NCBI RefSeq assembly: GCF_041260155.1
Contig: NW_027248277.1
Coordinates: 9,726,675 to 9,790,674, forward strand
Length of the DNA: 64,000 nt
Origin: Ptychodera flava
Lineage: Eukaryota; Hemichordata; Enteropneusta; Ptychoderidae
Direction: 5' to 3'
Part shown: positions 1 through 64,000 of the stretch, one piece after another
Layout of the letters: each line of letters begins with the position of its first letter
Position numbering within the stretch: the stretch's first letter is position 1
Notes under the pieces: generated by a model
Told to the model about the DNA's origin: nothing
What the model saw: only the letters and a program-made list of their open reading frames with translations
The model's database searches: none
Translations under genes and position numbers: made by a program

Positions 1-1355
1 GACCAAATAATCGCATAATAAAGACCAAATAATGACATAAAAATGACCAAATCACCAAATAATTGCATAATAATGATGAAATAAGTTCCAAATCAAGATA
101 TCAATGCTGAATAATGCCAAAAGAACCGAATTAACATAATAAATTCATAATAATGTCAAGATAATATTGTAATCATGACCAAATAATCGCATAAGAAAGA
201 CCAAATAATGACATGAACAAGACCAAATCACCAAATAATTGAATAATATTGATAAGATAAGTTCTAAATCGAGACATCAATGCCGAATACTGGCAAAAGA
301 ATCGGATTTACATAATAAATTCATAATAATGTCAAGATAATATTGTAATCATGACCAAATAATCGCATAATAAAGACCAAATAATGACATAAAATGACCA
401 AATCACCAAATAAAGGAATAATATTGATAAGATAAGTTCTAAATCAAGACATCAATGCCGAATAATGGCAAAAGAACCGAATTAACATAATAAATTCATA
501 ATAATGTCAAGATAATATCAAGATAATGTCGTAATCATGACCAAATAATCGCATAATAAAGACCAAATAATGACATAAAAATGACCAAATCATTAAATTA
601 TGGCATAATAATGATGAAATAAGTTCCAAATCAAGACATCAATGCCGAATAATGGCAAAAGAACCTAATAAACATAATAAATTCATAATAATGTCAAGAT
701 AATATCAAGATAATGTCGTAATCATGACCAAATAATCGCATATGAAAGACCAAATAATGACATAAAAATGACCAAATCACCAAATAATTGCATAATAATG
801 ATGAAATAAGTTGCAAATCAAGACATCAATGCTGAATAATGGCAAAAGAACCTAATAAACATAATAAATTCATAATGATATCAAGATATATTGTAATCAT
901 GACCAAATAATCGCATAATAAAAACCAAATAACGACATAAAAATCATCAAATCACCAAATAATTGCATAATAATGATGAAATAAGTTCCAAATCAAGATA
1001 TCAATGCTGAATAATGGCAAAAGAACCGAATAATCATAATAAATTCATAATAATGTCAAGATAATATTGTAATCATGACCAAATAATCTCATAATAAAGA
1101 CCAAATAATGACATAAAAATGACCAAATCACCATATAATGGCATAATAATTATGAACTAAGTTCCAAATCAAGACATCAGTGCTGAATAATGTCAAAACA
1201 ACCGAATTACCAAATAAGTTCATAATCATGTCAAAATAATATCCATATAATGATCAAATAATTGCAAAATAATGGCCAAATACTGACATAATTATCATTA
1301 AATCACCAAACAATGGAATAATAATAATGAGATAAGTTTAAATAAAAATTTCAAG
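1..1355. repeat. A-rich tandem array, unit about 178 bp
   Basis: The motif GACCAAATAATCGCATAA recurs near 1, 177, 353, 539, 725, 902 and 1078, which gives a unit of 175-187 bp and at least seven units. The last units decay by about 1355. The array is cut by the left window edge, so its true length is unknown. Units are AT-rich with short internal sub-repeats (ATAATAA, CCAAAT). No coding sequence is visible. Confidence 0.9.
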
Positions 1356-2399
1356 ATAATTTTGGCGGTGTTCTCACCCCATACCCCCCAGCCAAATTCT
1401 ATTGACGGGACAAATTATCCAGCAAATTGCTATTTTCCGGGACAGAAGGCACAAGACCACTAATTTATTTCCCATAGGCCACCACCAGTAGCGTTGAGCT
1501 CGATTTTCCTATTTTAAAACATTCAGCGGCACGAATCCTCTTAACAGGTTTTAGGTCAATGTCAGCTGGACTACTGATTAATTTTTCGTGTGGGCAAGTC
1601 TACGGAATTTTGAGATAGCGATGAAAATAGCGCCCTCAGTGGTGTTTTTGACAAAATTCAGGCTTATTGTTATGATTTCTATTAGCCCTAGAACTCCTCA
1701 TATTACCAACAAATGCTTCAGCCATTATTCACAACAGTCTGCATTTTGATTCAGGCGAAAAATATCTTTACAAAAATTCTTGACGTTAAAGTTCAAACTA
1801 AACAAGCATCCATGCAGATATCAAAACGTCAAGGTCTGCACTATTTTTCTTCCGAACTATCTTCGTGAATTAGTGGGCTTGTGACAGAACTTTACGTACT
1901 TTCTTTTGAGAGTCGTAGAAGTAACATCGCTTATCTTACATGTAATAGGCTTATAACATTTTCTATCATGTAATATTAATGATGATTTCTCCGTCCCCGT
2001 GGGATGATCGTGTCTTCGGCTGATGGAATAGCTGATGTACGTGTCCCCCGGCACTCTAGAGGCACTCACCCCAATTTTGCCCTCGACGGAAATTAGGGGA
2101 AATGAAAATTTCAAATTCGTCACCCATATTCCAAGCACTTCTAGCGCTCTCGCGAGGAGTGTTAGGTGCTACGATTAGCCAAAATGTCGCAGTTCAACAC
2201 ATTTTTGTGAAATGAAAACAAAACAAGAGAGAATGCGAAACTTTACACGATTAGGAGGCTTTTATTAAAAAAACCCCACTTTTTCATGATTACATATTTT
2301 AGCTTTGTGCATGCTATGATTTGGGGAAAATGTGGACCAATTTTTGTACTGTAAAGGCGTATCAGAGTGACATGATACCGTTACTTGGCAGGTATGACG

Positions 2400-3180
2400 G
2401 GATGTGCAGTTAGGCAGGAAAGGCATTTCTACCATAACAAACATATCTTGCAAGAGCCGTGTAGTTAGGCAGAAAAGACAATGGATACGTCTTGCAACTG
2501 CTGTGTAGTTAGGTAGAAAAGACATTGGCCACCGTTAACTTGCAGGTATTGCAAGAGTGTGTAGTTAGGCAGAAAAGACATTGGCCACTCTAACCACGGT
2601 CCGGTCCCTCCACAAAACCTGTCTGTCCAGAGTGTGCAGTTAGGCCAAAAACACATTGGCTTCCGTAACAAGCAGGTATTACAGGGGTGTGTAGTTGGGC
2701 AGAAAAGACATTGGCTATTGTAACTCACCTGTCTGTCCAGTGTGTGCAGTTAGGCAGAAAATACATTATTTGCTTCCATAACTCAGATATCTAGCAACTG
2801 CTGTGGAGTTCGGTAGAAAAGATATGGCTACCGTTAACTAGCAGGTATGACGAGCATGTGTAGTTAGGCAGAAAATGCATTGGCCACCATAACAAACATA
2901 TCTTGCAAGAGCCGTGTAGTTAGGCAGAAAAGACATTGGTTACCGTAACTCGTTGGTATGTCAAAAGTGTGACGTTAGGCAGAAAGCCATTGGCTACTGT
3001 AATAATATTTCTTGCGACGACCGTTTAGTTAGTTTTAGCTAGAACCGTAATAGCATATCTGGAGCTGTGTAGTTAGGTAGAAAATAAGTCAGCTACCGTA
3101 ACTTGGAGGAATGACAAGAGTTGTGTAGTTAGGTAGAAGAGCCATTAGCTTGTACGGAAACACAATCTGCCAGATATGAC
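2400..3180 (+). repeat. Minisatellite, unit about 50-65 bp
   Basis: Degenerate tandem units carry the core TAGTTAGGCAGAAAAGACAT followed by TTGGCTACCGTAACT and a GCAGGTATGACAAGAG-like tail. The same minisatellite recurs at about 4185-4370, 5200-5297 and 5916-6420 in the duplicated block. Confidence 0.85.
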
Positions 3181-4370
3181 CTGATATGACCCGGGTGTAC
3201 TGCACAACATTGTGTACACCCATTCTATTTGCGCTAAGGAAAGGTCATTTCTATCATTAGATAAAAATATAAGTGAAGAAACACTTTACGCGATTAAAAG
3301 GACATTCTCTTTATTCACCAATGATTCACCCGTCACGAACCACCCTAGCTGTGATAACGCAGCGGTAGCGTGTGGGTCATCAAAAGGTATCCTTGGCGGG
3401 GTTGACCTTTTGATGACCCGCATATGTACACTATGGTATCGCCCCCGGCTGAAGGGCTTGTTTTAGAGGCGACAGGGTGTTGACCTTGTTGCCGTGAGTA
3501 ACAAACTTTACCATTCAGATAACACAATACGATATAGGCTGCACAATCAGTAGGTTCCGCTGGCCCTTTGTATGACATCTCATTGAGGGTCTCAATAAAC
3601 ATGAATCGACTCAGGCAAACCTGAAAATCCACAAACCGATTACGTTGCTTTAGCCTCCTGGGCATGATCCACGGTTTGTGGACTGACCGTGCATGACCGT
3701 ACACAATACTTTCAATCGCCTGTGCGCCCCCAGCAAAATTCTATTGACGGGACAAATTATCCAGCAAATTGCTATTTTCCGGGACAGAACTTTACGATCG
3801 TGTCTTCGGCCGATGGGTACGTGTCCCCGGCACTCTATGGGGCACTCACCCCAATTTTGCCCTCGACGGATATTAGGGGAAATGAAATTTTCAAATTCGT
3901 CACCCATATTCCAAGCACTTCTAGCGCTCTCGCGAGGAGTGTTAGGTGCTACGATTAGCCAAAATGTCGCAGTTCAACACATTTTTGTAAAATGAAAATA
4001 AAACACGAGATAATGCGAAACTTTACACGATTAGGATGCTTTTATTTAAAAACACTTTTTTTCATAATTACATATTTTATCTTTGTGCATGCTATGATTT
4101 CGGGAAAATGTGGACCAAATTTTTGTACTGTAAAGGCGTATCAGAGTGACATGATACCGTTACTTGGCAGGTATGACGGGATGTGCAGTTAGGCAGGAAA
4201 GGCATTTCTACCATAACAAACATATCTTGCAAGAGCCGTGTAGTTAGGCAGAAAAGACAATGGATACGTCTTGCAACTGCTGTGTAGTTAGGTAGAAAAG
4301 ACATTGGCCACCGTTAACTTGCAGGTATTGCAAGAGTGTGTAGTTAGGCAGAAAAGACATTGGCCACTCT

Positions 4371-5188
4371 TAGTCTGGTTCCCTGACCCATTTCCCCGGT
4401 AGAGGGCGTGGGAAATATAGGGTCAGGTACCGGCTAATGTAAACATGGACGCTATTGGGTTAAAATAAAACAAGCTGTGATTGGATGAAAGTAACACTTG
4501 TAACTTTTTCTCATCTTTCTTGGGTTTCGCACTTTCAGGCTCACTTGACACCAACTTCTTGTTTGTACCACAAAGCCGTGGAGGTAGAAAGAAAGACTTT
4601 CTACCTCCATGATTTAGCCACTGTGATTTAGCACACCTCTTAATACTTTTAGAACGTCGACATGATGCCTGGCATTTTTCACGAAATTCGGACACCATTC
4701 TATCCATCGAAATCAATCGTCGTTCACAGTTCCAACAAAGTTTGCTTTCAATTAGCTGTGATATCGCAGCAGTACTTGTGGCGTGTATCGAACGTGCTCG
4801 GGTCATTAGGGTCACGCCACAGTCGGCGATGACCTCAATGACCCTAGCGCGTTCGATACACACAATAAGTACTGCTGCATGCTGCGATATCACAGCCAGC
4901 CTTCAATCACCCCTATTTCCCCGTACTTCTGGATTAATCCTTTCAGTTTATGTTTCCCGTCTCGTGTGCCAATGTTTTTGGTTCGGATACCAGTGTTCGA
5001 ACATAATTCTGATCCAGTCGAATTTTGACCGGCGTTTTCATGGTAGCAGCCATATTTGTTGTAGCATGTTCTGTCAGGTGACTAACCTCCGCCATCTTGA
5101 ACAAAATTCTGTTCAAGATGGCTACCCGGTACCTGACCCTATATTTCCCCACGCCCTCTACCGGGAAATGGGTCAGGGAACCAGACTA
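4371..5188 (+). mobile_element. MULE-like miniature DNA transposon, copy 1 (818 bp)
   Basis: Terminal inverted repeats start TAGTCTGGTTCCC and end GGGAACCAGACTA, and the pairing runs on for roughly 60 bp. The element is flanked by a perfect 9-bp target duplication GGCCACTCT (4362-4370 and 5189-5197). The matching empty site survives in unit 1 near 2582. A 9-bp duplication is typical of Mutator-like elements, but no transposase is present. A central inverted repeat at about 4749-4900 could form a long hairpin. A minus-strand frame in the left half has a Cys-rich basic segment (CWNC, then FREKC, CRRSKSIKRC) resembling the end of a ZAD zinc-finger-associated domain. This is inference from motif spacing. 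Confidence 0.85.
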
Positions 5189-5297
5189 GGCCACTCTAAC
5201 CACGGTCCGGTCGCGGTCCCTCCACAAAACCTGCCTGTCCAGAGTGTGCAGTTAGGCCTGAAACACATTGGCTTCCGTAACAGCAGGTATTACAGGG

Positions 5298-5915
5298 CAC
5301 AGTAAGTGAGGCTACCCACAATTCTCCATGATCCGTACACACGGAGATCACTCAATGAACTGAAGCAAATTTCTTCGTACACAGAATAGCTCGGTCCATA
5401 TTTCAAAATTCTGGGACCATAGTTTTGATAATCATAGTTCTCTAATTTCTCACAGTGAATAATGAGAAGATCAACCCCTTTTTCCGCAGAGGAGATAGCA
5501 ATTTTGTGATTTTGTCAACATAGATTTTTGACATCAATGCAACATTTTCAAGGAAACTAAGGGAATAAGTTGCATCTGTGTTGGCAAAAGAAAGGATACT
5601 GATTTTTTTTGAATGTTTGTAACAAAGGAAATTAACATGTCTGACAGGTGGTAAGATGAGACCACCTTAGTTGCTGATAACTTTGCTTTGACAAGTGTAC
5701 AAGTTTTAGCACCTTCAAACATCGAATTCTAATTCAATTTACTCCTGAATTTTAAACATAATCAATAATTTTGGAACATAGTTTTAACCAATAATCCTGA
5801 AATTAAATATTAAGTTTCAAATTGTTCAGAAACTGATAAAATTGAAGAAGCCTTTACAAAACAATGTCTGAACACACAAATCAAGGGGAGTTGTGTGTAG
5901 TCTCACTTACTGTGG
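5298..5915. mobile_element. Miniature DNA transposon with CACAGT ends (618 bp), Transib-like
   Basis: The left end reads CACAGTAAGTGAGGCTACCC. The right end is its inverted counterpart with a few differences (terminal TCTCACTTACTGTGG). CAGGG flanks both sides (5293-5297 and 5916-5920). Unit 1 of the duplicated block shows the uninterrupted site near 2689. A CAC-start terminus with a 5-bp duplication is the pattern known for Transib and RAG-related transposons. The right end has one extra base, and there is no coding capacity. The family assignment is tentative; the insertion itself is well supported. Confidence 0.75.
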
Positions 5916-7344
5916 CAGGGTGTGCAGTTGGGCAGAAAAGACATTGGCTATTGTAACTCACCTGTCTGTCAAGTGTGTGCAGTTAGGCAGAAAATGCATC
6001 ATTTGCTTCCATAACTCAGAATCTAGCAACTGCTGTGGAGTTCGGTAGAAAAGATATGGCTACCGTTAACTAGCAGGTATGACGAGCATGTGTAGTTAGG
6101 CAGAAAATGCATTGGCCACCATAACAAACATATCTTGCAAGAGCCGTGTAGTTAGGCAGAAAAGACATTGGTTACCGTAACTCGTTGGTATGTCAAAAGT
6201 GTGAAGTTAGGCAGAAAAGCATTGGCTACCGTAACATTTCTTGCAACGACTGTTTAGTTAGTTTAGTTAGAAAACAATGGCTACCGTAACTAGCATATCT
6301 GGAGTGTGTAGTTAGGTAGAAAATAAGTTAGCTACCGTAACTTGGAGGAATGACAAGAGTTGTGTAGTTAGGTAGAAGAGCCATTGGCTTGTACGGAAAC
6401 ACAATCTGCCAGATATGACCTGATATGCCCCGGGTGTGCTGGACAACATTGTGTACACCCATTCCATTTGCGCTAAAGAAAGGTCATTTTTGTCATTGGA
6501 TAAAAATATATGTGAAGGTACACTTTACGCGATTAAAAGGACATTCTCTTTATTCACCAATGATTCACCCGTCACTAACCACCCTAGCTGTGGAAACGCA
6601 GCTACTGTTGGCGGGGTAGCGTGCGTCGCTTTAGGGGTCATCAAAAGGTATCCTTGGCGGGGTTGACCTTTTGATGACCGCATAGAACCGCACCTACAGT
6701 ACACTATTGTATCGCCCTTGGCTGAAGGGTTTGTTCTAGAGGTGACAGGGTGTTAATACCTTGTTGCCTTGAGTAACACACTTTGCCATTCAGATCAACA
6801 CAGTACGATATAAGCCGCACAATCAGCCCTTTGTATGACATCTCATTGAGGGTCTCAATAAACACAAATCGACTCAGGCAAACCCGAAAATCTAGAAACC
6901 GATTACGTTGCTTTAGCCTCCTGGGCGTGATCCACGGTTTGTGGACTGACCGTGCATGACCGTACACAATACTTTCAATCGCCTTTGCCCCAGCCAACTT
7001 CTATTGACAGGACAAATTATCAAGCAAATTGCTATTTTCCGGGACAGGACTTTACATACTTTCTTTTGAGAGTAGTAGATAACATCGATTATCTTACATG
7101 TACGAGGCTTATAACATTTTTCATCAGGTAATATTAATGCCGCTTTCTCCGACCCCTTGGGACGATCGTGTCGTTCGGCTGATGGAATAGCCGATGTGGC
7201 GGGGTTAAAATCGTAAAAGCCAAAACCAGCCCGTAAAAGGCAGGAATCCCGTCTGAAAACACCACAGCTATGGACCCACAGCTAGACAAGGTATACGTAG
7301 TATTTTCATTCAACGAATAAGCAATAGTCATGTGTTTGTCGTAC

Positions 7345-7960
7345 AAGAAAATGTCTTTTCAGCCTAACTACACAACTGTTGTCATTTCTGCGAGTTATGG
7401 TAGCTAATGTATTTTCTACCTAACTGCACAGCTACTGATTTCCTAGTTTCGGTAGCCAGTGTTTTCTACCTGACTAACAGCCCCTGCAAGACATGTTCCG
7501 TACGCTAGCTAATTTTCTGCCTATCTTCACGTTTTACCACACCTGCGAGTTACAGTAGCCAATATTTTTTCTGCCTAACTACACGGCTATTCCAAATTAT
7601 GTTAGTTGTGGTAGGCAATCTTTCCTGCCGAACTACACACTTGTGTCATGCCTGCCAGTTACGGAAGCCAATGTCTTTTCTAACTAACTATACACGTTGG
7701 ACAGACAGCAGGTATGAGAAGTGTGCAGTTAGGCAGAAAAGACATTGATTACCGTAACTCTAAACATTGGCAACTGTAACTCACCTGTCCAGAGTGTGCA
7801 GTTAGGCAGAAAATACAATAGCTACCATAACGCATCATGTCTGGCAACTGCTGTGTAGTTAGGTAGGAAAGACATCAGCTACCGTAACTGGCAGGAATGA
7901 CACCAGTTGTGTAGTTAGGCAGAAGAGACATTGGCTACTGAAACTCGCCTAGTTACGGTA
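7345..7960. repeat. Minisatellite with an internal orientation switch
   Basis: From about 7345 to 7690 the minisatellite core runs on the minus strand (read here as GCCTAACTACAC and TTTTCTACCTAACT). From about 7700 to 7960 it runs on the plus strand. This inverted arrangement is what a foldback structure or an inversion inside the array would leave. Confidence 0.75.
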
Positions 7961-8084
7961 GTCAATGTATTTTATGTATTTTTCAAACAGCACAGAGGGG
8001 GTCGGTCACTTGATTTTCATAAGTATCTATCCCATCAAAAAGCAGTTTCGGTGTTCAAAAATGTTCTGGGAAATAAAAATGATT

Positions 8085-8290
8085 CACTGCATGATTTCAT
8101 TCTCTAAAGTAAATCTGAATAAAAGTATAATCATTAGTCACATGAACATCTTGCCTTTCTTCCCTTTGCAACTCTGAGGCTTGAATTCTTGTAAATCGAT
8201 CTCATTGAGGGCAATGAACAATTCCTATTGCTTGCATATTAGACATATAGCAAGTTTTGTCAGGGAAATTTTTTAACAGTTACCGGTAGA
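8085..8290 (-). repeat. Dispersed repeat, inverted relative to the copy at 63775-64000
   Basis: This stretch is the reverse complement, with modest divergence, of the segment near the right window edge. Shared stretches include AATGAACAATTCCTATT, TATAGCAAGTTTTGTCAGGG and CACATGAACATCTTG. The family is unclassified and no coding sequence is seen. Confidence 0.75.
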
Positions 8291-8459
8291 ATACTATGAA
8301 AAGTGAAAGAATGCTTAAGGTGAAATTTCAACATCATAATTGTTGTCCACATCTGAACTTTCAAACACCCCATTGGAACCAAGTACATTTGTATCAATTG
8401 TCAAACATCTGTAAAAGCACAGAGTCAGTTAGTTTAGTATTGTAAAAAAGTATTCCTTG

Positions 8460-8720
8460 TTATCTCATAAGGCTGCGTTCACAAAAAAACGATTGGGGGG
8501 GGGGCGAGAAGAATTCAGGGGGATTCGAAAATTTTTGGGATAGTAGAGGGAGGTATTGAAAGTTTCGCACTGCCTGTAGGGGCCTGAATTTTTTTGTTCC
8601 TTTTTACAATTTCCAATTCCGACGTATATCAGGTAATTCAATGAAAAATAAATATTAGTTTTAATGTTAGTTTTAATAGTGAAATTCAAAACGTCAGCGC
8701 TTTGATTGGAAAACGGTTTT
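8460..8720. repeat. G-run dispersed repeat fragment
   Basis: The segment begins GCTGCGTTCAC and contains a run of ten G followed by GGGGGATTCG. It resembles the C-run segment at 62398-62560 in style (GCGTTCA plus homopolymer blocks). No coding sequence. The family is not identified. Confidence 0.4.
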
Positions 8721-8825
8721 CAGTTTTGTAATACTTGCCCCAACATTGGCCATGCTCGCCGAGCCAAGAAACCTGCCTTCTTCGAAGTGCGCCCTCAAGC
8801 GAAGCAAGTCAGTTTGAATACGAGA

Positions 8826-9634
8826 TAGTCTGGTTCCCTGACCCATTTCCCCGGTAGAGGGCGTGGGGAAATATAGGGTCAGGTACCGGCTAATGTAAAC
8901 ATGGACGCTATTGGGTTAAAATAAAACAGGCTATGATTGGATGAAAGTAACACTTGTAACTTTTTCTCATGTTTCTTGGGTTTCGCACTTTCAGGCTCAC
9001 TTGACACCAACTTCTTGTTTGTACCACAAAGCCGTGGAGGTAGAAAGAAAGACTTTTTACCTCCATGATTTAGCCACTGTGATTTAGCACACCTCTTGAT
9101 ACTTTTAGAACGTCGACATGATGCCTTGCATTTTTCACAAAATTCGGACACCATTCTATCCATCGAAATCAATCGTCATTCACAGTTCCAACAAAGTTTG
9201 CTTTCAATTAGCTGTGATATCGCAGCAGTACTTGTGGCGTGTATCGAACGTGCTCTGGTCATTGGGGTCACGCCACAGTCGGCGATGACCTCAATGACCC
9301 TAGCGCGTTCGATACACGCCACGTACTGCTGCGATATCACAGCCAGCCTTCAATCACCTCTATTTCCCCGTACTTCTGGATTAATCCTTTCAGTTTATGT
9401 TTCCCGTCTCGTGTGCCAATGTTTTTGGTTCGGGTACCAGTGTTTGAACATAATTCTGATCCAGTCGAATTTTGACCGGCGTTTTCATAGTAGCAGCCAT
9501 ATTTGTTGTAGCATGTTCTGTCAGTTACTAACCTCCGCCATCTTGAACAAAATTCTGTTCAAGATGGCTACCCGTACCTGACCCTATATTTCCCCACGCC
9601 CTCTACCGGGAAAATGGGTCAGGGAACCAGACTA
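8826..9634 (+). mobile_element. MULE-like miniature DNA transposon, copy 2 (809 bp)
   Basis: Near-identical to the element at 4371-5188: same TAGTCTGGTTCCC terminal inverted repeats and same central palindrome. The 9-bp target duplication is AATACGAGA (8817-8825 and 9635-9643). It keeps the same minus-strand Cys-rich basic frame. The high similarity to copy 1 implies both inserted fairly recently. Confidence 0.88.
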
Positions 9635-9643
9635 AATACGAGA

Positions 9644-10380
9644 CTGCTTCAATTGCGCCTTCATTGTAAAAGCAGATTGCGAATCTGGTAAACGTAAAAT
9701 GTGTCCAAAGACTTTTTCTCTAAGCCTGTTTACTAAACATTGTGCATTGATTAATACACTCTGGGTGTTCGCTGTACACGAGTTTTAAGAAACTGGTTAA
9801 AGTGAAAGTGCAACGGGGTTTAGTTTTGTGTAATAAAGTTTTTACCAATAGCTGATAATAATTTAGTATGTGTTTATTTGTTTGTTTGTTCTTGTTTCGA
9901 CGTATATGGCTGAGATTCATCTTGTCACAATATCAACTCTGAAAGCGTTGCGTGTGTTTTAGTCAATTTTCAGTTACAGTAAACGATGGTAACATATTTT
10001 TCTATGAAAGCCCGTAAGGGACATGTTTGAAAGCAAAAAATAAAAAATTATCTTGTGCTCACGTAAAACTTTCTCGTGATCACAAGATCTTTTCTTGTGC
10101 TCACGAGATCATTTATTGTGATCACAACATCTTTTCTTGTGCGCACGAGATCTTTTCTTATGATTGGTCACAGCAACCGACTTAGATGTTACAATCCTGT
10201 GCGCGACCGAGCAACACAGTGTACATGGAGCAGACGACACATAGACACAGTACACACACACATATAGTAATCGGAAAAGCACGAAGCTTTTTACTGAGCT
10301 ATCAGACAGAATCGGGGACAAGTAAATATCCACCAGTAGAAACTGTCCATTCAGGATAAAGAAATATTTTTTTTTACTAT
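9644..10380. other. Non-coding stretch with a short palindromic repeat
   Basis: I see no gene. Positions about 10048-10165 hold diverged repeats of TCTTTTCTTGTGCTCACGAG with TGATCACA cores, a simple palindromic minisatellite. Confidence 0.6.
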
Positions 10381-10383
10381 AAC

Positions 10384-10443
10384 CCAACGGGATTCGAACC
10401 CCCACACACTCACGGCAACATCGCCTAGCTGCTAGGCCTTACT

Positions 10444-10445
<2 letters not shown>
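10384..10445 (-). repeat. tRNA-derived SINE fragment
   Basis: Read on the minus strand there is a B-box-like GGGTTCGAATCCC preceded by TAGCAGCTAGGCGA, the layout of a tRNA-related SINE head. There is no complete cloverleaf, so it is not called as a tRNA gene. It abuts a (GA)n tract. Confidence 0.5.

Positions 10446-10509
<64 letters not shown>
10446..10509. repeat. (GA)n microsatellite
   Basis: An uninterrupted GA dinucleotide run directly follows the SINE-like fragment. Confidence 0.97.
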
Positions 10510-10512
<3 letters not shown>

Positions 10513-11990
10513 ATTAATGAATATCGCAGTTTTTCCATAGTTTCGAAGTATCAAAATGGATTGGTTGTAAATATCAAGCTTGTTATAATTACCCTACTTA
10601 TAAGCCATTTTTGACCTTTGAACTGGAAGTATAAAGCGTGCCCTTTTCGCATTGCTAGAAAAGAAACATCAATGAGACAGACCCAAATTAATTAATGTAG
10701 ATGAACCGAATCGGCGAAAACGACTAGTTGAGTCTGTCAGGCGTGGCGGTAGTATACAAAATGTGCATTGAATTCATTTTTTTAACTTTCTGTTTCGAGG
10801 CGTGTGCCTTCTGAAGCTTTGTCCTGGCCATGAATAAGAAAACTATCTTGGTCTTGATAAATCTAGCAACTTCGATGACATTTGAAGTTAGACAATCCTT
10901 TAAAGGAAAATTATTTCAAACAAGAGTAAATGATTGACATTTTTATCGTACATGACAAAGAAGGCGGTAAATTCTGAACGATATTCCTTTTGGATGCCAA
11001 ACAAGTTATGAGCTCCATCATGCAACATGATTGTAGAACGTATTTTCCAACCAATGTTGGTCCACTCGGACGGCCTGATGGAAGTTTATGAAATTCGCTC
11101 AGTGTCCGATGTATCCAAAAACGATTTTTATATTGATCACGGTAAATTGAGAAAACCATTAACTCTATCTTTTATAACAATGCTAATTGTGAGTAATTGG
11201 GACAAGAATGTCCAAGTTTACGATCGGTTGGCCCTGATGTACTCTTTGGAGGACGCATCTGAAATGCGGATGGTGAATAAGTAAAAATACTTCATGTATA
11301 ATATTTTGTTTCATGGACCTGCATACTTCAACAGCAGGCTTTGGTTAAAAATTAACTAAATAGCCAAATTTGAAATGGCGACTCTTTATGCGCTGTCGTC
11401 AACATTCCCCCTGTAAAACGGAAATGGTGGCGCGAACGTCGTCGAGTTCGGAATGGCGCTGGATAAATGGCATCAATAATTATAGTCAAAATTGTGTTCG
11501 TCTGTCTAGGCAAGTCTTCAGATACCGCCACCAGTGGTGAAATCCATACCGTCCAAATGCTTACGCACACCTTGGCTTTAGTCCTGGAACAAACCAGTGT
11601 ATAAAAATATAATACTTGAGGCGCAGATAAAAGTTGTCAGTTTATAAAATGCATTACTAGGTATTTAAATGTAAATCTGGCGATAACTCATTACGGTTTG
11701 CACATAGCAGTACAAATTATAATGCAAGAGAATCGGAAGTTGGCCTCAATCGTCCACTCTACTACTGGAAGTTAGGGTATAACTGCATCTTGTTCAGTAA
11801 CAGAGCCAGACCTTTAACGGCACCTTTACAGTACAGGGCCATAAACACGCCACCAATCAGCAATGAATGATGGCACTCGTAAATATATGGTTACGCCCTC
11901 TCTGAGTCCTTTGGTCATAAATTATGATGACAAAGTCTGCTTTTCATCAGAGCGAAATATTTTGGGGTCATTAGGTCATCATGTTCTCCA
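10510..11990. other. Intergenic region upstream of gene A
   Basis: No gene is supported. The longest frame (11027-11284, plus strand) encodes about 85 residues with no recognisable domain, no splice context I trust and a competing frame on the other strand. The stretch may hold distal regulatory sequence of gene A, but I see no definable site. Confidence 0.5.
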
Positions 11991-11996
11991 CAGCTT

Positions 11997-12051
11997 TATA
12001 AAACAGGCTGCAGTGCCCTGAAATCAGACAAGCCGTCAGCTTCACACCGAG
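11997..12051 (+). promoter_or_regulatory. Gene A core promoter and non-coding first exon
   Basis: TATAAAA lies at 11997-12003. A TCAGAC initiator-like start lies at 12024-12029, 27 bases downstream. A donor-like GTAAAG follows at 12051, which would make the first exon non-coding. The next exon begins after the acceptor TTCAG at 12307. The spacing matches the promoters of genes C and E. Confidence 0.6.
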
Positions 12052-12311
12052 TAAAGATTGAATCGAAGATAGCATATATATATATATATCAGTAAGTTTT
12101 AACAAGACCTTTGCACATTTCTTCATTGCTAAAGCGTTCATCTCTGAGATGCGATGTTCCTCGGCAGACGTACGGAAAAGAGTGAAAAAATCTTAACATT
12201 ATTTACGTTAATTTTCTATCAGCGTTCAACGTTTAATTATTCTCCGTCATTCAAAACAAAGTAGTGCAATCTTGAATATTTTTTTTTCATTTTTCTCTCT
12301 CCTTCAGGAAT

Positions 12312-15300
12312 ATGATGCGACTACTTCTGGCTTTTGTCCTGTGCGGATGTCTTTCACAGTCTCATGCCCAACCAGGTAACTGTATTGGCTTTATGAAATC
12401 TCATATTTGGTATCAAAATAGCAATACATAAACCCGAGCTGTATCTTATTTTGATATATTACCAACAGAACTAACAGAGAAACATTTAATTTTGATTGTT
12501 CTTCCGATACACTAAAATGCATACAAAAACACCGAAAATTTCCTTTCAAGTTAGATGTGACTGGTCCAAACATTTATTAGGTAAACTTGGTCATTGCAAG
12601 CCGTACGTTTAATCGATAAAATAAAACACCATCAACGTTGACATTGACCTTTGAATAAATACACTACTTCTCTATGTCTGGCTTTTCTCAATGCTAACCT
12701 AAACAAATCGATAGTTCCATAGCTATCAATCTAATGAAGTTGTTATTGAGGAGAAATGTGATCTAAGGACACACAGAATCCTATTTCTCCAGGAGCGCAT
12801 ATTATATGGATGCACCCTAAATTTAATTTTCACTTCCAATTTTTCCTGGTGTGAAAAGCTATGTTTGTTTTTTCCTTATAAGGCCATTCAACATGATAGC
12901 TATCAATTTCATCTGTAATTTCGATTTATTTTGTTTCCCAAAATCCGAAATTTTTGGCTCCTTATTTTCTATCTTGATGTACATCAGTTGGTCGTTATAA
13001 AATAAACTACCAGAGTAGGTTTACTTACATGAATAGATGACACATGTGAAAGAAAACCCACTGATAATGAGAAAAAAAATCAAAATTTTATGCTCAGACG
13101 ACTTACATCCGACCCCTTATTATCAATCACTGTTTCCTTACGTATTCAATAGTTTTTGTATGAGCTATCTAAATTAAGCGATGTATTATGTCGAAGCAAA
13201 TGGTCTATCTTCTATTAGAAGGTAGGGGAAGTGAATGATGAAACATTAAAGTCAACAGATTGGCCGAAATGGTCGTCTTCATATATATCTAAACTCTAGT
13301 TCATTTCTTATATCTGGAGCTCAATTACCTACGTCGGACTCGCACCCTTCAGAGAAAGTTGGACTATTTACTCGGCTTACTCAATTAAACCTGGTGACAA
13401 AGAATCTCAATTGCTGTTCAGGAGAATTATCTTCACCGTGCCACAATACAAAAGATTGCTTCGTCCAATGTATACTGATATGCATTCCATTTTCTCTGTA
13501 GATATTGCAGCAGGCGATCTCACGGTCAAGGCGCCCCCTCCCGCCACTGGTAAATATGTCGTGTTCACTGAAACCACCATCAGCTTCGACTTAACGTACA
13601 CTGTGACAGACACAATCACTCCCACAGCAGTCAAGATGTACTTCAGCAATGATGACGAATCGAAAAAGACAAACCCAGAAGTAACTGCATTGGGAGCTGG
13701 TGCACCCGATGGTAAAGCAATAACTGACGGCGGAACTTACTCTGATCTGGCTGCAAAAATAACATTGGACGGGGAAAACTGCGCAGCTTACACTAAACTC
13801 TGCGTCAACATTGAAACAGAAGAAAGCGAATCAAATAACGATAATAATAAAAAATGTAACGATTTAGGCCCAACTGCTGGTACAACAGTGTGTGCAGGTA
13901 GGCAATTAAACTAAACAGCTCCACTTACTGCTTCGATCAGTACCAATAGAATTGAGGGCTTTCAAATAAATATTCTTTCATAGCTATGATCTTGGTCCCG
14001 TGCACGCATGTCGACTATCAGCAAGTACATTGTATACCCATGGATCGCTCTACACTGCCTTCGTCATGCAATGATAAGAGGTAGACTTGATGTATAAATA
14101 CATAAATCATTTTCGTCGTTTGTTACTTTTAATGCCGCAGACATAAGGCAGAATAATTCTCTTAAAACAGGAACAGCGTGCGCAGCGCCCTCACTTATCT
14201 CAATGATATCTTAATTATTTCAAGTAGATAATGAAAGTCAGGAAAAGAGATTCATTGGAAATGAAGTTTCACAAAGTTTAAGGAAGCTAGTAGCTGCAAA
14301 TGGAACAATCCTTGTTAACACTTTCACCGCAGTCAAAAGAAAACAAAATATTTCTTTCTTGACATTTTTTGCAAAGCAAAGCAGGCGGCGAACGATTTAA
14401 AAAAATTATGGGCTGTATGAACAAGCAAAATCTCCTATCAATAACATTTTCACTGATTACTTGGAGATTGTTTGTATGTTAGCATTTCCACATGCTAGGA
14501 TGTAAAAGTCTCATACCAAGAGAGACCTAATCGATAGAACTATAGTGCGGTAGTATTTGCTTGCTTCAATTTCAAAAAATACATGCATGATTTGTTAACA
14601 CTGGCAATGCTATGGAACAATTTAATAATTCTTCTCGGCTGGTATGTAAAATTTTAAATGCATAATTAAAAAAATAAACATTGAGAGACAGCTCTAGCTT
14701 GGTACCAAAAAATTGAAAAATGCTATTTTCGTGCTGTTTGCAGATGTGGGTGCGGGAACGTTTACTTTGAAAACACCAAATCCTGCATCGAGTGGTTATG
14801 AGCTGGACAAAGCCACGGCATCCACGTTTGATCTCGCCTACACTGTCATCGACACCGGGGCGACGGTCGCCAATGTCAAGGTGTACTTTAGTGATGCTGA
14901 CGGCAGCACAAAATCGACAGAGCAAACTGCAGGTGGGGACAATGCACCCAAAGACGCGGCCGTTGGGACGTCTGGCAGCTGGACTGGGCTTACAGCGACG
15001 CTTACGTTGGATAAAGCGAACTGCGCGAAATACACCAAACAGTGTGTTTCAATCACCGCTAACGATGAGTATCAAGGTAACAACGAAAAATGCATCGAAT
15101 TTGGAGCAGGCGCAGACAAGGCTGGTGTAAAACCAAGTTGCACAGGTAAGAGACAAGTTATTTCAGGGTCATATTTCACGTTACTGTATCCAAGTGTATG
15201 TAGATGGACTGACAGATCTGTCTCTCGAGGGCGCTCGCTGCTCTCGTAAAAAGGAGGCGCTCAGAGAGCGCCCTCGAGCGACGGATCTTTCAGTCTACGC

Positions 15301-18300
15301 GGTATGCGGACTTGGTCCATGTCTGCGCAGTACATGTGAGTTATTCGCGAAATAACAACTACCGGGTTCACATCTGCGCAGAATCTCTCCTATGAGTCCG
15401 TCATGTCAGTAATATACTTTTTGGTTGAATTAACACAGGTGCACGATTTGACTTCTCTTTGGCGTCGCGTGTACTACTGATCTTAATATTCTATAGTCGA
15501 AGCAGAATACGTCTGGTAGATACATTTTTGGACCCCTAATTTTTTATCTGTTCCACAGTTTATATCGGTTCATTTTGAATGCTGTTATTGTTTTCACTTC
15601 TTTGCTATGAATAGAGCATATTTTTCTCAAAGTAACCACAAGGAATTTTTGTCATTCTTAATTTGCGATTTGACCTGAGATATAATATGCATATTTAATC
15701 TAAAATTTAAACGATAACTCTTGTGTTTCATATGTATTTATGGAATTGAATAGTTAAAAGATTACACGAACAAGGGAGCAAATATCTTCATGAATGGCTC
15801 ATCTACCTCAAATTAATTATATAACAGAGACTCGGCGATCTTGACACAAGGGCGCCTTATCTGTACATGTTACCGTGCATGAGTTATACAGGTGACTGTC
15901 GAACACAGCGGAGATTTGAAGGGCGCAGCCAGCGGTCGCTATCCGTAAAAGATTCGGAAGAAACAATCCGAGCTTGAAGTCATAGACGTCTGACTTTTGA
16001 GATTATCAGTTCAGATTATCAGTTTAGATTATCACTTCAGACCATCACGTCACACAATAAGGGTTTGACAATACAATGTATCAGGCTGGCACCACGCTGG
16101 TCAGAACATTTTTATATTCGCGTATAAAAAATGAAGTCAGGAATTCGTGCAAAATCTTTGAAAGCTATACTGCTGAGCTAAGCAGTGACACGACCTTGAC
16201 ACCATATACGCCTATGAGAAGCGCTCATGATTCTTTCCATTAAACATGCGCACTCTCTATCCTATTTTTTCATCCTGTACATTCGTTTACGGTCATATTT
16301 GTGTTCACATTGGGGATTTCTTTTCTGCACTAGCTGATTCCCCAGCTGACTGTAGTGATCCCGGACCAGCACCGACTAATGGTCAGAAAAGTGGCACAGA
16401 TTACACTCACGGCTCAACTGTAACGTACACTTGTGACAGTGGCTTTACTTTGAGTGGTGAGGGTACTTTAACATGTGACGATGGGAAATGGAACCACGCT
16501 GTGCCTACGTGTACTGGTAGGTGATCAATACAGATCAGCTGTTTATCAAGACATCAGCAGTGACGTAGGGCTGAAATTTCACCTTTAATCGTTCATTAGT
16601 CTATCTGCTTATTTTGTCTATTTGGCTTCTTGTCTGTCTGTTTGTCTGTCTGTCTGTCCGTCTGTCTGTCTGCTTGTATCTACACAAATTGCTACTTTCC
16701 TCCCCTTAAGGTGAAGTACTACGAATTACGTCAAAATTAAGTTGTGGTGTCATTTTCTTGAAACTTTGCACAAATATTCTTGGAAGTTGTGCAAGTGCCA
16801 TGGAAACGGACGTTAAAATGGCGTCGTTAGAAATAAATAAAAATGATATAATTCACTCAAACTAAAGAAAGCAAGTATCGATTACAAAATGACGATATCG
16901 AAATTATATCACTACATAATTTTCGAACTTTCTTAATGGGTGATATGCGCCATGTAAATGGGAGAGAAATGTTAATTTTTCGCTCATATTGAATAAAAAC
17001 CAGCTTCCTAGGGGGTCAAAATATGACAAGTTTATAGGTCACATGTGTTTCTAAGAGACTGGGTCAAAAAAATAGGTAAAGCGCAATTTCAACAATGACA
17101 GGTGATGTTAAATACATGCGCTACAAAGTAACCCATTTGCGACAGGCTGGAGTTAAATCTGCGCAGAAACGTTCTAAAGCGTGTGCGCGTCCGAATTCGT
17201 CGCCCTTTACCCTAAGGTAGAACGCGCCTCGGGACAGAAATTCGCGCTTTCAAATTTTATCTATTCTCTTCTGACCTACCTCTTGTGGGGGCTCATTTTG
17301 AAGCTCTTGATGAAATTAAAGTTTTCACCGTCTTAGTTTTTCGAAAATCGAAATTTTATTCTTCCCTATAGAGTTAACACAGGGATGGCGGCCATTTTGA
17401 ATTTCAAATATCGGGGAATTTCAAGCAATTTGTCTCTCTAATATCAAAGTTTGCACGGTGACCCCAGACTTTTATTCTTGCTTTGATAAAAATAGTCGAA
17501 AGTTTCATTGAGGAAAGTTTGAGCAAAAGTTTAAGTCTTTCACTTTCGAGGCGCATGTTACCTTAACATTTGGCATTATCTCCCGCTGTCTGTTCAGTGG
17601 GTCATGTCTTTCTTACTCAAAATTTTTGCTACCGCTGTAACATATCATTGTTCCGAACAGCTTACATGTGTCTGTGTTGCCTCATTTAGTTTCCTCATTT
17701 CTTTGATCTTTCGCTATATATGTACTTGCCCAAAGTTGCAGTACTAACAGACATTTTAAACTGTATTTGCCCCATGTCTGTTAACTATCAATCCGGGATT
17801 ATTAAGTGACTAAGGTAGAAAAGAACAGGTATATATTTATCCGAAATAGAAGAACACGAACACGCCTATAAACTCGAAATACTTTACTTAGCAGATCACC
17901 TAATCACAGCACTATAAAACATTTTGAGTTATCTTCATGTTTTGTAGCAAATTTGAATTTATATTGCAATCAACGGGTTTTTAGCTTAAAAGTCATCTTG
18001 ACCATTGTAAATATGAGGAAGAGATTAAATTAGAGGCATCTTAAATTAGCAAATTTAAACACTTTGCTAAATTAGCTAAAAAACATGCTAGCTCAAAAGA
18101 CTTGTTTCACAGCAATTAACTCAAATGAGAAATCACCCTGGGGGCTGATATTCATATTTTCAAACTTGCGTTTTTGGTCTACCACTGTGAGGTCCGATTT
18201 TTAAGCTCTTGGTAACTAAAGTTTCCACCTGCTTATTTTTGTGAAATTTAAAAATGTAATACTGTCACCGTAGAGTTAACATGGGAAGGCAGCTATTTTG

Positions 18301-18604
18301 AATTCCAAATGTCGGTAAATTTGGAATTATTTGTTTCCATAGTACCAACATTTGCACGATCACCTCCGTTGTATTCTTGATTTTAAAAATAATGGTTTTA
18401 AGTTTCGTTTACAGATCGAGCGAAAGTTTGTCTCTCAATTTTGAGGCGCATGCTATCTTAACCTTTAACAAGTTAGACTGAGGCGCGGATTTTCTTTAAT
18501 CCATTTCCTTACCATCGCTTACAGATGATTCCAGTGCTGGAATGCTGACTGTGAACATGTTCATGACATTGATTGCACTCATGGCAGCTCTATTTCAGAT
18601 GTAA
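12312..18604 (+). CDS. Gene A: secreted GPI-anchored-type protein, two novel domains plus one CCP (374 aa)
   Basis: Joined from exons 12312-12375, 13502-13897, 14744-15145, 16334-16516 and 18525-18604. All junctions are GT-AG and phase 1, and the frame is open throughout. Residues 1-19 are a signal peptide (core LLLAFVLCG, cleavage near SHA). Residues 22-153 and 154-287 are two copies of the family's novel domain, each with C-x6-C and two later Cys ending CxG. Residues 288-348 are a canonical CCP/sushi module with four Cys and the usual Trp (GKW). Residues 349-374 (DDSSAG then a hydrophobic run to the stop) look like a GPI-anchor signal: no charged cytoplasmic tail. Two ATGs are adjacent at the start; the first is used here. 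The protein should sit on the outer cell surface. Ligand unknown; a recognition or adhesion role is inference. Introns carry miniature transposons and a hairpin. Confidence 0.82.
15200..15298. repeat. Imperfect hairpin in gene A intron 3
   Basis: Two arms of about 33-36 bases (GTAGATGGACTGACAGATC and CGAGGGCGCTC against GAGCGCCCTCGAGCG and GATCTTTCAGTCTAC) flank a loop of about 30 bases. The arms include AGGGCGC motifs. It could be a tiny palindromic insertion or an RNA hairpin. Nothing shows that it is processed. Confidence 0.6.
16627..16675. repeat. (GTCT)n tetranucleotide microsatellite
   Basis: Runs of GTCT with a few substitutions in gene A intron 4. Confidence 0.9.
17213..17566 (+). 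mobile_element. Miniature inverted-repeat element, GGTAGAA family, copy a
   Basis: About 354 bp with ends TAAGGTAGAACGCGCCTCGG and GAGGCGCATGTTACCTTAA, in gene A intron 4. The interior shares CACAGGGATGGCGGCCATTT, TTGCACGGTGACC and AGTTTAAGTCTTTCAC with the other copies. The terminal TTAA may be part of the target duplication, but I could not delimit it. No coding capacity. Confidence 0.8.
18139..18462 (+). mobile_element. GGTAGAA-family miniature element, copy b (diverged)
   Basis: Same interior order as copy a (AGAGTTAACA, then GGCAGCTATTTTGAAT, then TTTGCACGATCACC, then TTGAGGCGCATGCTATCTTAA) with many substitutions and a degraded left end. It lies just upstream of the last coding exon of gene A. 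Confidence 0.7.
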
Positions 18605-19506
18605 AGAATGAATTTATAGGAACTTTGCAAGATATAAGTACAAGTACGTAAAAATCACACACCAGAGACTGATTGATGATATCTTTTATGAGAAGATGTT
18701 AAGATTGCAAAGTTGAGGTTGATTGACAGACTATTTCGATTATTAAGTTGAAGAGCAATCAAATTCACAGTTGATCGATGGAATGTCAGTTTCTCTGATG
18801 TATGCTTTGGATCCACCAACAATGGACAAGTCTAGTGAAGGGCGTCACTTGTACGCAAACTTGAGTGTGAACTGGTTGATATTTCTGCTGACCTCATTTC
18901 ACTCAACAGCAACTCTTTTTCTTTTAACTTTCAGATATACAGTTGCTTCAGCTCAATCATCTAGGGAATCTGCAAGCTGTCCATTCTTGTTTTATTTGAT
19001 ATGTCTATACTCGTAATCCGAATCCTTCGTCTACTGTTTGTTTTAAAGTTTTACCCAAATCAAGAAACTTGCTTGTTGGTGTGCGTGTTTTGCATTTTTC
19101 ATGTCGTCACCACACCAACATTGACAACTTCTATCATTTATTACAATTGCAGTTATCATTTTTTAGGAAATAGACCAAAATCGCCTCGCCTGAAGACAGA
19201 ATTTATAATTTAAATGCAATCGTACGTGATGTTCAGGCTGTTCAAAGAGTATTAACGATTAGAGAAATTTTAAAACGAATTGTTTAATTGGTCAATAGTA
19301 TTTTCCTTACATCACTATTGATACTTGATATCTTGTGTTCACATCGTAGTCTTCAAATCTTGTGTTCCAATTTCGTTCAAATGATAAGGGAATGTAATAA
19401 TTTTGCAACCATCGCAAGGGCTTATTGCATTTTTTTTCCATTGTCAAGAACTTTGCATTCTGTAGTATATACATGGCACAATGCCACAGCAACTTGTATG
19501 TCACTT

Positions 19507-19603
19507 TGACGGTACTATGGATGACGTCAAATACAATATCTTCGAATGCAGAGTGCCTCCACGCATCGAAATACGTATTTTGTCGAACGACTCCGTACCT
19601 GAG
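19507..19603 (+). promoter_or_regulatory. Conserved two-box 3'UTR element of gene A
   Basis: Box 1 is at 19507-19526 (consensus TGACGGTRCTATGGATGACG). Box 2 is at 19589-19603 (GACTCCGTACCTGAG). The same pair in the same order lies downstream of genes B, C and D. It is 318 bases before the AATAAA signal. The sequence between the boxes is not conserved. Function unknown; a cis-acting RNA or DNA regulatory element is the simplest reading. Confidence 0.75.
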
Positions 19604-19920
19604 TGACCCTCATGTTGGAAAACTTAGAATGATATTCAGAATTATTTTCAAATGACGATAATGTCTTTTTTGAAACAACAGATAATTCACTACTATTAAC
19701 TGTAAACTTAATGTGCAGTTTTGTAACAAGCTGACAATTCCCAGTGAATGTTGAAATGCAAGTTCTTAAGACTTTCTTAGACTAACGTTACCTCTTTCTG
19801 TGTTTTTGCGACAAAATAATCATTTGAAACCGAAAGAGATTCAGAAATGTAATACTCGACTAAGTGACACGATTTGTTGCAAACACGCTGAGAAATGTCA
19901 AATATAGTCAATCTTTGTTA

Positions 19921-19926
19921 AATAAA
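19921..19926 (+). terminator. Poly(A) signal of gene A
   Basis: AATAAA lies about 1.3 kb after the stop codon and is followed by a GTGTGTTTCTTCTC-type downstream element. The distance from the conserved 3'UTR boxes matches the other paralogues. Confidence 0.6.
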
Positions 19927-20314
19927 ATACAATGTGTGTTTCTTCTCTACATCTACTTGTCGCCTCCCTTATTATGGTTCTCTTGTAAATTACTCTAGAC
20001 GATCCGTTTATCTGTCTTCAAGCAAAATTTGATCAACATCAGTATTGGAATCTTACGATAGTAACAACACTAGCAAAAACCAAACGACACTTAACTATCT
20101 TGGCACTATGACGGAATCTCAGTAATTAGGTGAAGGACGAAACAAGAACTTTCCTCAGAAAGAGTAATTAGTAATTTTATTAAAATTTATAGTATATTAT
20201 TTAGCTGGTCACTAGGTTTCTGCTCCTTTGTCGTGCTCTAACGCATTGACACTTATGCCAAGGAACAAAAAAGGTATGGTATTCTCTCATGGAAAGTGAA
20301 ATGCAGGACGGAGT

Positions 20315-20315
<1 letters not shown>

Positions 20316-20399
<84 letters not shown>
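20316..20399. repeat. (CT)n microsatellite
   Basis: An uninterrupted CT dinucleotide run of about 84 bases. Frames through it give only Leu-Ser or Arg-Glu repeats and are not genes. Confidence 0.97.
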
Positions 20400-20402
<3 letters not shown>

Positions 20403-20511
20403 ATCATGTTATCCGCCTGTTTATTAGAGCAGACAAAGTATTTGAAATTGCTCAAATGTTGCTTGAGGGCGATATAGCAACAAGGCACGACTGTATGAAT
20501 TACGGCTAGTT

Positions 20512-20578
20512 TTCAATCGGGTTCGAACCCACAACATACAGCATCAGTCGCCTAGCGGAGAGGCAACAGAGAAAACCG
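20512..20578 (-). repeat. tRNA-derived SINE fragment
   Basis: On the minus strand a B-box-like GTGGGTTCGAACCCG is preceded by CTCCGCTAGGCGACTGATGC. It is similar in plan to the fragment at 10384 and is again close to a long CT/GA microsatellite. There is no complete tRNA fold. Confidence 0.5.
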
Positions 20579-20847
20579 CTGAAGAATAGGGAATTATGTA
20601 TTCATATTATTTTTATATGGTATTGACATTATCTCTGGTAAGACTGGATAGAGCAGGAGACTTGGGAGAGAGGATGATTATTCTATTCAAATTTTGTGAC
20701 TCTTGTACTGTGAACTGAGTTGTATCACAGATGTGAGCCTTGTTATGTTATGAAGCTTTCCTAATCGACTCGTGAATCCGAATTAGCAATTTCTTTAGTC
20801 ATTCTTTGTATCGCCCTCTGTTTTCCTGTCTACTTGCCTATGTCTCT

Positions 20848-20850
<3 letters not shown>

Positions 20851-20893
<43 letters not shown>
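20851..20893. repeat. (TGTC)n microsatellite
   Basis: About ten TGTC units in intergenic DNA between genes A and B. Confidence 0.95.
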
Positions 20894-20894
<1 letters not shown>

Positions 20895-21487
20895 CCCTGA
20901 GATTATTTCATATTTTCAATTTTTGTGTCACCTCTACGTTTGGCATCTTTGTAGAATTGAACAAAATCATTACCGATCACCTTTTCCCCGGGTTGCTGCT
21001 TCCACTGTTTTATCCACATAACATAAAGTATCTTTTCAGGACAACTTGGGACATTCTTTCACACATGACTGACTTTGCTGAATTAAACATGAGTCACAAG
21101 TGAGTGATGTGATGTCAATGCCGTCAGCAGATTTTCACGAGAAATTGGAACATAACTGAAAGTGTAACATCACCGTTGCAACTTTAGGTAGATCGCGCCT
21201 CGGGGACAGTACGTTACTGAGAATTGGAAACATGAGACATGAATAGAAAATTTTACTTGTTACAGAGTTAAGTGTTTCGTTTCGACAGTACACAAACTAC
21301 ACATTGTAATTCTTCCATTAAATGCGCAATTTACATTCTGAACAACGTTAAGGTCTTGTTAAGATATTGGCATATCTCAATTCAGGACATAGGTTGCAAC
21401 ATACCAGTACCATATCATAATGGCGTCCTCAAGGAAGGAAGAAATGTATTGACCGATGAGGGCGTCAGTTGCGGCATGGTTCGATAG

Positions 21488-22075
21488 ATGACTGGTCCTT
21501 GCCCCATTTCTACCGCTGGCTGCGCTGCTCACGAAAATAGGGTCAGGTATGGGCTATGTAAGCATGGCTGTCATTGGTTAATAGTACGAGTGCAGTGATT
21601 GCGTTCAATTTATTTCCAACTATCTTCGAATTTAGATTTCGTTTTTTCAGGGAGTAATTTTACCTCCATGGTTTCCCGAACCAAGCATCCTATGTCGACA
21701 TGAAATGAAAAACGAAAAATCGCTTCTTTTCGAGTCACTGCATGTCATACATGCAAAAGGAGGATAGTCTGTCAAGTCTGAGAAAAAAAAAACATAGACA
21801 ATAATAGTCACTTCACCACAAAATGACATCATAGAGGAACAGTGTCAGAGACTTAAAAGTGAAGTCGTGCAAATAACTTCAACGTTCGATGTTTCGTCGT
21901 CTTATTTCCAAGTTGGATGTATACATATGTGCTGATCACATGATCTTGTCAGGTGACTGTGCTCACTAATGTGCAGTCAACTTCCTGACGAAAGTAGCGT
22001 CCGCCAATACCTGACCCTATTTTCGTGGGCGGCGCAGCCAGCGGCAGAAAATGATGGGACATGGGACCCAGACTT
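21488..22075 (+). mobile_element. MULE-like miniature DNA transposon, copy 3 (diverged)
   Basis: Ends ATGACTGGTCCTTGCCCCAT and ATGGGACCCAGACTT are diverged forms of the TAGTCTGG terminus. Subterminal CGCTGGCTGCGCTGC pairs with GGCGCAGCCAGCG. A minus-strand peptide fragment (SFFISCRHRMLG, then GGKITP) parallels the Cys-rich basic segment of copies 1 and 4. I could not confirm a target duplication. Confidence 0.65.
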
Positions 22076-22079
22076 ATGG

Positions 22080-22740
22080 CGAACTGATGACGTCACACCA
22101 TAACCACATTGCTTTTAGTATTTATCCATAGCAACCTCGTCGACGCTACATAAATTGTACAATATTTATCCAACTGATCACAGATAAATCAGTGAAGCAA
22201 AATTGTTTTACGGATGTTCAAGGGTATGATAATACAATACTATTCTCAGACCCATCCTATAAGGTACGCGAATAATCTTTGTACCAATATTTACTGACGG
22301 AGAAAATGTCAAAACACAGAAACATACAAATATCACAGTGGCTTATTTGGACTTGATTGTTGAGGTGTACTTTTCGTTTATCCATTATCTTGATCTGATT
22401 GAAAAGAGTACAACTTCGATGTTTGAAAGCAAATATGCAATGATTGAAGCCTGTCTAGCAACACTTAGAATACGGGATCAACAATTAATGTTAATACAAC
22501 CTAGGACGTCTAGCTGCTTCATAGAGCTATGGGAGTGCCCCAAGAATACAATTTAGTTTGGACGTAGGAGATTGGACTCAGTTTGCTTCAGTCGGGCGAT
22601 GTGTTCATTGAAATGCTTCATAATTAAAGCCGTTCATATTGCCAGATCTAAAATTCACAGAAATGCCGGTTTTATCGACCATGATAATATTGCAGATTAT
22701 GATAAGATGCATGAACTTACAAACTCACAGAAAAGGGCTC
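22080..22740. other. Intergenic space between genes A and B
   Basis: No gene supported. Several short plus-strand frames (for example 22338-22556 and 22572-22769) have no domain, signal peptide or convincing splice context. Confidence 0.5.
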
Positions 22741-22756
22741 TCATTGTATTGTATGT

Positions 22757-22762
22757 TTTATT
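22757..22762 (-). terminator. Poly(A) signal of gene B
   Basis: AATAAA on the minus strand, 256 bases beyond the conserved 3'UTR boxes of gene B. This spacing is close to that in genes C and D. Confidence 0.55.
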
Positions 22763-23017
22763 CATCTAAAAATAACACATTGTCAGTCTTAAATAGCTTG
22801 AACATTGATCATTTATGTATGGCATTTGACCAGACAATGATTAGTACACAGTAATGTAAGAGATACACAGACAGTTCGTGTAGAGCGACAATGTATGTTA
22901 AGTTTATATTCCTGAGACTTAACCAGTCGATAGTCTTCCATCGCGGCTTATGCAAAGTAGGATCTTATATTTTACAAAATTTTTTCTCAAAAACAGTTAA
23001 CTCAAACAGGAACGCAT

Positions 23018-23099
23018 CTCGAGTACGGAGTCTTTCGCTGAACGAAACTCGCCATACGTGCCACGGCAGCCTCGTCCTGCGTCATCCATAGTACCGTCA
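23018..23099 (-). promoter_or_regulatory. Conserved two-box 3'UTR element of gene B
   Basis: Minus strand. Box 1 is at 23099-23080 (TGACGGTACTATGGATGACG) and box 2 at 23032-23018 (GACTCCGTACTCGAG), with 47 unconserved bases between. It lies about 2 kb past the stop codon in genomic distance. Two miniature transposons and a probable 3'UTR intron account for the extra length. Confidence 0.75.
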
Positions 23100-23951
23100 T
23101 CAACGCGTCCCCGTTGTCACATGCATGTGCCGTGCATGGTCACACACTATTAAGTCGTAATCTCAAAGGCCTAAACAATGAGCAGTGTCTTAAAACATCT
23201 CTAGTCCATTAAAGTAAAAGAGGTTAAACGTCATAGATACTTGGATAGCTTGCAGCATAAAATATGACATAGGACATGCGAATTCTGTCTATGGGAAGAA
23301 GAACTTAAGGATGAACATTGTGTCCAATGGCAGAAAGATAATTCTCTTACAAAAAATATTCATTGAATATAAGTCGTTGCTGTTCTTTAAAATGTTTTGG
23401 CACTTGTGTTTCTATCTTTTAATATTTTACGGGAAATTTATTTAACCAGGGGGCGGTTTCGTCACGATCATAAAGATCAAGAATGTTTTCTAGGCGGATA
23501 TAAAAAGAGTAATGAAGATCCCGACAAAACGGTTATTTTTTATAAATTTTTCATTATTTTAACAACAAAGACAACATTTCGCAGGTTTTGGTGACTCATT
23601 GTAAAGAACAGTTACAGCACAGCGTCGTCTTTTCCTTTCCGGAGTAAAGTGACACACTGACTGAACAATGTACAACCTGAAAGAGGAAAAAGTGCAACTT
23701 GAAAAACAGTCAACTTTACACGGGAGTCAAAGCTGCGCCCTCTATTGATCAATCTTTCAATAATTTAAACTGGGTGACTAAGATTGCTTGGTCTGGCTTG
23801 CCTGGCTTAGACATTTGACGTACTTTCTCTGAGACGGGTGCAATGAATTTGGTAAAATTTGAACAGATAATGTGAAAAATCAGCATATTCTATCCATTGA
23901 ACATGAAACCTCTGATAACATATTATAGTCAGAGCAACATCTCTGCGTCGT

Positions 23952-24310
23952 TTAAGGTAAAATGTGCTTCTTGGACAGATATTCGGACTCTCAAACTTTT
24001 ACAATATTCTATTGGCCTACCACTTTGGGGGCTCATTTTAACGCTTATGGAGTGAATAAAGTTTTCACTGGCTTCGTTTTGTGAAAATTAGGAATGTTTA
24101 TTTTCCTCATAGAGTTAACACAGGGATGGCGGCCATTTTGAATTTCAAATATCTGTAAATCTTGGGTGATTTGTTTCTCTAACATCGGAATTTGCACTGT
24201 GACCCTTAAATTTTATTGTTGATATTGAAAGAGGGTGGCTGAAAGTATGCTTGAGCAAAGTTTGAATAAAAGTTTAAGTCTTTCACTTTCAAGACGCAAG
24301 CTACATGAAT
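23952..24310 (+). mobile_element. GGTAGAA-family miniature element, copy c
   Basis: It starts TTAAGGTAAAATGTGC and carries the family interior (ACAGATATTCGGACTCTCAA, GGGATGGCGGCCATTTTG, AGTTTAAGTCTTTCACTTTC). The right end is degraded. It lies within the probable 3'UTR intron of gene B. Confidence 0.75.
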
Positions 24311-24634
24311 AAATAATTATTTTTGTCTCTCTGCTGATGGATCACATTTACATTTTGCTCTGCCTCAGTCTTAACTACATTCTCCCAAACCGTTACTGAC
24401 ATAACACACCGAACGCGTTACTTATGCAAGCGTTGACAGGCATCTTCATCACCTGACTAAAATTTCTCTTGGGACGGAACCATCTGAAATCACAGATTGA
24501 GGAACACAGAGTATTAAGAATTTATCATGACATAAAAGTTATCTTTTCAGTTTAAACAGTTGAAAAGTTCCTCACTTTGCCAACATAGGCCTACATGGTA
24601 ATGTATGGCGTAGCTTTTCCTTCTTATATTTAAT

Positions 24635-24950
24635 ATGCGCCTCGAAAGTGGAAAGACTTAAACTTATGCTCAAACTTTCGTCTATGAAACTTTCAACAAT
24701 TCTCTTAGCAAATCAAAAGTAACAATAATGGGTCACCCAGCAAAGTTTCGTAGTAGAGAAACAAGTATTACTGATATTTGTTAACTCTATGGAGAAAAAT
24801 ACAATTTCCGATTTTCGAAAACCGATGACGGTGAAGATTTTTCCTAATCCATGAGCTTTAAAATGAACTCCCATAAGTTGAAGATAGAAAAGAATTGTGA
24901 AGTTTTGAAATTCAGAATATTTATCCCCATTAAGTGCATTCTACTTTCAG
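24635..24950 (-). mobile_element. GGTAGAA-family miniature element, copy d
   Basis: Reverse orientation. It starts ATGCGCCTCGAAAGTGGAAA and ends near AAGTGCATTCTACTTTC. It is a second copy in the probable 3'UTR intron of gene B, in inverted orientation to copy c, so the pair could fold back on itself. Confidence 0.7.
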
Positions 24951-25104
24951 TGTGAAAATTGTCATCGGTTATGATAATCTTTTTCCTGATGAATGATTCT
25001 GGTCTGTGTCAAAATCGTTAAAAACTGGTGGTCAAACTGTAAAAGGAAAGCAAAACTTATTCTTGACATTCATGGACGTCAATCTCTTTCACTTACCGAT
25101 CGGA

Positions 25105-27112
25105 TCACATCCTTATCGCGACCAGCGTCAGAAGACTGGAAATCATGAGCAAGACAACACTCATAGCAGAGGTCCCGGTACCAGAATCAGCTGAAAGAAA
25201 ATGTGCAAAACTCAGGCCAATGGAAAGAAAAGAGATAAAAACCACTCGTTTCTAGTCTAGTGTTGAAACTCAAGCATTTACTTGAACATGGAAAAGTTGC
25301 TGACGGAAGCGGATTATGGGATATAACTGTTTTCACATTGTTAGCTTTAAATAAGAAAGTGACGTGTTATATATTATTTTAATTTATTGCGTTAATTGCT
25401 AACTGTAAGGAAGTTGACATGTGATAATTGCATGCACATTTTAGCATGACGGCTTTTATTACCATATTTATGTAGTTATCAAAAAACGAAATGCTGTAAG
25501 GAAAGGTCAGAAATCATGTGATTTTACGTGGCTTATCAATCCTATTAAGCAATTATTCTGTTTATTATTACCAGTTGTGGCCTTAGCCGTCGTTCCACTG
25601 TCTGACGAGATCATTGTAGACACATAGAACGCATGTAAGGAAAGAAAAACACACACACTCGTTACATGCGTACAGAAAACCATGAATTGTCATTTCATTG
25701 CTATCAAATAACATAAGCCGTATAAAGCGTGCAACGTCAAGTTCACCGGGACGGGATTCGTTAATAAAGATATCTGACCTTTATGAATTTTAATTTTGCT
25801 TTGAGCTTTGATCTATTCAGTGTGTTGTACCATATTGCTTTGTTTTCTGCACAATCGAGATCATGTGGCAATGATACGTTTGCAAGTAGGTTTGTTTGCC
25901 AATACAAATGAATTTTGAAGACGTGTGGTTTCTCTCCCTTGAAAACAAATTGAAGTTGCATCGAGTATACAAGACTAAATTCTACGAACGGATCAGAAAG
26001 CAATGAAATGTTCCATGAAAGGATAAAATATCGTGGTGATAAATTAATGTAGTAAAGAAATATGAACAGTATGATACTGAATGAGGGACGTCGAATGGTC
26101 ATTAGACTTACCGGTACACTGTGTACTTTTACTGATGTCGGTACATTTCACATCGTTGTGAGGTTTGACAAAAGCGCAGATCAGACTGAAGTCAGCACAG
26201 TTTGTACTAGGCACTCCCCTTGGCGTCGCTGATCGCTTTCTCCCCCGCCGTTCCGCTATCTTCGGCAGGTATAGCGACGTCGAAGGTAATATCACTGACT
26301 CCTAAACTCCGGTCGGCTACTTTAACTTCTTTCTCGGTTTTGGTGAAATCTGCATTGTCGGATAAGTAGAGTTGTACGTCGGTGACCTTGGTGGCGGTAC
26401 CGGCGTTTGAAAACGTCAATCCGAATGTCAGAGTTGTAGCTTCTGTGTCTTTTAGAGTGTAGTCACTGGGTCCAGTGATTGAAAATGAGTCAGCTTTGAT
26501 TGTAATCACTGGAATGAATCATAGAATTAATAATGAATAAATTGATAAAATAAAGACAAATAATAAGAAATAATAAAAGTTATTCAATGAATGAATAGAT
26601 AAATAAACTCAGTGTTATATGATATTTGATATTTAATACATCAACAGGATATAAGGTAATGGTCAAGTTTGAGTTTCTTTAAATACTTACAGCTGCAGTC
26701 AACTTTGCCAGTTATGTCGACAGAGGCGACGTCATCATCGGGTGTAACTTGAATGACTAATTTTGTGAAATCTCCACAATTAGTTAGTGCAGGAACGGTG
26801 ATGTTAGCTATAGCATTGGAAACCTGCTTTACTCCGTTGTTGCCTCCCTCCTTTTTCGGTACGTTTACAGGGAATGTTATTCCTGATAAACCACCGTCTT
26901 TATCAGCTACCTTGACTTTGTCAGTAGGTTCGAAGTTTTCGTCATCTGACAAGTACAGAGCCATATTGGTAACATCTGTTCCTTCTGAGACGGTGTCATC
27001 GTCGTTTTCAAGTGTCAGACCGAATGTGATAGCGGTAGCTTCGACCAGCATGAGTTTGAAATCAGAGGGTGTTACCGAAAAGGTACCAGTCTCAACCGTA
27101 ATGGCTTGGCGG

Positions 27113-27197
<85 letters not shown>

Positions 27198-27599
27198 ATT
27201 AAGTATATAAGTTTAACATACAGGTAACCAGATATGCGAATAATGGTGTCCAATATAACAATATTATACAATATTTCATTGCATTGCACTCATTCACTGG
27301 TTCGAAAGAGCGGGCATTCCTCAACGGGCCATTAGCGGTCCGCCGAGGAACTTTCGCGAAATCAACCGATCATCACTCATGGCAGGGGGCCTTGAATTTA
27401 GCGAAGAAAGAGACATAAACTGGTAAAGATGTGATGTGAGAACGATTGTTTACTCGTATAATTCTTGTATTACCTGCAAATATAACGATTGTACCACCAT
27501 AGCTCATATGAGTCTATTATTGTTATACAGAAGAAGTAACGTACCAGCGTTAGAAAGGCAGAGGCATGTCGCCAAAGTTGTCAACAAAACGATGCTCAT
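25105..27599 (-). CDS. Gene B: secreted GPI-anchored-type protein, two novel domains (frame broken in domain 2)
   Basis: Minus-strand exons are 27599-27545 (signal peptide, core IVLLTTLATCLC), 27104-26691 (domain 1, open, 138 codons), 26508-26112 (domain 2) and 25190-25105 (tail). Introns are phase 1. The tail reads ADSGTGTSAM then a hydrophobic run ending in TGA, like genes C and D, so GPI anchoring is likely. The domain 2 exon is 397 bases, not a multiple of three. Its N-terminal part and its C-terminal part (C-x6-C onwards) lie in different frames, with the break close to 26220. Domain 1 lacks the second Cys of C-x6-C. A 30-base exon at 25601-25572 (DSGTTAKATT) with fitting splice sites is possible but unproved. 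Expected length is about 317 residues if the break is an assembly error; otherwise the gene is a pseudogene. Confidence 0.68.
27118..27195. repeat. (GA)n microsatellite serving as pyrimidine tract
   Basis: On the gene B strand this is a (CT)n run ending about 12 bases before the AG acceptor of exon 2. No other pyrimidine tract is present there, so the repeat probably acts as the polypyrimidine tract. Confidence 0.85.
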
Positions 27600-27875
27600 A
27601 CTGTCTGCACCTAGAATGAAATGTTATTTGGTTAATTCTTCGGTAAAGCAATTCATAAAATATACCGTCAAATAAAGAGAACTGTAGATAATTAGTGTTA
27701 AAACACAACAAAATTGTATGTGCAACGAACAATGAACTTAACATCTTTACACTCGCAATCAGTTAAAGAGGTCATGAGTAAAATCGCAATTATTCTTTTG
27801 AGTAAAATTTCAAGATTTTGGAAACTCGGTATAAAATGGTAAACGACATGACCGTGACCGCTGTTCCAAATACCT

Positions 27876-27912
27876 ACCTGTTCGACTGTGCAAGCGGTTA
27901 ACCTACTTTATA
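27876..27912 (-). promoter_or_regulatory. Gene B core promoter and non-coding first exon
   Basis: On the minus strand, TATAAAG is at 27912-27906. ACAGTC, initiator-like, follows about 24-27 bases later. A strong donor CAG|GTAGGT is at 27878/27877. The next exon follows the acceptor CATTCTAG just before the start ATG. The resulting leader exon is very short, as in the paralogues. Confidence 0.6.
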
Positions 27913-28791
27913 CCAACGAGGCAGCAAACAGTACTCAACTGACAGATTTTGAGAAATCTCTGTGATTTTATAGCCTTTACTATGACAACCTGAAAAGTTT
28001 CCTCTATTTCTGATTGGCCAATTTTCCTGACATATCCGGCAATGATTTATTACATTTTATTGAATTCTCAATTGACATGCCTGTGGTTTATTTTAGACAC
28101 GCTGGAGGGATTCATTTTGATTGCATGCGTTGACATGTCGAAGTTAACAGGATTGTGCTTTTCAATCCACCAAATGTCATCTAGATAGGTGACCAATGCG
28201 CGACCGTTTCCCAAAGTGACGCAATGTGCTCACCCTCCTTCAAATCGTCAGATCTCTTACAACGGTCGAGTAGACAGAGGGCTTTCAAGTTGAGGGCGCT
28301 CTCAACATCTCATGAAAGTCAAACGGGCGTAGGAGGTCTGAATGGCGTATCTTTCCGCTGTGACGGTTTATTTCGTGCCCCAACGATAAAGGCGAAAATA
28401 TCATAAGAACCTGACTTGCTCAAATTTTCTGTAATCAATACAGATTTCGAAGAAGCCGGTATGGCAATCGAGATGGGTTCATCGAGTCACTCGACCACTC
28501 TGCTTACACTACGTCAGCGTGTGTTGGCAAAGCGAGTCATAAAGTTCACGTGCTTACACATTCTAATCCCCCTGGAGCAGCGCAGGCATGTCTGTGTAGC
28601 CATACCAGCATATCAGAATGTTAGAGCTTTATATCAGTAGCAATAAAAGTGTCGTAACTGAATCCTGTTAAAGGACAAATACACATTCTCGCAAGCCAGA
28701 GCAATAATTTCCGCTCCGCTGACCTACGCAAAAATCAAGCTCTGGCAGATTACGCCGGGAAACTGCGGAAGTATGAATGGGGGTTAATTAA

Positions 28792-28999
28792 TTATTCATG
28801 AGAACATATCATCAGAATTAGCCAATCACGAATCCGTTTTACAAAGTCATGTCGGGTCGTAAGCTCCTCATTGTCTGTGTGTGCACAATCGAGCTTTCCT
28901 TTCAGCCTCCTGAGATCCTCTGGTTCTGTTGCATCTCTTCCGATATATGTTGCATTAAATCCGACAGCTTTCAAAATTTTGACAGTTTTTCTGTCATGA
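28792..28999 (-). pseudogene. Coding-like fragment, possibly helicase-derived
   Basis: The minus-strand frame has protein-like composition (LDHDRKTVKILKAVGFNATY, then EPEDLRRLKGKLDC) and stops just after VKRIRDWL. A KILKAVGFNATYIG-like phrase recalls the segment after motif Ia in RecQ-family helicases (LKxLGVxATYLGS). No walker motif is nearby and no splice sites are convincing. It is either a fragment of a decayed gene or transposon, or chance. Confidence 0.25.
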
Positions 29000-31900
29000 T
29001 CGAGAGCAACGGCGACACCATGTGAATACTATGGCTTCGGTATGTACACAGACTATGGCCAGCAAAGAACCCGGCCCGGTCCCACTGCAAGGTCATCCCC
29101 GTACACTCAGTGTGACTATTTTCGGACGATCTCAGTTCGGACATTTAAAGACATGCTGTTCGTTGTACTCACTTCGCTCCGTATTGATAGCGTTTTACAA
29201 GTCATGATACCGCATATTAAGTCAGGTGACGCTGCTGTTCCGTTTTGAATAGTTAGTTTTTTCGGTAGAAGCTATTTCGGGCGCTATAAAATTTCGCGAA
29301 GTTAACACACCGTACGATACAACAAGGTGTCGAAAGCAACACACAGACAGCCCATGTCTGATGTAATCACCATACACGTCGAAATATAGTTGCGTCGTCC
29401 ATGGATTGAACGTAACTAATTTATCACAAAATTTTTAAAAACAGTTTTCTAAACACATCGAAATTGAAAATCGAGGGTTTGAAGTTTCAAAATATCAATA
29501 TTTAGGCCCCTATAATCACATTCCAAATACGACGTCCGATTACTGCGATAGCAGTCCGATTACTACGCACTCACTATGGAGTCAACAATTTGGCAACTTT
29601 GACCCCCTAAATACCACTTCCGTCCTGTTAACAGTTTTAGGATAAACACAATAAAGTTTCGAAGGGTATGGTAATAAGATTTCGTACTGCTCGTCATTTG
29701 TGAAACGGCTTTGGGCGAAATTCACTATACACTGTCCGAAAACTGTCATCAGGTCACACTGAGCATAGACCATAGACCGTTTTTAAAGTCTATGCACTGA
29801 GCGAGTGTACGCATATGTATGTGGTCGCACTCGGCTGAACTGCAAACCCATGGAACAAACTAAAGGTCTCTTGGTTTGATTCCGTTGTTAGCGTAACTTT
29901 TGTGATGAATTAATGAAACATAATCGGACTTCCTTGAACAACTACGCAATTTTCCGAGATCTGTGATTTCGGCAGTGTTGAGACGATCGGGAGCCTAGCG
30001 TACATTTGTGATTTGTATCGCGGAGCACCAGCTCGAATGAAAGGGCCCCCATTCATACGTTTCTAGCTCCATGTATACCCCCACAGCACGATTAGAGAGC
30101 TTTCAGTGTGAACCTAGATGAAGAAATCGATACATAAACGTTTATACATAACTTGTGGTAAAGTAAATTTATGATCAATAGTTTTGACCAACGGGTTTTA
30201 CACAGCGGTTGTTGTTCTACGCCTGGGTCGGACAATGTGCACAGCGAGGCGTGGGGTAGGCTGCTCCAGTTATGCGATACCCTTCGATCATGCTTCGATA
30301 TAACGCCCGTGAAACACGATGGGCAGGGACGGCCTGCCATGCCTGGTAGCATACAGACTTGCCACCGCTGGTCCTCGTGCAAAGAAACCCATCTTTTCCT
30401 TGTAAAATAATTATCAATGGCGTCTTTTTGGTGTGAATAGAGCGGTTGAGTCCAAAAACATTAAACATTTACACATTGCGCGCTCTTCGTCGATAGTGAA
30501 CGCTGTGTAGCGGTAAGCACCACAGCCCAAGTCGTTGTGTATTGCTCATTACAATAATTTATGCGCGTTTATGAGACCTACTTTCTGATTGGCTCCGTTT
30601 AGCCAGCGCTGGAAACCAGCGATAGATCCGCGAATCTCTGCGTAATCAACCACGGTCTCTTGACGGGTAGCGCTGAGCTGTTGCCGTAAAGAGGCGCGTG
30701 GTTTACGACGATGCAAATACGCTGTACCGTCCTGCTTGTACAACATGGACTTCCTGTAGCTAAAAACCCTACCAGAATAGAATTTCCGGCGCGCTTGACA
30801 GAAAGATCGACGTCCGGAACACCCAAAAAACGGTACTTCAACAGAATAAACATTTGCGCATGAGCGGTCCTAAGAAGATGGTTGTAACTTCATTGTTATG
30901 TCTTGCTGTTTGTCATCTCAAAGTTGATCATGATACCGTAGGGTCTTAAAAGTGGCTTATAAAGTTTGATTTCGAATTGATATTCTGGCTATTTCTTGGC
31001 CCAGGAGGTCATGAACTCTACCGATTTTATTTTTTTTTCACAGTATAAGACATATTGTCAATTTTTGTAAATGAAGATATCGACTGGGAAGTGAAAACGA
31101 GACAAACGTATACAAGTACCTTAGAATGGCCTGAAAGTAATGGGTTCAATATTCGTAGAATGCATTTTACATTATTTTTATTTCGTTTTCGTTACATCAG
31201 CATCACAGCATCACAGTGGTGTAGCTCTTCTTTACCGTCTATTGTTTCATGACTACATGCAACCTCTCGTCGCCTTCGATATTCTCGAATGAAATGTCAC
31301 AGAAGACCCAAACTGTTTCAAAAGAAGAAATAAACAGGAGAGTGTTTAGCATTTAAAAGCATTTGGAAACCCAATGCCCATCAACAGGTGATTGGGACGG
31401 CATTCAAACCTGTGCCACCTATTTCACCCGCAAATAAATGACCGGTATTCGGCTCTTGTCCTGCTAGTTGAGATAATCTGACTGTAAAATTAATTGTAGG
31501 AGAGACAGGGGGACTACAGAAAGGCGTATAAACTGATTAACACCGAACACAGAAGTAACAAGAGAGGCAGGCCCATAAGAAGAGAACAGACAAATGGAAT
31601 CAGAGATAATTTGCAAACTTTAAGACAGGAAATGAACGGCTTTGCAAGTCAAGACGATATTAGCAACTCTTGCACGTTATCATAGAGAATTCCCGAAGGC
31701 AGAACTCGAGCTCATACGGAGTAAGTGGACGGACTGTACTGTGCTTTCGCGAAACGTTTGTACAGACTCCCATACGCCCATGACGCACTTGCGGCTCGCT
31801 TCCCTCTCGTTGAAACGGATATAGCGACCTACTGCCAGGCTCCCGAAACGGATGTCGCCTGTAAATTGCATGTAGGAAAACACCGGCCCTCGCCTTTCAA

Positions 31901-32774
31901 TGCCTTTGCAGCTGGATACTGTAAATCTGTCTGATGATAGGGCAGTTTTATGGTACATGCATATGAGTCGAGGAACGGTTGGCGTTTGTGTAAACATGTC
32001 AAACAGGTAGGGCTGTAAAGTATAGCACGCGATTAGACAACTTAATTTACTACATGATTATCGTTCTACGGGGCGTGAAAATCCAGCAGGACATCTTCTA
32101 CGCTTCTACAGTGTTTGACATAGCTTAAAGTGAGGCCAAGGTTCCCCTTGCAGATAAGTGAGAATTCGTAACAGGCGAGCCGCGTACAACTTTAAAGAGG
32201 TTCGACAGCAGGGTTGGTCAACAAAGCTGTTCGTGAGCAATTTCTCGGCGGACGGACAATTTCTTCGTGTCAGCGGGCGAGCAACGGATGGGCGGGCAGT
32301 TTTTCCCTTAATGGCGGAAGGGGGAATTTCATTCTACAGCTATAAGCCGGTAATTTATGAGGCAAAATGGGCGGGCAGGGAACACGACCGGCTGTTTTCG
32401 GTAGTTTCGGGGGGGGGGGGGAACGAAGTTTGCAAAGAGATAGCATTGGGATTGTCTTTCACGGAGAAGAGTTTATTTGGTAGAGAGCGAGGGAAGCAGG
32501 AAGATTTCCTTGCGTTGAGTGTTTAGAGGGGAACCCATAGGCGGAAAAGGGAATTGTCTAAATCGCTACGGGAGGCCCGGGACAGTAACAAACATTTTTA
32601 CCCCTTTAATCTGCGTTTTTGTTCAAAATGCGTTAGAATAGCATATTGTCATGTACAACATCTATGATCAAATGTCCTCAAAACTGTCTGATTGACTGCC
32701 CTAATACAACCAACGTTAAATTTTGCTGCTGTGAAGATGTTAGATGATATGCGCTATCGGAAAATACCTTTAAA

Positions 32775-32780
<6 letters not shown>

Positions 32781-32852
<72 letters not shown>
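32781..32852. repeat. (GA)n microsatellite
   Basis: An uninterrupted GA run of about 72 bases upstream of gene C. Confidence 0.97.
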
Positions 32853-32857
<5 letters not shown>

Positions 32858-33211
32858 GTTAATCAGAACAGCCTTCAGCTCAGTAGGATGTCTTCTGAAA
32901 TATACAAACGTTAAATAAAAATGGGGGCAAGTGGCTTTTTTCAGTCCAGTTAATCTTGGGTTTATCTTTGGTTATATATTACTAGACCTTGTCATTTATC
33001 AGGCCAAATTAACTCCCCTCCCCCGAGAAATTCAACTAGTTATTCGCTAAGGACGCCAAAACATTTAAAGAGGTAGACTGGATGGCCATAAACTCAATTT
33101 CGTAGCCAATAGATTTCATAAATACACGCCTGAAAACAATAAATTTAGAAATCCGTCCAACGAGATGTTCCTGTCATGTCATGCTTGAAAAACCATGCAC
33201 GACAAAGGCAT

Positions 33212-33246
33212 TATAAAGCAGCATGATACCGATGAAACAGTCAGTT
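33212..33246 (+). promoter_or_regulatory. Gene C core promoter
   Basis: TATAAAG is at 33212-33218. The initiator-like TCAGTT is at 33241, 29 bases downstream. The start ATG at 33274 is 62 bases after the TATA box, exactly as in gene E. Confidence 0.65.
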
Positions 33247-33273
33247 ACTGTTGTTTTACTCTGCTGTACAGCC

Positions 33274-36200
33274 ATGGCGGAAATCGGGTGAGTTTTTTAT
33301 GGAAGGCATTGATACTCGCAAGCGTTCCAATGCAGAAGTATTCTCGAATATATGATAAGATATGATATGTATAAATCACGAGAAATTTACATCATTTTGC
33401 GCAGTTAGAGAACTATTGAATTCGCAGTTTAATAAGACTTTTTCTGAAAAAAGATTCACACTTTATGTATTTTATTTTTCAGGACATTCAAACTTACTCT
33501 GGCAATACTTTGCCTAATCGGTGTTTCCATGAAATCTGAAGCCCAAGGTAAGCTTCAAAGAATACATGAATTGTACACAATTATTCGGCTTATTTCGAAA
33601 GTGAAAGACAAACTTTTGCTCAAACTTTCCTCGAGGATTCTTTCAACAATTGTCTTTCAAAATTAAGAATAAAAATCAGGGGGTACCGTGCAATTTTTGG
33701 TATTAGAGGAACAAATTAGCCCAGATTTACCAATAATATTTGAAATTCAAAATGGCTACCATCCTTGCTGTGTTAACTATATGGAGAATAATACAATCAT
33801 CGATTTTCGAAAAACTAAGACGATGAAAAGTTTTCTTACCCAAAGAGCTTTAAAATGAATCCTCACAAGTGGTATATCAGAAAAGAATGGTAAGGAATTT
33901 CTGTCTCCGAGGCGTATTCTACCTCAATATGAATTTTTGAATTTTCATGCACATGCATGTATTTGTCTGTTGCATCAGTCATTTTTAATTTGTCTTATAT
34001 CGTAATAAATTTGCTTAACATTACTGACATTGGCATATGTACTTAAGTTAATATTATTCCCCAATAATTGATGTATTTTATTTTCACAGATGTCTCGGTT
34101 GCATCCACGTTAATTACTAACGCCGACAAGGTGACGTACATGGTTGGTGGCAGTGCACAGACTATCACCATCACTCTCGGGTTGACAGGGGACGGGACCG
34201 ATGATGGCAGTGTCACCAAGATGGAAGTTTACTTCACTGACAATGTAAAATTTGAAGATAGAGATACCGCTAAGACGTCGAGTCCAGTAGCAAAGGACTT
34301 CACACCACCGATTACGGTTCCAAGCGCAGCATCAGACAAGAAAGATCTCATTGAAGATGAAACCGTTGAACTTACAATAGACTCCGCCAAGTGCGGAGAG
34401 TACTCTCACGTCTGCGTAGTACTGACTGCGACAAATGATCCTGATACTGACGATAACGATGGGTGTCTGCCATTCGGTAATTCCGTTGGTACAGAAGCGG
34501 GAACGAAGCAATGTACAGGTATTTACAGAAAAATTTACAATTACTTTTTGAATATAGGTTCGAATTCTAAAATCTGCTAAAGAGATATATTATTATAAAC
34601 CTTTGAGTGCAGGACTAGCATTTATATTATTTAAAATTAACTTAGTTCCAAGGGCCCACATTCGCATTTATCTTGATAGTATCACTCAGTAGGCTAGTGT
34701 GTATATATCGTCATTGAGAAAAAACCAATTTCTGAGAAAGAAGTTTACGAAATTTAGTTTTATGGCTTGCAAAATAATAGACAACGTTTGATGAAAATTA
34801 CCAACGTAACGGTAGAGAAATTAAGTACATGTGTGAAATATTAATAATGATGTATTGGACTGAATAATGATGAAGATGTCTTGAGGTCGGCCGGGTATAA
34901 TAGCAATGAACGTTTCTCTTTCCCCGCACAGTTCCAGGTATTAAAGACAACAGTTTCACCGCCACGGCTCCCGAAACGTACACCATCGACACTACAACCG
35001 CAGTTGCCTTCACGTTCTCCATCGGTTTGTCGAATGCTGACACCGCGAATTCCATCATCTGCACAGCTATCAACATACATCTATCCGATGACGAATCTCT
35101 GACAAAGAAATCTACCGCTGTACCCGCGGCTGGGAAGACGTTTCCACTCACAATCGCCGCTAGTGCAGACGGAAACACCGCCACTACTGGTTTGACCGCT
35201 AGCATCAAGGCAGACGCTGCGCAGTGTTCTTCGTACAAATACATGTGTGCGCAAGTCATTCCAGGCAATGCCATAGACTGTTTCAGCATAAGCGACAAGA
35301 TAAAATGCCCAGGTAAGAATTTTTCAGCTATACGCAACTGCTTAAACGAAATCAAGGTGAATTATATTTTGTTAGGTCAATTATTTTAAACAAAACAAAC
35401 CTACGAACAGTGGTGCGGTCACCACCACTCCAGTTAGTTCGGTGGCGTTGGTGGCGGTGTTGATGGCGATATCCGGTCTTTCAAGTTCGGCTTCAATTAG
35501 CATGCATAGGCTTAGACATTTCAACTTTCGACAAAAATGTAAAACGCCAGAAAATTCAACATGGAAAAATTGCGCCGTCATTTTGTCCATTTCATAATAT
35601 TCCACAACTTCTAGCGACAGAATTCAAAATAATGAAGATTTGACACCGCGATTTTGTCCGCTACAGAACGATTTTTCAACTTACCGATTTCTGTGTCCGA
35701 TATTTCATTCTATCAGACTCTACCCCAGCGCCGGGTGTTCTCGCGGACAGTTTCACCATTACGTCACCGTCTAGCTACACATTCGGAACAGCAAAGGCCG
35801 TCGATATTACCTTCTCGATCGGTCTGACCAACACTCACACCGCTGCCGTCGAATGCACCGCCATCAACACTTACCTGATGAAGGACACTTCGGAAACAAC
35901 GAAGTCAAGTTCGTTTCCAGTCGCCGGCGCGACATTTCCGATATCGGTTGCCGCCGGTGCGGACGGTTCAACTGCGACTACCGGTTTAACCGCAAGCATC
36001 AAAGCCGACGAGGCGCAGTGTTCGTCGTATGACCGTCTGTGTGCCGAACTCACACCGGGTGGCGCTAAAGGCTGCCGTGATGTCAGCAAAAACATTAACT
36101 GTGAAGGTTTTGTAATTTTAAATTCAAATAAACATTAATATTTTTGCTTCTAAAGTTTCAGTTCAACTTTTAAATACATTTTCCTGGAAGCGTTGAATTT

Positions 36201-36703
36201 TTACTTAACGCGCGGATGTCACCATATTCACATAGTAGGAATTGACATCATGCGTTACCAAATGCTCCGGCTCCCACTGAGTATAAACTTCAAATGCATG
36301 GCTTCGCAAGTAGTTGCTGTACTAACATCCCAGTTGCCTAACTTTAAAAATAGAAATTAATCTGTTTTATAGCACCTTCTGTTGGCGTAAAAATTTCTCT
36401 AAAACTCGTGTGTTAAAATATGTAGCCTAACTACCATGCGTAAGTGCGCCCTCTATGCACACCAGTTATTTTGGCACCTCTTGGTGGCTCCCTTGTGGCG
36501 GAGAAGGTTTGGAATCTGTAAATACTGCTTGCCTAACTTCCAGAGCTGTTATTACCTATCACTAACATAGAAGTTCTAATACTGAGCCAAGTTGTGTTTT
36601 TATTTATCACATTACAGGTGACTCTGGGGCTGGATTCGTGTCTTCTAACACTCTGCTGACAACCATCCTGGCATTCGCTGTGATGCTAGCCGTGAGACCT
36701 TGA
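33274..36703 (+). CDS. Gene C: secreted GPI-anchored-type protein, three novel domains (454 aa)
   Basis: Exons are 33274-33287, 33483-33547, 34090-34518, 34932-35312, 35717-36106 and 36618-36703. The frame is open throughout and every junction is GT-AG. The first coding exon is only 14 bases (phase 2); all later introns are phase 1. Residues 1-26 form a signal peptide (core LTLAILCLIGV). Residues 27-169, 170-296 and 297-426 are three copies of the novel domain, each with C-x6-C (for example CGEYSHVC, CSSYKYMC) and two later Cys. The second and third domains are most alike (shared TTGLTASIKAD and LCTAIN-type segments), so they arose by the latest exon duplication. Residues 427-454 (GDSGAG, hydrophobic, ending VRP) are the GPI-type tail. 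There is no CCP module. A surface location is inferred from both termini. The ligand is unknown. Confidence 0.85.
33595..33926 (-). mobile_element. GGTAGAA-family miniature element, copy e
   Basis: Reverse orientation in gene C intron 2. It shares AAATTCAAAATGGCTACCAT, GTTAACTATATGGAGAATAA and CCGAGGCGTATTCTACCTCA with the family. Confidence 0.75.
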
Positions 36704-36745
36704 CTTTTGTCCAGCCACGCGCGATTCCACAAAAATCATCTCTAT

Positions 36746-36855
36746 GTAAGTTACTCCGTGTTTGTGCTTTTCTGATTTACTGTACATAAAATATAATGTG
36801 CCAAATTATTTTTATGGTGTTAGAGTAGCATGTATACACAAAGTCGATAATGATG

Positions 36856-36887
<32 letters not shown>

Positions 36888-37195
36888 GATGATGATGATA
36901 ATGATAACCAATTAACTGAATTATTATGATAATCTGAATATGACATCCAAGCTGATGCATATGAATTTGGCAGTTTTAAGCCAAACAATTTATTTAAATC
37001 ACGATCCAAGAGTATTTCTATGTAAGATACATGATGATGGTGACGGGATAATGATGATAACAATGCTATCTTTACTTTAATAAGAAATCTCAGGTGATAC
37101 GCTTAGCAGATTTATGCTGAAATTTTGTTTATGTACCGAATCTAGAGCATTTATCGACACGTTTAACATTTTCCATTTTCCATTGTCCTTTCAGG
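36746..37195 (+). other. Probable 3'UTR intron of gene C, with (GAT)n
   Basis: The donor TAT|GTAAGT is 42 bases after the stop codon. The acceptor TTGTCCTTTCAG ends at 37195. The intron contains a (GAT)n tract at about 36847-36905. Genes B and D have strong donors 8-14 bases after their stops (GTAAGTG at 25096, GTAATT at 48774), so a 3'UTR intron seems ancestral. Confidence 0.5.
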
Positions 37196-37566
37196 TGAAA
37201 GATACATTGTAGCAGGTGGATCGGAAACCAATGGAAATCATTTAAACCATTAGCCACTAAAGTTGCTCTTCTGACGTCACTCTAATTACATGACTGATTC
37301 AAAATTGTCCAAAGACAAATTCATAGCAAAATTCGCAACCCAAATAATTTTGATATATTTTGTGAGTGCAGTGGAAACCCACTTTGGATGTTGAATGCTT
37401 AACCTTCAAAGCAAATTTATCACGCAGATATCTATCTGAACGTGTAAATGTATGCTGTGTTATGGTTGTTAGTAACTTTGGCTTCTGTCTTCAGCGTCAG
37501 AAAAACGCTTCTCAAACGGTTTTGAAGTTATTTAGGAAACAGTCTCAATTGATGACAGTGTGTTTA

Positions 37567-37650
37567 TGACGGTGCTATGGATGACGTCACCTGAGATAGC
37601 GTCACACTTCGCAGACGTTGTCTCATTTGTCGAGTGACTCCGTACTCGAG
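37567..37650 (+). promoter_or_regulatory. Conserved two-box 3'UTR element of gene C
   Basis: Box 1 is at 37567-37586 (TGACGGTGCTATGGATGACG) and box 2 at 37636-37650 (GACTCCGTACTCGAG), with 49 bases between. In genes A and C the first box continues as the palindrome TGACGTCA. Confidence 0.75.
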
Positions 37651-37923
37651 ACACACTTTGCTAGAAAATTTGAATAAGTTACAGTATTATTACCTGAAAG
37701 GCAATGATTTAAGTTGCCGTTTATGTCTTCAATTGTTTAAAATCGTTTCTTCTAACTGCGTCTGTTTGGGCCGTCCTCTAATGAACGCAAATAATCTATG
37801 GTGGAGTCAAAATATACACATATAAATCAGTGACATTTTTCGAAAAAATGATAGGAAAAGATAAAAAAGATGGTATGACATACTAGTTTTATCTCGATTG
37901 TCTTTTGCTGCAGTTGTGTTGAT

Positions 37924-37929
37924 AATAAA
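37924..37929 (+). terminator. Poly(A) signal of gene C
   Basis: AATAAA lies 274 bases after the second 3'UTR box, the same spacing class as in the paralogues. Confidence 0.6.
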
Positions 37930-37949
37930 ACAAATGAGAAGCAGTTGAT

Positions 37950-40287
<2,338 letters not shown>

Positions 40288-40292
40288 ATTTT

Positions 40293-43200
40293 AGTCCAGT
40301 CAATTTAGGGTTTAACCTAGGACTAATTGCAACAGAAATTATTTCTTCACCATGACCTTTGAAAGGTCTCACTAATGACACATTAAAAGTATAGAAAAGT
40401 ATAAGGGGTGCAAATTGGTTAAATTTGCATATATTCAAATTAGCTATATATCGCCTTTAAAATGACTGCTATACTCACATTTTGGGCATGTAAACTGAAT
40501 TCAAGTGACTGTTTTGATTGCAACACAATTTAGTAAGGCTCAACAAGTTATTTTCTAAATTCTTGAACAATAAAGGTTAGGTTATGCAAATTAAGTAATT
40601 TGCATATATTCGCAGTTTTCCCACTATTTCAGACAAAATAAATGTTTTAGCTCATATTTCAACAAGCTTTTTTCTCTATGAAATTCTTAAGGTTTTGCAA
40701 GAATTACCTAAAACATCTTAGGTTGACCTAATTTGCATGTATGTTATTTTAATACAAAAGGCCTAATTTGCATAATTGACACAAACAGTCTTCTGAATAT
40801 ATTAAGCCTACAATAGCTTCCATTTACATTTTCTGGTTATTCAGACATGCAATGAATAAAGAGAAGAGTTTCAGAGAATTACTGTTTAAATAAAAGGAAT
40901 CAGAATTCTGTCTTTGGATATTCTTCTTTCTTTTACGACGATAAGTTATTCATAAAAAATCATTGGACGTGCTCAAGTTTTTGACATCAATTGTCATTTT
41001 AAGTCATTTTCTCCTACAACTTGTTCGATTGCAGTAAATATTTTGAAGGAATATTTTATGCTTTTGGTCACTATCTTCAATGACGATGGAAATATTCAGC
41101 TACTAATATATGGTACACCACACTTAACAGTTGTGCCTGTGAATCATCCTTCTCATTATTAAACTATCATTAGTATAAATACGAACATAATTTGACAATT
41201 ATTATGATGGTCATTATCATATCAAAATTTCTTCCTCTTCCTCTCTGTTTACATCTTCCTCTAGGTGGTTCATTTGTTTACAGCCAGAATCCTTTCGTTG
41301 ACAACAGAAAGTCTAGATTTTGTTTTTCTGTCGGGTTATTCATGCTGCTGCAGTTCATGTAGAACCCATAAGTATGGGGAAGGATAAGTCAATGAAAAGA
41401 TGTGAAGCATAGGATGATATAATTGTACTGCGTATCATATCAGATCTTAGATGTGCAAGTATCACTCATGGGGCTGTTATGTAATGGACTTCCCATTTGC
41501 AGATTATTAGACTTCTGTATTATTACCAATAAGATCGATCACTCAAGGAATTGAGAGTCTGGCCAATCTGAGGTGAGACTTCCATAAGGTTCAAAATACA
41601 GGATAACCAATTTTATGATAATTTGATGTCAAAATTTGATATCATAATTGATAAACTCGTTAACAGCACTTCTGTGATGCAAATCCCTTCACATTTTGGT
41701 TTTTTGTTTCACGGTCATGAAAATTTGAAAGAGCAGCTAGACCATGTAACATTATGAAAAGTATCTAGATTTGCTTTTACCAGTGATTTAGATTATCATG
41801 ATTCAGTCAACAGATTTTTTTCAGTTTTTCCTCAAATGCTATGGCTGTGTACGGTAAGATTAAACAGGAAATCTCTCTCTTCAGTCCATTATATGACTTT
41901 ATATTAATTTTCAATTGTTGTCTTCAAAAAATTTCAAAATTTTGAGAAATGCAGTGTCCTTCGATTATTGTAATGTCTTTCAGCTGATAAAGGAACAGCT
42001 TTCCTTATCCATATTTCATGATGATTGGCAGTATAGTATAACAATCGTCCCTCTATATCATCATGATCATTATACTTTATAAATCATTACTATCATAAAT
42101 TTCTGTATGTGGCATGAACAGGCAAGTTGCACACAGTCAAAAGTATATCTGATTTACCAGTGACCACACAACCTGGTCTTTATTACATTTTACCCACACT
42201 TAATCTATATATAAGTAATACGGGTAAGGGTGAAAATAAACAAAATAGAGCTGAAACACAAATTTTCTTCAGCCTCCCTTAGTTCAAAGTGTTGGTTATT
42301 TGGCCAAGCATTTTGGTATGCATTAAGAAAATCCAAATCTTCCAGTAAGTTCCCATGTTATTGACATTATGCAAATTCTCTAGATAATTGAAACGAACTA
42401 TACGAATCAATCATTGTTTATTTTTACAGGTCTTTTCATTCTGTAGGCCCTATTAGTATATAATTATTAAAATGAGTTAAAATACACAGAAAATAAATAA
42501 CCATGTCAATTTCTTTGTACTGAGCAAAATGTTCATTCAAGTTATAAAATGGACATCTTTCGATAGGAAGAATTTAAAGTATTAAATAACTTAAACAAGT
42601 AGTGACTCTTAATGTAACTTCTCATTTACTGATAGCATAATTAATTAAAATAAGTTGACGTCAATTTGAAAAATTAAAGAAAATTATTTTAATGATCATC
42701 ATATATGATTTATGCACATGAGGAATCGCTCAAAATTAGGTAAATTATATTTAGCAATGTTAGTAAAAACTTCCAATCTCTCTTTACGATATTGTAAAAC
42801 CTTTCAAGTTTCAATTATTACATTTAATACAGTGTAGGCATTTCCTATAAAATCTTTTAAAATTAGTCCTTTGCACAATGTAGATTGTATTAGGCTTTGA
42901 AAATACCATTCTCGGACCTTTTAAGTATTTAAGGTGAAGAAATAATTCATGTTCCAATTAGAAAAAGGAAGTGACATGGTTGACTTTTTGGACAAATGCA
43001 AATAAGATTTTTTTTATCGCTGTAAGATATATTTGAAAACATTCCCTGAACTAAAAACAAGAAAATGATGTTACATAGTCATTACAATGTCAACTTATCT
43101 CTTAAATCACTTTCGTAAATTGATTATCAGCACCAGGTTTGTATAGCATCTATGACCCATTTAGCCTTTTGGGTAAATTAGCTGTCTTATGCACAACTTC

Positions 43201-45170
43201 ATTAAATGCACTTTTCGCGATCCCTTGGATCGCCTTTGTTCTAGTCTGTAAGAGAATGATTGAGGTGTAATAGCCTTTTGTTTTCCATTGAAATTGTAAT
43301 CTAGTGGGTAAATGTTCTGATAAGACAATCTGGTGCCAACAAAGGCCTTTAAACTTGCGATATGTCACTTCCATGACCCTATAGCTACTAAAATTTAGTT
43401 CTAATGATCTCCGTTGATTTTTAACATTGGATATAGTCATTTATACTATAGGTCAATAAAGGGAAAAGTAAAGTGGTAGGAGGGGCACATTGCAGTTATG
43501 TAAAATGAGGAATCTTAAATGATTTTATGCATTGCCTACAAACACAAAAAGTACATTAAAAATATCAAATTGCTTGAATTAAATATCATTAGCTGAATAT
43601 ATTTTTAAGAAATCTATTAACAGCAACGATTTTGTTCCCTTTTCTAAGTTTTATATTTATTCAAATTATGCACTGTCTCCCCTCTTAACAGTCATTTTGT
43701 TTGTCATTCTGTACATTCAATACAGAGTGGAAACAAAAACTACTTGTTGTGTAGATTAAATATAATTTTTAAGTGAAATGCAGTGGCAGCCATACTTGAT
43801 TTAGGCAAATTAGGAATATTTCTCGGGCGATAAAATGTATTCAAAAATATTGCCTGGACAAAAATTAAGATAAATGCATACATTACTTGAACATAATGTC
43901 GCATTTTTCTCAATTCAATATGCATATTTCTTTTATCAGTGAATGTATTGCTCCCATTATCCGTTTATATCTATGCAAATTAGGTAATGTTATAAATCTT
44001 AGATTGTATTGGACTTTAAGTATGTCATTCTACGACCTCTCTAAAATACACCAAGAAAATTTAATTCTATTGCAGTCAGAAGTAGCTTATATAGTTATTA
44101 ATTAGGGACATACAAAGAAAAACGAAGTGTTGTGACGGCCATATTGGATTTATGCAAATGAGGAATATTTCTATGACGAAAAAATATTTTAATCAACATT
44201 GCCTGAACCAAACACAAGGCAAATAAGCCCAAAACCCGCATATATCATGTTTAGCCGAATATTTTTAGTAGCAACATTCTATCAGCACCTAGTTTGTAAC
44301 CATAATCTTTTTACATATATGCAAATTAGGCATTGTTTACATTTCTAGATTGTACGAGGCTTTTAGTATGTCACTGTAGGGCTTCTCTGAAATACACAGT
44401 GGATAAATAATTCTATTGCTGTCAAAAGTAGCATAAAAATACTTATTAATTGGGAAAAATACATTGAAAAGTGAAGGTTGTGGCGGCCATATTGGATTTA
44501 TGCAAATTAGGAATATTTCTATGAAGACTAGATATTTCCATCAACATTAGCTAAACCAAAAAAAAGGCAAATAAGCCAAAAACCTGCTTAACAGATCATG
44601 TTTAGCCAATTATTTTTAGCAGAAACATTCTATCAGCACTTAGTTTGTACCCATAATCTTTTTACATCTATGCAAATTAGGCACTGTTTACAATTCTAGA
44701 TTGTACTAGGCTTTTAGTATGTTATTCTAGGACTTGTATAAAATACACTGTGAAAAAATTAATCTATTGCTGTCAGTAGTAGCTTAAAAATAGTTATTAA
44801 TTCGAGAAAAAACTAAGAAAGTGAAGTGTTGTGGCGGCCTTATTGGATTTATGCAAATGAGGAATATTTGTATGACGACAAAATATTTTCAATAACATTG
44901 CCTAGACCAAAAAGGAGGCAAATAAGCCAAAAAAACCTGATCAAAAGCATGTTTAGCCACATATTTTCAGTAGAAACCGTCTATCAGCGACAATTTTATA
45001 CCCATGAGCCCCCTTTACATTTATGCAAATTAGGCACTGTTGCACCCCTTAGATTTTATTATACTTTAGTATGTTATTTCTAGGACCTTTCCAAAATGCA
45101 TGGTGAAGAAATAATTTCTGTTGCAATTAGTCCTAGGTTTACCCCTTGTTTGGCTTAGTTTGACTGGACT
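40293..45170. mobile_element. Large non-coding element with terminal inverted repeats (4.88 kb)
   Basis: The left end starts AGTCCAGTCAATTTAGGGTT and the right end finishes GTTTGACTGGACT. The inverted match continues inward through TCCTAGG, TTGCAATTAGTCCTAG and GGTGAAGAAATAATTTCTGT for about 90 bases. ATTTT flanks both sides (40288-40292 and 45171-45175), a 5-bp target duplication. The interior has no credible coding sequence; its right half is a tandem array. A lone fragment resembling the terminus (TCAGTCCAGTTAATCTTGGG) is at 32941. It must be non-autonomous, and its superfamily is unclear. Confidence 0.75.
42690..45130. repeat. Internal tandem array, unit about 350 bp
   Basis: The phrase TATGCAAATTAGGCA recurs near 43974, 44328, 44669 and 45023. 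TTGGATTTATGCAAATGAGG recurs near 44144, 44492 and 44843. Weaker units extend left to about 42690. The array makes up the right half of the 4.9-kb element. Confidence 0.8.
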
Positions 45171-45290
45171 ATTTTGACTTTCGTTAAAATCTGTTTGATG
45201 CTGGTCGATAATGGTAAAGGTTTGAAAATGCCATGCATGTAACCAAATGTTATACCATTAACTCAATGTGAAGAGGAATGTAATAAAAAC

Positions 45291-45408
45291 ATTATTGCCT
45301 GAATACATGGGTTTATGTGCCCTCGCAGCAGGTAACAATATGCCCTCCTGGCATCGGGCAAAATGTCACCTGCTCTCGGCACCTAAACCAATGTATTCAG
45401 GCAATAAT
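45291..45408. repeat. Long imperfect hairpin
   Basis: ATTATTGCCTGAATACATGG at the left pairs with CCAATGTATTCAGGCAATAA at the right. Pairing continues inward through GTGCC/GGCAC, CAGCAGGT/ACCTGCT and TGCCC/GGGCA to a loop of about 10 bases. Arms are about 54 bases. It sits 120 bases outside the 4.9-kb element. Confidence 0.75.
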
Positions 45409-45539
45409 ATAGTAGTTGGCAATACCGCAACATGATTAATATACGTACGTAGACACTTATCACGCGCAAGAGCATGTTTTGCAGTCCTGTAAAATAAATT
45501 ATGAACGTCGGCTTTTTAATGCTTGTGAAAATTTACGAT

Positions 45540-46021
45540 CTATGGTTCCGCCACCATGCCCGGCCAATCAGATTGTTCGATTAAACCAGCCAATGACAGC
45601 CATGGATACAGGATACAGTGTATAATCTCTTCACGCACCCCAACGGTGAAGTGAAAACTGGGACCTTATCTGCTCAGACGCAAAATGTCGTCTTCTTCTA
45701 CTCTGCTTATGAACGAGGAACATCAGAACTATAATGCCAATAACCGAAATAAGAAGATATTGGCAATGTTTACGCTACCTTCCGACGAGCACTGCAGAAG
45801 AAGCGTGATGGGCGTGGTCGCTTCCGACAATAACAGAACGTTTTGCAAAACGGGATTTCAAATGCCAACCTATACCTTCCACCTCCCACTTCATTTGTTG
45901 TCCTTACAACAGTTAAGCCCGGACAGCTCCCACCACTGCCCGAATCGTGATCGTCATTGCGGAATGTTATTCAAAAGTGAGCGGCGACCGGAAGACACGG
46001 TACTCTCGTAATGTATAATAA
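45540..46021 (+). CDS. Possible small gene or first exon, unrecognised protein
   Basis: An open frame at 45685-46011 (108 codons, ATG in AAAATGTCG context) is preceded by two CCAAT boxes (about 45563 and 45589) and a TATAAT at about 45622. An AATAAA overlaps the end at about 46016. The peptide starts MSSSSTLLMNEEHQNYNANN and is basic and Cys/His-containing, with no domain I recognise. It shows no signal peptide and no similarity to the surface-protein family. The promoter-like layout is the main support; it may instead be a first exon or chance. Confidence 0.3.
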
Positions 46022-47600
46022 AGGAAGTCACTGTACTACAGACGATAGGAATATCACAATCCTTTGCTTTAAGGCAATATGTGTGACAGCGCATATGGGA
46101 GTGCCCCCGGTGGCATGTTTACGATATCACGGTGTTTACAACCTTGCTGAGACCCTTGGAAGCTAATAAATAGCGGACTCCCCAGCTACGTCTAATTTCG
46201 TTTATAATTTATTGACATAGTTACAGGTAAGCATCGGGAACGGCATCTATATTTCAATTTGTGAGCCAATATATATTTTGAGATAGTAGGACATATTTCA
46301 TAAGGATTTCCACAAGAAATTAGAGACTTATTTGTTTGAAAGATTTTACTCTTTCTAAAATGGTACGTATATTTCCTGTCTACAAAGTTGACTTAAAACT
46401 TGAAGATATTGTTCTCTGCGCAGTCGCGCCTGAACACTAAACTGTTGTAAGCCACTTAATCAGTAAAGAGATTTTTGAAGCCTCATGCAGAATATATTTG
46501 GCCTCGGTTCGATCGAGTTCAGTCTTACATACTACACTTCCAACTTTCTGTTGTGTCGTCTCCTGGTCCCTCCCTTCTTTGAGATAGTGTAGCTATCTCT
46601 ACCCCACCGTCTATATGTCTAAAGTTGCTCGTCCCTTTTCTCTGTCGGCTGGACGTGAAGCCGATTTGATCATAGATCCGTTTTAGGGTCTATGATTTGA
46701 TGTCCCGATATAAAATGAACGACTTCATTTTGGACAGCGTTAGCATGGGGTGCAGACGATACACGCACGTTCAATGATCGACAGGAACTTGAAATTTATT
46801 TACTCAGCAAGATGCTATTTTCCATTTTTCCGTTTTTAGCTCAAATTATCACATAATATCAAGACTCAAAGTCTATTCATATCGCTACATTATTTGTACA
46901 GAATCCCTGATAGGCGAGTTTAGTGGTCACCGATACCGTTCGGTCGGTCGTTACCCTTTCCCTCCGCTGTTGGTTGTGAACGATGTGAATGGACCAGGGG
47001 TGACATAGCTGGTGACTAAGAACCGATTCGCCCAAAGTCTGTATGTCGATGAATTTCAGGGGACATATTTTCAACAAATTATCGTTTACATAAAGCAAAT
47101 CAAGTAATGCTGACATTTTTGCTGAAACACAGAAACAGATCAATTGGCCAGTCTAGATTAGCCAGTTTGTTAAAAATTCGCCGTTAATGTGAGATTATTT
47201 ATAGGTCCCTGCTACTCTAGATATTTGCTTTTCGTCTGCATTCTCCATGATCATAGGGTCAAGAGTCAGAGGTCAGCTTAACCTCTCGAATTCGCTTGTC
47301 GGGCAAGGGAAGTTTTTTAAGTGGCGGAGCAGCGAAAACTATAGACAGTAAAGTTCCACTGTCTATGCGAAAACGAAGGTAAACTAAAGGACGTAAAATC
47401 TCATTCAAACGGTATTTACTTATTTCTTCATGGTGATGAGTTTCATTTTGACATGATAAAGTCGTTAAGCTTGATATTTCAAGCCATAGAGGTAGTATTA
47501 GTTGTCAAGACGAACTCGCACACTCCACGTAGTCCTTAACAACAAACGTGCACTTCTCTCATACCCCAGACATGACCAGAGCATGTGCAGACTTCATTCG
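46022..47600. other. Intergenic region upstream of the gene D 3' end
   Basis: No gene supported. Small stem-loops with CATAGA/TCTATG arms occur at about 46671-46695 and 47342-47367. Confidence 0.5.
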
Positions 47601-47619
47601 TTCATTTGAACAAAGAAAG

Positions 47620-47625
47620 TTTATT
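47620..47625 (-). terminator. Poly(A) signal of gene D
   Basis: AATAAA on the minus strand, 274 bases beyond the second 3'UTR box of gene D. Confidence 0.55.
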
Positions 47626-47898
47626 CAAACTTTGAAAGCCACGCTAACTTGTAAAGGCAAAGTTCTCATCACATAGTCAAAACGATGAAAAAAAATATTC
47701 CAAAGTTTCTTTCAGTGCGAACAAGAAAGCGATTACATGTCAACAATACAAAACTTCAGAGTCACGTGCAAACACTCAACTAACAAAGCTATTCATTTGC
47801 ATTTAGTTCTCTGCTTGATCAGATAACAAACAGGTGACATTGAATGTAAAGGACATTACAGAATTTTCATGCTTTTGTTTAATCGAAACTTTTTAGTA

Positions 47899-48026
47899 CT
47901 CGGGTACGGAGTCGTTCGACAGGTAAGACATCATAACCATTCTGATTCTGTCAAAAGCTTTGAACTAAGTAGAAACGAAATCATTATTATTATGAGTCTC
48001 ACTTGCCGTCATCCATAGTACCGTCA
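47899..48026 (-). promoter_or_regulatory. Conserved two-box 3'UTR element of gene D
   Basis: Minus strand. Box 1 is at 48026-48007 (TGACGGTACTATGGATGACG) and box 2 at 47913-47899 (GACTCCGTACCCGAG). The 93-base spacer is longer than in the other genes and unconserved. Gene D has no copy of the novel domain, so the 3'UTR element tracks the gene family, not the protein domain. Confidence 0.75.
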
Positions 48027-48788
48027 TAGTTACATTATTCTGATAGTCACATGACGATGAAATTTACAGCAACAGTCCTAAATCCCTGGTTCTCGCATGG
48101 GTCACTGTTGGTCGGCAAAATTTTATAAGGTGTACCTCTGAACAACTTGATCAAGATGACACAACTTTAAAAAGTGAAAGAACAAATGAGATTATGTAAA
48201 AAGGTAAATGTCAAGAACGCGAAATCTTGGATTGAGGACTGGCGCTTGTAAGTAATTTTTGGGATAAACTTTTTGTAAATCGTGTTACAATTGAGTAAAT
48301 AGTGACATTACTATCTAAATGAAATTGAAAAAAGAAATTATACCGAAAAACTTGTGTAGCGGGCTATTGCAAATCATTGAAAAGAATACTCGGTGTTTAA
48401 ATTTTGCTGTCATTTCCAACAAAATGTGATCAGCTGATGATATTTCGCTGTCTGAAAAAAATAAGAAAACTGATATTAGTCCGACAAGCTTGCGATGGAA
48501 AAATGAGGGAAAAAACTAAAACAATAATGAATGCGCTCAACTTGCTAGGAGAGACAAAAATTGGATGGGATTGGGTTGGCTTGGATTGGGTTGGCTATTA
48601 TTCTGATGCACAATGCCGAGATGGGTATAATGTAACATGAAATACTTTCACCGATGTCAAGTTCCAGAAAAGTGGCGCGCAAATTACATCGCCTTACTTT
48701 ATGCACTACTCAGCAATGATTTCCTCTCATAAAAGTCGGCAAAGAAGAGAAAGGAACTCTACTTCTTTAATTACCTGGTTTTTGAGTC

Positions 48789-51700
48789 CTACTGTGCCAA
48801 CACTGCGATGGCCAGTACCAAGATAGTCAGAATACCAACAGTGAGGGAAGCTGATCCAGAGTCGGCTGTAAATAGACAGACACACGTTGACAAATTCGTA
48901 GACAGTTCGTGATACAGAACAGAAGGCAGACAGAATAAGATAGGCAGAGAGAAAATTCAGAGACTGGTAATGTGAAAGAAAAGGAATCACGAAACCAATT
49001 TATAAAATATAATAAATACAAAAAACAATATCTCCTGGGCATGCATTGAGAAATTTTAAAATATGTGTAAACAATAAATATTCAATTGCCATAAACACTG
49101 TTTGCTATAGCGCCATTGGACCCATGTACAAGTTATTAGTGATTCAATTAACATATCGTCTTTTCAATACTTTAGTAATCCTAACTCAAATGAGATTAAT
49201 AGAGGCGAGGGGAATTCTTAACTCGTGAACCATCCTCCCAATAGTGACTGAAGTTTGCTGCCTTTGCTTTGAAAATGAAAATTACGATGCAGGTGGTGAC
49301 TAGGTGAATATCAAAATGTACTTTTCGGAGCCATTGCAACTGGGATTTTAAAAGAACTTTTCATCAGATTCAAACTTGACATTAAACTACACCCCGTACC
49401 TGTACATGTGGGGAGGGTCAAGGTACCCCCTGTACACACAGTAGGGTTGGTTCCGCCCAAAGTGTATCCGTCATCGCATTCAAATTCCACTGTCGCTTTG
49501 TCGGCAATGGGATAGGTCGGAGCGTCACCCTTGTACTTGAGTCCAGTGGACAATGTGCCGGGATCGGCACAAGTAGATGCTGAATTTTAGCGTAATGATA
49601 AAATCTATTTATTTCTTAGTTTAGAGTTTCAACCAGGGACAAACTGTATCGCAATTATTGTGCCTTGCTCTGAACAAATATCCCAACTTACAAAAAATCG
49701 TAAAGGCCTTTGGAATATGTCTGTTAAGTTGTCGCATAACCTACTTAACCCTTTGAGTGCTGTAATTTTTCCCACCAAAACTTCACTGCCACATTTTGCC
49801 AGTTTTTATGAATTTTTCTGAAATTTGTTGATAATTTTTGACCAAATGGACACCATATTTCATTTGCTACAGTTTTTTATTAAAACTTTGGAAAAATCTA
49901 AGAAAAATTGACTGAGGTATATTTTTAAAGGGGGTGGGGGAAATTGACGTTGGCGCTCAAAGAGTTAAACATTTTATACAATCAAGGCAATGCGAGCCTT
50001 GAACAAACACTTTAAATTTTGGCTCAAAGACTAAGACGTTTGGACGACACAATGTACGAATTTTGTAATTTTAATATTTTACTTGTGATTTGTAAATTTG
50101 AAAACATATTTTCTTTAAAAATTAATTATCTCATGCAATCGCGACAAAACCCCTTCCATCTGACTGACATTCACGGGCTGATCCTGATGGAGAATCTATA
50201 TCAGTGGACAGAAATTTTGGCCCTACCTGTACATGTTGGGAGAGTCAGGGTACCCGCGTTACACACGGCAGGGTTGGTTCCGCTCAACGTACGTCCATCT
50301 TCACATTCAAACTCCACCGTCGCTTTGTCTGCTATTGGGTAAGTTGGAGCATCACCCTTGTACTTGAGTCCAGTGGACAATGTGCCAGGGTCCGCACACG
50401 TTGTTGCTGCATATTAATAAAATGCAACTGACTTTAATCATGTACCAGGGCTAGCTACTTTACTAAGTGCATTTTCTATTAAGTGAAGAAGTTTTTATAA
50501 ATCTCAGTTTCATTGATTCGACAGTAATTAATAGCATATCCGGGTTCTGTTCCTTAGTAGTTGACTATTTTATCTCAGAAAGGAGCAGTCAAATACGGGA
50601 AAATTGCTCATCAAATTCTGTAAAAGATTACACTCACCTTGCCTTGTTTCAAAATATTCACATGACTTTAAATATAAATATTTTGAATTCCGGAGAATTT
50701 CCTTTTGAATATTAAAATATTGAATTACGTGTTATCTTGCTTCTTCATTAAGATAAGAAAAATAGACAAATCCTGAATTGCGAAGAAAGGTTATTTCCAT
50801 TCTCACAATTGCTTTCAAATATCCCATGGCTCATCATTTTGAGACAATGGTACGTGATTAATTTTATTACTCAGAAACCACATTAGAAGTGTCATGGAGG
50901 GACAGGAAAGAAAGCGCAAATCGCATACAATAATTACTATCTACTTGATTAAACATTTTACTCAACAATGCAGTGGCTAGAACACTACTCAAACGTTAAA
51001 AGAATTCTTTAGCCCTTGAAGGGTTTATTGTGAAAGCACAAATACTAAAGTCTTCGTCACCAAGCAGTTAACCTCGAGGAAGAAAATTGTAATTTTCTCT
51101 TACCAGTGCAGGTTGGAAGTGTTAATGTAACACCAGTACATGGCGCTGGATTGGTGCCACCTATGGCGTAGCCAGCTTCACATTCAAATTCCACTGTAGT
51201 GCCATCATCTATAGGATATGTTGGATCAGATGTTTTGTATTTCAGTCCAGTTGGTAGGGTTCCTGGATCCGGGCACTTTGTATCTAATTTAAGAGAAGAA
51301 TAAGAAAACATATTGGAAAAATGTGTTCAATGAAAAGCAGATATTAAATATGCAGTTTATTCATGTAAGGCCAATAAAAAAGAAATGTTTCTGGTCAGGT
51401 CCTTCTTTAAAAAATGGTGCGGCGACGCGCATTTTATTTTTTTTTTATTTTTTTTTCTCTCAAGGGTGGAGGAGGGTCAGTTTATAGTTTTATCAATATA
51501 GTCACATATATACTGTTCATGCAGTCACTGATCATGCCCCCCAAAGAATTTTCTCTTTCTCTTCAGCCATTTTGGTTTGGTGTCAGCCACGGCCGCCGGC
51601 CACAAACAGAAAAAAAAGGGTGACGCGCTGTTGTTCAAGTGACGCGCGCGCTGACCAGAAACATTTCTTTTTCTTTTTTTGGCCTAAAATGCTCGTTTTT

Positions 51701-52312
51701 TGCCAATAGTACTTTTCAGAGCGTAAGGATACACTGTTACTCACTTGAACATGTCGGTGGAGTAAGCGTTGTACCACTGCACACAGCTGGGTTGGTGCCA
51801 ACTAAAGTGTAGCCAGTTTCGCATTCAAATTCAACTTCTGCGTATCAGGGACAGGATATGATGGAGCAGTACCTTGTGTTTGAGAGGCGATGCTACTGTA
51901 GGCGCGTCACATTGACCTAGAATTATAATGAAAAGCAAATGTTAAAGGAAATGTACAAATTTGCTCCAGACCAAAATGCGTGATTTATCTTAGTTGAATT
52001 GGTTATCCTAATATTCTCCTTTATTCTAAACAAAATTAAAGGCAATCTCACCAACTCCATAGAACAGAACACTACAAGGATGCTCAAACCTGTGACAAAC
52101 CTGAAAAATAAAAAAACATGGTGCATTGCATGTGATACATTGTAAGATATCTATTTTATTAAATACTCGATATCTGCAACGCCTTCCCCAAATATTGTGT
52201 CGAACTCGCTTAAAAATTACAGCAGCTGTAAGTCGAAGATGAATCAAAAGTGTTAAAATATTTTTCTCTATTCCTAACTGGAGAATCATTTGTCCTACCT
52301 CATTTTCCACAT
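48789..52312 (-). CDS. Gene D: secreted GPI-anchored-type protein with four CCP modules (N-terminal module broken)
   Basis: Minus-strand exons are 52312-52299 (14-base start exon), 52100-52052 (signal peptide, core GLSILVVFC), 51916-51745 (CCP1), 51283-51104 (CCP2), 50406-50227 (CCP3), 49579-49400 (CCP4) and 48865-48789 (tail ADSGSAS plus hydrophobic run to TAG). CCP2-4 are 60-codon class 1-1 exons with four Cys each and open frames. They lack the usual Trp before the last Cys (TLTLPTC where GKW..PTC is normal). CCP1 is 172 bases: its Cys pattern is visible only across shifted frames, and the signal exon ends in phase 0 where phase 1 is needed. About three single-base losses would explain this. 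CCP3 and CCP4 are almost the same sequence (recent duplication). Surface binding protein by inference; possibly a pseudogene or assembly-damaged. Confidence 0.7.
49745..49968. mobile_element. piggyBac-like miniature element
   Basis: TTAA flanks both sides (49745-49748 and 49965-49968). Ends are CCCTTTGAGTGC and GCGCTCAAAGAG, inverted repeats with one or two mismatches. It lies in a gene D intron, about 220 bp, no coding. TTAA target plus CCC start fits piggyBac-type elements. Confidence 0.7.
51376..51672. mobile_element. Short element with perfect 22-base inverted ends
   Basis: AAAAAGAAATGTTTCTGGTC (51376 onward, 22 bases in all) pairs perfectly with the segment at 51651-51672. The interior has GACGCGC motifs on both sides. 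It lies in a gene D intron between CCP1 and CCP2. No target duplication is evident. Confidence 0.6.
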
Positions 52313-52359
52313 TCTCCGCACTGTTGTTACTTGCGATGAAACACAGCAGACGATTTCAA

Positions 52360-52396
52360 AAAAGTGCCAGTCGAGAATCAAACATGGGCTATATAT
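52360..52396 (-). promoter_or_regulatory. Gene D core promoter
   Basis: A TATATAG box on the minus strand (52396-52390) lies 78 bases upstream of the 14-base start exon. The initiator is less clear than in genes C and E. Confidence 0.45.
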
Positions 52397-53206
52397 GCAA
52401 TTAGTAAGGAGAAATATGTAAATGTCCCACACGCCATTGGTCTATAAAGACTACAGCTGCCCAATAGAATTTGATTGGGTTGTCCATAGACCTCTAAATT
52501 ATGTTAAAATTATTTTTCATATATCCCATCATTCCTTGCGAGAAAGGAGGGTTTTGAAAGTTTGTTTGCTTTACAAAGCTCGGTCCCGAACTCGGAGTAC
52601 CCATTTTCAAAAACATATAATTCATTATGTCATAATTTGCTTTGACATGTTTCAGCCATCATCGTGATTTGCAGATAACAATAAGAGGAGGTGCCTTATT
52701 TCGTTGAAATATACAATATAAATGCAATGTGTAGTTTGTAAGCGTCCCATTCTGTGAGAGTCACGTACGTGTACTAACCTTAGGAGGGACATTTTCAATC
52801 GGTTCAGAGGCGTGCATACCCATTTAAATGGCATGCTACAGTCCACGATTTGCTATAAATGTGGCCATTCACCCAGCTATAATCAGTCACGTTGGCATAT
52901 ATTATATCTTGTCTACTTGCCCGGGAGCACAGAGACCTTTCCATGATGCAAGAATCCTATATAGCAATTTTTCTGGAGAACTCAATCAACAACCCTAGTA
53001 ACCAATTGGACTGTTCACGTCGGAGAACGACCGTCAGTTCCTCAAATTGAAACAAATTACCCAATATAACCGATACTTACTATAATTCAAAATGGCCGCC
53101 ATCCCTGCATTATCTCTATTTGGAAAATACAATTCGCGATTGTCAGAAAGCTAAACTCGCATAAACTTTACTTACTCCTTTAGTTTCAAAATGGGCCTCA
53201 CAAGTG

Positions 53207-55816
53207 AATGCGTGTACGTAGCGTCCAACCAATTTATTGAAAATTGAAAATTGAAATCACCTTCATAATGCAATTTTCATTTGGATGAAATAACAACCAA
53301 TTTTTAATATTCGTTTTTCAGACAAAATTTTTATTTTACCGATTTTTTGATACGGTTTTCGCGGCCAATCAATTCCCAAAAATATTAAACAGCCTTTTGG
53401 CATAGAAAGCAACATTTGAAATGTTTCAAATCATTTTATCTTCGTTGAAAAAAAACGATTGACGGCCCGTTTTAAATAAAGTTTCTGCAATTTCATTATT
53501 AATGAAACATAATTCTGTTTCGCCTTCTTTATATTTTGAATCCGAAAAGCAATTTTCAGTAAACACAAATTAAGCTTTAATCAATTAATTCTGTTTCATT
53601 CATAAGATTTGAAGACACAAGTTCGGGTTTACTTTTATTGAACGTTCCTTGTTTCATATTTTGATTTTAATTCATTTTTTAAAATGATGTTGCCATTCTC
53701 AACAAAGCATAAAATAATTTCAAGTCGTCAACTTTATTCTATCTTAACATAACAAAAATGAATTTCTTCCGATTTTTGTAAAATTTAAAATATAGGATAA
53801 TTTTGACATTTGAAGGAGAACAAAAATGATGAGAATCGAAACTCGTTAATACTAAATCATGTACAGCTAAGTTAAAATGAATTCGCTGTTCATTTTGTTA
53901 CTTGCGAAAATTGAAAATTGAAAATGGTAAGTTTCAACCATTTTCATTTTTTGAAAATGGTCGAAAAACGACTTACATGTTATTTCAATTTCTTTGCTGT
54001 TCCTGGCCCTCTACCGGCCAGTGGGCGAGAAGCGATGCGTGCGAGATTTCCGGCTTCCGTCAAGGCAAGAACTGCGGTAAATTTAAAATAGAGATGTCTT
54101 CCTTAGTCTCTGAAGAGTTTATGCGGCAAGTGGTTGTTTTTCAAGGTTAAACACACCGCGAGATAGCATGTACTTTGAAAGACTTGTTTCCTGATCACAA
54201 TCTGTCGGGATTAAGCGAGAGATCAGTGCTCAGATTTTGTGAAATACATGAAATTAAGCGACGCCACACGCCGAACAATGACCAATGATTAGTACAACAT
54301 TTACTGTTAACATAACGAGCACTAGCAACGCTCAAAATATGCCCTAAAACAAAAATTCTTATTTATAAGCGTCCAGAAACTCGGTCGATGCTGGGTCATG
54401 TTAATTATAATATGACACCACACACCGGATCGCTCGCTATAGTCTGTCAATAGAGTGGCTAACTCTCTGAGCTCTCTCAATAACGAATCTGGCTTCTCCT
54501 CCTCGAGGACGAAGATGACTTCATCACACAACCAAGCGGGGGGGATACAAAACAAGAGAGCGACTGATGAAGGAACCCCATTTTTGGTTCCGAAACACCG
54601 TTAAGACGAATCACTCAATCAACAAACCGGTTTACCGGGGACCCAGATCACATGACTAGGGTCAAAGCACTATCGATTCACCGGTGTCTCGACAAAGTAA
54701 ATGCAATGATCCTTTTATTCACCACATCGTAATACTAAACAATCTTGGTAGAGCCGATGTGTGGAGTAGTCCTACGAGTATGGCGAGAGTGTCCGGCTTT
54801 GGCTACGCCGTGGGAGGCATTGTAGCCAAAGCCGGACACTCTCGCCATACTCGTAGGGCTAATTTGTGGAGTTGCCCTCAATTTCCTTTATATCGTCTTC
54901 GGTGGCCAGTCTTCCGCAGCACATGCAGTAAGCGCGGGAACAAGTATGCGTTGCGGAAACCGGAAGTCTCGTACGCATTGATGCTGCTCACCCACTGGCC
55001 GGTAGAGGGCCGGGAACATCAATTCAAATGAGTTGTCTTTCGACCATTTTCAAAAAAATGAAAAAGGTTGAAACTTACAATTTTCAATTTTCAATTTCTA
55101 ATTTTCGCACGCACCAAAGTAAAATTGCAAATTCCTCTTAAATCGGTAAGACATGATTTTATTTCAAAGAGTTTCCGTTCTCTTCATTTTGTTCTTCATC
55201 AAATACGTACAATGTCCCGTAATAAATTTTACGAATCTTGAAAATAGTACTATTTTTTTTATTTTAAGATTAGGTAATATTTTGATACTGGTAATGATTT
55301 TTTTTGTTTTGTTGAAAATGAAAACATCATTTTAGGATACAAATTATAATATGAAAACAGAAACTGTCCTTAAAAATAATCCAGAACACGTGATTTTGAA
55401 ATTTAAGAAATAAAATAGAATTAATAGATTAAATTTCATTTTGTTTTCACTGATAATTGCATTTCGGATTCAAAATATGAACAAGGCGAAACAGAGTTAT
55501 GTTTCATTAATAACCAAATAATAGAAGCTTTATTAAAATTGGTCTGTCAATTGGTATTTTCAATTAAGATGAATATGAAAAATAAAATTCTATTTCAATC
55601 ATTTAAATAACGCTTTTTGTGCTAGAATACATTTTAATATTTTTGAGAAATGATTGGCCGCGAAAACCGTGCCAAAAAATCGGTAAAATAAAAATTTTGT
55701 CTGAAAAAACGAATATTAAAAATTGGTTGTTATTTCATTCAAATGAAAATAGCATTTTGGAGGTGATTTCAATTTTCAATTTTCAATAAATTGGTTGGAC
55801 GCCACGTACACGCATT
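53207..55816. mobile_element. Foldback DNA element with about 855-bp inverted ends (2.61 kb)
   Basis: AATGCGTGTACGTAGCGTCC at the left is mirrored by GGACGCCACGTACACGCATT at the right. Matching continues inward, with substitutions, to about 54062 and 54960. The 6-bp target duplication CAAGTG is at 53201-53206 and 55817-55822, inside an older miniature element. The roughly 0.9-kb centre has no protein domain that I recognise and contains a perfect 36-base hairpin. Non-autonomous; superfamily unknown. Confidence 0.82.
54771..54857. repeat. Perfect 36-base inverted repeat with 15-base loop
   Basis: Arms 54771-54806 and 54822-54857 are exact reverse complements (outer ends CCTACGAGTATGG and CCATACTCGTAGG). 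It lies in the centre of the foldback element. No divergence between the arms means a very recent origin or continuing correction. Confidence 0.92.
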
Positions 55817-55889
55817 CAAGTGGCATATTAAAGAGGACTTGTAAAAGTGTGAGAGTCTGAGTGAATGTCCCATTCCACCTCATGACATA

Positions 55890-56650
55890 CTGTATGCGTG
55901 TATCAAACACAAATTAGACGTCTTGATACCGTCTGCAGAGATACATTGACCCAACGGTAAGGAAGGGTCAGAAAATATGGAGAATCAAATTTCTGTGTTT
56001 TGCAGATATGAACGTCAAAATGGTTTATTTTACTGTAACGACTGTTTTATCGATGCTGGCATGTACGAATCGAAGTTAACGTGATTACACAACAGCGCCC
56101 TCTGTAGTCTCAAGCAAACATTCAAAAACGTTCTGGTGAACTTATGGTCTCCCCTTTTGTCACCCTGTATTATAAAACTTTTAGACGATAATGGCATTCT
56201 ATTACCACGCCTGGTGTCGGCATATTATTTCATTAATCCCAAAAATATTGAAATACGGGTTCAATATTTCAGCAGTATCTTTGTCACTTTGCATTTTTTC
56301 TAAAGTAATTCTGCACAACTGCCTTGGCAAAATAACAATGTGTCTGTTTCAAATATCCCACCTATACTTATTTAAAAGCCCTACGACTCTACCCTTCCCC
56401 CTCCCACATTATCAAAAAATCACGCATGGTTTTGCCAAAGGTTGCTTTTTTGATGGATCACACCTAATATCAAAATAAAAAAATTAAAGAGTTGCCGATC
56501 GACCGACCCTCTTTGGTGAGGGCGTGTTAACGGATACAAAATATTCTAATGCATCTGCACAGTTGTATAATGATAGCGAATACATTATCCTCTCGGAAAG
56601 TCGTGCTATCTACAGCTCAGTGTTACACAAAACAACCCCTTGCCCCTTGC
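55890..56650. other. Intergenic stretch
   Basis: Nothing definable beyond a GCGCCCTCT motif near 56094. A plus-strand frame at 56191-56478 has no recognisable domain. Confidence 0.5.
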
Positions 56651-56660
56651 TCCTCTGGAC

Positions 56661-57233
56661 TAGTCTGGTTCCCTTGCCCATTTCTTCCGCTGGCTGTAAT
56701 GCTAACGAAAATTGGATCAGGTATGGACAGTCAGAATTTTGACAGCATATTAATGAGCCCAGTCACCTGACAAACTCAAGTGATCAGCACATCTGTATGC
56801 TGGTAATGCTGGAAATTTGATGACGAAACATCGAACGTTGAAGTTGTTTGCACAGCTTCACTTTTAAGTCTCCGACTCTGCTCTTCTACGATGGTATTAA
56901 GTAGGGAAATGACGATTACCGGCTATGGTGTTTTTTTCTCAGACGTGACCTGGTGACTACGGTGACCTTGCATGGAAATGACTCAAAAAAAGATTTTTCG
57001 TTTTTCATTCAATGTCGACATAGCATGCTTGGTTCTCAAAACTGTGGAGGTAAAATTACTCCATGGGCAAACGAAATCTAAATTCGAAGGTAGCTCAAAG
57101 TTGGAAATAAATTCAATGCAATGACTGCACTCGTACTATTGACCAATGACAGCCATGCTTACATAGCCCGTACCTGACCCTATTTTCGTTAGCAGCGCAG
57201 CCAGCGGTAGAAATGGGACATGAAACCAGACTA
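56661..57233 (+). mobile_element. MULE-like miniature DNA transposon, copy 4 (573 bp)
   Basis: Ends TAGTCTGGTTCCCTTGCCCA and GGGACATGAAACCAGACTA. The 9-bp target duplication has one mismatch (CCTCTGGAC at 56652-56660, CTTCTGGAC at 57234-57242). Subterminal CGCTGGCTG/CAGCCAGCG is present. It carries the peptide fragment SFFIQCRHSMLG, then GGKITP, parallel to copy 3. A second fragment with CCGCTGGCTGCGCTG starts right after it near 57261. Confidence 0.8.
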
Positions 57234-57299
57234 CTTCTGGACAACTACTCCATTCTGCCGCTGGCTGCGCTGTGCCCATGACGTTTCTGCCGCAATCGC

Positions 57300-60200
57300 C
57301 GTTCGTTTGTAGGTTGTAGTGTTACAGTGCTTGTTGTCCTTCTGGTATATTTTGCTTGCTGTTGTCGGCCATCTCACGTTTTAGAATGTCGTCATGTTAT
57401 TGCAATGGTCTTTCTAAGCTCAGCTATGGAGTCACATTTTAGGTTACTAGCTGTCAGTGTCGACGCCATATCGAAAATCGAGATTTTAGAATGTTTTTGA
57501 CAGTTACGTGACACGTACACGAACAAGATTTTTCCTGACTTTTGCACAGTAAAAAAACTTCATCATTATAAACTTTTACATCACATTGTACTGTGATATA
57601 AGTATTATCAATCGGCCAAAATACATGCTGCGGGGCCTGCAGATTTTTCTTACGGTATTTGCTGACTGGCTTTCGATCGGCTGTTACTGTTTAAAAAATG
57701 TTGATGAATTTTAGACACGTTGGAACTGATTTTGTAATTTTTGCTTGGCAGAACAATGTGTTTTTCATTTATATTTATTAATAGAAACTAATTTAGTTAA
57801 AATTAAGTGAATTCGAATTTTAGTGGAAATTATCCCACGTGTTGATAACCGATATTTGTCTATTGAAACGCGCCTTTCAACAGCCAGATTCTTTCTACCG
57901 ACGGGTTAGTGTCAATGGACACTATGTGTAATTTAACCCTGGGACATGTTTAAATTTGGTGCTATCGCAACAGCAACACTTGGGAAATCTACTAACATCG
58001 AGAGGGTAGAGATAAGAGGGCAGAGAGGGGTTGGGTATTAATCAGACATTGTTAATATTGGCCTTGAAACTTACGATATGTCTCGCTGAAGCTTACAGTA
58101 TTGTGCCTGTTGACGAAGTGAGCTCTCCCTTCGGCAGTGTGTGCAGGCCCAGTGATCGCGACAAAATATCAAGAGAAGTTTATCTCAATGTTTACGTAGC
58201 GATGTGCAGTGGAGATACGATAGTGAAAAAATTTCCCACTTGGGCCAGAGGAAAAAACCTTGTTCATCGGATTTTGGACCAAGGTTCAGGAGCGGCGAGC
58301 GAATTTTTTTATTTTTTATTTTTTTGCTGGCGATCAAATTAATAGTGATGGTGACAAATGTAGAAATTTCTGCCCAAATTGACCAAGTTTGTGTCGTGAT
58401 TTGCAAAATTCAGACGTCGCAACAACGTGTTGATAGAGCTCAGTTCAAACACGTCGAAAGTCTCATTCAGAATATCACATACCCGCGAAAACTCGACGAA
58501 GTGTAGGGCGCCACCATCGGCGGTAAGGAAGTAGTTGCAAATGCAGAAGTATGCCTTTGCCGAGATCAAAAAAAAATTCCAAATCAGCAAAGTAGAGCGG
58601 CGACTCCGAATAACAATTTTTTTTTCTTTCTGGTCTTATAACAAAACTCCCTTTTGTTTCAAAAATGTCAAATTCAACCAAGAGATGTCCAGGGTAAAAT
58701 TCACATCGACGTCTGTGAAATGCCCTTATCTGACCCTGAGTGCTGAAGAGACTGTTTGTTTTGCGGCTCCGGCCGGTAATGCCAATTCACGGCGACAGCA
58801 GTGTGAGCTTGAGGAATGTTATTTGTCTGGAGTATGGCAGAGTATTAAGGTTATCTCTACTATACCCGATTATGACCTCGGTTAACAAAGTTTCTCAAAG
58901 TTTCGTCAATACATCTTTCAACTTTTTCTTATACTTTTGATGTCTATTTGTAGGGCAAATTTGATGTAAAGCTTCTCTTGTAGCAGTATAAAGCTTGAAG
59001 TGTGAATGTACCACCCGACTGTGTTCTTCGTGTATTAAAATTATGATACTAAGATTTAGAAATAATACAGCATGTATTTGATAGTTGTTCTGCAAATGGA
59101 ATGCAGGTTGCAAGACTGGCGTTCTCCATCAATGAAGTCATCCAAACCTGTAGTGGTAGTTCAATCGTACAACTGTTCTGTTCAATGTTCACTGTTTCCT
59201 TCGTCTGCGCAAAATTTTGTTGGTGGATTTATATTGTTGTGTGACGGGAAGAGCACATGAGTTAAATTTGAATTTTTTAGTGAAAAAGTTCACATGTTAA
59301 GTGTCTCTGTCAGAATGGCGCACAAACACACTCTATTTATCTCATTGACATTGAAATATTTGTCAGGTATTATCTCTGAGTATAGAGTAGCGGTGGAGAC
59401 ATTGAACTGAGCAAACAGACGACGATTTGTTTAGACTGTCACATCGAGACAGCTCTGAGTGTTATTAAATATGAGATTCGTGACAATGTTATTAGCACTG
59501 TAGTATCTGGATGATAATCCTGACAAACATACCGTTCCAATATATCACTCTGCATTATAAGTGATAACACAATAAATTAGGGATTAAACACACGGATAGC
59601 ACTGACTGAAATCCTTCAGGGTTCTGATTATGAGCAAGCATTATTTTCTGTTTTAAAAGGTGACCTATGCAGCAATGTGCTCCCCTAAGATTTTTTAAAA
59701 GATAAAGGTAAAAAGCAATCACGTCAGGAGAAGTGGACATCAATGGCGAACATATGTTGTCATATGTTAAGTGAGAAAAATAATCGCTTCAAAAGTATTA
59801 TTTATTAAGCGGAAAGTTGTGATATTGTATATATGTTACCTAGTCTTTGAAGGTGAAAACGTGTGTTGTAGTTTTGACCTCCTCTCCCCACCGTTGCCAA
59901 GATCTATTGGTTCATCCCTTATTCATCCTGAAGCTGTTTGAATTCTTCACTTCAGAGTCGACATCAAACCCGTATGTGATTGACATGGATTTTATCAAGG
60001 AGCAACGAGAAGCAAAGAAAAGATTTTGGAAAGAACCCCTGAAAGAAAAAAGCAAAGACAGGAGGACAGACAGATAGAGACAATAATAAACAAGGAGACT
60101 GGGACAGAAACAGATAGACACAGAGAGATTAAGCACAGAGACGGACATATACAGAGAGAAAGAGTAGAGTCGGAGAGACTGACATATACAGATATAGACA

Positions 60201-60600
60201 GACAGACATGGTGAGAGAGACGCAGTCAGACAGATGGCGGCAGTGAGATTACAGTTCAGTTTTTTACTTTGTTGGCTAGAATCTTGCCTAGAGGTCTAAA
60301 ATCACCAGTTTTGCCGTTTTTGAATCTTTAATCTTCACATATCAGGCTTATCACGTTCGAGCATGTTTTTTAAAACATTGACTGTATTGTGTATTTGCCA
60401 TGGAGTTTCAAGAGAACCCTTTGTCATAGTGATGTCGCGGGTATCTATGCAAACACAAAACAACATTTTATTTATGAATGACATATCGGGTGATATTTAA
60501 TCCACCGATGAATAAAACCAAATTAATATCTGACTTGAAGCAAATTGATTGCTTACGGCTCTTGACCAAGCGTCATGCGCGAACAAGCCCCAATAAACAA
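57300..60600. other. Intergenic region upstream of gene E
   Basis: No gene I can support. Frames at 58031-58342 and 58535-58885 are open but unrecognised and overlap frames on the other strand. A degenerate (GACA)n, purine-rich tract runs about 60055-60235. Confidence 0.5.
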
Positions 60601-60618
60601 CAGGTATCCATGGCACCA

Positions 60619-60678
60619 ACCAATCAAATCTTGCGCTCTGTTATAAATGCTGGAAACAGAGATACAGCATTTCAGTTC
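60619..60678 (+). promoter_or_regulatory. Gene E core promoter
   Basis: CCAAT is at 60620-60624, TATAAAT at 60642-60648 and TCAGTT initiator at 60672-60677. The ATG at 60704 is 62 bases after the TATA box, the same geometry as gene C. Confidence 0.65.
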
Positions 60679-60703
60679 ACTCATGCAGGGAACTGGTGTG
60701 AAG

Positions 60704-62370
60704 ATGGGACGGTAAGCATGTTTAACCGTAGAACTATGCCGACATTTTACTGGTAGGAGTGAAGACAGCCCGACTGTGTGCTGATATCAGGAGCTATCTT
60801 TTTCTTATATCCAATGGCATTGGTGTCAAGGTAGAATGCGCCTTAGGGACAGATATGCGGACTCTCAAACTTTTAGCAATATTGTTTGGCCCACCACTTG
60901 TGGGGACTCATTTTGAAGCTTCTGTAGTAAAGAAACTCTTCACCGGCTTAGTTTTGTGACAAAAATGGGAATTTTATTTCCCCATAGAGATAACACAGGG
61001 ATGGCGAACATCTTGAATTTCAAATACCGTAAATATTGGGTATTTTTTCCCGATGTCAAATTTTTTCAAATGACCCCCATTATTATTCTCGATTTTGATA
61101 GTGAATGGTTGAAAGTTTGCTGGAGACAAGTTTGAGCAAAGGTTTAAGTCTTTCATTTTCGAGGTGCAAACTACCTTAAATTGGCGTTTTAAAATTAATT
61201 TTTGATAGATCTTTATCACTTTCTTTGGTGCTAATGTTTGTCTGATTTTGTTTAACATTGGCGTCGGCGACGTCTTCCTTCCAGATTTAGCAGTATCCGT
61301 TTGGCAATTGTTTTATCGGTATTGTGCTGTGCCGTGCATTGGAGCCATGGAACGGGTGAGTAAGCCGTCGATTTGCATGACAAATATGATCACATACTGG
61401 CATACAATCACACAATTATCGCAAAAGTCTCAAATAGTCGTGTTGCAAAGTGGTATTACTCGACATACACACGTCTTGGTCACTTCTAGCACAGTAAACT
61501 CGACGCAAATGTGAGGGTTCGAGAAGGATGGGTCGCTAAAGTGCTAGTCCAAGTATCACTCGCTCTGAATTTCATTATTAGTCAGTCAGTATCCCACTGG
61601 TTTGAAAACCGGAATGTGTGGCATGGTACGGTCAACAAATTTACCATGCATGAACAACGCAGCGATTGAACCTGATCTTATAATATTTGTTACAATTTTC
61701 AATTCCCTAGGAACAATGTACCAGTGTCTTCATTTTTCTCACACGTTTGAAAACAGGCACATTTCCTAGAATCATTAAAATTAGGCTTCGTTCCCCTCAT
61801 TTTCTTTACTTTCATACATTTAGTTAATAAGAATTATATTTACACGTCATCAGGAACTTACCAATTGCGTGTAATTGATTTTTCAGGATATTAAAATCTA
61901 TGAGAAGAGGATTGATTGATTGATCAAACGTTCTTTTTATTTTCAGATATCGTAATAGACAGTTATGAAATAACTGATCCGGCTGATCCCGCTTCTGATG
62001 TAACATACAACAGAGCCACGGACACTTCCTTAGTCTTCACTGTCACGGTCAGTTCGGCCCTTACGGGTGGAGATGTGGAAGGATTGATGTGTACTTTGCG
62101 GCAGCAGATAACTCAGTGATTGGAACAGCGAAAGCAGCGGGGGGTAGTGCTCCTACCGATTTAAATCCTACGCCAGTTACTGGCGGTGCTAGTGATGTCG
62201 ATCTCACAGGGAATACGGTAGAGCTTATATTCGACAGTGAAGAAGATTGTACAGCTGCAACACAACTATGTGTACAAATCAAGGTGATGTGGATACAACG
62301 AACGACAACGACGTACACTGTTTGAATTTAGGAACAAGTCCTGGTGAGGTCGGGGGCAAAGACTGTTCAG
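60704..62370 (+). CDS. Gene E (partial): signal peptide and one novel domain, frame broken, continues beyond the window
   Basis: The start exon is 8 bases (60704-60711, ATGGGACG, phase 2). Exon 2 is 61285-61355: signal peptide with core LAIVLSVLCCAV, ending in phase 1 with donor GTGAGT. Exon 3 is 61947-62370, a copy of the novel domain (DIVIDSYEITDP at the start; C-x6-C as CTAATQLC; later Cys to the CSG end and donor GTAATC). Exon 3 is 424 bases and its three segments lie in different frames, consistent with two single-base losses near 62083 and 62283. No tail exon or 3'UTR element is seen before 64000. Either a pseudogene or an assembly artefact; the intact splice sites and promoter favour a real gene. 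Confidence 0.65.
60828..61179 (+). mobile_element. GGTAGAA-family miniature element, copy g
   Basis: Ends CAAGGTAGAATGCGCCTTAG and GAGGTGCAAACTACCTTAA. The interior is the family sequence. It lies in gene E intron 1, between the 8-base start exon and the signal-peptide exon. Confidence 0.8.
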
Positions 62371-62397
62371 GTAATCTTTTCAACAAGCATACGCGTT

Positions 62398-62560
62398 AAG
62401 GGAGCGTTCATTTATTATGGCCGGGGGTGGGCCGGCAAATTCTTCCTGCGCATCAGTCAAAATAAGTGAACCCCCCTACCCATTGTACCAAAAATTGATG
62501 ACCCCCCCCTTTCAAGATGACAAAATTTCATGACCCCCCCCCCCTTGCTTGAGTAAAGCT
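62398..62560. repeat. C-run dispersed repeat
   Basis: It begins GAGCGTTCATTTATTATGG and contains runs of C (ACCCCCCCC, and one of about 11 C). It is similar in style to the segment at 8460. Confidence 0.5.
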
Positions 62561-62749
62561 GCACACACAAACACCTCGGGGTATGGAGCAATAGAATCCC
62601 CCAAAAAGAGCTTAGATTTTTTCAAATGACCTTTCTTACAAAACTCAAAAGGTGTTAATTCTCAGATTTCCCCTTCTGACTTGCTATAATTTTGAAATTA
62701 CCCCTCAAAGGGGTTGGACAGAAATTACTGGTTGATCGCAATATTTTTG

Positions 62750-63740
62750 CGCAAGCGTGTGTGTACAAAATTTTGATATTTGGATTTAATTAAAAATCAG
62801 CTGTTGATAATGTTGATTCACCATACATGGTATACATATATTTTCTCATACATGTATGAGAAATCTATGTAATACTTTTTCAATGCAAAACTATATCTAT
62901 GCATTTATAGATATTTGATAATTTACATAAATGTACTTAAATGAAATAGGGTTGTTACAACTGGCCAAAAGTTTGACCTTAGAATTTCACCAAAAGTGTT
63001 CATCCACTATACATGGGAGTCATGATAAAATAATCTATAATTTTTTTTCCAATGAAAAACTTGGTATACTTGTGCATATACAGATGTTCAATAATTAACA
63101 TAATTGTACTTGATTAGAATATGATGGTTAAAGATGCATATTATGTGTACAAGAAATCTGATTATGGAATTTCACTGAAAATGTTCATCCACTATACATG
63201 GGAGTCTATGAGTAAAGTATGAATAATTTTTTTCCAATACAAAAATAGGTAAACCCATGTATTTATGTACTCTTGATTATTGATATCAATGTACTTGATT
63301 AGATTAGGGTGGTAACAAATGGATGTTTTCGCCAGAAATTGGATTTTGGAATTTTACCAAAATGTAGATTCACTGTACATGGGAGTCTATGAGGAAATGA
63401 ATAATTGTTTTCCAATACAAAACTATCAAAATCTGTGTATTTATAGACATTTGATAATTCATTTTAAAGTACTTAGTTAGCCTAGGATGGTTAAAGGTTG
63501 ATATGTGTGCAAGAAATTGGATTTTGGAATTTCACCGAAATGTTGATTCACTATACATTGGAGTCTATGAGAATACTAAGAATAATTTTTTTACAATGCT
63601 AACTAAATTAATTTGTGCTTTTATAGGTGTTTGATAATTGATACAAATGTACTTGATTCAAATAGGGTATTTAAAAGTTCAGATGTGGACAACAATTATG
63701 ATATTGGAATTTCACCTAAAAGTATTATTTAACTTTTCTT
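62750..63740. repeat. Tandem array, unit about 180 bp
   Basis: The phrase CACTATACATGGGAGTCTAT (with variants) recurs near 62813, 63000, 63186, 63366 and 63544. This gives periods of 178-187 bp and about five diverged units. It is AT-rich with no coding. Confidence 0.88.
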
Positions 63741-63774
63741 GGTACTAGTAGTCTCAGTACAGGTAACTGTTAAA

Positions 63775-64000
63775 TAATTTCCCTGACAAAACTTGCTATA
63801 TCTCTAATATGTAAGTAATAGGAATTGTTCATTGCCCTCAGTGCAGTGAGCTTGATTTACAATAAGACAAACCTCAGAGTTGTCAAGTCAAGATGTTCAT
63901 GTGACAGATAATTATACTTTTGTTCAGATTTACAGGTGAATAACTTCAGAGAATGAAATCATGCAAAGAATCATTTTGAATATTTATGAACACTGACACT
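63775..64000 (+). repeat. Dispersed repeat matching 8085-8290 in inverted orientation
   Basis: It contains CTGACAAAACTTGCTATATC, AATAGGAATTGTTCATT and AAGATGTTCATGTGACAG, the reverse complements of stretches at 8085-8290. It may be the end of a larger element that includes the 180-bp array. Confidence 0.75.

Follow-up and report, generated by a model that had tools for sequence, protein, structure and literature searches.

Organization of the gene cluster

The 64-kb stretch of Ptychodera flava DNA analyzed here (the window) carries five genes on alternating strands, A+, B-, C+, D- and E+, the order and orientation given in the first-pass annotation. Eight copies of a shared domain were found, each occupying one exon (A1, A2, B1, B2, C1, C2, C3 and E1), together with one CCP module in gene A and four in gene D. 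The modules of gene D are CCPs only, and a profile search for the domain found no copy there.

Gene A (forward strand) comprises a signal-peptide exon (MMRLLLAFVLCGCLSQSHAQP/G, 12312..12375) that ends in phase 1 at GTAACT and has an acceptor AG just upstream (exon start 12308), domain copies A1 (13502..13897; phase 1-1, four cysteines) and A2 (14744..15145), a CCP/Sushi module of 171 nt in phase 1-1 (16346..16516), and a GPI-type tail exon with its stop codon (18525..18604) identified by motif and hydropathy. The chain is 370 residues long. Gene B (reverse strand) comprises a signal peptide from the signal-exon scan (MSIVLLTTLATCLCLSNA/G, 27545..27599), copy B2 (26691..27104), copy B1 (26112..26508; 397 nt, not a multiple of three) and a tail exon with stop from the tail scan (25105..25190). 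In gene C (forward strand), an uncertain first coding exon supplying an ATG and leaving in phase 2 (33223..33287) would precede the signal-peptide exon (TFKLTLAILCLIGVSMKSEAQ/G, 33483..33547), which starts without ATG; these are followed by C1 (34090..34518), C2 (34932..35312) and C3 (35717..36106), all three intact and in phase 1-1, and a tail exon with stop from the tail scan (36618..36703). Counted from the signal exon, chain C has 449 residues.

Gene D (reverse strand) consists of CCP1 (51745..51916; 172 nt with AG/GT borders), CCP2 (51104..51283), CCP3 (50227..50406), CCP4 (49400..49579) and a tail exon with stop from the tail scan (48789..48865), with a single reading frame running from CCP2 through the tail. 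Gene E (forward strand) has a signal-peptide exon (SIRLAIVLSVLCCAVHWSHGT/G, 61291..61355, with alternative acceptors at 61285 or 61294) and copy E1 (61947..62370; 424 nt, not a multiple of three).

Three of the 13 domain/CCP exons are interrupted by a total of five frame breaks that are absent from the earlier account: one in the second half of B1, two in E1 and two in D CCP1. Splice borders are preserved in these exons, and all modules are intact in genes A and C only. AATAAA or ATTAAA signals are present after the tails of B and D; none lies within ∼1.2 kb after those of A and C. In the window, a bacterial-code scan detected no tRNA, Rfam gave no match at the gathering threshold, and Pfam returned nothing above cut-off for 10 other ORFs.

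The shared domain and the CCP modules

The six intact domain exons measure 381 to 429 nt, lie in phase 1-1 and encode 126 to 142 whole residues. An exon-encoded domain of about 127 to 143 residues had been proposed for four genes, and it is present in A, B, C and E, although B1 and E1 are frame-broken. The proposed C-x6-C motif holds in seven of the eight copies, the exception being B2, where Cys 2 and 3 are missing. Copies A1, A2, B1, B2 and C1 have a clear YFSD/YLSD-type motif, which has drifted in C2 (IHLSD), C3 (TYLMK) and E1 (VYFAA). The joint absence of Cys 2 and 3 from B2 suggests disulfide pairing of Cys 1 with 4 and 2 with 3.

Profiles built by leaving out one gene at a time, with B1 and E1 excluded from every one, recovered the main pieces of the omitted gene at E values from 3.1e-12 to 4.1e-6. 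Small pieces were weak (9.8e-4 for the second part of B1 and 1.8 for the first part of E1). With the full profile, in which the E1 row contained some out-of-frame residues ahead of its first break, the best value from 20 shuffled ORF sets was 0.02. Judged from these statistics, the sharing of the domain across genes exceeds chance.

Using Pfam PF00084 (Sushi; cut-off 20.7 bits), the CCP of gene A (1.1e-13) and D CCP2 (4.5e-5), CCP3 (2.3e-4) and CCP4 (2.7e-6) all scored above cut-off, and they have the four cysteines of the family. D CCP1 is broken, and only a piece of it matched a local profile. Profile comparison of the domain with CCPs gave no signal (probability 0.1), where one of two CCP rows overran the exon end into the intron.

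Signal exons and GPI-type tails

Signal peptides and tails were assessed by hydropathy and motif only, and signal exons were picked among further scan candidates by place, phase and mutual likeness. Each gene had been credited with a signal peptide; signal-type exons were found in A, B, C and E, and the scans gave no convincing one for D. Those of A and B contain their own ATG, that of C requires the upstream exon for it, and that of E is hydrophobic, its ATG not having been located.

The tails of A, B, C and D read DSSAGMLTVNMFMTLIALMAALFQM, DSGTGTSAMSVVLLMISSLLTLVAIRM, DSGAGFVSSNTLLTTILAFAVMLAVRP and DSGSASLTVGILTILVLAIAVLAQ, respectively, each ending at a stop codon. They carry the (A/G/D)DS(G/S) motif described previously for these four of the five genes. 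The split codon before DS encodes D (A), A (B), G (C) or A (D), where the A of gene B is valid if B1 precedes the tail. DS(G/S) is followed by 21 to 24 mostly hydrophobic residues and then the stop, with no cytoplasmic stretch; in B and C, an Arg lies near the end of the tail. Chance rows were discarded from the tail scans (one of four in one scan and three of six in the other). For gene E, no tail was found in the remaining 1.6 kb of the window. Thus, by motif and hydropathy alone, four of the five genes combine a small-residue site, a hydrophobic C-terminal tail and no cytoplasmic domain, and the products of A to D are probably GPI-attached.

Sequence constraint and frame breaks

For D CCP3 versus CCP4, dS was 0.82 and dN 0.07 (dN/dS ∼0.09). 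Among 21 domain pairs, pS ranged from 0.69 to 0.89 and pN from 0.27 to 0.55, with pN below pS in 21 of 21; for example, C2 and C3 gave a pS of 0.73 and a pN of 0.27. Values of dS were beyond estimate in 17 of the 21 domain pairs, where selection is only roughly gauged. Because synonymous sites are near saturation and the proteins are still alike, the domain is old and constrained at the protein level. Note that comparison of paralogues is blind to allelic diversity, and that saturated dS may mask local positive selection.

The five breaks in B1, E1 and D CCP1, together with the lack of a convincing signal exon in D, would be expected if the cluster were decaying, with A and C as the only complete working genes and B, D and E reduced in part or in full to pseudogenes. 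We consider this somewhat unlikely. The first part of B1 is constrained like other copies (pS 0.86 and pN 0.38 versus B2), D CCP2 to CCP4 are constrained and in frame to the tail, and the broken exons retain their splice borders. Moreover, the breaks fit one-base slips of the sort that assembly errors produce, and skipping of B1 keeps gene B open (signal, B2 and tail form an open frame of 184 residues).

Searches against known families

The domain had been described as unrecognised, and no Pfam or NCBIfam model reached its cut-off on it. Pfam CARDB (PF07705) did not match the six intact copies, the one-frame pieces of B1 and E1, or the consensus, whereas a typed CARDB-like sequence used as a positive control scored 1.7e-35. 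Names below threshold were Big_7 (0.011) and CUB_M02D8_5_2nd (0.14) for C1, MCM (0.097) for C3, SusE (0.035) for the first part of B1, and BT_3987-like_N (0.006), CotE (0.022) and SusE (0.25) for the consensus. All were discarded, being under curated cut-offs and mostly discordant. NCBIfam gave two names below cut-off (best E 0.011), each from one of six copies.

Four matches of the profile to PDB sequences (E 0.19 to 1.9) were rejected, these being two kinase chains, a hydrolase and the designed protein Pizza3; the consensus gave no matches in PDB sequences. Searches for relatives each used one of the eight copies against prokaryotic, viral or plasmid collections, and are hence uninformative on animals. 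Pattern matches to A2 in viral contigs (7) and to C3 in prokaryotic genome contigs (126) yielded none that were confirmed, and one plasmid record for A2 (E 3) and two records from one phage for C3 (E 5) were not credible. No such domain is named in the literature titles and abstract openings surveyed.

Predicted structure

AlphaFold models of A2 (pLDDT 83.1) and C3 (pLDDT 92.4, pTM 0.86) are beta-sandwiches of ordinary Ig/FN3-like type, with a short helix at C-x6-C. The term “unrecognised” applies to the sequence in the Pfam and NCBIfam libraries searched, the fold class as predicted being familiar. Foldseek gave no match in the PDB at E≤0.001, and the best in BFVD was 2.9e-3, with none at or below 1e-3. 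Matches to GH3 and beta-galactosidase chains were not taken to indicate an enzyme, as these are large enzymes (TMt ∼0.1) in which at most one accessory domain was matched.

For C3, ranks 1 to 3 were TRAP or secretory-translocon chains (E 3.0e-3 to 4.3e-3, TMq 0.41 to 0.48), and the one CARDB chain among the top 50, 3idu_B, ranked 44 (E 0.024, TMq 0.37, TMt 0.42). The domain could have diverged from within a named Ig-like family, CARDB or the lumenal domains of the TRAP complex for example. Aligned by hhalign with four CARDB-type sequences (three PDB stretches and one typed consensus), it scored 18.0, against a maximum of 16.2 among 100 column-permuted controls, with two strands in register; names of bacterial Ig-like type also recur below threshold (Big_7, and SusE and BT_3987-like_N, which we take to be Ig-like families). 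Even so, membership in such a family is unlikely: the hhalign probability is just 2.1 over 29 columns, Pfam CARDB is unmatched throughout, query-length TM-scores for the CARDB and TRAP chains are 0.37 to 0.48, and CARDB is missing from the 50 top matches listed for the A2 model.

Proposed function and significance

The most probable reading, favored with moderate confidence, is a clustered family of GPI-anchored extracellular modular proteins with a role in recognition or adhesion, in agreement with the earlier proposal of anchored paralogues combining an uncatalogued domain with Sushi-matching CCPs. Each protein would be secreted by means of its signal peptide, would bear one to three disulfide-containing beta-sandwich modules (with a CCP added in A, and CCPs alone in D), and would be attached to the outer leaflet through its GPI-type tail. 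At the cell surface, the modules would most likely serve adhesion or recognition as rigid units for binding, which is a fair inference; no ligand-binding feature was identified in them. The family probably grew by gene duplication and phase 1-1 exon shuffling. Cross-gene profile detection, phase 1-1 AG/GT exons, the four tails, the signal-type exons of A, B, C and E, constraint and fold make up the supporting set; counting against it are the frame breaks in three exons, in three of the five genes, the missing AATAAA/ATTAAA after the tails of A and C, the Arg near the tail ends of B and C, and the dS values beyond estimate.

Repeated, constrained modules would equally well suit proteins that, instead of serving as receptors or in adhesion, build a structural coat or matrix (mucus, shell, cuticle or egg coat) and are tethered to the membrane or shed later. 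Such a role is improbable, since the GPI-type tails of four genes imply cell-surface attachment, and by eye neither chain A nor chain C shows the low-complexity stretches that matrix proteins usually contain. Clustered paralogues of differing domain number and make-up with CCP partners might suggest hypervariable immune or allorecognition receptors, but these are very unlikely given pN below pS in each of the 21 domain pairs compared and the low dN/dS of D CCP3 and CCP4.

More tentatively, and at somewhat less than an even chance, the recognition or adhesion proteins described here may represent an animal extracellular family absent from domain libraries, in which a four-cysteine beta-sandwich spread by phase 1-1 exon shuffling defines an undescribed GPI-anchored class. 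Should the family prove real across animals, this domain, missing from the Pfam and NCBIfam libraries searched, would allow surface proteins that may at present be uncharacterised to be named. With one, two or three domain copies, and with or without CCP, the locus is a compact example of how surface proteins evolve by exon shuffling, and confidence in the predicted fold means that structure and binding can be tested directly. Nothing is overturned by the family alone, as its fold class is familiar and so is the combination of GPI tails with CCPs.

Comparison with known systems

In the Foldseek comparison, C3 is matched best by a lumenal TRAP (translocon-associated protein) subunit (PDB 8rjc chain 5, E 3.0e-3, TMq 0.48; the entry names the complex without subunit identity). 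TRAP is an ER membrane complex; identity to the subunit is 11%, and TRAP is not known as a cluster of paralogues bearing CCPs or GPI tails. CARDB (PF07705; PDB 3idu) is likewise an Ig-like beta-sandwich; the profile signal is weak, with two strands aligned in register. In contrast, the P. flava domain contains four cysteines and a predicted helix at C-x6-C, belongs to spliced genes with GPI-type tails, and has no Pfam match. CCPs usually have a Trp before the last Cys, which D CCP2 to CCP4 lack. CD55/DAF is a CCP/Sushi (SCR) protein with a GPI anchor, and such proteins resemble A and D in combining Sushi modules with GPI-type tails, but the main module of A, B, C and E is other than a CCP.

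Recovery of the Domain Across Genes

Protein comparison within the 64-kb window, which with its introns and microsatellites is probably animal DNA, recognised eight exons encoding a single cysteine-bearing domain as one family. These copies are designated by gene and order (A1, A2, B1, B2, C1, C2, C3 and E1). The two copies of gene A matched each other in phmmer at an E-value of about 1e-24, and matches also crossed between genes (for example A2 vs C1, E 1e-8). A profile of all eight copies picked up a stretch outside the seed: 26047-26301, the second part of B1, matched at E 8.5e-8. The lowest E-value obtained with the full profile among 20 shuffled ORF sets was 0.02.

For leave-one-gene-out searches, profiles were built with the copies of the tested gene withheld, and B1 and E1 were excluded from every profile. 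The copies of gene A were then found at E 3.1e-12 and 1.5e-8, those of gene C at E 5.2e-11, 2.1e-10 and 3.7e-10, and the pieces of gene B at E 1.6e-10 and 3.7e-10, with the second part of B1 at 9.8e-4. One piece of gene E was recovered at E 4.1e-6, and its first piece gave no significant match in the leave-out profile search (E 1.8). The gene cluster proposed in the first-pass annotation is real.

Gene Models

All six intact domain exons (A1, A2, B2, C1, C2 and C3; 381-429 nt) are preceded by AG, followed by GT and in phase 1 at both ends. The single CCP (Sushi) exon of gene A is 171 nt long and of phase 1-1, and CCP2-4 of gene D, the gene without the domain, each span 180 nt between AG and GT. 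Joined from the signal peptide up to the stop, the exons of gene A encode 370 residues in one uninterrupted frame. Gene C likewise gives a single open chain, which begins with the signal exon, includes three domains and ends at the stop after 449 residues, and its ATG must lie in an exon upstream of the signal exon. A phase-compatible candidate for this ATG exon at 33223-33287 would extend the chain to 471 residues; because that chain then begins with two hydrophobic stretches, this first exon should be considered uncertain.

The signal exon of gene E is similar to that of gene C. A signal peptide had been reported for every gene; signal-type exons were located in genes A, B, C (given an upstream ATG) and E, and for gene D the signal-exon scan returned 0 candidates for a start. 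At the other end, the tails (the GPI-type last exons) of genes A, B, C and D all share DS(G/S) after a phase-1 codon, as had been proposed.

Three of the 13 domain or CCP exons are frame-broken, with lengths not divisible by three: B1 (397 nt, read in two frames), E1 (424 nt, three frames) and CCP1 of gene D (172 nt, three frames). Each of the five frame breaks in total fits a one-base slip, and they may be either assembly errors or genuine decay. With B1 left out, gene B has an intact frame of 184 residues.

Cysteines and Divergence

The pattern C-x6-C ... C ... C was present in 7/8 copies (A1, A2, B1, C1, C2, C3 and E1), where the cysteines of B1 and E1 were counted over their separate frames. 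The description of the domain as a C-x6-C motif plus two later cysteines thus applies to all copies except B2, which has only two cysteines and lacks both the second and the third. Because these two are missing together, we infer from sequence a disulfide pairing of 1-4 and 2-3. A fifth cysteine lies directly before the mid-domain motif in C2 (position 43 of the exon translation) and C3 (position 46), and the extra cysteines of these adjoining domains (34932-36106) might link them. CCP2-4 of gene D (49400-51283, minus strand) contain the four cysteines and lack the tryptophan.

Substitutions were counted by the Nei-Gojobori method for 21 domain pairs from seven copies, with B1 used only up to its break and E1 excluded. 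Values of pS were 0.69-0.89 and of pN 0.27-0.55, with a finite dS in only 4/21 pairs. Judged from these counts, the domain is old on the scale of synonymous change and constrained in protein. Among the gene D modules, CCP3 and CCP4 share 82% DNA identity (dS 0.82, dN 0.07); CCP2 gave pS 0.86 and pN 0.19 vs CCP3, and pS 0.93 and pN 0.17 vs CCP4.

Repeated DNA

Positions 1-1338 hold a tandem array of 7.5 copies of units of about 175 bp composed of AATAATGAC-like motifs. Several repeated blocks, 95-98% identical, occupy 2061-9581; the pairs are 2061-2272 and 3841-4052, 2320-2591 and 4099-4370, 3066-3363 and 6305-6602, 4410-4709 and 8866-9165, and 4880-5077 and 9327-9524. These blocks are a recent duplication or a mobile element, and four ORFs from the region gave no Pfam match at E<=1. 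Further tandem arrays were found at 43953-45124 (351-bp unit, 3.3 copies) and 62982-63666 (178-bp unit, 3.8 copies). Two pairs of inverted arms at 53205-53613 / 55396-55818 (87% and 80% complementary, spacing 2326 and 1782 nt) are possibly an inverted duplication or element.

Relation to Known Families

The Pfam cut-off was reached by none of the six intact copies, the B1 and E1 pieces or the consensus. The domain, first reported as unrecognised, is absent from the libraries searched. The Sushi cut-off in Pfam was reached by the gene A CCP and by CCP2-4 of gene D. The most economical reading of the cluster is a putative role in recognition or adhesion for GPI-anchored modular proteins.

AlphaFold models of A2 (6 rows; pLDDT 83.1, pTM 0.80) and C3 (7 rows; pLDDT 92.4, pTM 0.86) are beta-sandwiches with a short helix within the C-x6-C stretch, and the predicted fold class of the domain is Ig/FN3-like. 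Foldseek searches against the PDB gave no match at E<=0.001 for either model (1700 matches at E<=10 for A2 and 1778 for C3), and the best 50 of each set were examined. The top match was a GH3 enzyme for A2 (E 9.4e-3) and a TRAP-complex chain for C3 (E 3.0e-3). The CARDB chain 3idu_B ranked 44 among the best 50 of 1778 for C3 and was absent from the best 50 of 1700 for A2. In profile comparison, the similarity of the domain to CARDB scored 18.0 with a probability of 2.1, and the highest score among 100 permutations was 16.2; this weak similarity between sequence profiles should be considered a lead to CARDB rather than membership in it.
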